From Paludibacteraceae bacterium (lineage in GTDB: Bacteria > Bacteroidota > Bacteroidia > Bacteroidales > Paludibacteraceae), in assembly GCA_017628395.1 (NCBI GenBank), contig JAGBZD010000063.1, forward strand, positions 1 through 47,288: a stretch of 47,288 nt of DNA, given 5' to 3'. Within the stretch, counting starts at the first letter, position 1. Every line of letters starts with the position of its first letter. The translations under genes were made by a program, and so were the position numbers. Of the stretch, positions 1-47,288 are shown piece after piece. The notes under the pieces are model-generated. The model was not told where the DNA came from, ran no database searches, and saw only the letters and a list, made by a program, of their open reading frames with translations.

Positions 1-214
1 CGAAGAGTACGAATGAGAGGGTGGTGTACTTGGTGTAGATCAAAGTGTACTCGGTGTTAGCTTTTTCAGCAATCTCGCGAACAGTAGCTGTTGAGCGGAT
101 GTCACCGTGCAAGAAATGAATGTCTGCTACGAGCTCTTGAGCCTTCAAGTTAGCCACGGTAGCTTGTACTTGTTCCTCACTTTGGAAAGGAATAAAACAT
201 GTGATATTTTTCAT
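1..214 (-). CDS. Glycosyltransferase family 2-like protein, N-terminal fragment
   Basis: About 71 N-terminal residues of a protein that runs off the left edge. It starts with MKNITCFIPFQSEEQVQATV and continues with a TEYTLIYTKY segment. From memory this resembles Bacteroidales GT-A-fold family 2 glycosyltransferases whose first strand reads as 'CFIPF' and which often lie beside the NagB-like fusion gene. The DXD region is outside the window, so the activity is inferred from the start only. The gene is on the same strand as the nagB-like gene, 123 bp downstream of it, and could be in the same transcript. The ATG at 214 is chosen because it follows an AT-rich leader directly. Confidence 0.6.
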   Translation of the reverse strand, partial: MKNITCFIPFQSEEQVQATVANLKAQELVADIHFLHGDIRSTATVREIAEKANTEYTLIYTKYTTLSFVLF

Positions 215-250
215 AAATTTTAATAAATAAAATGATTATTTTCGCTATTT

Positions 251-294
251 ATCGTCAGCCTATCCTCGGCTTATCTTCGGCTTATCCTCCGCTA
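251..294. repeat. Tandem 11-bp repeat, four units
   Basis: Four consecutive 11-mers, ATCGTCAGCCT, ATCCTCGGCTT, ATCTTCGGCTT and ATCCTCCGCTA, fill much of the gap between the glycosyltransferase and nagB-like genes. The last unit also provides one arm of a stem-loop (CCTCCGC at 286-292, GCGGAGG at 304-310). There is no adjacent T-run, so it is not a clear terminator. Function unknown. Confidence 0.75.
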
Positions 295-337
295 AAATGT
301 GTTGCGGAGGAAAGCAAAAGAAAAATGTTAATTCTTG

Positions 338-2329
338 TTAAAGAATATGGTATTGAACGAAAGCCTCGATAGCCTCGTATTCAGCCAAACCGAGGTCAGA
401 GTACATCTTAGCAGTGTCGTGGTTGCGGTCCTCAGCGCGTTGCCAGAACAGACGCTCGTCGTCGCCCAAGAATGGAGCGGACTCCATTTGGCTCGCGTGA
501 CGAAGGATGGCGTTACGCTTAGAGCGAAGCTCCTCTGGTGACATTGGCACAGCCATCTCTACGAGGTCGAGTTCCCACTCCATCCATGCACCGCGGTACA
601 TCCATATGCGGCAGTCTTTCAACCACTCATCCCATGCAGCGGTGTGCTTCAACTCGTCCAAGGCAGCCAATACAGCGTCAAGACATACACGGTGTGTACC
701 GTGAGGGTCGGCGAGGTCACCGGCAGCAAAGATTTGTTGTGGTTTAACCTCCTCGAGAAGAGCCTTTACGATATCCACATCGGCTTGAGAGAGAGGACCT
801 TTCTTGATGGTACCTGTCTCATAGAATGGCAAGTTGAGGAAGTGGATGTTCTCGGTTGGGAGACCCATGTAGCGGCATGCTGCAGTAGCCTCGCCACGAC
901 GGATGAGCGCCTTGAGGTTGAGAATCTCGCGGGTGTCGTTGTCGCCGACTTTCTCGTTCTTGAAGAAGTGCATGTACTCGTCGTACTTCTTCTCAATCAC
1001 TTCATCGCCATGGATAAGCATTTGTTTGTACCCCTTCATGAAGTCCATGAAGCGTACTACCTCCTCGTCGCAAACGGCGATACAACCACTGGTCTCGTAT
1101 GCTACATGCACATTGTGACCTTGGTTGATGAGGCGTTGGAAAGTACCACCCATTGAGATGACATCATCGTCTGGGTGAGGAGAGAAGATTACGATATCTT
1201 TTGGGAATGGATTTGCGCGCTCAGGGCGATTGGTGTCGTCTGCATTTGGCTTGCCGCCAGGCCAACCAGTGATAGTGTGTTGCAGGTCATTGAAAACCTT
1301 GATATTGCACTTGTATGCGGATTCGTACTTGGTGATGAGCTCGCTGAGTCCGTAGTCGTTATAGTCCTTGTTGGTGAGTTTGAGAATCGGCTTCTTTGTT
1401 TCCTCGCAAAGCCATACTACGGCGCGGCGAACAAGTTGGTCGGTCCACTCGCAGTTGGTCACTTTCCAAGGGTGATTGATGCGGGTGAGCTTACCTGCAG
1501 CGTCGAGGTCAATCACGAACGAAGCGTTCTTGTGGAGTTGCAAGAATGATGCGGGGCATGCGGCGTTAGCCACTTCCTCAATCGCTTGTTTGACGATGCC
1601 CGCTTTGTGCTGACCGAACGCGAGGAGGATAACCTCTTTGGCTTGGAGCATGGTGTCGATACCCAATGTAATGGCGCATGTAGGCACTTGTGTCACATTG
1701 CCAAACAGCGATTTGGCGTCCACGCGTGAATTGTCGTCCATGATCACGAGGCGGGTAGATGAATTAGGCTGTGTGCCTGGCTCATTCATGGCGATGTTAC
1801 CCCATTGACCAATACCCAATACTTGGATATCAATACCCCCTGCTTCTATGATAGCCTTCTCGTATTCTTCGCAGAAAGTGAATACGGTTTCTCTTGGCAA
1901 GTCGCCAGGGAAAGTGTGTATGTTCTCAGGGAGAATATCAATATGGTCAAGCAGTTGGCTTTGGATTTGTGCCATGCTACCCAGATTCTTGTCTGCGAGT
2001 GGATAGAACTCATATGAACCGAATACGACTACGGTCTTAAAACTTAATCCTTCCTCTTTGTGCAGGCGAACGAGTTCCGTAAAGAGGTCGCGCATAGAGC
2101 GACCTGACGCCAATGAGAGAACGGTTTTCTGTCCGTTTTCAGCGCGGCGGGTAATCAGTTTGGCAATACGAGCTGCTACAGCAGCAATACCCTCTTGTGG
2201 TTTTTCCACGATAGTTGTGTTGACATGTTCCATGCGGGTAACGCGTGATTGCTCGTAAGCGTCCGCAGGGCGGTACAATTTCTCTTCGATTTTGCTAAGA
2301 GAAATCAGTTGGCTAAGATTATTTCTCAT
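338..2329 (-). CDS. nagB: Glucosamine-6-phosphate deaminase-like / PIG-L (LmbE) deacetylase fusion
   Basis: A 663-residue cytosolic two-domain protein. Residues ~35-300 have the NagB/6-phosphogluconolactonase fold, including LSLASGRS near 71 and GIGQWGNIAMNEPG near 173-186. Residues ~375-640 are a PIG-L/LmbE domain with the metal-binding HPDDD at 385-389 and a late DPHGTH motif. In E. coli NagB the catalytic residues are Asp72, Asp141, His143 and Glu148. Here the matching positions read Tyr106, Trp176, Asn178 and Glu183, so only the Glu survives. From memory, other Bacteroidales fusions carry similar changes, so this may be a family trait. Likely role: the last steps of amino-sugar catabolism (deacetylation and/or deamination of GlcNAc-6-P), but deaminase activity is not certain. 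Divergent from the kinase-murQ-susC operon, which supports a joint role. Confidence 0.85.
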   Translation of the reverse strand: MRNNLSQLISLSKIEEKLYRPADAYEQSRVTRMEHVNTTIVEKPQEGIAAVAARIAKLITRRAENGQKTVLSLASGRSMRDLFTELVRLHKEEGLSFKTVVVFGSYEFYPLADKNLGSMAQIQSQLLDHIDILPENIHTFPGDLPRETVFTFCEEYEKAIIEAGGIDIQVLGIGQWGNIAMNEPGTQPNSSTRLVIMDDNSRVDAKSLFGNVTQVPTCAITLGIDTMLQAKEVILLAFGQHKAGIVKQAIEEVANAACPASFLQLHKNASFVIDLDAAGKLTRINHPWKVTNCEWTDQLVRRAVVWLCEETKKPILKLTNKDYNDYGLSELITKYESAYKCNIKVFNDLQHTITGWPGGKPNADDTNRPERANPFPKDIVIFSPHPDDDVISMGGTFQRLINQGHNVHVAYETSGCIAVCDEEVVRFMDFMKGYKQMLIHGDEVIEKKYDEYMHFFKNEKVGDNDTREILNLKALIRRGEATAACRYMGLPTENIHFLNLPFYETGTIKKGPLSQADVDIVKALLEEVKPQQIFAAGDLADPHGTHRVCLDAVLAALDELKHTAAWDEWLKDCRIWMYRGAWMEWELDLVEMAVPMSPEELRSKRNAILRHASQMESAPFLGDDERLFWQRAEDRNHDTAKMYSDLGLAEYEAIEAFVQYHIL

Positions 2330-2346
2330 GATTTTTTATATATTGT

Positions 2347-2374
2347 ATTTTCAATTTTCAGTTTTCAGCTTTCA
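2347..2374 (-). repeat. Four 7-bp leader repeats (TGAAANN) upstream of the nagB-like gene
   Basis: Read on the minus strand, the leader carries TGAAAGC, TGAAAAC, TGAAAAT, TGAAAAT in tandem, about 18 nt before the start codon. It lies in the 5' UTR downstream of the promoter at 2404-2435. It may help translation initiation in a group that does not rely on Shine-Dalgarno pairing; that is inference. Confidence 0.6.
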
Positions 2375-2403
2375 CGGCACAACAATCCACAATAAATCGT
2401 GTG

Positions 2404-2435
2404 CAAAGTTACATTATTTTGTATATTCCCGCAAA
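2404..2435 (-). promoter_or_regulatory. Bacteroidota promoter for the nagB-like gene
   Basis: On the minus strand: -33 TTTGC at 2435-2431, a 19-bp spacer, and -7 TAACTTTG at 2411-2404. This matches the Bacteroidota TTTG/TAnnTTTG consensus. It leaves a leader of about 70 nt before the ATG at 2329. Confidence 0.8.
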
Positions 2436-2471
2436 CGATTTTGTTACTTTTTTTGAAAAATGCGTTTTTTA

Positions 2472-2487
2472 TATGTTGTACAACATA
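2472..2487. promoter_or_regulatory. Perfect 16-bp palindrome, candidate operator
   Basis: TATGTTGTACAACATA is a perfect palindrome located between the two divergent promoters. It is 16 bp upstream of the kinase -33 box and 36 bp upstream of the nagB-like -33 box. The position fits a dimeric regulator controlling both arms of the locus. I do not see another copy in the window and cannot name the regulator family. Confidence 0.55.
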
Positions 2488-2503
2488 AAACGGGGGTGTA
2501 CGC

Positions 2504-2534
2504 TTGCGCGCGTAAAAAAAAAGTAGTACCTTTG
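2504..2534 (+). promoter_or_regulatory. Bacteroidota promoter for the kinase-murQ-sus operon
   Basis: -33 TTG at 2504-2506, a 20-bp spacer, and -7 TACCTTTG at 2527-2534. The leader to the kinase ATG at 2617 is about 75-80 nt. No other good promoter is seen before the terminator at 19024, so this may drive the operon down to the 1315-residue protein gene. Confidence 0.8.
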
Positions 2535-2616
2535 TGGGCTACTTGTGGTGTGGTGTGCATTTTTTTGCTGTTGCGCCACAATTGAAAAAGAAATAATACA
2601 TAAAAAAACAACAGAT

Positions 2617-3474
2617 ATGATTTTAATAGCAGATTCAGGTTCTACCAAGACTCATTGGTGTTTGATGGCGGCTAACGGCCATTGCGAGGAGTTTTTTACG
2701 GATGGTATCAATCCTTTTCAACAAACTTCGGATGCAATTAAGAATAGTGTAAATAACCAGCTTCTCCCTCAGATGGCTCATTTGATGTGGGCTGGTAGTG
2801 TGAGCCATATTTTCTTCTATGGTGCGGGTTGTACGCCTGAGAAGATACCTGTAGTAGAGTATGCTTTGGAGGCGATTTTTAAGTCCGCTAAGATTGAGGT
2901 GTACTCTGATATGGTTGGTGCTGCATGTGGATTGTTGGGCGCTGAGAGAGGTGTGGCATGTATCTTGGGTACAGGTGCTAACTCTTGCCTATGGAATGGC
3001 AAAGAGATTGAGAAGAATGTTCCAGCTCTTGGTTTTATCCTTGGTGATGAGGGTAGTGGTGCTGTGCTTGGCAAACGCCTTGTGGCTGACCTATTGAAGA
3101 ACCAGTTGAGTGATGAACTGAAGGAGAAATTCTTGACACAATATGGTATTACTGCTGCGGATATTATTGAGAATGTTTATCGCAAGCCTTTCCCTAATCG
3201 TTATTTGGCTTCATTGAGTAAGTTCTGCTCTGAGAATATGGACAATCCTTTGATTGCGCAACTCGTTTACGATCACTTCGATTATTTTGCAAAGCGTATT
3301 TTGCCACAATATCCTGCGTTGCCAGTTGGCTTTATTGGTTCAATTGCTTATTACTACCAAGATGTGTTGAAGAAAGTGTTGGCAGATAACGGCTTCCAAG
3401 TGGGTAAGATTCTTCAAGGTCCTATGGAGGGTTTGAAGGAGTACCATAAGAAGGATATTGTTCCTACAATGTAA
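2617..3474 (+). CDS. N-acetylglucosamine/N-acetylmuramic acid kinase, BadF/BadG family
   Basis: A 285-residue cytosolic sugar kinase of the actin-like ATPase (ASKHA) superfamily. The N-terminus MILIADSGSTKTHW is the phosphate-1 loop; GTGANSCLWNG and GFILGDEGSGAVLG are the phosphate-2/adenosine regions typical of GlcNAc kinases. An in-frame upstream ATG at 2545 would add 24 residues in front of the phosphate loop that do not fit the family, so 2617 is preferred. It likely phosphorylates MurNAc and/or GlcNAc at O6. MurQ, encoded next, uses MurNAc-6-phosphate, so the context favours MurNAc, as for MurK of Clostridium and Tannerella. Exact sugar preference cannot be read from the sequence. Confidence 0.82.
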   Translation: MILIADSGSTKTHWCLMAANGHCEEFFTDGINPFQQTSDAIKNSVNNQLLPQMAHLMWAGSVSHIFFYGAGCTPEKIPVVEYALEAIFKSAKIEVYSDMVGAACGLLGAERGVACILGTGANSCLWNGKEIEKNVPALGFILGDEGSGAVLGKRLVADLLKNQLSDELKEKFLTQYGITAADIIENVYRKPFPNRYLASLSKFCSENMDNPLIAQLVYDHFDYFAKRILPQYPALPVGFIGSIAYYYQDVLKKVLADNGFQVGKILQGPMEGLKEYHKKDIVPTM

Positions 3475-3501
3475 AATCAAATGCCTATCGTTCTCTGATC
3501 A

Positions 3502-3534
3502 ATTACGGGTTCATGACGGGTTTATGACGGGTTT
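3502..3534. repeat. Tandem 11-bp repeat, three units
   Basis: ATTACGGGTTC, ATGACGGGTTT and ATGACGGGTTT follow each other between the kinase and murQ. A degenerate fourth unit begins ATACCG. The spacing matches the 11-bp arrays at 251, 19090 and 32909, but the unit sequence is different. Confidence 0.75.
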
Positions 3535-3583
3535 ATACCGCAGGGTCCGGGAAGCGTAGGTGAAACAAAATAGTACAAATATC

Positions 3584-4408
3584 ATGGCTTTTACAAAAGT
3601 TACAGAACAAAGTTCATTGCACGATAATCTTGACCAAAAGTCTGTTGGTCAGTTACTGGTTGAGATGAATGAGGAAGACCAAAAGGTGGCTTTGGCTGTC
3701 AAGGAGTGTATTCCTCAAATCGAGAAATTGGTAGAAGGTATTGTTGAGCGCATGCAGAAAGGTGGTCGTATCTTCTATATGGGTGCTGGTACCAGTGGTC
3801 GTCTTGGCGTGTTGGATGCCAGCGAGATTCCTCCTACTTTTGGTATGCCACCTTCGTTTGTGATTGGTCTTATCGCGGGTGGTGACCACGCGTTGCGTAA
3901 TCCTGTGGAGAATGCGGAGGATGATCCAGAGAAGTCTTGGAAGGAACTCCTTGACCACAATATCACTACGCTTGATACGGTTGTTGGTATCGCGGCTTCG
4001 GGTACTACACCTTATGTAATAGGCGCGCTCGAGCGCGCACGCGAGTTCGGCTGTCTGACCGCTTCTGTTTCTTGCAATCCTGGTTCGCCTGTAGGTCAAG
4101 TGGCTGAGATTGCTATTGAGCCATTGGTGGGTCCTGAGTTTGTAACAGGTTCAACTCGTTTGAAATCAGGTACGGCACAGAAACTGGTGTGCAATATGAT
4201 TACCACCATCACAATGATTAAAATGGGTCGTGTGAAGGGTAACAAGATGGTGAATATGCAACTTTCTAACAAGAAGCTTGTGGATCGTGGTACGCGTATG
4301 CTCGTGGAAGAGTTGGGATTGGAGTATGACAAGGCGAAAGACTTGCTTTTGCTCCATGGTAGTGTGAAGAAAGCGATGGACGCTTATCGCGCTGCTAATC
4401 AAAATTAA
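3584..4408 (+). CDS. murQ: N-acetylmuramic acid 6-phosphate etherase
   Basis: 274 residues, SIS-domain enzyme that removes the D-lactyl ether of MurNAc-6-phosphate to give GlcNAc-6-phosphate and D-lactate in the cytosol. The diagnostic run GAGTSGRLGVLDASEIPPTF is present; Glu81 is the likely acid/base residue (Glu83 in E. coli). Later family blocks are GIAASGTTPYVIGAL, GPEFVTGSTRLKSGTAQK and MQLSNKKLVDRGTRM. Length is normal. A GTG eight codons upstream is in frame, but family proteins begin at M-x-F-x-KVTEQ, so ATG 3584 is used. It follows the kinase and precedes susC by only 35 bp with no promoter between. This places MurNAc metabolism in the same transcript as the importer and is the strongest clue to the locus substrate. 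Confidence 0.96.
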   Translation: MAFTKVTEQSSLHDNLDQKSVGQLLVEMNEEDQKVALAVKECIPQIEKLVEGIVERMQKGGRIFYMGAGTSGRLGVLDASEIPPTFGMPPSFVIGLIAGGDHALRNPVENAEDDPEKSWKELLDHNITTLDTVVGIAASGTTPYVIGALERAREFGCLTASVSCNPGSPVGQVAEIAIEPLVGPEFVTGSTRLKSGTAQKLVCNMITTITMIKMGRVKGNKMVNMQLSNKKLVDRGTRMLVEELGLEYDKAKDLLLLHGSVKKAMDAYRAANQN

Positions 4409-4443
4409 AAAAAACAGTAAAAACAATAAACAATCTAATCTTT

Positions 4444-7400
4444 ATGAAGAAACTACTCTTTGTGCTCGCATGCTCGCTGTTGTCAGTTGCTATGATGGCA
4501 AGTGTCACGGTGAGTGGTGTGGTTATTTCTACGGAGGATGGTTTGCCTGTTATTGGTGCTTCTGTCCTTGAAAAAGGTACATCAAACGGTACGATTACCG
4601 ATTTTGATGGTATGTATGAATTGACGGTACAAGACGGCGCAGTGCTTGTGGTGAGTTATGTTGGTTTGGCAACTCAAGAGTTGAAAGTCACTGGTCCTCA
4701 GTTGGATGTCCGTCTTAGTGCTGATGCTATTGCCATGGAAGAAGTGGTGGTTACTGCTATGGGTGTGGTTCAAGAGAAGAAACGCTTGAATTTCGCTGTG
4801 CAGAATATCGGTGGTGATGCTTTGAATGAGAGTCAAAACGCCAACTTCGTCAATTCGCTCCAAGGTAAAATCGCGGGTGTGTCTGTGACTAATGCTGGTG
4901 GTTCGCCTAACTCAGGTAGCCAAATTATTATTCGTGGTATCTCTTCTGTGAATACAAGTCAGAGTAACGAGCCTCTCTTCATCCTTGACGGTGTGGCTAT
5001 CTCTGGTGGTGCTACCAATGCTGCGGATATCAACCCTAACGACATTGAGAACATCACAGTCCTCAAGGGTGCTGCTGCTGCCGCTTTGTATGGTCAAGAT
5101 GCTGCCAATGGTGTCATCATGATTACTACTAAACAAGGTGAAGCGGGTAAGATTAAAGTGCAAGCTAATGGTAGTTGGCAATGGGATACACCTGTTCGCT
5201 TGCCTGAACTCCAACAAACCTATGGTCCTGGTGCACAAGGATTCTACAAAGAGAAGTCTGGTGGTGGTTGGGGACCTGTGTTGAGTAAGGATGCAACGAT
5301 TTATGACAACCTTGGCAATTTCTTCAAGACTGGTTTCTACCAAAAGTATGATTTCTCTGTAACGGGCGGTAGCGAGAAGTTCAATGCCTATGCTTCAGCT
5401 AACTGGTCTAATGCGGAAGGTGTTATTCCTGAGGATTATAGGACGCGTTTTGGTGCTCTTATCAAGGCTTCGTTCACACCTGCTAAATGGGTTACATTCC
5501 AAATGGGTATCAATATCACCGATGTGAAATCTCGTTCAACAGGTGGCGTAAGTACTGTGTATGGCTGGCCTATCAACGATGATATTACCGATTATAAGCA
5601 TGCCAACGGCTTGCCACGCTATCGCTATTGGGCTGATGGTAATAAGACAGGTTCGCCTATGAGTCCGCTTTATGGTATCTATGAAGATGATGGCATTAGC
5701 AAGAGAACGCGTAATGTGATTAATGGTAGTGTGACCTTCAAGCCAGTGAAGAACTTGCAAATCGTAGGTCGTGTGAGCTACGATATTAGCCATTCTTCAT
5801 CGGATAGCTATACCGTTCCTCGTTGGGATGATAGCAATGTAGTTCCATCTGTGGTGGCACCTACGGGTGAGCGTCCTGCTGATTTTAAGGAAGCAGCTCC
5901 TGGCACATATCCTGATTGGGAGAAATACGATGAGTACCAACGCTGGCTTCTCTCTACATCTGCAGACGAGCAATTCAGCTTGCTCGGTTTGACTGGTGGT
6001 TATATGAATCCTGAAAACTATCTTTTGACCAGCGATGATATTGAGAATTTGGGTAAATCTTCTTCATTGGGCGCATACTATGCTTCCATGAGCCGTAGCC
6101 AACTCTTCACAGCTGGTGTTAATGCAAGTTATAAGATTGAGTTGCCAAAGGACTTCTCTATTGATATTATGGCAGGTACCGAACTTAAGATGTCGCAAGG
6201 CTTCTCTATGGGTAATGAGGGTTATGACTTCATCATTCCTGGTACATATAGCCTTTCCAATACGAATCGTGATCATTTGGAACTCTCTGATCGTACAGCG
6301 AGCCATAGTGGTATCAACCGTTTCGGTTACTTTGGTGAGGTTCGCGCTGACTACAAGGGCTTAGCTTCGCTTTCTGTTACTGGTCGTTGGGACTGGTCTT
6401 CTACTATCAATAACAACCCATTCTTCTATCCTTCTGTAACGGGTGGTGTTATTCTTTCTGAATTGATCCCTGGTTTGAACGAAACCAAGGACAATTGGTT
6501 CTCTTATTGGAAGATTCGCGGTAACTACGCTGTGGTAGGTAAGGATGCTCCTGCATACTTGTATGACCGTCGTTTCAAACAATGGGCTTCTTTCCCAGAC
6601 TCTGGTTATGGTATTGATGCTGGTATGTCATCTGCTTCGCGCAACTTGCAACCTGAGATGTCTTACTCTTGGGAGGTAGGTATGGACCTCAAACTCTTTG
6701 ACAACAAGACCCGTCTGGATGTAGCATACTATTCTACTACAGTTAGAAACCAAATCGTAACAGTGCGTGTATCGCCTTCTTCAGGTTATATCCTTCAAAC
6801 CCGTAACGAGGGTGACATCCGCAACCAAGGTGTGGAATTCACTTTTGAGCAAGATGTTATCAAACGCAAGAATGTCAATTGGACATTGGGTCTCAACTTC
6901 GGTCTCAACCGTGGTACTTTGGTGTACCTCCCAGACCAATTGCCTGAGATTACGAATGGTCAGTATGGTGATATCTTCCCTTCTGCGTATGTGGGCGGAT
7001 CTACTACTGCTTTGACGGGTAAAGATTACCAACGCAATGCAGCAGGACAAGTGCTTGTGGACGAGAATGGTTATCCTAGGATAAATCCTAATAAGAATGT
7101 GCTCATTGGTAACCGTGAGGCGAAGTTCCAAGCGGGTCTTACCAGTAGTATGAATATCTACGGTCTGCAATTCTCATTCCTCTTTGACGGACGCCTTGGC
7201 GGTGATGTTGTGAATGTTACAGGTCGTAACCTCATCTCCAATGGTAATCACAAGATGCTTGAGCAATACCGTGGTCGTCAAGTAGTGTTCGATGGTGTAT
7301 ATGAGACTACTGACGAGGCTGGTAATACCGTATATTTGCCTAATACCAAGCCTATTACGCTGAATCAAACCACTATCATCAACTACTTCTACAATGTATC

Positions 7401-7671
7401 TACCAACTTTATAGAGGATGGTTCTTACATTCGTTTGAGCTATGTGACATTGGGTTACGACTTTGCTAAACTCATGAAGAATCAGAAGTTCTTCAAGGGC
7501 TTGAAGCTTAACTTTACTTGCAACAATGTATTCTTGCTGACTAAATATACAGGTTCCGACCCAGTCTGCAACGCATCTGTTTCTGCTAAGGGTACAGGTA
7601 ATGCGGGTATTGATAATAGCCCTGTTCCTAACACACGCAGTTATAATGTCAGCTTGTCAGCTTCATTCTAA
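4444..7671 (+). CDS. SusC/RagA-family TonB-dependent outer-membrane transporter
   Basis: 1075 residues. Signal peptide ~1-20, then a carboxypeptidase-regulatory-like domain (~22-90, with GVVISTEDGLPVIGASV and DFDGMYEL), the SusC signature around EEVVVTAMG (~100), a plug domain (LQGKIAGVSV, IIIRGISSVN, PLFILDGVAI) and a C-terminal 22-strand barrel ending in YNVSLSASF. It pairs with the SusD protein encoded 21 bp downstream to import oligosaccharides or peptide-sugars through the outer membrane, powered by TonB-ExbBD. Its specificity is not visible in the sequence. The murQ gene just upstream and the peptidoglycan-active enzymes downstream suggest muropeptides or cell-wall glycans. Confidence 0.95.
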   Translation: MKKLLFVLACSLLSVAMMASVTVSGVVISTEDGLPVIGASVLEKGTSNGTITDFDGMYELTVQDGAVLVVSYVGLATQELKVTGPQLDVRLSADAIAMEEVVVTAMGVVQEKKRLNFAVQNIGGDALNESQNANFVNSLQGKIAGVSVTNAGGSPNSGSQIIIRGISSVNTSQSNEPLFILDGVAISGGATNAADINPNDIENITVLKGAAAAALYGQDAANGVIMITTKQGEAGKIKVQANGSWQWDTPVRLPELQQTYGPGAQGFYKEKSGGGWGPVLSKDATIYDNLGNFFKTGFYQKYDFSVTGGSEKFNAYASANWSNAEGVIPEDYRTRFGALIKASFTPAKWVTFQMGINITDVKSRSTGGVSTVYGWPINDDITDYKHANGLPRYRYWADGNKTGSPMSPLYGIYEDDGISKRTRNVINGSVTFKPVKNLQIVGRVSYDISHSSSDSYTVPRWDDSNVVPSVVAPTGERPADFKEAAPGTYPDWEKYDEYQRWLLSTSADEQFSLLGLTGGYMNPENYLLTSDDIENLGKSSSLGAYYASMSRSQLFTAGVNASYKIELPKDFSIDIMAGTELKMSQGFSMGNEGYDFIIPGTYSLSNTNRDHLELSDRTASHSGINRFGYFGEVRADYKGLASLSVTGRWDWSSTINNNPFFYPSVTGGVILSELIPGLNETKDNWFSYWKIRGNYAVVGKDAPAYLYDRRFKQWASFPDSGYGIDAGMSSASRNLQPEMSYSWEVGMDLKLFDNKTRLDVAYYSTTVRNQIVTVRVSPSSGYILQTRNEGDIRNQGVEFTFEQDVIKRKNVNWTLGLNFGLNRGTLVYLPDQLPEITNGQYGDIFPSAYVGGSTTALTGKDYQRNAAGQVLVDENGYPRINPNKNVLIGNREAKFQAGLTSSMNIYGLQFSFLFDGRLGGDVVNVTGRNLISNGNHKMLEQYRGRQVVFDGVYETTDEAGNTVYLPNTKPITLNQTTIINYFYNVSTNFIEDGSYIRLSYVTLGYDFAKLMKNQKFFKGLKLNFTCNNVFLLTKYTGSDPVCNASVSAKGTGNAGIDNSPVPNTRSYNVSLSASF

Positions 7672-7692
7672 TCGAATATAATATTAAGGAAT

Positions 7693-9540
7693 ATGAAAAA
7701 GTTATTTATAATACCAGCTCTTTTGGGAGCAATGTTTTTAACCAGTTGCGAGGACTTCTTGGATATTAATACCAGTAAGGACTCGGCTATCTCTACATCG
7801 GTGGATCAAGTGTTGCCTATTGCTACATTCTATGCTTCGCAACTCTGTTACGACCATGCAGAGTATGGTGTATATATGTGCCAAGCACTAACCACATTCG
7901 ATAAGGCTCAAACAGGTAGTTACCCATATAGCCAAGGTTGGGAGTTCCTCGGTGTAAACCGTCACCCAATGTGGCGTCGCCACTTCTATGATCTCGGTGC
8001 AAATATCCAAAAGATGAATGAGATAGCAGAAAAAAATGGCAACTATAATGCTATTCTTATTGGTCGTACTGTTATGCTCATGTCCACCATGATGACCACA
8101 GACGCTTTTGGTGATATGCCTCGTTCACAAGTATATCAAAGTACTGCGCCTAAGTACGATACGCAGGCAGAGGTGTATGAATGGATGCATCAAGAGGTGG
8201 ACGAATTGCTCCAACTGTATAAAGACCCTGCATGGGTTAATGCTACTACCAATTTGCTCATCAACGATAGAATGGATCGTATCTATGGCGGTGATATGGC
8301 GAAGTGGGAAGGCTTCTGCAAAGCCCTCAAAGCACGCCTTTGGTTGCGCAAATTGCCTAACTGGGAAAATAACCCTGCTGTTTGCCAAGAGATTATTCGT
8401 CTTGCAGATGATGCACTTGCTACTTTTGTAGAACCACGCTACCATTATCCTGGTGGTGTAACGGAGTCTAACTGCCCTTGGGGACCTTTCAAACCAATTA
8501 TCAACTCATGGGAGAGTCGTGCCAATCGTCTTGAGGCATCTGTGCCATCTACATTCTTTATGCATGGTATTTTAGGTGGTATTGATGGACAATACCAACG
8601 AACCCGTGGCTATGCACTTGACCCTCGTGCTGCGCGTATGATGGAACCAAGACCAGAAAAGGCGATGTGGCATCTTGAAAACAATATTGGTGTGGGAGAT
8701 ATTAATAACGATAAAAAAACCGATGTTATTACCGACTTCCCAGACTTGCTTTGCAATGGTCAAAAGAGCAACCCTTATACACAAAATACAGGCTATATCG
8801 CTCTTATTACCAAAGAGGAACTCATGTTCATCAAAGCAGAAGCTCAAATGTGGGCGGGCGACAAGAATGGAGCATATGCAACTACGGTTGATGCTACTTT
8901 GGAGAATATGAAACGCTATGGCATCAATATTATGGAACTGGCTATGGACTCGGTAAATAATAAGGATGCGATAAATCAATACAACCGTTTCTGGGAGATT
9001 AAGTTGCCTGGTGCTGCCAAGTTCACCATTGCAGATTTGATGCAACAAAAGTATGTTGCCATGTATCTCCAACCAGAGCAATGGACTGATATGCGTCGCT
9101 ACAATTATAGTTCTTCACAAAACGGTATTAGTTATATAGTGCCAGGCGAACTTCCAGTGGCAATATATGATGTCAAGAATGTGCATAATGGTAAATCAGC
9201 ATTGTTTGCACAGGACGCTGAGAACTTCAAATTGGAGTTCCACTTACGCCGTCCTTATAACTTACACGCGCCATATTGGGATACACCAGAAGACTATGGC
9301 GTAGGTGCTACGCTATCGCCTAATGCTTGGGTAAATCGCCTCAATGCGGATACAGAAACGGAAACCAAGTACAATAGAGGAGAACTTGATCGTATGGGAT
9401 ACTATACTCAAGATCCAGCATACCCAGATGATCCTACGAAGAAAATTCTGGATTATCGTATCCTCAAAAAACGCCTCATTTGGGCAAAAAAGAATCCAAG
9501 TGTGGTGCAATGTGCGGATGACCAAATAGAATGGATGTAA
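7693..9540 (+). CDS. SusD/RagB-family substrate-binding lipoprotein
   Basis: 615 residues. Type II signal peptide with lipobox LTSC (Cys19), followed by the acidic stretch CEDFLDIN common on surface-exposed SusD proteins. The body is alpha-helical with TPR-like segments and a C-terminal part rich in aromatic residues and loops. Sequence features typical of the family include NLLINDRMDRIYGGDMAKWEGFC and EELMFIKAEAQMWAG, the latter being the conserved helix seen in SusD_RagB domains. It acts as the lid that captures ligand over the SusC barrel. It is longer than the ~500-residue average and belongs to the SusD-like superfamily 2 type by feel, not by a profile search. It directly follows susC, as expected. 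Confidence 0.93.
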   Translation: MKKLFIIPALLGAMFLTSCEDFLDINTSKDSAISTSVDQVLPIATFYASQLCYDHAEYGVYMCQALTTFDKAQTGSYPYSQGWEFLGVNRHPMWRRHFYDLGANIQKMNEIAEKNGNYNAILIGRTVMLMSTMMTTDAFGDMPRSQVYQSTAPKYDTQAEVYEWMHQEVDELLQLYKDPAWVNATTNLLINDRMDRIYGGDMAKWEGFCKALKARLWLRKLPNWENNPAVCQEIIRLADDALATFVEPRYHYPGGVTESNCPWGPFKPIINSWESRANRLEASVPSTFFMHGILGGIDGQYQRTRGYALDPRAARMMEPRPEKAMWHLENNIGVGDINNDKKTDVITDFPDLLCNGQKSNPYTQNTGYIALITKEELMFIKAEAQMWAGDKNGAYATTVDATLENMKRYGINIMELAMDSVNNKDAINQYNRFWEIKLPGAAKFTIADLMQQKYVAMYLQPEQWTDMRRYNYSSSQNGISYIVPGELPVAIYDVKNVHNGKSALFAQDAENFKLEFHLRRPYNLHAPYWDTPEDYGVGATLSPNAWVNRLNADTETETKYNRGELDRMGYYTQDPAYPDDPTKKILDYRILKKRLIWAKKNPSVVQCADDQIEWM

Positions 9541-9569
9541 TTTATAAATAAGCAAAAATATAGACTAAT

Positions 9570-10628
9570 ATGAAAACAATATTCAAAACATTAGCAATAG
9601 GCCTGCTCCTCACAACGGTCGTTTCTTGCGATAAGCATGACCCATTCGATGAGAATACTATCACAGGTGCCGTTGGACCAGAAGCGAAATGGGAGATAGC
9701 AAGTAGTGCAGTGAAATCGGGTGAATACATGGGATTCGTGGGCAAGTATTACTCTACAGTGGCAGGAATTGACCATTCTGAAGTGTGGTACGAATTGTTT
9801 GAGAAAGAGGATAAACTGGTTTCTGCTTCACTCATACAAGCATTCAATCATAGCTTCACAAGCAATGCATCTGCCCAAAAACGCGCTTTGCAGACCATTC
9901 AGTCGTATCCTCACTCCGAAGACTTGTGGGATGAAACCGAGCGTGCATATATTCTTACTGATCAGTTCCCTGTAAGCTATACTTTAGCACCTATTTCATG
10001 GGTACAGCCAAAGGATACCGTGGGATTCAATAAGAACTTAACCGCATATTTTGGTAAGAATTTTGCCAAAGAGTTTAAGGACCAAATCACGCTTAAGATG
10101 AATCCTTCAGCGGAAGAGCGTAATTATAGGGCATATATGCAGGTGATTAATGGATTAGGTCTTTTGATTGATACGATTGTTACACCCAATGGCGACCGCG
10201 TGCCTTTTGTACAATGGATGATTGACTCTACCTACAATGCTAACACAGCATCTTGGGAAAAAGACTTCAAACGAATGGATACAATCTGGAGTAAGGAAGA
10301 ATTTGATACGCTTGATATTATCATTAAAGATACTTTCAGCGTGAGTAAACCAGATCGTTATGGTAAGAGAGATACTACTTACTATACGGATACTGCTTAC
10401 ATTACTCATCCTGTCTTCCTCTCTGCTGTTGAAGTATATTCTGACATCAAACATGCCATTGACAGTGTTTGGGAGAACCATGTTACTTTCTATAACTTGA
10501 TTCAAAACTCAGAGGGCGCTTATTCTATTGAGTACAAACGCGAGTACTATATCAATGCTGAATTGCGTATCTACGATGAGAAGGGTACTTATAGTAAGAC
10601 CGACACAAAACAGATTGCGATTAACTAA
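9570..10628 (+). CDS. Surface lipoprotein of unknown function in the SusCD operon
   Basis: 352 residues. Signal peptide with a lipobox ending VVSC (Cys20), then an acidic start CDKHDPFDEN that fits the Bacteroidota surface-lipoprotein export signal. I recognise no family. The N-terminal part has a recurring pattern of charged and aromatic residues (KWEIASSAVKSGEYMGFVGK, SEVWYELFEKEDK). The C-terminal ~120 residues carry many short Asp/Thr-rich segments such as DTIWSKEEFDTLDIIIKDTF and RDTTYYTDTAYI. It sits where SusE/SusF-type glycan-binding lipoproteins are found, so a surface ligand-binding role is a reasonable guess. It is 29 bp from susD and 29 bp from the next gene, so it is clearly in the operon. 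Confidence 0.85.
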   Translation: MKTIFKTLAIGLLLTTVVSCDKHDPFDENTITGAVGPEAKWEIASSAVKSGEYMGFVGKYYSTVAGIDHSEVWYELFEKEDKLVSASLIQAFNHSFTSNASAQKRALQTIQSYPHSEDLWDETERAYILTDQFPVSYTLAPISWVQPKDTVGFNKNLTAYFGKNFAKEFKDQITLKMNPSAEERNYRAYMQVINGLGLLIDTIVTPNGDRVPFVQWMIDSTYNANTASWEKDFKRMDTIWSKEEFDTLDIIIKDTFSVSKPDRYGKRDTTYYTDTAYITHPVFLSAVEVYSDIKHAIDSVWENHVTFYNLIQNSEGAYSIEYKREYYINAELRIYDEKGTYSKTDTKQIAIN

Positions 10629-10657
10629 TATACATAACTTTGATAATACACAAGAAT

Positions 10658-12388
10658 ATGAAACGAGATTTTTTGAAGATGCTTTTGATAGCACTTTTGC
10701 CAATCTGTGCAGTGTCTTGTATTGACAATATACCAGAAGAAGAAGTGCTTCCGAGAGATGCTGTTTCTTTTGATTACTACATAGATCAAACGGAAGAACC
10801 AAAATACTATTTGGATTTTTATGTGGATTCACGCATTACTTTTGTCAATACTTCTCCTGCTACTACACAAGGAGAAGTGCATTGGGAATTTGGCAAAAAT
10901 TCAGTGGCTGAACAAGCAGAAGTGGGTAATGACACCTGCCATTGCTATTATACCAAGGCGGGTACATACAAAGTGAAACTCACCATTGGCGATTACAGCA
11001 AGGAGCAAGTCATAATGATTGCCCCTATTAAGCCTATCGTGAAAATCAATCTTGCAGATTCTGTTTGCGAGGTGCGTTCTTCATTGGTTACATTCGAAGT
11101 AGAGTTGCCTAACCCACAAAACAAACCTGCTACTTTTAATTGGAAGTTCCCAAAAGACACCAAGAGCGATGCGGATGAGGATTATGGTACTTTCGTGGGA
11201 CAAGGTGTTGATGACCTTCCTGCTCCTGTGAAATTCTCGCATATTGGCTCACAACAAGTGCAACTTGATGTTACATTGGGTGATGAAGAGTTGGAACCAG
11301 TATTCTTGAATGTTCAAGTGGGCTACAGCGAGAAGGTGCCTACACTTTACTATGCTGTGCAAGGTGGACGCATCATGGCGCACAAACTTACGGGTGGCAA
11401 ACAACCAGCAGATATGGAAATCGCTTCCTACGATCTTGGTATTGCTTCAGGACAACACCCATTTAATATCCTCTTCAAGGATTCATCGCTCTATGTCCTT
11501 GATGCTGGTAAACAATTCTACTATGTAAATGATGTGGACGGTGTGTTGGGTGATGGCAAAATCTCCGTTATCTCCAAAGATGGTAAGAAAGTGGAAACAA
11601 TGATTTCTAACGCTGGTCAAGCTGCTTTCGATGACCCATTCTATGGCTTTATTGATGGCGACTTCCTCTACTATGCAAACCGTAACACAGGTATTATGAA
11701 GGTAAAACTCACCGACCGCGACAAAATGTATAATACCACCGAGTATCCATACTTTGTTCGCCATAATCACCTCCAATACTATGGTTTAGGATTGGCTTAC
11801 GGTGCTGTTTCTCGTAATTTTGCCAAGATAAATGGTGTTTGGCACTGGTCCACATGCCACACGGCAACGGGTACTTACTGCTTCATGGATGATGATATCT
11901 TGAAGGATCCTGTATCTACAGGTGATAAGGCTCTCCTCCCAGAAGAAGGAATCATTTTGGATGGTGCAAAGATAGGTTCTTTCCACTATTCTCCAAAGCA
12001 TGACAAGGTAGTGTTCTGCGTAATGGAGGTTACTGGCAACCATGTGTGTGTATGTACCTATGATGAATGGAAATCTTTGGAAGGTGCTATGGGCGCTGCT
12101 AAACAAGCGATTACATTCAATGGTTTGCCTTTCGCAAGCAACTTGGACGGTAACCTCCCTGCTGTAGAGGGTACGGGTGTAGAGTCTGTGGGTATTACAC
12201 AAATGGCATATGATGATATGAACGAGTGTGTTTATTTCGCATATCGTAATAACGGAAACGACACCTCTGAAAAACCTAATACAGGTATTTACTGCTACAA
12301 TCTCGTGACTGGCGCCGTTACATGTTTGATAGAAGGTGTAAGTGCTTACGGTGTAGCTGTTAATAATACTCCTTCTAAATTGTTCTAA
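10658..12388 (+). CDS. PKD-domain surface lipoprotein
   Basis: 576 residues from ATG 10658; six more residues are possible from an upstream ATG at 10640, but MKRDFLKMLLIALLPICAVSC is a clean type II signal (Cys21) followed by acidic IDNIPEEEV. Residues ~45-120 form a PKD-like domain (ITFVNTSPATTQGEVHWEFG, then CHCYYTKAGTYKVKLTIGD), and a second Ig-like unit follows to ~220 (VTFEVELPNPQNKPATFNWK). The last ~350 residues look like a beta-propeller (blades such as SSLYVLDAGKQFYYVNDVDG). Similar PKD-like lipoproteins are known from SusCD loci, where they are thought to bind ligand at the cell surface. The stop codon overlaps the next start (TAATG), showing tight coupling with the GHL10 gene. Confidence 0.85.
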   Translation: MKRDFLKMLLIALLPICAVSCIDNIPEEEVLPRDAVSFDYYIDQTEEPKYYLDFYVDSRITFVNTSPATTQGEVHWEFGKNSVAEQAEVGNDTCHCYYTKAGTYKVKLTIGDYSKEQVIMIAPIKPIVKINLADSVCEVRSSLVTFEVELPNPQNKPATFNWKFPKDTKSDADEDYGTFVGQGVDDLPAPVKFSHIGSQQVQLDVTLGDEELEPVFLNVQVGYSEKVPTLYYAVQGGRIMAHKLTGGKQPADMEIASYDLGIASGQHPFNILFKDSSLYVLDAGKQFYYVNDVDGVLGDGKISVISKDGKKVETMISNAGQAAFDDPFYGFIDGDFLYYANRNTGIMKVKLTDRDKMYNTTEYPYFVRHNHLQYYGLGLAYGAVSRNFAKINGVWHWSTCHTATGTYCFMDDDILKDPVSTGDKALLPEEGIILDGAKIGSFHYSPKHDKVVFCVMEVTGNHVCVCTYDEWKSLEGAMGAAKQAITFNGLPFASNLDGNLPAVEGTGVESVGITQMAYDDMNECVYFAYRNNGNDTSEKPNTGIYCYNLVTGAVTCLIEGVSAYGVAVNNTPSKLF

Positions 12389-14913
12389 TGAAATTCGTTA
12401 AACAAATAGCATTTCTTGCTCTTGGCTTGTGCATGGCGCTCACGCTCCATGCGCAGCCCAAGCGTGAGTTTCGTGCGTCATGGCTGACTACGGTGTGGGC
12501 TATTGATTGGCCTAATCCAGATAGTGAAGCATCAGCTGCAGGACAACAGAAACAGCAAGAGTACATGATTTCGCTGCTCAAACTGCATGAGCGAGCAAAA
12601 CTCAATGCTGTCTTCTTTCAAGTGCGTGGCTTCTGCGATGCCATGTATAAGTCCCAATACGAGCCTTGGAGCCAATATCTTACAGGTACGCGTGGTGGTG
12701 AGCCTACCTACGACCCTCTCCAACTCGTTATTGACTCTGCTCACGCACGGGGTATGGAGGTACACGCATGGTTGAACCCTTACCGCTATGCTTCGTCCGA
12801 TGCTACATTTGGCAAGAACCACCCATTGGATTACTACAACACCCACCCGGAGTGGTTGGTAAAGTGTAACGACATTACCATACTTAATCCTTCGGTGCCT
12901 GAGGTTCGAGAGCAAATATGCAAAGTGGTAGCGGACATCGTTAAGAACTACGATGTGGATGGCATCATCTTCGATGACTATTTCCATCAATCAGGATATT
13001 TGAATTCCTACGATGAAGCACAATATCAAGCAACAGGCAACGGCATGTCGCGCGCAGACTGGCGTCGTGCGCAAAACAACCTCATGGTGCGCATGGTCAA
13101 TGAGACTATCAAGGCTATCAAACCGTGGGTGAAGTTCGGTATCGGTCCTGCGGGTGTGGCTGGCAAAGAAAACACTTCTGCCCCTGTTTATGGGGTAGAA
13201 CCTTGTCCTACGCCTTCTTCCGACTGGCAGTACAATCAGATCTATGCCGACCCACTTGCGTGGTACAACGAGCACACCATTGACTACATGGCACCACAGA
13301 TCTATTGGACCATCAACTCTACTTCCAACTATGATGTCATTGCCAAATGGTGGTCTGACATGGCATGCCATTTCAATCGCCATATGTATGTCAGCCATAG
13401 TTTGAGTGCTATGATTTCGGATAATCAATCGTTATCAAGTGGTCAATTCCATAAGGATGAGATTGGTGCGCAAATCGCGCTCAACCGACTCTACGATCGT
13501 ATGGACGCACCGGGTAGTTGTTGGTATGGTTTTAGTACGGGTATGACAACAAGGGATTTCTTCAAGTATATCGGCGAAGATGTCAACTCCCGCCCCTCGG
13601 TGGTTCCTCAGATGACATGGCTTGCCACGAATGAGTGTATCTATGTCAGCAATATCCGCGAGGAAGGCAATCTTCTCAAATGGGATGCGCCACGCGATAA
13701 CCTGCGCTATGTTGTATATCAAATCCCTACCGAAGAACTTGGGCAACATGGGGCTGTAGGCACAAGTCGCAACCTCTTGGGTACTACCTATACGAATTCG
13801 TTTCAACTGCCAAGCGAAGAGCCCGCTATTCCTATCACATATGCAGTAGCTGTACTCGACCGTTTTGGCAACGAGTATCCTGCTCGCACAATGAATAATA
13901 CGGACTGGGGCAAATCACCCGTAGCAAAGGTTACTTATCCTGTGAATAATTCCAATATTATTATTCCTTGCAATGTGTCTTGGAATAGGGTGGAGGATGC
14001 CGATTCGTATTTCTTCCAGATGTCAAAATCGGCGGACTTCGCTACATTGGACTATGAGTACGAGGTTACAGATACCACATTCTACTTGGGCAAAGTGTAT
14101 TGGCTCAATTCCGACGGCACCTACTATTGGCGCGTGCGTACGCGTAGTATAAATAAGGAGGACTCTTTCACGGATGTACATTCGTTCAATGCTACATATT
14201 TCCGCATGCAGTCCCCCGCTCAGGGAGATACATGTGATTTTGTTAATCCTACTTTTGTTTGCGATAGCGTTAGTTACGATGAGGTATTATATACCTTTGA
14301 GATAGCAACCGATACGAAGTTTGATGAGGCATCTTTGGCGCATGTGGGTACATCCTCTGTGCCTCGTTATACATTGCCAGTCAGTCTGTTGGCTTCTCGC
14401 GATTATTATGTGAAAGCTACTGCTTTGTTCAACAATGTGGAGGTAAAGACTCTACCCGTTAAGTTCCGCACGAAACCACAGTTTGTACCAGTGCCTACTA
14501 TCACATGGCCAACCGATGGCATGGAATTTGCGGGTAGTGATTTAATGGTCGTTTGGAAGGAACAACCTTCTTCTGGCTTCCAAGTGGAGTTTAGTCAGAA
14601 AAATAATTTCCCTCCACGCTCTACCACAAAAGTGCGCATTGCTGACCCAGAGACTTTCTCTTACACCCGCACAAAGTTGGATGCAGGATGGTGGTATATT
14701 CGTGTATCTGCTGCGGCGGAGGGAGGATATACAGATCCTTCGCCAGCAGTGGCTGTGCAGATGGGAGTGGCTGGTGGTGCAGATGGTACTATTCCTACTG
14801 ATGTGGACAATGTGCTACAAACGCCTACAACAACAAAGGTTATTGAAAACGGACAGGTGTATATCCTTCGCAATGGCATCCGTTATAATATTCTCGGATT
14901 CCCTGCAAAATAG
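12388..14913 (+). CDS. Secreted GHL10/DUF187 glycoside hydrolase with C-terminal tag
   Basis: 841 residues. Signal peptide ~1-22 (cleavage near LHAQP). Residues ~26-340 are a GHL10 (DUF187) TIM barrel: REFRASWLTTVWAIDWPN, HAWLNPYR at 126-133 and the probable catalytic GIIFDDYF at 192-199. Fibronectin/Ig-like modules follow (~405-800). The protein ends in the tag ENGQVYILRNGIRYNILG. The E. coli relative DigH (YddW) cuts peptidoglycan glycan strands that have lost their stem peptides, so this enzyme is a candidate denuded-glycan hydrolase working after the amidase encoded at 21631. Substrate is inferred from family and neighbours. Translationally coupled to the PKD lipoprotein. Secreted, either surface-held or released, depending on what the tag does. 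Confidence 0.9.
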   Translation: MKFVKQIAFLALGLCMALTLHAQPKREFRASWLTTVWAIDWPNPDSEASAAGQQKQQEYMISLLKLHERAKLNAVFFQVRGFCDAMYKSQYEPWSQYLTGTRGGEPTYDPLQLVIDSAHARGMEVHAWLNPYRYASSDATFGKNHPLDYYNTHPEWLVKCNDITILNPSVPEVREQICKVVADIVKNYDVDGIIFDDYFHQSGYLNSYDEAQYQATGNGMSRADWRRAQNNLMVRMVNETIKAIKPWVKFGIGPAGVAGKENTSAPVYGVEPCPTPSSDWQYNQIYADPLAWYNEHTIDYMAPQIYWTINSTSNYDVIAKWWSDMACHFNRHMYVSHSLSAMISDNQSLSSGQFHKDEIGAQIALNRLYDRMDAPGSCWYGFSTGMTTRDFFKYIGEDVNSRPSVVPQMTWLATNECIYVSNIREEGNLLKWDAPRDNLRYVVYQIPTEELGQHGAVGTSRNLLGTTYTNSFQLPSEEPAIPITYAVAVLDRFGNEYPARTMNNTDWGKSPVAKVTYPVNNSNIIIPCNVSWNRVEDADSYFFQMSKSADFATLDYEYEVTDTTFYLGKVYWLNSDGTYYWRVRTRSINKEDSFTDVHSFNATYFRMQSPAQGDTCDFVNPTFVCDSVSYDEVLYTFEIATDTKFDEASLAHVGTSSVPRYTLPVSLLASRDYYVKATALFNNVEVKTLPVKFRTKPQFVPVPTITWPTDGMEFAGSDLMVVWKEQPSSGFQVEFSQKNNFPPRSTTKVRIADPETFSYTRTKLDAGWWYIRVSAAAEGGYTDPSPAVAVQMGVAGGADGTIPTDVDNVLQTPTTTKVIENGQVYILRNGIRYNILGFPAK

Positions 14914-15056
14914 ATTAAATAAGATTTTTTGCGTCATGGGCGCAAAGGAGATATAAACAAAATAACAATTTTTACTTAACGCAACCGAGGTCCACCGTGG
15001 ACGAGTTCCACAACGGATGAGGAAGCAATTTATTAACCAAAAAAACATTTAATTGT

Positions 15057-18000
15057 ATGAAGAAATTATTTTCTTTCATTTCAGTATTTGCTCTTGCAGC
15101 AATACTTGGATTCTCTACAGTTTCTGCGCAAACAACGGTTGCAACTGTTGAGAAACTTTGGAGCAAGACCGTCACTGAATTGGGTGTCACTATTGCTGAC
15201 ACTCGCCAAGGTGCTGGCTCTAACGGTACAGTTTACTTGCTCAACAAGGCTAATCAATCACTTGTAGCTATTTCAGCTGAAGGTCAAGACACTGTTTGTG
15301 TTGGTCCTCTTACTGTAGCTGAAGGTGTAACGGCTGCTTTGGATGGTACAGCCTATGCAATGGACGATGCAGGTAACTTTGTAATGGAGGGTACTTTCCC
15401 AAACACTCCTTCACACCTCGTTCTCCGCAAGGCTGATGGTTCTGTAGTTAAAGACATCGCTATCACTGGTCTTGCTCGTACGGACTTTATCAATGCTACT
15501 GGCGATGTATTCTCTGCTGAGGGTGGTTATGTTTTCGTTTACGGAAACTCAGCTAACCTCTTGGTTTACACAATCGCTAATGGTGAGTTGGTAGGTGAGG
15601 CTAAAGAGATTGCAGGCTTGGCGAATGGTGGTAACAACTATGTTCTCGCTGGTGATGCTAACACACAAATCGTTCACCACCGTACATCTCAAGCTGGTTG
15701 GATGAAGGTTGAGAATGGTGTTGAGACTCTTATCGAGGGCATGGAAGGATTTAAGAACACAACCATGGGTGGTGACATTATCACTTTGGCTGGTAAAGAG
15801 TTCTATATTTACCCAACTGGTACAACCAACTACAACTCTGAGTTCCTTGTTCGCAATATGACCGATGGTCTTCTTGTTTCTGATAAGGACGGTGCGACTA
15901 CTTTCTTTGCTAACACTACTTCTACTGCAAGTTCTACTATTACAGCTCTTTGGATTAATGCAAATAAGATTGATGACAACAATGCATACATCCATGTTTA
16001 CAATGCAGACGGTGTAGCAGTATTTAAACTCAGTGTTGTTGTAGCTGCTTCTGTTACTCTTAATGTAAACGATGCTGCTATGGGTAGTGTTGAGGGTGCT
16101 GGTGACTATGCTGTAGGTGGCAATGCTACCGTTAAGGCTATCCCTGCTCTCGGTCACTCTTTCGTAGCTTGGAAAAATGGTGACGAAGTTGTTTCTACAG
16201 ACGCTGAATACACTTTCGCTGTAACTGGTGATGTTACTTTGACTGCTGAATTCCAAGCAGAGGAGAACAAGACTTTGACTTTGGCTGTTAATGATCCTGC
16301 TATGGGTAATATTGCTCTTCCAGAAGGTATCGTATTGGGTGAGAACTCTGTAGCTTATGGTACAGTTCTTACTTTGACCGCTGTTCCTGCTGAGGGTATC
16401 ACTTTCTCTGGCTGGTACAATGGCGACGCATTGTATGCTAAGGACTATACTATCGAGGTTGCTGTAACAGCAGATCTCGCTCTTACCGCTAAATTTACAA
16501 GCGTATTGGTAGTTGAGTATGTACTCAATGGTGGTATCACCAACGACTTTGGCTGGACAAGCAAGGGTGCTGTAGCTCTTGAATTGCAAGAGGCTTACAA
16601 TGCTGCTTATAGTACAACTAAGGCTTGGGCTAAAGAAGAGAATGGCTACATCTACTACAACTTAGGTGGAGAGTGGGTTCGCGAAGACCAAGTGCCTGTA
16701 GGTACTGCATGTACTGTTGCTGGATTTATCCAAAATGTTACTTATAACACTACTGACAACCTCAAAAACTTGATTGAGGGTAATGACAAATATGCGTGGT
16801 TGAACGAAATCATCGTTGCTGCTCGTACTGCTGCTGGCTTGGCTGCAACTCCAACTGATTTGTCAGAGGCTGTTTATCGTAAAGAGTTGTCAGCATTCTT
16901 CCTCTGCGCTCCAGCTGAGACTTCTTGGCCTGCTGCTGCTTCTTACGAGGTAGTTGGTACTTTTGATTCTTTCAAGAATATATGGAAACATGGTTTTGCT
17001 AACCCAACTGAAATCGTTGCTGAGGTTACTTTGAATGCTCCATACCACCCAGAACTTACTTTCTACGGTTGGTATGCAACTGAGGACTTCTCTGGTGAGA
17101 AAGTGACTACTCTTAGCCCACAATCTGTAATTCCTGGCGGAAAACTCTATGCTAAAATAGCTGAATATATTCCAACTATTGAAGAAGTATTGGCTATGGA
17201 AGAGGGTACTGAAACTAAAGTTTCTGGTGTAGTTAACTGGGCACGCGGTGGCAATGTATTCATCCAAGATGCTACTGGTGGTTTCCTCGTTTACAACAAG
17301 GACTTGGCGGCTACTGTAGGTACCAAGATTATTGTTAAGGGTACTCGTGGTTCTTTCAATGGCAAACCTCAATTGAGCAATGCTGTTATTGAATCTACTG
17401 AGAAGGGCGAATTGTTCCCACCAGTAGAAACTACATTGTCTGCTTTATTGGCTGACACTACATCGTTGAAATACTTTGGTCAACGCGTACAAGTATTGGG
17501 CGTATATGTAGCTGAGTATGATAAATATGGTAATCTTTGGGTTGCTGATAAGGATGGCTCTAACAAGATCCAATGCTACTACATGACTCCAGATCAAACC
17601 AAATTCCCTGTAGGTAAGAAGATTTCTCTCACAGCAGTAGCTTCAAGCAACAAGGGCGTCTTCCAATTCGAAGGTGATATCGCTGGCTTGGAACTTGTGA
17701 TTATTGGCAAGAAAGATGCATTTGATTATCCTGTACGCGGTGAGAATGGTCAATACACCCTTACCAACAATTGGGTAATTTCTAACATGGAGGGTAACTA
17801 TGCTGCCAATAAACCAGGTGCTAACGACTATGTTCGTGGTATGGCTGCTAAGGATGGTATCATGTATTTCATCAATCGTGAGGATTCTGCTATTGTTCGC
17901 ATCGATGGTGCTACTGGTGAAATGCTCAATCCTATTAAGTTGAAAGGCGAACACCTCTTTGAGAAAGCTACTGTTAATGAAGAAACTGGCGAAACAACAT

Positions 18001-19004
18001 GGTCTGCTGGTACTACTCTTCCTTTCAATGATATTAAATTTGACTGGGCTGGTAACTGCGTGATTGGTGCTTGTATGACTGGTGCTACCGTTTGCCAAAC
18101 ATTCTTCATCTATGTAGTAGATCTTGAGACTGGTGAATGTACAAAACTTATCGAGGATGTTCTTTGGGAGAACCCAGGTTTGAACGAGGTTAAGTTCCGT
18201 TTCGACGCATTTGGTGTTGCTGGTGATGTTACCAAGAATGGTGTTATTATGGCAGCTGATGCTAACGGTTCTTGGAATGTTTATCGTTGGTTGGTAACTG
18301 ACGGTGTAGCTGGCGAAGGTGAGCAAGTTCCTGTACTGCTTGATCCATCCGTTGACCAATCACTCTTTATCAACGCAGCTGGTTACGGTACAGCTCCTCA
18401 AATCTTCCCACAAGACGAAGAGGGTAACTTGTTCTATGTGGATGGCTTCAATACATTGCCAATGTTGTTCTATGGTAACCCAGAAGAAGGTGCTGTATTG
18501 GTAGATGACTTCATCTATGTACCTACAGGTGTAAATGTATGGAACAACCCAGGTGATACCATCGCTATGAATGCTAACTTCAACGGTCTTGTTGAGTTCC
18601 AAGTTGGTGAGGAATACTTCCTCTTGATGGCTGCTACTAACAACGAGCATGCTAAGGTTAAGTCTTCTTACGCTCTCTACAAGTTTGCTGATGACGGTCG
18701 TCTCTTCGAGGGTATGGAGCCACTTTGGTACTTCCCTAAGAATGGTCTTGGAACCACTACCGTAGGTTGCCGTACCGCAGTACCTTCTGTTGATGTTATC
18801 GACGACAATACTGCAGTTCTTTACCTCTACACCACCAACAATGGTTATGCAGCTTATACGCTCAAAACCAATGGCGAAAAGGCTCCAACAAGTCTTGAGG
18901 AACTTGAGGTTCAACTCGATGTTCAAAAGGTTGTTGAGAACGGTCAAGTATTCATCATGAAGGGTGACAAGAAATTCAACATCCTTGGTGCTGAAGTAAA
19001 ATAA
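15057..19004 (+). CDS. Large secreted mosaic protein with InlB-like repeats and C-terminal tag
   Basis: 1315 residues with a signal peptide ending near VSAQ. No catalytic family is recognised. Residues ~25-330 look like a beta-propeller (GSNGTVYLLNKANQSLVAIS). Residues ~331-480 hold two divergent InlB B-type repeats (VNDAAMGSVEGAGDY and NDPAMGNIALPEG, each with the F-x-x-W core). Residues ~500-700 have Listeria-Bacteroides-like FYGWYAT segments. Residues ~711-880 are an OB-fold-like module (TKVSGVVNWARGGNVFIQDA, then IIVKGTRGSFNGKPQL) and ~892-1278 a second propeller. It ends with ENGQVFIMKGDKKFNILG. Likely a surface binding or adhesive protein for the locus substrate. It is the last gene before a terminator, 143 bp after GHL10; the gap shows no clear promoter. 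Confidence 0.85.
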   Translation: MKKLFSFISVFALAAILGFSTVSAQTTVATVEKLWSKTVTELGVTIADTRQGAGSNGTVYLLNKANQSLVAISAEGQDTVCVGPLTVAEGVTAALDGTAYAMDDAGNFVMEGTFPNTPSHLVLRKADGSVVKDIAITGLARTDFINATGDVFSAEGGYVFVYGNSANLLVYTIANGELVGEAKEIAGLANGGNNYVLAGDANTQIVHHRTSQAGWMKVENGVETLIEGMEGFKNTTMGGDIITLAGKEFYIYPTGTTNYNSEFLVRNMTDGLLVSDKDGATTFFANTTSTASSTITALWINANKIDDNNAYIHVYNADGVAVFKLSVVVAASVTLNVNDAAMGSVEGAGDYAVGGNATVKAIPALGHSFVAWKNGDEVVSTDAEYTFAVTGDVTLTAEFQAEENKTLTLAVNDPAMGNIALPEGIVLGENSVAYGTVLTLTAVPAEGITFSGWYNGDALYAKDYTIEVAVTADLALTAKFTSVLVVEYVLNGGITNDFGWTSKGAVALELQEAYNAAYSTTKAWAKEENGYIYYNLGGEWVREDQVPVGTACTVAGFIQNVTYNTTDNLKNLIEGNDKYAWLNEIIVAARTAAGLAATPTDLSEAVYRKELSAFFLCAPAETSWPAAASYEVVGTFDSFKNIWKHGFANPTEIVAEVTLNAPYHPELTFYGWYATEDFSGEKVTTLSPQSVIPGGKLYAKIAEYIPTIEEVLAMEEGTETKVSGVVNWARGGNVFIQDATGGFLVYNKDLAATVGTKIIVKGTRGSFNGKPQLSNAVIESTEKGELFPPVETTLSALLADTTSLKYFGQRVQVLGVYVAEYDKYGNLWVADKDGSNKIQCYYMTPDQTKFPVGKKISLTAVASSNKGVFQFEGDIAGLELVIIGKKDAFDYPVRGENGQYTLTNNWVISNMEGNYAANKPGANDYVRGMAAKDGIMYFINREDSAIVRIDGATGEMLNPIKLKGEHLFEKATVNEETGETTWSAGTTLPFNDIKFDWAGNCVIGACMTGATVCQTFFIYVVDLETGECTKLIEDVLWENPGLNEVKFRFDAFGVAGDVTKNGVIMAADANGSWNVYRWLVTDGVAGEGEQVPVLLDPSVDQSLFINAAGYGTAPQIFPQDEEGNLFYVDGFNTLPMLFYGNPEEGAVLVDDFIYVPTGVNVWNNPGDTIAMNANFNGLVEFQVGEEYFLLMAATNNEHAKVKSSYALYKFADDGRLFEGMEPLWYFPKNGLGTTTVGCRTAVPSVDVIDDNTAVLYLYTTNNGYAAYTLKTNGEKAPTSLEELEVQLDVQKVVENGQVFIMKGDKKFNILGAEVK

Positions 19005-19023
19005 ATCTTATCAATACTATTTA

Positions 19024-19056
19024 GAGTGTACCCCTCGGGGTGCACTCTTTTTTTTG
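19024..19056 (+). terminator. Rho-independent terminator
   Basis: GAGTGTACCCC pairs with GGGTGCACTC around a small loop (one G-U pair), followed by nine T residues. It closes the first transcription unit of the cell-wall locus after the 1315-residue protein gene. Confidence 0.9.
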
Positions 19057-19089
19057 TATCCGGCGGGGGGCTTTTAGGGAAACTACAGG

Positions 19090-19122
19090 GTGGTAACCGA
19101 GTGGTAACGGAGTGGTAACGAG
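19090..19122. repeat. Tandem 11-bp repeat, three units
   Basis: GTGGTAACCGA, GTGGTAACGGA and GTGGTAACGAG in tandem between a terminator and the next promoter. Same period as the arrays at 251, 3502 and 32909 but with another unit. Confidence 0.78.
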
Positions 19123-19186
19123 AAAAATCAGTGAAAAACAAAAAAGCCATTAGGTATAATATTTTTCATAAAAAAATCACAAACAC

Positions 19187-19217
19187 TTGCATAATCCCCA
19201 AACAAGTAGTAACTTTG
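19187..19217 (+). promoter_or_regulatory. Bacteroidota promoter for the phosphodiester glycosidase-amidase pair
   Basis: -33 TTG at 19187-19189 (in the context CTTGCATA), 20-bp spacer, -7 TAACTTTG at 19210-19217. It lies about 47 bp before the ATG at 19265. With the terminator at 19024 it makes the glycosidase and amidase a separate unit. Confidence 0.82.
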
Positions 19218-19264
19218 CAGGCAAATTACAATTATTGTATATTTACCTGTAAATCATTTATACC

Positions 19265-21592
19265 ATGAAGAAAATTTTACTGTCTATTTTCGCTCTATGC
19301 GTTAGTCTTTTTTCTTTTTCCAATATCTCGTTGAATAACATCGAGTACACCATTGACACCTTGTCCATGTTCCCTGTAGGACCTGGCACAACTTACTATG
19401 AGTTGCGCTTTTTGCGTGCGGATAATGGCAAAGGGCGTTTGGATGCTTTCTTGCTCGCAATAGATACGCGTAATCCATATGTCCATGTAGAACAAGTCTT
19501 GGGTACTGGTAAAATCACAGGTACAGAAACGCCTTCTAAGATGGCTATTCGTAGCACGACAGATAGCAATATCTTCTTTGCAGGCGCCAATGGTGACTTC
19601 TTTACTACATTGGATGATCAATCTACCTCTGCGTATTACGAAGTGGGGATACCTGTTAGTACAACGATTGTGAATAGTGAGTATGCATATACGCCTGTTG
19701 CCAATCGTACTGAACGCCGCTTGGGTGCTATTGATACGGACGGAAAAGGTATCACAGCTATTCAGCATGCCATTTCGATGAAACTGCAGTTGGCAGATAC
19801 TACTTTGGATATTGCTCATGCCAATTATGTGCGCCGAGAAAATGAGTTGGTTATATACAACTACCATAATGGCGCTACTACAGCTACTAATGCCTATGGA
19901 ACAGAAGTACAAATCGAATTACTCGACGGCGAGCAATGGCAGACGACTGGCACTATGAGAGCCAAAGTCATTAAAGTGGAGCAGCAAGTGGGGTCCATGC
20001 CATTGGATAAAGATCATGCTGTCCTATCGGGTCACGGTACGATGGCTGATGAATTGAGCAAACTCAATGTGGGCGATGAATTGACACTCGACTTTGAGAT
20101 TCGTTTTGATGGAGATGTGGTTAATATTGCTCAAGCAATAGGTTCGGATAATTACAATCAAATCCTTCTCAATGGCAAGGTGGTACAAGATGGCTTCTGG
20201 AATGAGTTGCACCCCCGTACAGGTTTTGGCACATCGCTGACCCGTGATACAGTATATATGTTGGTAGTGGATGGTCGTGGCGTAAGTGCTGGTTGTACCA
20301 CGAAAGTCTTGGGCGAGATACTTCAGCACTATGGCGCATACAACGCTGTAAACTGGGACGGTGGAGGTAGTTCCTGCGTTTATGTTCGCCCTTTGGGACC
20401 TATGAATAATGGTTCTGATGGTCAAGAACGCGCTTGTGGTAATGGTATGTTTGCCGTGGCAGATGTGCCAGAAGTGGATAATACCATTGTTACTATCGCA
20501 CCATACATGCCTAACTATTACCTTCCTCGCTATGGCGTAGCGGCACCACAATTTTTGGGATATAATAAATATGGAGTCTTGGTGGAAACCAATGTGACTG
20601 GTGTGCAACTGTCTTGTGCGCCTGAAGTGGGCGAGATCTTAGCCGATGGGCGTTTCTTGGCTTCGGGAGAGAATGGTGGCACGCTGACTGCAACATGGGG
20701 AGAGGTGACCACAGAACTTGATGTGCGTATCATTACCTCTGCACCTATCGCAATACGACTGGATTCAGTCCTCTGCGATGCATTGCACCCATACAAGGTG
20801 GAAGTGCAAGGTACTGTAGGAAATGCTACCGTAGAAGTCCTTGCCGATGCGCTGGACTGGATTAGTGCGGATCCTACTATTGCTTCTGTGAATGAGGCAG
20901 GCGAAGTGGTTGGACACAAAAATGGCAGAGTACTCATCGTGGGTACATTAGGCGATTTTTCGGATAGTATTATTGTGAATGTGGAAGTGGCAGAGGCAAA
21001 TAAGCAGGTATGGGATGATTTTCGCAATGCTGCTTCTTGGGAAGTGAAAGGTTCGCCTACTTCTTTCAAGCCATCCCTTTCTGTACCAGAAGATATAGAC
21101 GCACCTGTGAACTTGCTATTTACATATGCTTCTGGACGCAACCCATTTGTGCAATTATCCAAAGACTCACTATTGTATTCCTTGCCAGAGAAAATCTTGG
21201 TTCCAATGACTACCAATGCAACCTTTGAGAAGGTAATTATTATGATTCGTGCCAATAATTCGAATACAACCGACCAAATAACCTTCTTGAATCCTGCTGT
21301 AGGGGAAGAGAATATCTTCGAGATTGATGTGAAGGAACGATTTGGTGCGGATGCCGCTATTTATCCATTGCGTTTCCTTTCGCTAAAGATGATTCCTACT
21401 TCTGCTACCCCGAAAGGCGAATGTTATGTGACCTTGCCTGGTATTATCGAGGTATATAGCGATAACTCAGGTGTGGGTACAGGCATTGAAAATAATATCA
21501 ATACTACTGCCCCCTCTAAATTCATTGAGAGTGGTCAATTGTTTATCCAACGCAACGGACAAACCTACACCATCCTTGGCACCCTCAAATAA
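19265..21592 (+). CDS. Secreted NAGPA/DUF2233 phosphodiester glycosidase with C-terminal tag
   Basis: 775 residues. Signal peptide ~1-19. Residues ~30-400 form the NAGPA (DUF2233) domain of N-acetylglucosamine-1-phosphodiester alpha-N-acetylglucosaminidases. Visible motifs are FAGANGDFF (N109-G110-D111), VVDGRGVSAGCTTKVLGEIL near 333-352 and NWDGGGSS at 363-370, all family hallmarks. An Ig-like unit follows, then a BIG_2-like domain (~495-580, ISADPTIASVNEAGEVVGHK), a jelly-roll-like carbohydrate-binding region (~585-740) and the tag ESGQLFIQRNGQTYTILG. Enzymes of this family release GlcNAc from a phosphodiester. In this cell-wall context a candidate target is the GlcNAc-1-phosphate linkage of wall teichoic acid to MurNAc O6, or another phosphate-linked decoration. 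The stop overlaps an ATG of the amidase frame. Confidence 0.9.
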   Translation: MKKILLSIFALCVSLFSFSNISLNNIEYTIDTLSMFPVGPGTTYYELRFLRADNGKGRLDAFLLAIDTRNPYVHVEQVLGTGKITGTETPSKMAIRSTTDSNIFFAGANGDFFTTLDDQSTSAYYEVGIPVSTTIVNSEYAYTPVANRTERRLGAIDTDGKGITAIQHAISMKLQLADTTLDIAHANYVRRENELVIYNYHNGATTATNAYGTEVQIELLDGEQWQTTGTMRAKVIKVEQQVGSMPLDKDHAVLSGHGTMADELSKLNVGDELTLDFEIRFDGDVVNIAQAIGSDNYNQILLNGKVVQDGFWNELHPRTGFGTSLTRDTVYMLVVDGRGVSAGCTTKVLGEILQHYGAYNAVNWDGGGSSCVYVRPLGPMNNGSDGQERACGNGMFAVADVPEVDNTIVTIAPYMPNYYLPRYGVAAPQFLGYNKYGVLVETNVTGVQLSCAPEVGEILADGRFLASGENGGTLTATWGEVTTELDVRIITSAPIAIRLDSVLCDALHPYKVEVQGTVGNATVEVLADALDWISADPTIASVNEAGEVVGHKNGRVLIVGTLGDFSDSIIVNVEVAEANKQVWDDFRNAASWEVKGSPTSFKPSLSVPEDIDAPVNLLFTYASGRNPFVQLSKDSLLYSLPEKILVPMTTNATFEKVIIMIRANNSNTTDQITFLNPAVGEENIFEIDVKERFGADAAIYPLRFLSLKMIPTSATPKGECYVTLPGIIEVYSDNSGVGTGIENNINTTAPSKFIESGQLFIQRNGQTYTILGTLK

Positions 21593-21630
21593 TGTCCTTA
21601 TCCGATAACTCATTTTTTAACTCAATATTT

Positions 21631-24627
21631 ATGAAAAAACTCTTTACTTTTGTAGCAGCACTCTGCGTTTGCTTCTCAATGAACGCAGATATTCGCGTGT
21701 TGAGTGACACACGAATAGGCGAAGGTTTCTTCCCACGCTTTGTGGATGCAGAAACAGTAACTTATCTCGCACACGGGCAAGCAAGCTATTTCCCTCAGAA
21801 CGAAGAGGCAGCACTCCGCGTGGATAACGAGAATCTTGACCTTAATCTCTATCGCAATGGCGAGAAAGTGGTTCTCAAACCTCATGGCGATGCCAATTAC
21901 ATTTGGTCTTCGCTATCTCCTGATCAAACAATGATTCTCTTTAATACCAAGTATGGTACGGCTATCTGTGACCTCAATGGTAATGAAATCATCAACTTGG
22001 GTCAGGATTTTGATGCTCCTGTTTGGTATGGCAATGATTATGTGGTGGGTATGGATGATAACCATGATGGTTATTATAATATCGAATCTTCCATCATGAT
22101 TGCTTCGGTAGATGGCAAAATAGTGCAACGATTGACCGATCCCAAGGGCTTTGGTATGTATCCAAATGTAGATGTCCAATCGGGTCGTATCGTATATAAC
22201 ACAGAAGATGGCGATATTCGTCTGCTGCAATTGAATCTAACTGAAGAGCCAATTCGCAAAACGCTGCCTCGCATGGTGAAGATGGTTGATGCTACTTTGC
22301 TCGACAATATGAAGCGTCAGGCAAAACGAGCAACTTCTAATGATCCTGCCGATTATAAGATTTATATCAACCCAGGTCATGGCGGTTATGATTCGGATGA
22401 CCGCAGAATGGGATTATATCCAGTTTTTGTGGACGGTATTGTTAACTCAGCGGGCGGATATACACAAGAGCAAACATTCTGGGAGAGTGTTTCTAACTTG
22501 GATAAAGGTATGCGTCTTGATACCATGTTGCGTAAGCTCGGATTCCAAACCAAGATGTCGCGTATCCGCAATACTACTGCTGACGACCGTAGCCTCTCTG
22601 GTATTTCGGCAGAGGCAACCCAATGGAAGGCAGATTTTATGCTATCTATCCACTCCAATGCAGGTAATCCTTCTAACTATATCCTTCACTTACACTCGGG
22701 TATTACCCCAGGTGACCCTTATGGCTTGAATGGTTACCCAGAGAAAGTGCCAGAATGGATTTGCAACGAAGCACGCGCAATCACCACATTGATGGGTTCA
22801 CATCAGTACTCCAATCAAGTCAGCTGCTGGTCACGCGAACCAAATATCGCAGGTGATAAGACTTTTGCACGCACCATCATGGGATGGAGTAATGGCTATG
22901 GTGTGATGCGTAATTTGGGTGTTCCTGGTACTATTTCTGAAGGTATGATGCACGACTATCTCCCTGAGACCTATCGCTTGATGAATATCGACTACAAACG
23001 CCAAGAGTCATTCCAATTTGCAAAAACTTTCTATGAGTATTTCTGCGAAGGTCAGTTGCCATATGGCGCTATTGGTGGTAAGATTCACGATGTTTATCAA
23101 AAGCAAGAGTTCCCTGATTACAAACCTCGCAAGGGTACACGCGATGAGTATCGTCCAATCAATCGCGGTGTAGTAGAACTTTGGCAAAACGATCAACTCT
23201 TGCAAACATATGTTACCGATACACTATACAATGGTGTATATTATTTCTGGAACCTCCAACCCGGTACTTACACCGTGAAGGCAAAACCAGAAGGATATTA
23301 TCCACAAGAGCAGACTTTAGAGGTTAAGAATAACGAGATTTCGTATGGCATTTTTGCTCTCTCTATGGCAAGAAATACACCTCCAGAGGTACTTGATTAT
23401 AGTCCAAAGGTGGGCCCTGATGAACAAGTGCTGGTATCTACTACCGTAACCATTTCTTTCAACTGGGATATGGAGATAGAGGCTACTGCAGCTGCGTTGG
23501 AGATTACACCAGCCATAGAGGGTACTGTTACTTTTGAAGATGACAACCACACCTTGCGCTTTACACCCGCTACACGATTTGAGCCCGGTGTAGAATATAC
23601 CGTGACATTGGGTACGGGAGCTTGCCACCCAGATGCTACCTATGATAATCATTTGCAAGAACCATTTACTTTCAAATTTACTACCAGCAACCGAGGCGCT
23701 GTAGGTGTAGTACAAACTTATCCTATTGATGGTTCAACCAATGTGCCTGTTAACCCCGCTTTCATTGCCATCTTTGATGCTAAATTGGCGAATACCTCTA
23801 ATAAATATCTCAAGGTGTATGATGCCGAAGGTAAAAATATTAGTCCTGCTACTCGTAACATTAAACTCAATGGCGTAGCTCCTGCTCCTTATGGTTCAGC
23901 TCGTTTTGAGTTGAAATTGGCTCCGAACTCGCAATATACATTTGTTTTGGAATCAGCTCTGAAAGATGTAGATAATGTGTTGCTCAATGAGGATGTAACC
24001 ATTACTTTCACGACAGGTAATGAAATAGAGCCAGATGTGGCAGTTTATGACAATCTGGATACGCTCTTCTTTGAGGGCGATAAGGAAAACTCGCTGGGCG
24101 TGACTTCTGTACTAACAGCGCGAAATACTACTTCTAAATACGAGGGATTGGCATCCAATAAGTTCTCATATACATTTGCCGACCTCAATGCAGAAGCTAT
24201 CTATGTGGCAGATGATGTGGCTGCAATCAAGGGTAATAGTCAATCCGTATTGGGTATGCATGTCAACTCTGACTATTCATTCAATACATTGTATGCGAAA
24301 TGGGCAGCGGAAGGCGATATCCAATACACCAAGATTTGTGACCTTGATTATGCGGGTTGGTTGTACCAAGAGGCGGATATGTCCACCTTGCCAGCAGGTG
24401 TGGATTATCAATTTATGGGCTTCAAACTGGTTCGACAAAATTCGTTCCTGTCAGAGAAGGGAGAATTTTCTATTGACCTCTTGCGCGTGAAGTATGTAAA
24501 TTCGCCTACTACCGATGTAGAGCAAGTGGCAACGCCTTCTGATTACAACAAGGTGATTGAGAATGGCTATCTATATATCTTGCTCAATGGTCATCGCTAT
24601 AATGCACAAGGCGCAACAATTCAATAA
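21631..24627 (+). CDS. Secreted N-acetylmuramoyl-L-alanine amidase (Amidase_3) with beta-propeller and C-terminal tag
   Basis: 998 residues from ATG 21631, which begins a clean signal peptide (MKKLFTFVAALCVCFSMNA); an in-frame ATG at 21592 overlapping the previous stop would add 13 residues before it. Residues ~20-225 look like a TolB-type propeller. Residues ~243-460 are the zinc amidase: His250 in INPGHGG, Glu285 in WESVSNLD, His341 in LSIHSNA and probable catalytic Glu437 in TISEGMM. Then come a CarboxypepD_reg-like unit (LQPGTYTVKAKPEGYYPQEQ), two Big_5-type Ig domains, a jelly-roll region and the tag ENGYLYILLNGHRYNAQG. It hydrolyses the MurNAc-L-Ala bond and strips stem peptides from peptidoglycan. 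Being a multidomain exoprotein, it is more likely a feeding enzyme than a division amidase; that part is inference. Confidence 0.93.
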   Translation: MKKLFTFVAALCVCFSMNADIRVLSDTRIGEGFFPRFVDAETVTYLAHGQASYFPQNEEAALRVDNENLDLNLYRNGEKVVLKPHGDANYIWSSLSPDQTMILFNTKYGTAICDLNGNEIINLGQDFDAPVWYGNDYVVGMDDNHDGYYNIESSIMIASVDGKIVQRLTDPKGFGMYPNVDVQSGRIVYNTEDGDIRLLQLNLTEEPIRKTLPRMVKMVDATLLDNMKRQAKRATSNDPADYKIYINPGHGGYDSDDRRMGLYPVFVDGIVNSAGGYTQEQTFWESVSNLDKGMRLDTMLRKLGFQTKMSRIRNTTADDRSLSGISAEATQWKADFMLSIHSNAGNPSNYILHLHSGITPGDPYGLNGYPEKVPEWICNEARAITTLMGSHQYSNQVSCWSREPNIAGDKTFARTIMGWSNGYGVMRNLGVPGTISEGMMHDYLPETYRLMNIDYKRQESFQFAKTFYEYFCEGQLPYGAIGGKIHDVYQKQEFPDYKPRKGTRDEYRPINRGVVELWQNDQLLQTYVTDTLYNGVYYFWNLQPGTYTVKAKPEGYYPQEQTLEVKNNEISYGIFALSMARNTPPEVLDYSPKVGPDEQVLVSTTVTISFNWDMEIEATAAALEITPAIEGTVTFEDDNHTLRFTPATRFEPGVEYTVTLGTGACHPDATYDNHLQEPFTFKFTTSNRGAVGVVQTYPIDGSTNVPVNPAFIAIFDAKLANTSNKYLKVYDAEGKNISPATRNIKLNGVAPAPYGSARFELKLAPNSQYTFVLESALKDVDNVLLNEDVTITFTTGNEIEPDVAVYDNLDTLFFEGDKENSLGVTSVLTARNTTSKYEGLASNKFSYTFADLNAEAIYVADDVAAIKGNSQSVLGMHVNSDYSFNTLYAKWAAEGDIQYTKICDLDYAGWLYQEADMSTLPAGVDYQFMGFKLVRQNSFLSEKGEFSIDLLRVKYVNSPTTDVEQVATPSDYNKVIENGYLYILLNGHRYNAQGATIQ

Positions 24628-24651
24628 TTGAAGACTGAATAATATGAATTT

Positions 24652-24685
24652 TCAGGGGGAACTCCGCAAGGTTCCCCCTGATTTT
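24652..24685 (+). terminator. Rho-independent terminator
   Basis: An 11-bp perfect stem (TCAGGGGGAAC / GTTCCCCCTGA) with an 8-nt loop and a short T-run ends the cell-wall locus after the amidase gene. Confidence 0.9.
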
Positions 24686-24705
24686 GCTTATAAAATGCAC
24701 ATAAA

Positions 24706-24737
24706 TTTGCATATGTCCCTTTTTTTTTGTAACTTTG
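24706..24737 (+). promoter_or_regulatory. Bacteroidota promoter for the secA operon
   Basis: -33 TTTG at 24706-24709 within TTTGCATATGTCC, 20-bp spacer ending in a long T-run, -7 TAACTTTG at 24730-24737. The region closely resembles the pdxJ promoter at 33137-33167. Confidence 0.85.
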
Positions 24738-24779
24738 CCGCGAAATTGGAGTGGAATGCTCTGATTGTAGAAAAATTGT

Positions 24780-24807
24780 TAAATAGTAAATCGTCAAATA
24801 GTAAATC
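24780..24807 (+). repeat. 28-bp leader element before secA
   Basis: Four units, TAAATA, GTAAATC, GTCAAATA and GTAAATC, placed exactly 3 nt before the secA ATG. The same element, differing only at the last base of each unit, precedes nadK (31444-31471) and panB (40621-40648). Confidence 0.75.
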
Positions 24808-24810
24808 AAA

Positions 24811-27800
24811 ATGGGATTAGTAGAGTTTATTACTAAATTGTTTGGCAACAAGTCGCAAAAAGATATGCGCGGGATTATGCCATATGTGGAGAAAATAAAG
24901 GTTGCCTATGAGGAAATAGATGCCTTGACCAATGATGAGTTGCGTGCGCGCAGTGCAGCGTTGATGGCGCGTATCCAAGAGCGCGTAGCAGATAAGAAAG
25001 CGCGTGTCGTAGAGCTGAAAGCGAATATCGAGGCGTTGGAGATAGACAAGCGCGAGAAAGTATATAACGAAATAGACCATATAGAAAAAGATATCAAGGC
25101 AACCTATGAAATCGTGTTGCAAGAGATATTACCCGAGGTTTTCGCTATTGTCAAGAGTACCGCTCGTCGTTTTGCGCAAAACGATGAGATCGTGGTTACC
25201 GCTACTCAAATGGACCGCGATTTGGCTGCGGACACTCGCTTTGATTTTGTGGAGATTGAGGGCGACAAGGCTGTGTACTTCAATCGCTGGACTGCTGGTG
25301 GCAATGAGCATGTGTGGGATATGGTACACTACGATGTGCAACTCATTGGTGGTGTGGTACTCCATGAAGGAAAGATTGCAGAGATGGCTACGGGTGAAGG
25401 TAAAACCCTCGTGGCTACACTGCCCGTCTTCCTAAATGCAATGACCCACGAGGGTGTGCATGTGGTGACTGTCAATGATTATTTGGCAAAGCGTGACTCC
25501 GAGTGGATGGGACCTCTCTATATGTTCCACGGATTGACCGTAGATTGTATTGATAAACACAAACCAAACTCCGACGAGCGTCGTCGTGCGTATGCTTGCG
25601 ATATTACTTTCGGTACTAATAACGAGTTTGGTTTCGATTATCTTCGTGACAATATGGCCACCAGTCCAATGGATCTTGTACAGCGCGGGCATAACTATGC
25701 CATTGTAGATGAGGTGGACTCTGTTTTGATTGATGATGCGCGTACGCCATTGATTATTAGTGGTCCTGTACCAAAAGGCGAAGATCAGATGTATGATGAG
25801 TACAAGCATCGTGTAGAGCTTCTTGTTCGCACGCAAAATACCCTCACAACCAAACTGCTTGCCGAGGCAAAGGCTAAGATGAGCAGCGCAGATGAGAAAG
25901 AGAAAGAGGCAGGCGAGTTGGCACTCTTCCGCGCTTTCAAGGGTATGCCGAAGAGCAAAGCACTCATCAAGTATCTCAGCGAACCGGGCGTGAAAGTACG
26001 CTTGCAAAAGACGGAAGAGTACTATATGCAAGAAAACGAGAAGCATATGCATATCGCTACGGATGAACTCTATTTCGTTATCGATGAGAAGCATAAAACC
26101 ATAGAATTAACCGATAAGGGTATTGATACTCTCACTGGTAATATGGAAGACGCGCAGTTCTTTGTTCTTCCAGATGTGGGTAGCGAAGTGGCTGAAGTAG
26201 AGAAAGCAGGACTTACCGATGAAGAAAAACGCCAGCGCAAAGATGAGATATTGGCAAATTACAGCATCAAGTCCGAGCGCGTACACACCGTACACCAATT
26301 GCTGAAAGCATATACGCTCTTCGAGAAAGATGTGGATTATATCATCGATGACAACCAAGTGAAAATCGTGGATGAACAAACGGGTCGTGTCATGGAAGGA
26401 CGCCGATGGTCAGATGGTCTGCACCAAGCGGTGGAGGCGAAGGAAAATGTAAAAGTGGAAGCGGCTACACAGACTTTTGCAACTATCACTCTCCAAAACT
26501 ACTTCCGTATGTACAACAAACTGTCAGGTATGACTGGTACTGCGGAGACAGAGGCTGGCGAGTTCTGGAATATCTATAAACTTGATGTGGTGGTTATTCC
26601 TACCAACCGCCCTATCGCTCGTGAGGATATGAACGACCGTATCTATCGCACCAAACGCGAGAAATACAACGCCGTGATTGACGAGATTGTTGAACTGGTC
26701 AAAGCTGGTCGCCCTGTATTGGTGGGTACGACTTCGGTGGAAATCAGCGAGTTGCTGAGTAAGATGCTCAACCTGCGCAAGATTTCGCACAATGTTCTCA
26801 ATGCCAAGTTGCACCAGCGTGAGGCAGACATCGTAGCCGAAGCAGGTCGCAAGGGCATGGTGACAATTGCCACCAACATGGCAGGTCGTGGTACCGATAT
26901 CAAGCTCACCGCAGAGGTGAAGGAGGCTGGAGGTTTGGCTATCCTTGGTACAGAGCGCCACGAAAGCCGCCGTGTGGACCGTCAGCTCCGTGGTCGTGCT
27001 GGTCGTCAAGGCGATCCGGGTAGTAGTGTGTTCTTCGTTAGTATGGAGGACGACTTGATGCGTATGTTCGGCTCTGACCGTCTTGCAGGACTCATGGACC
27101 GTATGGGATTCCAAGAGGGCGAAATGATTGAGCACAAGATGATTTCAGACTCTATCGAGCGCGCACAAAAGAAGGTGGAGGAGAATAACTTCGGTATCCG
27201 TAAACGCCTCATCGAGTACGATGATGTGATGAACCAACAGCGTAATGTCATCTATGCAAAACGCCACCACGCACTCATGGGTGAGCGTATAGGTGTGGAT
27301 ATTACCAATATGATTTACGACACTGCCGACTCCTTAGTGGCGAATGCGCGTGAGGTGATGGACTACGAGGGATTGCAGATGGATGTCATGCAGGTGTTTG
27401 CTATGGAAGTGCCTTTCACTGAAGAAGAGTTCCGTTCAACTCGTGAAAATGTTCTGGCTGAGAAGTTGGCTGAAGAAGCTATGGAAACATTTAAGCGCCG
27501 CATGGAAACATTGCAAAAAGTGGCTTATCCTGTGATTAAGAAAGTCTATGAGGAGCGTGGCGCAATGTATGAAAACATATTGATTCCAATCACTGACGGT
27601 AAACGCGCCTACAATGTGGCTGTCAATCTGAAAGCTGCTTATGAGAGTGAGTGCCGTGAGGTAGTGCGTGAGTTCGAAAAGCGTATGCTCCTCTTTGTGA
27701 TTGATGACGAGTGGAAAGAGCATCTCCGTCAATTGGATGAACTCAAACAATCGGTTCAAAATGCAAGTTACGAGCAAAAAGACCCATTGTTGATTTATAA

Positions 27801-28137
27801 GTTGGAGTCGTTTAATATCTTCCGCGATATGTTGGATCGTTTCAATCGCCGTGCTATCGCTATCTTGTTGCGTGGTCAAATACCAACAAGAGACCCACAA
27901 GAGGTGCGTCAAGCACAAGCGCAACAGCGTCATGACTACTCGCGCTATCGCACACAGAAAGATGCGGTTAGTCGCGCTGCGGCTGCCAGTGGTCAAGCTG
28001 CGGCTGCCAGTCGTGATACACGCGAACAACAACGACCAGAACCACTCCGCGTAGAGAAGAAACCTCGTCCAAATGACCCATGTCCATGCGGTTCTGGCAA
28101 GAAATACAAACAATGCCACGGTAAAATGGAGGCATGA
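24811..28137 (+). CDS. secA: Preprotein translocase ATPase SecA
   Basis: 1108 residues, the motor of the Sec pathway at the inner membrane. Walker A region MATGEGKT (G195-T199), the [19 protein letters not shown] block (DEAD-like), [26 protein letters not shown] and [12 protein letters not shown] helicase motifs are all present. The linker before the tail is rich in Ala/Gln/Arg, and the C-terminus is a zinc-binding SEC-C motif ([16 protein letters not shown]). The ~200-residue extra length over E. coli SecA, including an insertion before the preprotein cross-linking domain, is normal for Bacteroidota. Its start follows the 28-bp leader element. It probably heads a transcript with lgt and four further genes; lgt begins 23 bp after the stop. 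Confidence 0.98.
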
Positions 28138-28160
28138 TATTAAATTAAGAATTAAAAGTT

Positions 28161-29069
28161 ATGCTATCGGCTATCGTTTGGGACATAGACCCAATATTGG
28201 TGCACATTGGTGAGGGCGGAATCCGCTGGTATGGCTTGCTCTGGGCAATAGGTATCTATCTTTGCTATCTCATTCAAGTCAAACTCTATAAGAATGAGAA
28301 CTGTCCCGCAGAATGGACGGACAAGTTATTCATGTGGATGGTGATAGGTCTAATTATTGGCGCGAGGGTAGGACACTGCTGGTTCTATGAGTGGCATGAT
28401 GTCACCTTGCCAGGCATGACAGCCTATTGCCAGTATATGGGAATCTCTACTGAACCTGTGCAGATTTTTGGCTGGACTATTAACTACCGCAATCCATATA
28501 TTGAGCATCCATTCAAATTGTTGAAGATTTGGGAGGGCGGATTGTCAAGTCATGGTGGTGCATTTGGCTTGCTGACTGCAGCTTGGCTACTCAATAAGAA
28601 AGTTTTCTCCAAAGAACCTAAGTTCCATACTTCTTTGCTTTGGATTATGGATCGTCTTGTAGTAGGTGTCTGTGTGACAGCCACTTTGATTCGCTTGGGA
28701 AACTTGATGAACTCCGAGATTTACGGCACTCCAACAGACCTCCCTTGGGGCTTCATCTTTGTTCGTGATGGTCAGACTGTACCTTGTCATCCTACGCAAA
28801 TCTACGAAATGCTCTATTGTATTGTTGGCTTTATTGTCACATGGCTAATGTATTGGAAAGCCAAAGCGTACAAGCGCGAAGGCTTGCTCTTGGGCGTGTT
28901 CTTAGAGATTATCTTCTTTACCCGTTTCGTGTTAGAGTTTATCAAAAACGACCAAGAGTTATTCGAAGCGGGACACTTGCTCAATATGGGACAAATACTC
29001 TCCCTTCCGTTTGTTATTTGGGGTATATACCTTATTATACGCGCATATAGGCGTCCTGCATTACCTTGA
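28161..29069 (+). CDS. lgt: Prolipoprotein diacylglyceryl transferase
   Basis: 302 residues, polytopic inner-membrane enzyme that attaches diacylglycerol from phosphatidylglycerol to the lipobox cysteine of lipoproteins. Family features: GGIRWYGLLWAIG at the first membrane segment, GARVGHCWFYEW at 67-78, GGLSSHGGAFG, and the signature region ATLIRLGNLMNSEIYG. About seven membrane segments are visible. It would modify the SusD and lipoprotein products of this window. The leader (ATTAAGAATTAAAAG) is AT-rich with no Shine-Dalgarno site. The TGA stop is inside the TTGA overlap with the next gene. Confidence 0.97.
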   Translation: MLSAIVWDIDPILVHIGEGGIRWYGLLWAIGIYLCYLIQVKLYKNENCPAEWTDKLFMWMVIGLIIGARVGHCWFYEWHDVTLPGMTAYCQYMGISTEPVQIFGWTINYRNPYIEHPFKLLKIWEGGLSSHGGAFGLLTAAWLLNKKVFSKEPKFHTSLLWIMDRLVVGVCVTATLIRLGNLMNSEIYGTPTDLPWGFIFVRDGQTVPCHPTQIYEMLYCIVGFIVTWLMYWKAKAYKREGLLLGVFLEIIFFTRFVLEFIKNDQELFEAGHLLNMGQILSLPFVIWGIYLIIRAYRRPALP

Positions 29070-30475
29070 AAAAGTTGTGTAGCATATGGATATTGGTGTT
29101 GTGCCTGTCACTCCCTTTGTGGTCGCAAACCATAGAAAGTGATGTGCTGGATATCAATATGTTGCATACTTTGCAAAAAAGAGTAATCAGCGCTGATACA
29201 ACGCTTATAGATTCCTTGGCAACAGATTCGCTGACGCTCTTGTTGGCTGATACGATTGTGGTTTCAGTAGAAAATCAAGATACAATCATCGTTTTACCAG
29301 ATACTTTAGAAGCCGTAGAGGATTCTACTGCAGATGCTGACGCATGGTTGCTATATCTTGTGGCGAGGCAAAGTCAACTACTACATGCTAACGATACGAT
29401 TTGGGAAAAGTATCCTCATCCCTTGTGTATGCAACTCATGTATGTTCCTGCTGCTTTCCCTTCTTTATCGGACACTACCCAACAAAATCCGTATTCTATC
29501 CCTGCTATTCGTGCTAAGGCGCGAAGATATATCACGACCCATCATGCAGATTTGTATGTGTCGGTCAGTGATACCAACCGACTGAAGCAAATGGTACTCG
29601 AGAATTTAGAAGTACAACGAGCTATTGTCAAGGATATTCAGGAAGACCGTTTGGATATAGAGCGCGCGCTGAAATATAATGATTCGCCTTGGAAACGCGA
29701 ATTAAATCTATCGCTTCAAATAACGCAAAACTATGCTACAGAAAACTGGTATCAAGGTTCGGTGAATGCTTTTGCAATGTTGGCTTCTGCGAAAGGCAAA
29801 CTCAATTATAAAAAAAACAACCTGTCTTGGGAAAGCGTGGGCGAATGGCGAGCGGGTGTGAATACGGTTAGTGGAGATTCGTTGCGCATTGTTAATACGA
29901 CCGATGACCTTTTCCGCATAAATAGCAAAGTCGGCTATCAAGTGCACAAACATTGGTATCTTTCTACTATGGTTGAGTTTCGTACTAACTTAATGAATAA
30001 CTGGAAAAAAAATACCAATGAGTTGTCTTCTGCCTTTATGACACCAATACGATTCACATGGGGTGTCGGTATTGATTATAAGCCAATTAAGGGGTTAGAT
30101 ATCAATATATCGCCTGCTACCTATAAGGTGGTGTATGCTTTAAACGCCAATCCAGAACAGGTCAATGTAACTGACTATGGTATTGAAGAGGGCAAAGATA
30201 TCTTGAGCGAATTAGGTAGTTCTGTGCGCGTAGATTGGAAGTGGCGTCCTTTGCGAGAAGTCATCATAGAAGCCAATTTCTATTTCTTTACTAATTACAA
30301 GCGAATCGAAACGGAATTAGAAGTCGATGTTGATTTCATTATTAACCGTTATTTGTCAGCAAAAGTCATGTTGCACCCACGATACGATAGTACAGTGGAA
30401 ATCAATCCTAATAGAAAAACTAAAATACAATTCAAGGAGTTTATTAGTGTAGGTTTCTCTCATACCTTCCGCTAA
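29066..30475 (+). CDS. DUF3078 outer-membrane beta-barrel protein, TTG start
   Basis: 469 residues. The start is TTG at 29066, overlapping the lgt stop by four bases (TTGA). It gives MKKLCSIWILVLCLSLPLWSQ, a good signal peptide; no in-frame ATG fits. Residues ~20-190 are a low-similarity periplasmic part with repeated Asp/Thr runs. Residues ~205-469 match DUF3078: NLSLQITQNYATENWYQGS, LSWESVGEWRAGVNT, and a terminal strand ending GFSHTFR, which fits an outer-membrane barrel closing on an aromatic-Arg end. Function of the family is not known. A second member is at 36421. Position between lgt and fmt suggests a conserved housekeeping neighbourhood. Confidence 0.88.
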   Translation: MKKLCSIWILVLCLSLPLWSQTIESDVLDINMLHTLQKRVISADTTLIDSLATDSLTLLLADTIVVSVENQDTIIVLPDTLEAVEDSTADADAWLLYLVARQSQLLHANDTIWEKYPHPLCMQLMYVPAAFPSLSDTTQQNPYSIPAIRAKARRYITTHHADLYVSVSDTNRLKQMVLENLEVQRAIVKDIQEDRLDIERALKYNDSPWKRELNLSLQITQNYATENWYQGSVNAFAMLASAKGKLNYKKNNLSWESVGEWRAGVNTVSGDSLRIVNTTDDLFRINSKVGYQVHKHWYLSTMVEFRTNLMNNWKKNTNELSSAFMTPIRFTWGVGIDYKPIKGLDINISPATYKVVYALNANPEQVNVTDYGIEEGKDILSELGSSVRVDWKWRPLREVIIEANFYFFTNYKRIETELEVDVDFIINRYLSAKVMLHPRYDSTVEINPNRKTKIQFKEFISVGFSHTFR

Positions 30476-30519
30476 ACAACTCTACACAATGCTAAACAAC
30501 TCTACACAATGCTAAACAA
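30471..30519 (+). repeat. 20-bp direct repeat across the fmt start codon
   Basis: GCTAAACAACTCTACACAAT occurs twice in tandem (30471-30490, 30491-30510), followed by a third partial copy to 30519. Each copy is itself two similar 10-mers. The first copy contains the stop codon of the upstream gene, and the junctions supply ATG triplets, the second of which is the fmt start. Confidence 0.9.
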
Positions 30520-31453
30520 ACAATCCATACGAATCATTTACATGGGTACACCCGACTTTGCCGTTGAAAGCCTACGTGCTTTAGTGTGGGGGGGGTATAA
30601 TGTCGTGGCGGTAGTAACGATGCCCGACAAACCTGCTGGTCGTGGTCACCAATTGCAGTATTCTGCTGTAAAGCAATATGCTCTTTCTGTGGGATTGCCG
30701 CTATTGCAGCCAGAACGATTGAAAGATGAATCTTTCTTGCAAGAGTTGCGTTCGTATCGTGCTGACTTGCAGATTGTTGTTGCATTTCGCATGTTGCCGG
30801 AGGTGGTTTGGTCTATGCCCCGCTTGGGTACTTTTAATCTCCATGCTTCGCTCCTGCCACAGTACCGTGGAGCGGCTCCTATCAATTGGGCAGTTATGAA
30901 TGGAGATACCGAAACAGGAGCCACTACTTTTATGCTTCAGCATGAGATAGACACGGGTAATATCATTCTTCAACAGCGTATTCCTATCGCGCCGAATGAG
31001 AATGTGGGTTCGGTGCACGATAGACTTATGACGATGGGTGCTGGATTGGTTACACAGACTGTAGATGCAATTATAGAAGCAGAGAATAATGGTGTGGCAT
31101 TGCCAACCATTCCCCAAGACAATGCACAAGACCTTCGTCCTGCGCCAAAGATATTCAAGGATACATGCGCAATAGATTTCTCGCGTACTGCTGAGCAGAT
31201 CCGCAATCATGTGCGTGGTCTTAGTCCATATCCTGCGGCGTGGATTAGCGATATGCCTGCTAATCATCCACTTGCAGAACTTCTCAAGGGTGCTAAAGTG
31301 TATGAAGTCGCAATTGCGCAATCTGCTGAACAGAAAGGACATATTATTATTCCTTGTGCAGATGGGTATGTGGATGTGTTGGAATTGCAACTCCCAGGTA
31401 AAAAGCGTATGAATGCAGCAGCACTGCTTAATGGCTTGAAAAATAAATCGTAA
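30509..31453 (+). CDS. fmt: Methionyl-tRNA formyltransferase
   Basis: 314 residues; formylates initiator Met-tRNA using 10-formyl-tetrahydrofolate. N-terminal IRIIYMGTPDFAVESLRAL, the active-site block FNLHASLLPQYRGAAPINW and IDTGNIILQ (the catalytic Asn, His and Asp) are all present, and the C-terminal OB-like domain (residues ~205-314) is complete. The ATG at 30509 lies at the junction of a 20-bp repeat and gives the usual length before YMGTPDF. The repeat also creates a nine-codon ORF (30489-30515) that overlaps the fmt start. The end of the gene, with its TAA, lies inside the nadK leader element. Confidence 0.97.
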   Translation: MLNKQSIRIIYMGTPDFAVESLRALVWGGYNVVAVVTMPDKPAGRGHQLQYSAVKQYALSVGLPLLQPERLKDESFLQELRSYRADLQIVVAFRMLPEVVWSMPRLGTFNLHASLLPQYRGAAPINWAVMNGDTETGATTFMLQHEIDTGNIILQQRIPIAPNENVGSVHDRLMTMGAGLVTQTVDAIIEAENNGVALPTIPQDNAQDLRPAPKIFKDTCAIDFSRTAEQIRNHVRGLSPYPAAWISDMPANHPLAELLKGAKVYEVAIAQSAEQKGHIIIPCADGYVDVLELQLPGKKRMNAAALLNGLKNKS

Positions 31454-31471
31454 ATTGTCAAATTGTAAATT
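31444..31471 (+). repeat. 28-bp leader element before nadK
   Basis: TAAATC, GTAAATT, GTCAAATT and GTAAATT, ending 3 nt before the nadK ATG. It overlaps the last codons and stop of fmt. Same pattern as at 24780 and 40621. Confidence 0.75.
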
Positions 31472-31474
31472 ACT

Positions 31475-32329
31475 ATGACTATTGCAATTTTTGGAAATGC
31501 GCTTCGCTCTGAGACAATCCGTGAAGTAAAGCATATTGTTGAGTTTCTTCAGCAGCGTGGTGTGGGTATTGTTCTTTCTCGGGAATTGCGTCACGACGCC
31601 TTCTATCGTGAGTTTCCGTCGGTAGAAGATTATATTTCTCAAACTGGCGAGAGTATTGATTTTGCATTGTCGGTGGGAGGAGATGGTACATTTTTAACTA
31701 CAGCCTCGTTGATAGGACATTTAGATATTCCTATTTTCGGAATTAATTGCGGACACTTGGGCTATTTGACTGAGGGACAGGTCAATAATGTGGATGCTGT
31801 ATTGGAGTTGCTGATTACGAACAACTATACGATAGAACAGCGCAGCATGTTGGAGGTTACTTGCCAGCAGGAGGGTAAGATAGCGTTGCCTTACGCGCTT
31901 AATGAGGTGGCGGTTTTGAAGTCGGGGTTGAGTAGTATGATTACAATAGATGTTACGCTCAATGGTGAGTTTTTACACAATTATAAGGCTGATGGCTTGC
32001 TGATTGCAACACCAACAGGATCAACGGCTTATAACCTGAGTGTAGGAGGACCTCTGCTTGAACCGCATGTCAATGCTATTATTCTTACGCCAGTAGCTAC
32101 ACATAGTTTGAATATTCGTCCGTTGGTCGTGTTAGATGATAGCAAAATTGATATTAAGATTTCGAGCCGCAATGATAGTTTTTTGTTGAGTGTGGATGGT
32201 CGCAGCCAAGTGCTGAATCAAGAATTGGAACTGCATGTTGAACGCTCGCAGCGTACCATTAAATTAGTGCGTATTAATGGGCAAACATTCATGCACTCAC
32301 TCAAGGATAAATTGCATTGGGGTAAGTGA
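31475..32329 (+). CDS. nadK: NAD kinase
   Basis: 284 residues; phosphorylates NAD to NADP in the cytosol. The GGDGT phosphate-binding motif is at 68-72 (SVGGDGTFLTTA), followed by FGINCGHLGYLTEG, the NEVAV segment, and PTGSTAYNLSVGGPLLEP, all typical of the family. The length is normal. It is preceded by the 28-bp leader element shared with secA and panB and sits 21 bp after fmt, so it is in the secA-lgt-fmt transcript unless the leader brings its own signals. Confidence 0.97.
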   Translation: MTIAIFGNALRSETIREVKHIVEFLQQRGVGIVLSRELRHDAFYREFPSVEDYISQTGESIDFALSVGGDGTFLTTASLIGHLDIPIFGINCGHLGYLTEGQVNNVDAVLELLITNNYTIEQRSMLEVTCQQEGKIALPYALNEVAVLKSGLSSMITIDVTLNGEFLHNYKADGLLIATPTGSTAYNLSVGGPLLEPHVNAIILTPVATHSLNIRPLVVLDDSKIDIKISSRNDSFLLSVDGRSQVLNQELELHVERSQRTIKLVRINGQTFMHSLKDKLHWGK

Positions 32330-32345
32330 TAATTGATACTGTAAG

Positions 32346-32912
32346 ATGGTGGACTATGAAGGGATAATTAAAAAGTATTGTGCAGGAAATCAAGAACTTC
32401 TGCATATTCTTTTCACACATTCGCGTCAGGTGGCAGATCGTGCCTTGGCTATTTTGAAGTTACATCCAGAGTGGGTGGAGTCAGGAGAAATAGATCCCGT
32501 TTTCGTAGAGGAAGCGGCTATGTTGCACGATATTGGTGTCGTCTTTTGTGATGCAGCTAAGATTCATTGTTTAGGAACGCACAAGTATATTGAGCATGGT
32601 TATTTGGGGGCGAATGTGTTGCGTGAAGAGGGTTTGCCTCGACATGCTGCGGTAGCCGAACGGCACACAGGAACGGGAATAACGATTGAGCAGATTATTC
32701 AAGAGAATCTACCACTGCCTCTGCAAGATTATTCGCCTCGAACAATGGAGGAAAAACTCATTTGCTATGCCGATAAGTTTTATTCTAAAACCAAATTAGG
32801 ACAAGAGAAACCAATGTCCAAGATTCGTCAGCATATGTGGCGCTATGGATCGGATGCTGTTGCTCGATTCGATAAGATGCGAGTGCTTTTCGAACCTAAT
32901 CTCACCGTTTAA
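32346..32912 (+). CDS. HD-domain phosphohydrolase
   Basis: 188 residues. An HD-type metal-dependent phosphohydrolase: first His near residue 25 (THSRQVADRAL), the HDIG motif at 61-64 (AMLHDIGVVF), later His in GTHKYIEHG and AERHTGTGIT, and the terminal Asp in CYADKFYSK. Substrate is unknown; small HD proteins of this sort act on nucleotides or other phosphate esters. It follows nadK by 16 bp and ends the secA-led operon. The final codons run into the 11-bp repeat array, whose pattern begins within them. Confidence 0.88.
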   Translation: MVDYEGIIKKYCAGNQELLHILFTHSRQVADRALAILKLHPEWVESGEIDPVFVEEAAMLHDIGVVFCDAAKIHCLGTHKYIEHGYLGANVLREEGLPRHAAVAERHTGTGITIEQIIQENLPLPLQDYSPRTMEEKLICYADKFYSKTKLGQEKPMSKIRQHMWRYGSDAVARFDKMRVLFEPNLTV

Positions 32913-33078
32913 TTCTCCGTTAAATCCCCGTTAATTCTCCCTTTAATCCATTGGTTTGCCACCTGTTTGCCCCTCACTTGCCTGCTATCTTCATCGTGAC
33001 CTCATCGTGACCTCATCGTGACTTCATCGTGACCTTATCGTGACCTCACCGAAACTTTACCGTACTTTCACCGAGACT
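32909..33078. repeat. Long array with an 11-bp period, about 15 units in sub-families
   Basis: Units in order: TTAATTCTCCG, TTAAATCCCCG, TTAATTCTCCC, a looser set TTTAATCCATT, GGTTTGCCACC, TGTTTGCCCCT, CACTTGCCTGC, then a 5-bp break, then TCATCGTGACC (twice), TCATCGTGACT, TCATCGTGACC, TTATCGTGACC, TCACCGAAACT, TTACCGTACTT and TCACCGAGACT. The spacing stays at 11 bp although the unit changes. This shifts the reading frame at each step, so the array is not coding. It fills most of the 263-bp gap before pdxJ. Function unknown. Confidence 0.85.
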
Positions 33079-33126
33079 TCCTTGATGGATGCACGAGTGT
33101 TTTGTTCACTTTTTTTGAGGAAATTT

Positions 33127-33159
33127 AGCACATATCTTGCATATGTGCTTTTTTTTTTG
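33127..33159 (+). terminator. Perfect 9-bp inverted repeat with T-run, likely terminator
   Basis: AGCACATAT, loop CTTGC, ATATGTGCT, then ten T residues. As RNA this is a classic intrinsic terminator for the upstream operon. The same DNA carries the -33 box of the pdxJ promoter in its loop, so terminator and promoter overlap. Confidence 0.7.
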
Positions 33160-33167
33160 TACCTTTG
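33137..33167 (+). promoter_or_regulatory. Bacteroidota promoter for pdxJ
   Basis: -33 TTG at 33137-33139 (TTGCATATGTGC context), 20-bp spacer, -7 TACCTTTG at 33160-33167. The pdxJ ATG is only 8 bp past the -7 box, so the transcript should be leaderless or nearly so. Confidence 0.8.
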
Positions 33168-33175
33168 CAGCGATT

Positions 33176-33898
33176 ATGACTCGATTAAGTGTAAATATAA
33201 ATAAGGTAGCTACTCTGCGTAATGCACGCGGTGGTAATTTGCCTAATGTGGAGGCATTCGCGCAAGCTTGTGAATCGTATGGCGCGGCTGGTATCACTGT
33301 TCATCCCCGTCCTGATGAGAGGCACATCACACGCAAGGATGTCTATGATATTAAGGCGAATATCGTTCAGGAGTTTAATATCGAAGGAAATCCTGAACCT
33401 GCGTTTATTGACCTTGTCTTGGATGTGAAGCCTGCGCAGGTGACTCTTGTGCCTGACGCGCCTAATCAACTTACCAGTAATCATGGTTGGGATACCAAAA
33501 CCCACCTCGCCAAACTCTCCGCTATTATTCAGCGTTTCAAGAATGTAGGAATCCGTGTTTCTGTTTTTGTGGATCCTGATCCTGAAATGGTAGAGTATGC
33601 GCATAAGGCGGGAGCCGATCGTGTTGAACTCTATACAGGTCCTTATGCTGAATTATATCCCGAAGACCCTGATAAGGCGATTGAGATGTATCGCCCTGCG
33701 GCGTTGAAAGCCAAAGAGTTAGGACTTGGGCTTAATGCGGGACATGATCTTAATTTGCAAAACCTCAGTGCTTTCGTCCAAGCTTTCCCTTGGTTGGATG
33801 AGGTGAGTATAGGTCAAGCGCTCATTGCGGATGCGCTGTACTTAGGATTAAAAGAAACTATTAAACAATACAAATATGCTCTTTCAAATTCAAACTAA
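33176..33898 (+). CDS. pdxJ: Pyridoxine 5'-phosphate synthase
   Basis: 240 residues; condenses 1-deoxy-xylulose-5-phosphate with 3-amino-2-oxopropyl phosphate to pyridoxine 5'-phosphate, the last ring-forming step of the DXP-dependent vitamin B6 pathway. MTRLSVNINKVATLRNARGG, GITVHPRPDERHITRKDV, VTLVPD and GLGLNAGHDLN are family blocks. ATG 33176 is set by the conserved start MTxLSVNINK; a 13-residue upstream extension is possible on paper but would start upstream of the predicted transcript. Its end overlaps the probable start of the exbB-like gene. Confidence 0.97.
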   Translation: MTRLSVNINKVATLRNARGGNLPNVEAFAQACESYGAAGITVHPRPDERHITRKDVYDIKANIVQEFNIEGNPEPAFIDLVLDVKPAQVTLVPDAPNQLTSNHGWDTKTHLAKLSAIIQRFKNVGIRVSVFVDPDPEMVEYAHKAGADRVELYTGPYAELYPEDPDKAIEMYRPAALKAKELGLGLNAGHDLNLQNLSAFVQAFPWLDEVSIGQALIADALYLGLKETIKQYKYALSNSN

Positions 33899-34583
33899 CA
33901 TGGACACAATGATGACAGCCGTGCAAGATACAGTGGCTGTTTTGGAACAACCGATTGAAGAATCAATGAACCTCCTGACGATGGCTCAATACGGTGGGTG
34001 GATTATGATTGTTTTGGCACTATTGTTGGCTTTTGCCATCTATTTGTTCATCGAACGAATCGTAGTGCTTACCAAAGCGACAAAGGAAGATAAGACATTC
34101 ATGAATCGTATTCGTGATTATATTAAAGATGGTAATATTGATTCTGCTACCAAATTATGTCAGCGCACCAATACTCCTTCTGCTCGTATGATAGAGAAGG
34201 GTATTACGCGTATCGGTCGCCCAATGCAGGATGTGCAAGTGGCTATTGAGAATGTGGGTAATCTGGAAGTTAGTTACTTGGAAAAAGGCCTTGTGCTGAT
34301 TGCCACTATTGCTGCTGGTGCGCCTATGCTTGGCTTCTTGGGTACAGTGCTGGGTATGGTACAAACTTTCTTTAATATGGCGCAGAATGCGAGTGGCGTG
34401 ATTGAGATTTCGTCTTTGTCTGAGGGTATGTATCAGGCTATGGTGACTACGGTAGGTGGTCTTATTGTGGGTATCTTGGCAATGTTTGCGTATAATTTCC
34501 TTGTTTCTCGTATTGACCGTGTTATTCGCCAACTCGAGTCGCGAACAATGGAGTTTATGGACTTGCTCAATGAACCTGTATAA
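33876..34583 (+). CDS. exbB: MotA/TolQ/ExbB proton-channel family protein
   Basis: 235 residues. Three membrane segments: GGWIMIVLALLLAFAIYLFI (~41-60), a second around GLVLIATIAAGAPMLGFLGT and a third around VTTVGGLIVGILAMFAYNFLV. GFLGTVLGM is the conserved channel motif. It forms the proton-conducting ring that, with the ExbD protein encoded next, energises a TonB- or TolA-like arm across the periplasm. The start at 33876 overlaps pdxJ by 23 bp; ATG 33900 is an alternative that shortens the protein by eight residues. Whether it works as ExbB or TolQ cannot be told from sequence. Confidence 0.92.
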   Translation: MLFQIQTNMDTMMTAVQDTVAVLEQPIEESMNLLTMAQYGGWIMIVLALLLAFAIYLFIERIVVLTKATKEDKTFMNRIRDYIKDGNIDSATKLCQRTNTPSARMIEKGITRIGRPMQDVQVAIENVGNLEVSYLEKGLVLIATIAAGAPMLGFLGTVLGMVQTFFNMAQNASGVIEISSLSEGMYQAMVTTVGGLIVGILAMFAYNFLVSRIDRVIRQLESRTMEFMDLLNEPV

Positions 34584-34615
34584 GTAAATCGCAAAACCTC
34601 CAATTGTAAATCAAA

Positions 34616-35023
34616 ATGGCTTTAAAGAAACGAAATAGGGTAGAGGCTTCATTTGCAATGTCGTCAATGACCGACCTCATCTTCTTGCTGTTGCTGTTTT
34701 TTGTTATGGTGAGTACGATGTCTTCGCCCAATGATATTAAAATCAACTTGCCACAAGCGCGTGCTAAATCTACTACGAAGCAGGTGGTCGCAAAAGTGAG
34801 TATTGACAATTTGGGCAACTATTATGTTGCTATTGGTCGTCAGAAACCTATGCCTATCTTGGCGGAAGATTTAGAGGCATATCTCTGTACCATTCAGCAA
34901 CAAGATAGCGCAATGTATGTCGCATTGCATGCTGATCAAGATATCCCTTATCGTGATATTGTGAATGTGTTGGATATCGCTAATGAGCATAAGATGAAAA
35001 TTGTTTTGGCTACGAAGAAGTGA
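34616..35023 (+). CDS. exbD: ExbD/TolR family biopolymer transport protein
   Basis: 135 residues with a short basic cytoplasmic start, one membrane segment (DLIFLLLLFFVMVSTM, ~20-36) bearing the conserved proton-path Asp in SSMTDLIFLL, and a periplasmic domain ending in IVLATKK. It pairs with the ExbB/TolQ protein upstream. The last 13 nt before the start (TGTAAATCAAA) match the end of the 28-bp leader element, but the rest of the element is degenerate here. Stop overlaps the next start (GTGA). Confidence 0.92.
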   Translation: MALKKRNRVEASFAMSSMTDLIFLLLLFFVMVSTMSSPNDIKINLPQARAKSTTKQVVAKVSIDNLGNYYVAIGRQKPMPILAEDLEAYLCTIQQQDSAMYVALHADQDIPYRDIVNVLDIANEHKMKIVLATKK

Positions 35024-35856
35024 AAGATGTTCAGTCACATATCATAGCGGGAATAGGAACAATTGTTCTATTGTTGCTGTTGTTATTGCTCCTTTTCAAG
35101 ATTACAATGCATGCTCCCATTCAATTGGAAGACGAGGGTATTGTTATTACTTTTGGCAACGCGGACGAAGGTGGCGGTATGCCTGATGCCTTGCCGATGG
35201 ATCCGATAGAGCAACCAGAACAGCAACCTGCTGCACCTGCGCCAGCCCCCGAACAACCATCTGACAATGATTTGCTGGTGCAAGAGAATGAAGAATCGCT
35301 CGCTTTGGCTCAACAAACGGAGGAGGAAGAGCAGCGAAAGGCGCAGGAAGAGGAATTGATTCGTCAGCAACAAGAGGCAGAAGCGCGAGCTGAAGCTGAG
35401 CGTATTGCCCGAGAACAAGCTTTGGCAGAGCAGAAGGCTAAAGAGCAGGAGAAAATAGACAAGGCACAAGCATTGGTTTCTATCTTCGGACAAGCGGCTA
35501 CTACTGAAGGAGCGAATGCCAAGAATGCTGATGCGACACCTGCTGCTACCAGCAAAGGGAATCCTGTGGGTAAGAGCTTCGGTTCTGTGGATGGCAATAT
35601 TTGGTCGCTGCAAGGGCGAACTTTGCTGGGGGATATGCCAAAACCTTCGAATGACTTTAAGGAGCAAGGAAAGGTGGTGGTCAATATTACTGTGGATAAA
35701 TCGGGTAATGTGGTTGGAGCTTCTATTGGTGATGGCACCACAATCTCTGATAGATATACACAGCAATTGGCGTTAGATGCCGCGCGAAAAGCGAAGTTTA
35801 CAGGTGGAGAAACACCTCAAAGAGGTACGATAATATATAATTTCAAACTCAACTAA
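35020..35856 (+). CDS. TonB/TolA-like energy transducer, GTG start
   Basis: 278 residues from GTG 35020, overlapping exbD by four bases. N-terminal membrane anchor (IIAGIGTIVLLLLLLLLLFK), a Pro/Gln/Glu-rich stretch, a long charged helix (~85-155, EEEEQRKAQEEELIRQQQEA) like TolA domain II, and a C-terminal TonB-like fold of about 85 residues (VVVNITVDKSGNVVGASIGD, ending GTIIYNFKLN). It would carry proton-motive force from the ExbBD pair to the outer membrane. The long Glu/Gln helix resembles TolA, the C-terminal motif resembles TonB, so the name is left open. It could energise the SusC transporter of this window, but every SusC shares TonB systems and this is not shown. Confidence 0.85.
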   Translation: MKDVQSHIIAGIGTIVLLLLLLLLLFKITMHAPIQLEDEGIVITFGNADEGGGMPDALPMDPIEQPEQQPAAPAPAPEQPSDNDLLVQENEESLALAQQTEEEEQRKAQEEELIRQQQEAEARAEAERIAREQALAEQKAKEQEKIDKAQALVSIFGQAATTEGANAKNADATPAATSKGNPVGKSFGSVDGNIWSLQGRTLLGDMPKPSNDFKEQGKVVVNITVDKSGNVVGASIGDGTTISDRYTQQLALDAARKAKFTGGETPQRGTIIYNFKLN

Positions 35857-35867
35857 ATGTTTCTACA

Positions 35868-36395
35868 ATGAATTACATTTTTTTAGACAATGGTTTCGAA
35901 GAGATTGAGGCTATTACCACAATTGATTTGTTGCGCCGTGCAAATATTGCACTAACTACGGTTTCCGTAACGGGAAAAGAATTGGTGATTGGCGCCCATA
36001 ATATTACCGTGAAGACAGATGTGCTATTTGCGGATGCCGATTTTTCTGATGCAGAGATGTTGATTTTGCCAGGTGGTGCTACTAAACTGCATGAGTGCCA
36101 AGCCTTGTGCGATTTGCTTGTAGCGCATAACCAGCAAGACAAACTCATTGCTGCTATTTGTGCAGCTCCTTCTGTATTGGGTCGCTTGGGAGTCTTACAA
36201 GGTAAACAAGCTACTTGCTATCCAGGATTTGAAGAGTATTTGGGCGAAAGCTATATGGATGGATTGGTCGTGGAATCGAAAAATATCATTACCGCTAAAG
36301 GTCCTGGTTTAAGTGCTGACTTCGCATTTTGTATTATCGAGAAATTAGCTGATAGTGAGATCGCAGATCAAGTGTATGATGCTGCGCAGTATTAA
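35868..36395 (+). CDS. DJ-1/PfpI family protein
   Basis: 175 residues, close to the size of DJ-1/YajL/ThiJ proteins. Starts FLDNGFEEIEAITTIDLLRR with the conserved Glu that supports the reactive Cys, has ILPGG (66-70), and the nucleophile elbow AAICAAPSVLG with Cys98. The C-terminal TAKGPGLSADFAFCIIEKL is typical. Family members act in protein/glyoxal damage control or as chaperones; activity here is not assigned. It lies 11 bp after the TonB-like gene. Confidence 0.92.
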   Translation: MNYIFLDNGFEEIEAITTIDLLRRANIALTTVSVTGKELVIGAHNITVKTDVLFADADFSDAEMLILPGGATKLHECQALCDLLVAHNQQDKLIAAICAAPSVLGRLGVLQGKQATCYPGFEEYLGESYMDGLVVESKNIITAKGPGLSADFAFCIIEKLADSEIADQVYDAAQY

Positions 36396-36420
36396 AATAA
36401 CCCATAATAATGCATAACTA

Positions 36421-37500
36421 ATGAAAAAATATCTACTTTCTATTCTTGCTGTGTGCATGGCGTTGAACATGTCTGCACAGGAGACTGAGGCAAAAAAATC
36501 GCCTTGGTCATGTACTGGTGTACTCGGATTGAATGCCAGTGCAACGGGATTGGTTAATTGGGCTGCTGGTGGTAATAATAATATCAATGGAGTAGCGTTT
36601 GGCAAGGTTCGACTTCTTTATGCTGATGACAACTTGTCTTGGGAAACAAACCTTGATTTGGAATATGGACTCTCTTGGATTGATCAAGAGCATGATCCTC
36701 TCCAAAAATCCAGCGACAAAATTAATTTTAATACCAAACTCGGTTGGGAAATGGCTAAAACATGGTATTTGACAGCTTCTGCTGGTTTTCAAAGCCAATT
36801 TGCTCCGGGACGCACATATGGTGTTTCTGAGGCATATGATCCTATTATTTCTAAATTTCTTGCTCCTTCCTATACCGATATTTCTGTCGGTATTGATTGG
36901 AAACCAAATACGATTTTCTCGGTGTATATCTCTCCTGTAGCTGGTCGTCTAAGAACGGTATATGTCAGTGATGCTTTGGCTAAGAAGTATGCTGCTGACC
37001 AAGCAACTCTTGAACAAGAGTTGAAAGATAAATATGCTGTGTGGAAATACGAGGTTGATGAGCAAACAGGATTGGTGGAGAAGAGTTACGACTGCAATAT
37101 GCGTGCAGAATTAGGTCTTTCTATCAAGGGGGCTATCAATTATACTTACAAGGATTTGAAAATCATCACATCACTCGGACTATACACGCCATACGCTTGG
37201 AACAAAACTAAGATTTATAAAGATGCTGAGGGACAGTATTATGCTGACTTAGGAAAAGGTAATCAGTCCTACGATGGTATGGAGTATGTTGGTTATCAAG
37301 ACAATAATCAGCGTTTTGGTAATTTCGATGTGGACTGGGATACGGCTATTTCCTATCAATTCCTTAAATGCCTTAATGTCACTCTTTCTACTTCGCTCAA
37401 GTATTATAATGGCGTGAAGATTGCCAATGCCGATGGTGTGTTGGCTGAACGAGTGCAATTCAAGGGAACATTAGGTTTAGGCGTAGGTTATAGTTTTTGA
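36421..37500 (+). CDS. DUF3078 outer-membrane beta-barrel protein (second copy)
   Basis: 359 residues. Signal peptide MKKYLLSILAVCMALNMSAQ; body with DUF3078 features: GVLGLNASATGLVNWAAGGN, LSWETNLDLEYGLSWID, and repeated amphipathic strands ending GLGVGYSF, a typical barrel terminus. It lacks the long N-terminal part of its paralogue at 29066. Function unknown. The family is common across Bacteroidota and both members lie in conserved housekeeping operons here. Confidence 0.9.
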   Translation: MKKYLLSILAVCMALNMSAQETEAKKSPWSCTGVLGLNASATGLVNWAAGGNNNINGVAFGKVRLLYADDNLSWETNLDLEYGLSWIDQEHDPLQKSSDKINFNTKLGWEMAKTWYLTASAGFQSQFAPGRTYGVSEAYDPIISKFLAPSYTDISVGIDWKPNTIFSVYISPVAGRLRTVYVSDALAKKYAADQATLEQELKDKYAVWKYEVDEQTGLVEKSYDCNMRAELGLSIKGAINYTYKDLKIITSLGLYTPYAWNKTKIYKDAEGQYYADLGKGNQSYDGMEYVGYQDNNQRFGNFDVDWDTAISYQFLKCLNVTLSTSLKYYNGVKIANADGVLAERVQFKGTLGLGVGYSF

Positions 37501-37533
37501 TGCGGGAATTTTGTCATTCCTGATGAATGAACT

Positions 37534-37821
37534 ATGAAGTCGCTTTCTACACTTGAAAATAATCTACAAGAATTGCTGACGCAATATGCTCTTTTGCAGC
37601 AGCAGTTAGCAGAACTGACCCGCGAGAATGAAGATCAGCGTGAGGAGATTATGCGTACACACGCCGAGTTAGTACAACTCAAAGATGACTATAAACATCT
37701 TGAAATGGCACACGCTCTACTGGCAGAAAACGCAGATCAAGAGCAACGCGATAGAGTAAAACAACGCCTTACCAACCTCATCGCGCAAGTGGATAGAGCA
37801 CTAGATGTGCTAACGAAATAA
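37534..37821 (+). CDS. Small coiled-coil protein upstream of zapA, ZapB-like
   Basis: 95 residues, almost wholly a heptad coiled coil (LENNLQELLTQYALLQQQLA, then LTRENEDQREEIMRTHAELV). No membrane segment and no signal. Small coiled-coil proteins encoded just before zapA in Bacteroidota are likely partners in Z-ring assembly by analogy with ZapB, but the similarity is structural and positional, not a clear sequence match. 33 bp separate it from zapA. Confidence 0.75.
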   Translation: MKSLSTLENNLQELLTQYALLQQQLAELTRENEDQREEIMRTHAELVQLKDDYKHLEMAHALLAENADQEQRDRVKQRLTNLIAQVDRALDVLTK

Positions 37822-37854
37822 ATAGTATTTAACACACGAAATACGGATACAAAA

Positions 37855-38160
37855 TTGAGCGAACAACGCAAACAACATATCACTCTTCAACTGGATGCGC
37901 ATCATATATCCTTGAATGTGCAGGCGGATAAGGAAGCGCTCTATCGTAATGCTGCGGAGCATATCAACGAACGCTATCGCTATTACCGTCGCTCGCTACC
38001 AGATAAATCGGTAGAATTGATTTGGGTATATGTGGCATTAGAGATGGCTGTCAATCTGCAAGCCGATGCACACGCACATCGTTTGCAACCAATTGATGAA
38101 AAAATACAAGAATTGAATCAACTGATAATAAATACATTAAAAAACAACTTAAAAGAATAA
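37855..38160 (+). CDS. zapA: Cell division protein ZapA, TTG start
   Basis: 101 residues from a TTG codon. The ZapA globular head ([34 protein letters not shown]) is followed by a helical tail ([20 protein letters not shown]). It promotes FtsZ bundling at the division site. No in-frame ATG precedes the conserved head, so TTG 37855 is the best start. It is directly followed by rny, 4 bp apart. Confidence 0.85.
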
Positions 38161-38164
38161 AATT

Positions 38165-39697
38165 ATGAATTTTCTAATTGTAAACACATTAGTCTTCATT
38201 GTGGCTTTGATTATAGGAGCAGGTGTCTGTTATCTCCTTTTCCGCTACCATGCATCAGGAATTCTTCGCAAAGCGGAGGAAGAAGCTGAAGTAATCAAGA
38301 AGAACAAAATCGTTGAGGCAAAAGAAAAGTTTATTGCTCTCAAACTTGAACATGAAAATCATGTTCGCCAAGCAGAGCAAAAACTGCATCAACAAGAACA
38401 ACGCGTACAACAACGCGACCAACAACTTAATCAAAAACAAAGCGAGGTACAACGGGCTCAAAATGAACTGAATAACCAACGCCAACAGATTGAAAACCAA
38501 CAAAAAGCAATTGAGCACAAGTCCCAAGAGATTGACCGTTTGCAAAAAGCTGCGGAGCAACAACTCGAACAAATCTCAGGTCTCTCTGCTGAAGAAGCTA
38601 AGAAGCAACTGGTTGATGCCCTCAAAGACGAGGCTAAGACAGCTGCGATGGCGTATATCAACGAGACAATGGATGAAGCTCGTCTTACAGCTAACAAAGA
38701 GGCAAAGAAGATTATTATTCAGTCTATCCAACGCATTGCTTCTGAAGCTACAGTGGAGAATGCTGTGACAGTCTTCCATATTGATAATGACGAGGTTAAA
38801 GGTCGTATTATTGGTCGTGAGGGTCGCAATATCCGTGCTTTGGAAGCAGCTACAGGCGTGGAGATTGTGGTGGATGATACACCAGAGGCTATCACCCTTT
38901 CTGCTTTTGACCCAGTGCGTCGAGAGATTGCGCGTCTTTCACTTCACCAATTGGTGCAAGATGGTCGTATCCACCCAGCTCGTATTGAGGAGGTTGTAGC
39001 GAAAGTGACTAAGCAAGTAGAAGAGGAAATTCTTGAGACGGGTAAGCGTACTACTATTGACCTCGGTATTCATGGTATGCACCCAGAGTTGGTTCGCCTT
39101 ATTGGTAAGATGAAATACCGTTCAAGTTATGGTCAAAACCTGTTGATGCACGCACGCGAGACGGCTAACCTATGTGCTGCTATGGCTGCGGAGCTCGGAT
39201 TGAATGTGAAGAAAGCACGCCGTGCTGGTCTTCTCCATGATATTGGTAAGGTTAGCGACGAGGATATGGAGATGCCACACGCACAATTGGGTATGCGTCT
39301 ATGTGAGAAATATGGTGAGAAACCAGATATTTGCAATGCTGTAGGTGCACACCACGAGGAGTGTGAGATGGAGTCCATTATTGCTCCTATCGTTTTGGCT
39401 TGTGATGCTATATCAGGTGCTCGTCCTGGTGCTCGTCGAGAGATTGTGGAAGCATATGTAAAACGCCTCAACGATCTCGAACAAATAGCAATGTCCTATC
39501 CTGGAGTTACCAAGACATATGCGCTGCAAGCTGGTCGCGAATTGCGTGTGATTGTTGGTGCAGACAAACTCAGCGATAAAGAGACGGAGTTGCTTTCATT
39601 TGATATTGCTAAGCGTATTCAAGATGAGATGACTTATCCAGGTCAAATTCGTATCACTGTTATTCGTGAAACACGAGCTGTTTCCTACGCTAAATAA
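38165..39697 (+). CDS. rny: Ribonuclease Y
   Basis: 510 residues. N-terminal membrane anchor ([19 protein letters not shown]), a long coiled coil rich in Gln/Glu (~40-150), a KH domain with [15 protein letters not shown] (~215-230), and an HD domain with [11 protein letters not shown] (~355-365). This endoribonuclease initiates mRNA turnover at the inner membrane. Length and order of domains are standard. Ends before a strong terminator. Confidence 0.97.
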
Positions 39698-39720
39698 TAG
39701 CAAGTACGCGTTTATATATC

Positions 39721-39755
39721 AAAAAATGGTTTGCCCAATTGGCAAACCATTTTTT
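39721..39755. terminator. Bidirectional intrinsic terminator between rny and panB
   Basis: A perfect 15-bp stem (AAAAAATGGTTTGCC / GGCAAACCATTTTTT) with a CAATT loop. The A-run on one side and T-run on the other let it end both converging transcripts. Confidence 0.93.
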
Positions 39756-39801
39756 CTCTCTATGAGCGATTGAAGATTAGTTCTATAAAAGTATATAGGA
39801 T

Positions 39802-40617
39802 TTAATACGACTCATTCTCGTTAGGGAAGGTGGATTGTTTGACAGAATCAATGTATTCGCCTACAGCACCTTTCACCGCTTCGCCCAATTGGGCAAAATG
39901 GCGTAGGAACTTAGGCTTGAATCCTTGATTAAGTCCCAACATATCGTGCAAAACCAATACTTGTCCGTCGGTGACATTACCTGCTCCGATACCGATAGTA
40001 GGGCAGGATACAGCTTTGGTTACTTTTTCAGCCAATGCTGCAGGAATCTTTTCCAGCACGATAGCAAAGCAGCCTGCTTCATCCAATAGTTTGGCATCGC
40101 GCAGCAGTTTCTCGGCTTCAGCGTCTTCTTTGGCGCGCAGACCATATCCTCCTAATTGATTGACACTCTGTGGGGTAAGACCAAGATGACCCATCACAGG
40201 GATACCTGCCTGCACCATATGGCGGATAGCGGGCAGAATCTCTTCGCCACCTTCGAGCTTGAGTGCGTCCGCACCTGACTCTTTCATCATGCGTAGGGCA
40301 TTGCGTACGGCATCTTCTTCGCTGACTTGGTAGCTACCAAAAGGCATGTCCAGTACGACCAAACAATGTTTGGCTGCACGCACTACACCGCGCGCAAGGA
40401 AGATCATCTCGTCCACGGTGATGGGGAGCGTGTAGGCGTTGCCGCATACGATATTAGAAGCACTATCGCCTACAAGAATCATATCAATACCAGCTTCATC
40501 GAGTAGGGTAGTGAGTGTGAAATCATAACTGGTAAGCATGGCTATCTTTTCGCCTTGCTGCTTCATTTGGCGCAGACGGGTTGTTGTCATGCGCGTAGTA
40601 TGTGTGTGTACAGACAT
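39802..40617 (-). CDS. panB: 3-methyl-2-oxobutanoate hydroxymethyltransferase
   Basis: 271 residues; first committed step of pantothenate synthesis, adding a hydroxymethyl group from methylenetetrahydrofolate to alpha-ketoisovalerate. Family blocks: LTSYDFTLTTLLDEAGIDMI, LVGDSASNIVCGN, DMPFGSY, VMGHLGLTPQSVNQLGGYG, the catalytic Glu in IVLEKIP and TIGIGAGNVTDGQVLVLHDM. Length is typical. It is a single-gene unit with its own promoter and the 28-bp leader element 3 nt before the ATG. Confidence 0.97.
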   Translation of the reverse strand: MSVHTHTTRMTTTRLRQMKQQGEKIAMLTSYDFTLTTLLDEAGIDMILVGDSASNIVCGNAYTLPITVDEMIFLARGVVRAAKHCLVVLDMPFGSYQVSEEDAVRNALRMMKESGADALKLEGGEEILPAIRHMVQAGIPVMGHLGLTPQSVNQLGGYGLRAKEDAEAEKLLRDAKLLDEAGCFAIVLEKIPAALAEKVTKAVSCPTIGIGAGNVTDGQVLVLHDMLGLNQGFKPKFLRHFAQLGEAVKGAVGEYIDSVKQSTFPNENESY

Positions 40618-40620
40618 GAT

Positions 40621-40648
40621 TATTTACGATTTGACTATTTACAATTTA
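40621..40648 (-). repeat. 28-bp leader element before panB
   Basis: On the minus strand: TAAATT, GTAAATA, GTCAAATC, GTAAATA, ending 3 nt before the ATG at 40617. Same layout as at secA and nadK. Confidence 0.75.
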
Positions 40649-40659
40649 CAAATAGACTG

Positions 40660-40690
40660 CAAAGTTACTGTTTTTTGAGCAGATATGCAA
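40660..40690 (-). promoter_or_regulatory. Bacteroidota promoter for panB
   Basis: -33 TTG at 40690-40688 in the context TTGCATATCTGC, 20-bp spacer, -7 TAACTTTG at 40667-40660, on the minus strand. The leader element lies just downstream. Confidence 0.82.
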
Positions 40691-40727
40691 AAAAATGATA
40701 GAAAATTGCATTTTTTTTCAAAAATAT

Positions 40728-40758
40728 TTGGTCATGTCAAAAAAAAGCAGTACCTTTG
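40728..40758 (+). promoter_or_regulatory. Bacteroidota promoter for tRNA-Asp
   Basis: -33 TTG at 40728-40730, 20-bp spacer, -7 TACCTTTG at 40751-40758. It lies 37 bp before the tRNA 5' end and is divergent from the panB promoter. Confidence 0.82.
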
Positions 40759-40795
40759 CACTCGCTTTCGGAAAGGAAGTTTGACATAACAAATT

Positions 40796-40869
40796 GGTGC
40801 GGTAGTTCAGTTGGTTAGAATACATGCCTGTCACGCATGGGGTCGCGGGTTCGAGTCCCGTCCGCACCG
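40796..40869 (+). tRNA. tRNA-Asp (anticodon GTC)
   Basis: 74 nt. Acceptor arms GGTGCGG (40796-40802) and CCGCACC (40862-40868) pair fully, with G as discriminator at 40869. The anticodon stem CATGC/GCATG encloses loop CTGTCAC with GTC at 40830-40832. The T arm is GCGGG-TTCGAGT-CCCGT-like with the normal TTCGA. CCA is not encoded. Confidence 0.97.
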
Positions 40870-40876
40870 CAAGAAG

Positions 40877-40901
40877 GAGATGCAAAGTGCATCTCTTTTT
40901 T
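40877..40901 (+). terminator. Intrinsic terminator after tRNA-Asp
   Basis: GAGATGC, loop AAAGT, GCATCTC, then six T residues, seven bases after the tRNA end. Confidence 0.88.
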
Positions 40902-40943
40902 GTGGTATTAGGACAGCGAGAACTCGCGAATACGCACTACGCT

Positions 40944-40979
40944 GGTCGCGGGTTCGAGTCCCGTCCGCACCGCAAGAAG
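40944..40979 (+). pseudogene. Partial copy of the tRNA-Asp 3' half
   Basis: 36 bases identical to 40841-40876: the variable loop, T arm, 3' acceptor strand and seven bases beyond (ending GCAAGAAG). The matching 5' half is absent or badly degraded (40899-40943), so this cannot fold as a tRNA. It has its own following terminator. It is either a decayed tandem tRNA gene or a leftover attachment site. Confidence 0.85.
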
Positions 40980-41003
40980 CAATCCGAGAGGGTTGCTTTT
41001 TTT
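40979..41003 (+). terminator. Intrinsic terminator after the tRNA remnant
   Basis: GCAATCC, loop GAGA, GGGTTGC (one G-U pair), then seven T residues. It differs from the terminator after the intact tRNA. Confidence 0.82.
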
Positions 41004-41052
41004 GCGATATAGCGTTTGGATTCCGGAAACTGGTGTCCAGAAGCCAAATAAA

Positions 41053-41087
41053 CAAATCGCCATTGACTACCTGTCAATGGCGATTTG
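41053..41087 (-). terminator. Strong hairpin downstream of the efflux operon
   Basis: A perfect 15-bp stem (CAAATCGCCATTGAC / GTCAATGGCGATTTG) with a 5-nt loop, 19 bp past the stop of the PII-like gene on the minus strand. The T-tract on that strand is interrupted (TTTATTT), so it may be a terminator or an mRNA-stabilising 3' hairpin. Confidence 0.7.
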
Positions 41088-41106
41088 CTTGTTCCGACCT
41101 TTCGCT

Positions 41107-41400
41107 TTATACCGTTGCCTCTATATTCCACATAAAAGCACGCACACCTACTTCCTCGTTGCGCTTGTCGAGTTTCTTAACGGCTTCGAGCAACACGGGG
41201 GCTTTCTCGTCGGACACGATAGTGATGACGCAAGAGTTCATCTCTGGCCAAGCATGGGTGCCACGGCGTGGTTCACCATTCTTGCTTCCACGACCTTGCA
41301 CATCCTCGAAGAAAGTAAAGCCGCGTATCTCTAACATATCAAGCATATATTCTACACGCTCAGTGTTAGCTTGATTAAAAATAATCATTACAGATTTCAT
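41107..41400 (-). CDS. Small PII-like protein in an RND efflux operon
   Basis: 97 residues with the feel of the PII/GlnB-like ferredoxin-type fold: MKSVMIIFNQANTERVEYML, ITIVSDEKAPVLLEAVKKLD and a final strand VGVRAFMWNIEATV. The loop between contains a Gly/Arg-rich stretch DVQGRGSKNGEPRRGTHAWP that occupies the T-loop position but lacks the classical PII signature. No nitrogen-regulation genes are near. It is 22 bp after the RND pump gene, in the same transcript. Function unknown; a ligand-sensing role for the pump is a guess. Confidence 0.75.
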   Translation of the reverse strand: MKSVMIIFNQANTERVEYMLDMLEIRGFTFFEDVQGRGSKNGEPRRGTHAWPEMNSCVITIVSDEKAPVLLEAVKKLDKRNEEVGVRAFMWNIEATV

Positions 41401-41422
41401 AATTACATTTGGATTAAGGAGC

Positions 41423-44400
41423 TTATTTTTCGTTTTCTTCGCAGTCTTTCACTTCAATATCCATGAAGATGAATTGTTCGCGGACTTTCTTGAGTTTGTC
41501 GCGCTCACCTTTCTTTGACATTGCACCATATACCACAGGCACGATATATAGGGTCAAGAAAGTAGCCACTGTCAAACCACCGATAACGACGATACCCAAT
41601 GGACGCCACATCTCGGCACCTTCACCTTGGCTCACAGCCATTGGCACCATACCAAGGATAGTGGTAAACGCGGTCATCAACACAGGACGCATACGGCTCT
41701 GACCAGAAATTTGGATTGCTTCATTCAGGTCGTGTCCTCGCTCGCGCATGAGGTTGATATAGTCCACCAGCACAATACCGTTCTTCACTACGATACCCAC
41801 CAGCAAGACGATACCCAACGCACCAATCATATCCAGCGATACGCCTGTAATCCACAGCGCCAAAATCACACCCGAGAGCGCAAATGGCACGGTAAACATG
41901 ATGATACCAGGATTACTGAATGACTCAAACTGGCTCGCCATTACAATATACACAAGGATAAGAATCAAAGCACCCAACATACCCAGTTTGCCAAACGACT
42001 CTTGTTGATCCTCATATGCACCTGCCAAACGGATGGAATAACCTGCTGGCTTGTCAATTTGAGGCAGTACTTGGGTTTGAATAGCTTGTGCCAACTCACC
42101 GAGTGAAGTTTCGTATGGGGTAACTTTCACAGTCACAATACGCTGACGCGACTTACGCACGATTTTTGGTGGTGCCCAATACTCGTCCACCGAGCAGATC
42201 TCTGAGAGTTTGATGGTTTGTCCCATTGGTGTTGGGATAGAGAAGTCGAGCACATCAGAGATAGAGTTTCGATTCTCCTCTTTCAAGCGCACCAAAATAT
42301 CATACTCATCGCCATCCTCCTTCAAGAATCCCACAGCCATACCATTAACGCGGTTACGCAGGTAAGACGAGATAGTCGCAGAGGTCAATCCGTGGCGAGA
42401 AGCCTTCTCCTTGTCCACGATGATCTTGATCTCAGGGCGATCGTCATCACGGTCAGAGAATACATCGCGAGCACCAGGAAGTTCTTTGGTAAGGGCGATG
42501 ATTTGCTGAGCCATTTGGTTGGTGATATCAAAGTCATAGCCATAAATCTCTACATCTACCGTATTACCACCACCAGGACCGCCGCTACTGATAGAAGCTT
42601 GGTATTCAATGATTTCGGGGTATTGAGCCAACTCCTGACGCAACACTTCGGCAATTTGCCAAATGGTGCGTTCGCGCTCCCATTTCTTGTTCAAGCGAAT
42701 GGTCATAGAGATGGTATTATTCATCGTGGTGGAGAAGATCGCACCTGTACCATCATCATCGTTGCTACCCGCAGAGGTTGAGATCATCTGAATCTCTGGC
42801 ACGAGCAGCATGAAACGCTCCTCCAACTGGCGGGCAGTCTTCACGGTCTCTTCGATGCGTGTACCGCGTTGCAATTCCACAGTTACACTCAATCGAGCAT
42901 TGTCTTGTTGTGCCATAAAGTCGGTTCCTACTTTGCCCATAATGAATGGTAACAGCGAAGCAGCAAAGAATACGAACAATGCAATGATTGTCAATGCTTT
43001 GTGACGCAAACACCAACCGAGTGACTTAGCATAGGCAGCATCCACCTTATCAAGGAATGCTACAACAGTACGGTCGTACCAACTCTTCTTTGCACTCTCA
43101 TCAATCAGTTTACCATTCTCTACACGGAATTTTCTTGCCTTCAGTAATTTAGAGCAAAGCATAGGGGTCAATGTGATAGCAATCACGGTAGAGGTACAGC
43201 AAACCACAGTAACAATCCAGCCCAATGACTCGAACATGATACCAGCCATACCGTCCATCATAGTCAGTGGCACGAATACAGCCACGAGTACCAAAGTGGT
43301 GGCAATAACGCTGACCCATACCTCGTTGGTCGCGTAGATACTTGCCTCACGAGGGTTCTCGCCACGCTCGATGTGACGGGTGATATTCTCCAACACCACA
43401 ATTGCATCGTCCACCACCATGCCAATTGCGATACTGAGCGAACAGAGTGATATAATGTTGATGCTCGAATCTGCCATTTTCAGGTAGATGAAGGCAACAA
43501 TCAACGAAATTGGAATAGTGAGCGAGATGATAATCGTCGCACGCCATTTACCCAAGAAGAACAACACCACCAACACCACGAACAAGAGCGCGTACAACAC
43601 AGACTCCTCCAACGAGTTGATACTATTGCGGATATTGTCCGCCGAGTTGTAGATCTCTTGAATCTTCACATCGGTTGGCAATTGCTTTTGAATCTTTGCC
43701 AACTCCTCTTGTACATCCTCGCAGACTTGCACGGTGTTAGAACCCGATTGCTTCGCCACAATCAGACGCGCGGCCTCACGACCGTTGGTCTTCTCGTCCA
43801 ATGAGAGGTCCTTGATCGTATCACGCACAGTAGCAATATCGCGCACAAACACTTGTTGTCCTTGTGGGGTGATAGTCACCATCAGGTCGTTGATTTCGCT
43901 ACTCTCGATGAACTCAGAGCGTACTTGCATTTGGTATTGCTCCTTCTCCATCTTCACCGTACCCGAAGACAGGTTGAGGTTGTTGGCAGAGATTACTTGA
44001 CCCACTTGCTCCAAGGAAATACCGTATGCATCCAACTTCTGTTGGTCGATATCCACATACACATAGCGGTCTGGCGCACCAGATACCGATAAGTTACCGA
44101 TACCGTTAATCTTATTGAGTTGTGGAATCACCTCATCGTTGAGGATTTTGTCGAGCGCAGGATACGACTCGTCTGCCGTGATAGCATATTGGCAGATAGG
44201 CATGGTGCTTGAGGAAAACTTAAACACCATAGGCGACGAACAACCGTCTGGCAACTGGTTCTTCGCCATATCGCAGAACGACCGCACATCGTTGACGGCT
44301 TCCGTAATATCGCATCCCCATTCCAATTCCAATACTACAAGACTGACATTATCCTTGCTGGTCGAGTTGATATACTTCAAGTTATCCACCGAAGTCAAAC

Positions 44401-44608
44401 TGTTCTCCATAATCTTGGAGACATTCGTTTCTATCTCCGAGGCGGACGCTCCTGGATAGGTGGTCATCACCATCACATATGGAGGATCCATCTCTGGGAA
44501 CTGATCCACAGGTAGTTGCACAAAGCAGAACAGACCTATGATCATCACCGCAACGAACACCAGCATGGTCGTTACGGGGTTTTTAATCGCGGTTTTATAA
44601 ATTGCCAT
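41423..44608 (-). CDS. RND-family (HAE1) multidrug efflux pump, AcrB/MexB type
   Basis: 1061 residues, inner-membrane proton/drug antiporter. N-terminal MAIYKTAIKNPVTTMLVFVA, two large periplasmic loops and twelve membrane segments. The proton-relay pair is visible as IGMVVDDAIVVLENITRH around residue 400 and the partner Lys in GIVVKNGIVLVDY around 938. It pairs with the adaptor (14 bp upstream) and TolC-like channel encoded before it. Substrates cannot be predicted. A cytoplasmic tail of ~35 charged residues follows the last helix. Confidence 0.95.
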   Translation of the reverse strand: MAIYKTAIKNPVTTMLVFVAVMIIGLFCFVQLPVDQFPEMDPPYVMVMTTYPGASASEIETNVSKIMENSLTSVDNLKYINSTSKDNVSLVVLELEWGCDITEAVNDVRSFCDMAKNQLPDGCSSPMVFKFSSSTMPICQYAITADESYPALDKILNDEVIPQLNKINGIGNLSVSGAPDRYVYVDIDQQKLDAYGISLEQVGQVISANNLNLSSGTVKMEKEQYQMQVRSEFIESSEINDLMVTITPQGQQVFVRDIATVRDTIKDLSLDEKTNGREAARLIVAKQSGSNTVQVCEDVQEELAKIQKQLPTDVKIQEIYNSADNIRNSINSLEESVLYALLFVVLVVLFFLGKWRATIIISLTIPISLIVAFIYLKMADSSINIISLCSLSIAIGMVVDDAIVVLENITRHIERGENPREASIYATNEVWVSVIATTLVLVAVFVPLTMMDGMAGIMFESLGWIVTVVCCTSTVIAITLTPMLCSKLLKARKFRVENGKLIDESAKKSWYDRTVVAFLDKVDAAYAKSLGWCLRHKALTIIALFVFFAASLLPFIMGKVGTDFMAQQDNARLSVTVELQRGTRIEETVKTARQLEERFMLLVPEIQMISTSAGSNDDDGTGAIFSTTMNNTISMTIRLNKKWERERTIWQIAEVLRQELAQYPEIIEYQASISSGGPGGGNTVDVEIYGYDFDITNQMAQQIIALTKELPGARDVFSDRDDDRPEIKIIVDKEKASRHGLTSATISSYLRNRVNGMAVGFLKEDGDEYDILVRLKEENRNSISDVLDFSIPTPMGQTIKLSEICSVDEYWAPPKIVRKSRQRIVTVKVTPYETSLGELAQAIQTQVLPQIDKPAGYSIRLAGAYEDQQESFGKLGMLGALILILVYIVMASQFESFSNPGIIMFTVPFALSGVILALWITGVSLDMIGALGIVLLVGIVVKNGIVLVDYINLMRERGHDLNEAIQISGQSRMRPVLMTAFTTILGMVPMAVSQGEGAEMWRPLGIVVIGGLTVATFLTLYIVPVVYGAMSKKGERDKLKKVREQFIFMDIEVKDCEENEK

Positions 44609-44621
44609 AGTCGTTTAGAAT

Positions 44622-45626
44622 TTATTTCACTTCGATTTTCACACCATCCACCAATTTGCTTTGACCTTTGTAGATGTACTCTACGCCAGCGTGTATCTCT
44701 GGCGCGATGATTTCGATTTGCTCGTCAAAGCGTTGACCGAGTTTCACGCTCACACGCTTAGCATAGCCATTCTCGTTGATGAACACAAAACGCTCGTTCG
44801 AACCAATCAATTTCTCTACCGATTGATAAGGCACCACAATAGTGTTCTCCTTGCCAAGTCCAAGAGTAGTAGTCACATACATACCAGGACGCAACTTCTC
44901 GCTGGCATTAGGAATCACCACCTTGCATTGGAAGGTGTGGCTCGCTGCATCGATAGTTGGATATACCACCTCGATAGTTGCAGCGAAAGTCTCCTCTGGA
45001 TAAATATCGCTCTTCACAGTGAGTTTCATACCTTCCTTGATCAAAGGATAGTATGTCTCTGGCACTGCAATTAGCGCTTTCAACTTCTTCACTTGGGTCA
45101 AAACCACGATTGGCTGACCGCCGTACAACTCGCCATCCTCGTAGGTCTTAGCAGAGATAACACCCTCAAAAGGAGCTTTCACATAGGTATTCTTCTCCAA
45201 GAAAGAGAGGTTTTGCTTCAATTGGTCATAACCCACCTTCGTTTGGTCGTAGGTCTGTTGGCTCACACTACCCGTGGCGAGCAATGCTTCCAAACGGCTC
45301 ATCTCTACTTCCAAGTTAGCTAGTTGGATCTTGCTGGTGAGGTATTGATTCTGATCCATACGCACCAACATATCACCTTCTTTCACGCGGTCACCTACCT
45401 CCACGAAGATATGCTCAATCTTACCAGTGAGCGAAGGTGCCACATTTTGTGTCAAATAACCTTGAAGGTTAGTACTAATATTGAGCACACGCTCAATCTC
45501 ATGATTTTCGAGGATCATGGTGCTTACCACTTCCACGCGCTCCGCCTCTTGAGTAGCTTGAGCGTCTTTCTTGCCGCAGCCAATCAGACATACAGCTGCC
45601 GCCATCATTAATACAATCTTTTTCAT
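44622..45626 (-). CDS. Efflux RND periplasmic adaptor lipoprotein
   Basis: 334 residues. Type II signal peptide with lipobox LIGC (Cys17), so it is anchored by lipid. Then a barrel-sandwich (lipoyl-like) half IEHIFVEVGDRVKEGDMLVR, a short alpha-hairpin (LANLEVEMSRLEALLATGSV), the second lipoyl half (VKAPFEGVISAKTYEDGELY) and beta-barrel and membrane-proximal domains. This is the HlyD/MFP layout. It bridges the RND pump and the TolC-like channel. Confidence 0.94.
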   Translation of the reverse strand: MKKIVLMMAAAVCLIGCGKKDAQATQEAERVEVVSTMILENHEIERVLNISTNLQGYLTQNVAPSLTGKIEHIFVEVGDRVKEGDMLVRMDQNQYLTSKIQLANLEVEMSRLEALLATGSVSQQTYDQTKVGYDQLKQNLSFLEKNTYVKAPFEGVISAKTYEDGELYGGQPIVVLTQVKKLKALIAVPETYYPLIKEGMKLTVKSDIYPEETFAATIEVVYPTIDAASHTFQCKVVIPNASEKLRPGMYVTTTLGLGKENTIVVPYQSVEKLIGSNERFVFINENGYAKRVSVKLGQRFDEQIEIIAPEIHAGVEYIYKGQSKLVDGVKIEVK

Positions 45627-45660
45627 TTATCTGTTGTTATTTTGTTATCAGTTTTATTGG

Positions 45661-45722
45661 GGTGTCCGGCTGCCAGCTTCCGGTAGCCCAGTATATAGTC
45701 TCCCGGCGTCCGGCTATCCGGA
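45661..45722. other. GC-rich intergenic segment with repeated TCCGG motifs
   Basis: Between the channel and adaptor genes TCCGG recurs at 45665, 45679, 45709 and 45717, and TCCCGG at 45701. The spacing is irregular (14, 22, 8, 8). GGCTGCC (45668-45674) and GGTAGCC can form a weak hairpin. The block stops at the channel gene's stop codon. It may be a small repeat or mRNA processing site. Confidence 0.45.
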
Positions 45723-45723
45723 A

Positions 45724-47088
45724 TTACAAGTTCAAGAACTTCTCTAACTCCACTTGTGCATTCACCAATGTCAATACCGCTTGCACATAGCTACTTTGCG
45801 CGGTGATGAGGTCGTTGCTCGCATTCACGAGGTCAAGGTTCGAAGCCGCGCCTTGGTTGAACTTGTTGGTAGTTGACTCAAACACGCGTTGCGTCACCTC
45901 CATATTATCCTTCTCGTTCATATAGGTCTCATAGCCGTTTTGCAGGTTGTAGCGCAATTGCTCGTTTTGAATTCCGAGGTTATTGGCTGTCTCTGCAAAT
46001 GTATTGCGCGCTTCTTCCAATGCAATCTTCTTCTCCACCACACCTGCGGCACGCTTACCCGATGACCACAATGGCATGGAAACGGAGAATGCAACAGTAT
46101 AAGGTGAACGCATCATAGAGAATCCTCCATCTTTACTATCTACATAATGAGAGGCTTGGACTGCGGCAGAAACAGTAGGACCATACGCCCAACCTGCCAT
46201 ATGCACATTCTTCTTCGCCAACTCTACATTCTTCTCCAGCAGTTGGTAGTTGAGGTTGTTCTCCAAGATAAAGTCGTTACCCAGCAATGTCAATACTGCT
46301 TCAGCAGAAAGGAAATCTTCCAATGTAGAAGTCAGTACCAATTCGGTCTCTGCTGGCACATCCAGCAGCACCTTCAACGCATTCAACGCCAATTGTGTAC
46401 TACGCAAATTCGCATTGATATTGTTTTTCAATGTATTCACACGCACCTTAATTAGGTCGGCAGTTGTTTGTTCTGCAGCACCTACATCCACGCTGCGTTG
46501 GGTCATCTCTGCCATCTGCTCGATGTTTGCCAATGAGCTCTCCAGCAATGTCACCACATTTTGCAGCACCAACACACTTGTATAACTGGTCTTGATGTTT
46601 GCACGCAAGTTGTCCTCCGACTGTTGAAGATTCAACTTCTGCATGTCAATCGCCACATTGTTCAACAACGCACCCACGATTGCTTGACCATTGATTCCTA
46701 CAGCGGCTGTAAGAGAAAATGTCCAAGGCGACATTGATTTGGGTGCTTCAAGTGGATTTAATGAGATTTTCTTTTCTACAAGTTTTCCCGTAACGGAATC
46801 CTCCTCTAGCATGAGATTTTTGCTAACTCCCCCATCCAATGATGGCAACATACTCGCAATCGTCTGCCAACGCTGAGCATACGCTTTTTGCACCGCCAAA
46901 CTGGCGTTTCTCAAACTGCGGTTGGTCTCCACCGCATAATCTTGCGCCTCTGCGAGGCTTAGGTTTAATGTCGCAGGCACCTCACGCACCTCAGCTTTCT
47001 TCGTAGCTGCCATCACATGATCTTCTGCCTGCATGCCGTTCGCCAAAAACGCGAACAAGCCAATGGCTAAAACAATTTTTTTCATCAT
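45724..47088 (-). CDS. TolC-family outer-membrane efflux channel
   Basis: 454 residues, signal peptide MMKKIVLAIGLFAFLANGMQA. Two repeated OEP domains, each with long helices: LNLSLAEAQDYAVETNRSLR near the start, and EARNTFAETANNLGIQNEQL in the second half, ending with NASNDLITAQSSYVQAVLTL, the conserved final helix. It forms the trimeric exit duct of the tripartite pump. The start has two ATGs in a row (47088, 47085). It lies 17 bp after the regulator gene, suggesting one operon regulator-channel-adaptor-pump-PII-like. Confidence 0.94.
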   Translation of the reverse strand: MMKKIVLAIGLFAFLANGMQAEDHVMAATKKAEVREVPATLNLSLAEAQDYAVETNRSLRNASLAVQKAYAQRWQTIASMLPSLDGGVSKNLMLEEDSVTGKLVEKKISLNPLEAPKSMSPWTFSLTAAVGINGQAIVGALLNNVAIDMQKLNLQQSEDNLRANIKTSYTSVLVLQNVVTLLESSLANIEQMAEMTQRSVDVGAAEQTTADLIKVRVNTLKNNINANLRSTQLALNALKVLLDVPAETELVLTSTLEDFLSAEAVLTLLGNDFILENNLNYQLLEKNVELAKKNVHMAGWAYGPTVSAAVQASHYVDSKDGGFSMMRSPYTVAFSVSMPLWSSGKRAAGVVEKKIALEEARNTFAETANNLGIQNEQLRYNLQNGYETYMNEKDNMEVTQRVFESTTNKFNQGAASNLDLVNASNDLITAQSSYVQAVLTLVNAQVELEKFLNL

Positions 47089-47105
47089 CTTTTATACCTT
47101 ATATA

Positions 47106-47288
47106 TTATATATTATTTTTCACTTTCTCTCTCAACCGCAGCAAACCGCTTTCGCTCAATATACCTCGCATCAAAATATCCATTCTCTGATGTCCTATGC
47201 GATGTACTTCCTCTTTGGTCATTTGCCCGCCTGTTATCAAATCCAGCAATCGGTATTGCATGTCTAGGAACATCATCGCCACCACATC
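47106..47288 (-). CDS. TetR/AcrR-type regulator, C-terminal fragment
   Basis: The last 60 residues of a protein that runs off the right edge. They are helical (MFLDMQYRLLDLITGGQMTK, RMDILMRGILSESGLLRLRE) and have the look of a TetR-family C-terminal helix bundle. The DNA-binding domain is not in view, so the family call rests on helix pattern plus position at the head of an RND operon, where TetR-type repressors are usual. Confidence 0.55.
   Translation of the reverse strand, partial: DVVAMMFLDMQYRLLDLITGGQMTKEEVHRIGHQRMDILMRGILSESGLLRLREKVKNNI

Follow-up and report, generated by a model that had tools for sequence, protein, structure and literature searches.

What does a Bacteroidales SusC/SusD locus that also carries a gene for a MurNAc-6-phosphate etherase take up, and from whose cell wall? 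The window, by which we mean the whole stretch of DNA analysed, comprises 47,288 nucleotides of contig JAGBZD010000063.1 from a Paludibacteraceae bacterium; within it, positions 338-24627 hold a NagB/PIG-L fusion divergent from murK-murQ-susC-susD, two lipoprotein genes, a GHL10 gene, and a mosaic gene, with NAGPA and an amidase behind them. An original prediction from the sequence had these genes dismantling foreign peptidoglycan outside the cell and importing the sugars. Conservation of the gene neighborhood supports that reading, in which activity and ligand are predicted, and we favor, at a probability of roughly 0.74, a Sus-type utilisation locus for peptidoglycan from outside the cell, with activities, order of action, location, and ligand all deduced from sequence. 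Every gene of the predicted set was found in its place:

338..2329, minus strand: NagB-like/PIG-L fusion, glucosamine-6-phosphate deaminase-like (NF002557, 983 bits vs cut-off 384; PF02585 and PF01182 over cut-off)
2617..3474, plus strand: MurK-like amino-sugar kinase (PDB matches; reading frame opens at 2545, likely start ATG 2617)
3560..4408, plus strand: murQ, MurNAc-6-phosphate etherase (TIGR00274, 317.9 vs 302 bits; ATG 3584 a possible start)
4444..7671, plus strand: susC, TonB-linked outer-membrane transporter (TIGR04056, 599 vs 368 bits; TIGR04057 over cut-off)
7693..9540, plus strand: susD-like surface lipoprotein (PF12771, 77.9 vs 27 bits; PF12741 over cut-off)
9570..10628, plus strand: lipoprotein 1, presumed surface glycan-binding protein (after susD in 50/50 loci)
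10640..12388, plus strand: lipoprotein 2 with a PKD-like domain (PF18911 below cut-off; 50/50 loci)
12388..14913, plus strand: secreted GHL10 glycosidase or lytic transglycosylase (PF02638, 228 vs 28 bits, E 2e-67)
15057..19004, plus strand: secreted mosaic protein with InlB B-repeats (PF18998 and PF09479 over cut-off)
19265..21592, plus strand: secreted NAGPA-family phosphodiester glycosidase (PF09992, 71 vs 25 bits; PDB 3ohg, E 2.6e-9)
21592..24627, plus strand: secreted Amidase_3 protein with Big_5 and a C-terminal tail (PF01520, 35.7 vs 27 bits; PF13205 over cut-off)

The fusion does diverge from the rest, and the plus-strand arm runs as foreseen through SusD, the lipoproteins, GHL10, and the mosaic gene; only the final pair had been given in the wrong order, NAGPA coming first and the amidase second. 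The gap between murQ and susC measures the 35 bp predicted, and the claim that it holds no promoter agrees with the lack of any TAnnTTTG, the consensus of the Bacteroidota-type -7 promoter motif, within those 35 bp. Adjacent susC and susD homologs, by which Sus-type loci are recognized, are present, as is a glycan-cleaving enzyme, the GHL10 protein, presumably at the cell surface. No dedicated regulator was found in 338-24627, a stretch with 11 gene models; many accepted Sus-type loci have no adjacent regulator.

The predicted amino-sugar kinase matches solved kinases strongly and can be refined: searched from position 2620, it matches PDB entries 1zxo (E 5.8e-89), 8ow9, entitled 'Putative novel MurNAc kinase' (E 2.4e-84), and the GlcNAc kinase 8oqk (E 3.6e-61), while falling under the PF01869 cut-off (21.1 vs 31.5). 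By similarity, from which its specificity is read, the kinase is MurK-like. In 39 of 40 genomes MurQ has exactly one match at E <= 1e-30. Lipoprotein 1 has no match in Pfam, NCBIfam, or PDB, whereas, searched against solved proteins, a profile of lipoprotein 2 (A1) picks out PKD-type domains, with 15 sequences reaching E <= 0.01; both were judged lipoproteins by eye from lipobox-like N-termini. Lipoprotein 2 was also considered, and dropped, as a phylum-wide marker: profile A1 matched only its own genome among 395, a weak negative with at most three candidates scored per genome.

Among the secreted enzymes, GHL10 has a single solved relative that we could find, PDB 5oq2 (Cwp19; E 5.3e-74, residues 21-380), and its D191 and F195-D196-D197-Y198-F199 do not vary in any of the 53 distinct rows. 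With the domain over its curated cut-off and the acidic motif conserved, membership in the GHL10 family is supported and activity on peptidoglycan is predicted. Residues H263, E298, H354, and E450 of the amidase, for which no PDB match was found, are likewise invariant (22/22 distinct rows); both alignments were limited to rows that span 80% of the query, paralogs may be among them, and the roles of these residues and of the GHL10 acidic motif are presumed. GHL10, mosaic, NAGPA, and amidase are not lipoproteins by the look of their N-termini, and share a C-terminal sorting-like tail, which is matched 46 times in the genome:

14809..14910, plus strand: tail of GHL10
18900-19001, plus strand: tail of the mosaic protein
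21488-21589, plus strand: tail of NAGPA
24523-24624, plus strand: tail of the amidase

The classical type A sorting domain (TIGR04183) has no match in GHL10, mosaic, or NAGPA at E <= 0.001, nor in the amidase at E <= 0.1; in some orthologs a classical T9SS domain occupies the position of the tail. SprA was found in 15 of 15 genomes searched and 0 of 14 controls, and is over cut-off in the genome of the window. These four proteins are probably exported past the outer membrane via the type IX system.

Such export bears on the strongest rival reading, in which the enzymes work on the cell's own wall during division and turnover, SusCD recaptures leaked fragments, and MurK and MurQ close the loop. 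MurQ and AmpG serve recycling elsewhere, and DigH, presumably a GHL10 member, offers a precedent: as described in the passages of the source concerned, this E. coli cell-separation enzyme degrades peptide-free glycan strands, acting on denuded septal glycan (PMC12288456), so that it resembles the present enzyme in predicted substrate and differs in its role. The tails, however, whose function is deduced from their occupying the place of T9SS domains in orthologs, and the presence of the SprA translocon gene both point outside, and we consider self-recycling improbable. It also counts against utilisation of foreign wall that murK-murQ-nagB may serve general recycling and lie here by coincidence.

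Conservation was assessed in 57 SusD loci retrieved by similarity to the SusD of the window, and hence for this SusD lineage only. (In an order-level draw of 149 genomes, 74 match this SusD at E <= 0.001, mostly weakly and generically; only its own genome and four others, G041, G109, G072, and G128, fall below 1e-50.) Leaving out loci with a contig end too near, which kept 49 for murQ, 50 for the lipoproteins, 46 for GHL10, 44 for the mosaic gene, and 41 for NAGPA, i) murQ lies in the flank of 42 of the 49 loci having at least 1 kb upstream of susC (murQ-bearing loci total 44, 2 of them with less than 1 kb upstream; L110 has murQ); ii) lipoproteins 1 and 2 are each present in 50/50 loci with 3 kb downstream; iii) GHL10 is present in all 46 loci with enough downstream DNA; iv) the mosaic gene is present in 43 of 44 with 8 kb downstream; and v) NAGPA was not seen in 9 of 41 with 9.5 kb downstream, six of the 9 having the flank filled by a long mosaic gene, and in two of these six (L135 and L136) NAGPA lies further downstream. 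The amidase has a match in 39 of 40 genomes, the exception being G168, and by hand count 33 of 40 genomes carry such a match downstream of susD without a change of contig; the other seven are G161, G165, G168, G170, G171, G176, and G183, four of which (G161, G165, G170, and G171) have the locus at the end of a contig or close to it. Trees were built from the window and the 36 of 57 loci that have all four genes, the GHL10 tree by a quick method.

The comparison of SusC/SusD neighborhoods proposed with the original prediction thus came out in its favor for murQ, lipoproteins, GHL10, and amidase, and homologous SusCD pairs with unrelated enzymes and no murQ, which were to speak against it, were not seen: loci without an adjacent murQ retain the same enzymes. 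In four of the 40 genomes (loci L067, L075, L079, and L088) murQ is on a contig other than that of this SusCD, and in Barnesiella it lies about 39 kb downstream. Loci without murQ beside susC often have other wall genes there. An AmpG-like gene is directly upstream of susC in L062 and L083 (Dysgonamonadaceae) and L066 (Symbiothrix), in each case below the family cut-off with AmpG as the best named match (L062 against PDB AmpG, E 1.2e-16); L061 has an epimerase and an NlpC/P60 protein beside SusCD, the epimerase and its relatives being below their cut-offs; in L057 murQ is separated from susC by NamZ, an FAD oxidase, and a second GHL10; and in Barnesiella LytB/SpoIID, AmpG, NamZ, an FAD oxidase, a nine-helix protein, MurK, and MurQ follow behind the amidases.

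A second rival, to which we give slightly less credence than to self-recycling, holds that SusCD, GHL10, and NAGPA serve another GlcNAc-rich or phosphodiester-linked surface glycan, with murK-murQ-nagB mere conserved neighbors. Co-location inside one clade can indeed reflect shared ancestry, GHL10 gives a weak PgaB score (18.1 vs a cut-off of 321.9), and among the literature matches listed no wall role was found for NAGPA; against this, the rearranged relatives place different wall genes at the same SusCD, and the amidase is matched in nearly every genome. The weakest rival is a bacteriolytic or competition locus that kills neighbors with uptake secondary, as a surface-exported amidase and glycosidase conceivably could by lysing cells, and it is very improbable given the uptake and metabolism genes (SusCD, MurK, MurQ, and the divergent NagB fusion) and Pfam matches that include no toxin or immunity family.

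Utilisation of foreign peptidoglycan would proceed as follows: the amidase would remove stem peptides from the foreign wall and GHL10 would cleave the glycan left without peptides; the fragments would be bound by SusD together with both lipoproteins and imported by SusC; once they are in the periplasm, NamZ and further enzymes would free disaccharide or MurNAc, to be carried into the cytoplasm by an AmpG-like or MurT-like permease; MurK would phosphorylate MurNAc, MurQ take off D-lactate, and the NagB-like fusion pass the sugar onward; and where MurA is missing, some of the MurNAc would go straight to wall synthesis. The permease and exo-muramidase that had been reported missing are indeed outside the window, and both gaps are filled on another contig of the same genome (C117), where AmpG-like, NamZ, and FAD-oxidase genes adjoin another NAGPA. 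Of the marks of Tannerella-type MurNAc scavenging, a MurK-like kinase, MurQ, NamZ, and an AmpG-like gene are present, the AmpG match being below its family cut-off, which no match in any of the 40 genomes exceeds. We also counted against peptidoglycan uptake the displaced murQ genes, the NAGPA gaps, the genome without an amidase match, the lack of a regulator, and the AmpG and epimerase scores below cut-off.

At E <= 1e-30, a search for MurA came up empty in 31 of 40 genomes, namely that of the window (81% complete) and 30 of the 39 others. Because of this, many of these bacteria may be MurNAc auxotrophs like Tannerella forsythia; a purely catabolic reading is weakened, and the purpose of the locus may be anabolic as much as catabolic. 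AnmK was found at E <= 1e-10 in 0 of 40 genomes and in 5 of 14 controls, and the imported sugars should therefore mostly have ordinary reducing ends. The lack of AnmK sits awkwardly with a lytic transglycosylase, whose product ends are anhydro-MurNAc, and on this ground we rejected the idea that GHL10 acts purely as a lytic transglycosylase supplying AnmK; T. forsythia grows to some extent on anhydro-MurNAc according to the passages cited (PMC7670621), which counts against that rejection.

A more ambitious joint reading, which we regard as unlikely when taken whole, would have a lineage of mostly herbivore-gut Paludibacteraceae lose MurA and become obligate MurNAc auxotrophs that build their own wall from their neighbors' walls via the SusCD locus; NAGPA would detach wall teichoic acid and leave MurNAc-6-phosphate, the substrate of MurQ, in a system for using Gram-positive walls, and the extracellular parts would be exported through a type IX tail for which NCBIfam has no model. 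The GlcNAc-1-phosphate-6-MurNAc linkage of wall teichoic acid is the same kind of bond as the GlcNAc-1-phosphate-6-mannose cut by human NAGPA; no paper linking NAGPA to teichoic acid was found among the literature matches listed. If the loss of MurA is real, a lineage of many herbivore guts would depend on the walls of its neighbors, a strong ecological dependency, and the pool of immune-active wall fragments would also be affected.

One of the closest known systems is that of T. forsythia, whose YbbC we take to be of the NamZ type. The muropeptide/MurNAc operon Tanf_08345-08385, as given in the passages of the source concerned, encodes AmpG, YbbC, LytB, MurK, and MurQ (PMC5388701), a set whose order is nearly identical in Barnesiella, and the organism, which lacks MurA, is described as scavenging mainly the peptide-free sugar backbone (PMC7670621). 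The operon as given there is without SusC/SusD, GHL10, NAGPA, or secreted amidase, whereas the present locus includes an outer-membrane step and extracellular enzymes. Classical Sus-type loci share the SusC/SusD pair, further lipoproteins, a glycan-cleaving enzyme, and sugar-metabolism genes; the present locus differs in its putative bacterial-wall target, tailed non-lipoprotein enzymes, amidase and etherase, and the lack of a visible regulator. Cwp19 of C. difficile, described in the passages cited as a lytic transglycosylase and an autolysin with CWB2 anchors (PMC6016235), has the GHL10 domain in common, but the present GHL10 bears a tail and lies inside a SusCD locus, with no AnmK found for anhydro ends. 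Among the matches listed, judged by titles and abstract openings, we found no SusC/SusD locus dedicated to peptidoglycan; the only MurNAc-auxotrophic relative named in titles was T. forsythia, and the literature passages yielded no account of how its muropeptides cross the outer membrane. One conserved locus joining outer-membrane step, extracellular enzymes, and salvage enzymes makes that step directly testable.

Scans for RNA families and phage proteins added little (Rfam, a single tRNA and nothing further of use; PHROGs, nothing informative). In positions 1-20000, neither sigma-70 matches (37 vs 39.5 by chance) nor terminators (15 vs 14.8) exceed chance in total, and TAnnTTTG, with 50 matches in the whole window vs 36.4 +/- 5.7 by chance, is barely above it (3 of 100 shuffles reach 50). 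The individual signals, all pattern or consensus matches, are:

2404-2411, minus strand, and 2527-2534, plus strand (before the kinase): divergent promoter-like TAnnTTTG motifs
4400-4407, minus strand: TAnnTTTG inside the end of murQ
10635-10642, plus strand: TAnnTTTG spanning the start of lipoprotein 2
19023-19048, plus strand: terminator-like hairpin with a T run, the strongest of the terminator scan
19210-19217, plus strand: TAnnTTTG before NAGPA and after the hairpin
24730-24737, plus strand: TAnnTTTG before secA

Given the positions of the plus-strand motifs and of the hairpin at 19023-19048, two transcription units, one from kinase to mosaic gene and the other NAGPA-amidase, seem more likely than one.

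We class the locus at 338-24627, from its sequence, as a Sus-type system with a new predicted target, peptidoglycan, coupled to a Tannerella-type salvage route; it is the same kind of locus as other Sus-type loci but differs in target, and the salvage route is here joined to a Sus-type locus. No SusC/SusD locus for peptidoglycan appeared among the open-licence titles and abstract openings listed. Gene models and family searches bore out the gene order of the original prediction, as well as its 35 bp between murQ and susC:

Within 338-24627, minus strand, leftmost gene: NagB/PIG-L fusion
Within 338-24627, plus strand, in this order: kinase, murQ, susC, susD, lipoprotein 1, lipoprotein 2, GHL10 (secreted glycosidase/lytic transglycosylase-type), mosaic (secreted InlB B-repeat protein), NAGPA (phosphodiester glycosidase family), amidase

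Lipoprotein 2 shares one base with GHL10, and NAGPA shares one with the amidase. Ahead of NAGPA lie a hairpin resembling a terminator and a promoter-like motif; both are consensus matches of a kind whose totals are near chance, and they suggest that a second transcription unit may start there. By SusD, the closest relatives of the source genome (2.41 Mb, 129 contigs, 81% complete; the window is contig C52) are genomes from metagenomes that bear the title Paludibacteraceae or Bacteroidales; many come from herbivore guts.

The proposed check, a comparison of SusC/SusD neighborhoods for co-occurrence with murQ, GHL10 and Amidase_3, came out in favor of the prediction. Specifically, among 57 loci obtained from SusD relatives, i) murQ is present in 42 of the 49 whose sequence extends 1 kb or more upstream of susC, and is co-directional in 40 of 44 murQ-bearing loci (median gap 153.5 bp); ii) both lipoproteins lie downstream in 50/50 loci, GHL10 in 46/46, the mosaic in 43/44, and NAGPA in 32/41; iii) window murQ has a single match in 39 of 40 genomes (E <= 1e-30), no more than 10 kb upstream of susC in 35/40 (read by hand from the locus data), about 39 kb downstream on the same contig in Barnesiella, and on a separate contig in L067, L075, L079, and L088; and iv) the amidase is matched in 39/40 genomes, and in 33/40, counted by hand, a match lies downstream of susD on the same contig. 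Much of this conservation follows from shared ancestry, and rearranged loci therefore carry more weight.

Several such loci bring in further cell-wall genes. Two loci from Dysgonamonadaceae (L062, L083) and one from Candidatus Symbiothrix (L066) have murQ on the opposite strand and, immediately upstream of susC, an AmpG-like permease that stays under the TIGR00901 cut-off in all three; the L062 permease matches solved AmpG 8zgz at E 1.2e-16. Upstream in L061 are an NlpC/P60 protein and an epimerase-like protein (top matches N-acetyl-D-Glu racemase DgcA and L-Ala-D/L-Glu epimerase, both below cut-offs), with nagB-kinase-murQ and AmpG farther along the contig. In L057, NamZ, an FAD oxidase bearing Fe-S domains, and another GHL10 protein separate murQ from susC; L044 (5589-6704), L046 (5646-6800), and L047 have one additional gene there, which in L044, the one scanned, is an SGNH-type esterase, perhaps a peptidoglycan O-acetylesterase. 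One row of genes in a Muribaculaceae genome (L104, L105) comprises NAGPA, amidases, AmpG, NamZ, kinase, and murQ; the SusD locus of that genome, L088, is on a separate contig. In Barnesiella (L086, L102, L103) the genes after the unit, on its strand, are another kinase-like gene, three further genes, and then glycosyltransferase, DUF4922, SpoIID/LytB, AmpG, NamZ, FAD oxidase, a nine-helix membrane protein, MurK, and MurQ. The ybbC gene of T. forsythia encodes a NamZ-type protein. The Barnesiella row has nearly the order gtf-gtf-lytB-ampG-ybbC-murT-murK-murQ given for the T. forsythia operon in PMC5388701.

PDB searches matched the kinase to 8ow9 ("Putative novel MurNAc kinase", E 2.4e-84) and, at about E 4e-61, to N-acetylglucosamine kinases; T. 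forsythia MurK is described in PMC5790795 as a 6-kinase of stringent specificity. GHL10 matches C. difficile Cwp19 (E 5.3e-74), whose products, as reported in PMC6016235, are anhydro-muropeptides, with reducing ends if the terminal MurNAc lacks a peptide. NAGPA resembles PDB 3ohg, and a PDB search with the amidase gave no match. Unchanged are the GHL10 motif FDDYF (53/53 distinct alignment rows) and H263, E298, H354, and E450 in the Amidase_3 part of the amidase (22/22), all of which we presume to have functional roles.

MurA was matched at E <= 1e-30 in 9/40 genomes (eight above cut-off, one as two partial pieces) and in 10 of 14 control genomes. Of the nine, four bear the title Paludibacter or Paludibacteraceae, two are bins labelled Bacteroidales or Bacteroidia, two are Dysgonamonadaceae, and one is the Barnesiella; the 31 with no match at that threshold, the source genome (81% complete) included, are titled Paludibacteraceae, Bacteroidales or, once, Paludibacter, plus the Symbiothrix and Muribaculaceae genomes. 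Genome incompleteness could account for single misses, but hardly for so many related genomes. AnmK was matched at E <= 1e-10 in 0/40 genomes and 5/14 controls. Since anhydro-ended products should be poorly used without AnmK, GHL10 is expected to be mainly a hydrolase acting on peptide-free glycan, which would fit the predicted amidase-first order. PMC7670621 names peptide-free backbone fragments as the main material imported by T. forsythia, and also reports some growth on anhydro-MurNAc.

A C-terminal tail some 34 residues long (consensus K..ENGQVYI.RNGVRYN.LG..V.) is shared by GHL10, the mosaic, NAGPA, and the amidase at these positions:

14809-14910, plus strand: tail of GHL10
18900-19001, plus strand: tail of the mosaic
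21488-21589, plus strand: tail of NAGPA
24523-24624, plus strand: tail of the amidase

At E <= 0.01 the tail profile matches the source genome 46 times (C-terminal placement is established for the four matches that lie in the window); two relatives have 41 and 39 matches, and another three have 0; by simple pattern the tail is found among the 57 loci in 25/48 complete GHL10, 24/41 complete mosaic, and 0/5 NAGPA ORFs. This patchiness marks it as a lineage feature that matches the apparent MurA loss imperfectly. Four of five orthologous proteins scored from tail-less loci pass TIGR04183, the classical type A T9SS sorting domain, and the fifth scores 18.7 against 23. The three tail-bearing genomes have 14, 18, and 20 TIGR04183 matches, against 130, 52, and 65 for the three without tail matches, in a search also positive in 2/14 controls; the translocon gene SprA is present in 15/15 genomes searched and 0/14 controls. 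These results point to the tail as a possible type IX sorting signal without an NCBIfam model.

The permease and exo-muramidase noted as missing from the window are indeed outside it, but AmpG-like and NamZ genes are present in the source genome on contig C117 (1-14000, L107), a second cell-wall locus with genes for another NAGPA protein, AmpG-like and SurA-like proteins, an FAD oxidase bearing Fe-S domains, and NamZ. The oxidase, if a D-lactate dehydrogenase, would consume the MurQ by-product. AmpG family matches occur in 38/40 genomes at E <= 1e-20 (above the family cut-off in 0/40), and NamZ in 38/40 at E <= 1e-10.

In L073 and L074, murQ is nearly identical to the window's and falls within its 13-row clade (support 100/99); susD and GHL10 come from a distant clade, clustering with L076, L078, and L089 in the susD tree (100/100) and in a quick GHL10 tree. 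The simplest reading of these trees is that the SusCD-enzyme cassette was exchanged, with nagB-murK-murQ as a fixed anchor; that the murQ side moved instead would be a less simple account.

Directly after the amidase come secA and lgt, a right-hand border also syntenic in L108, L129, L130, L132, L134, and L136. Farther along the window are ExbB- and ExbD-like genes followed by a 278-aa ORF without a match, perhaps TonB (33876-35856); genes for two DUF3078 proteins in the vicinity of secA and of ExbBD (29066-30475 and 36421-37500); and, on the minus strand close to tRNA-Asp, RND efflux pump genes (AcrB-type, HlyD-type, OEP; 41423-47088).
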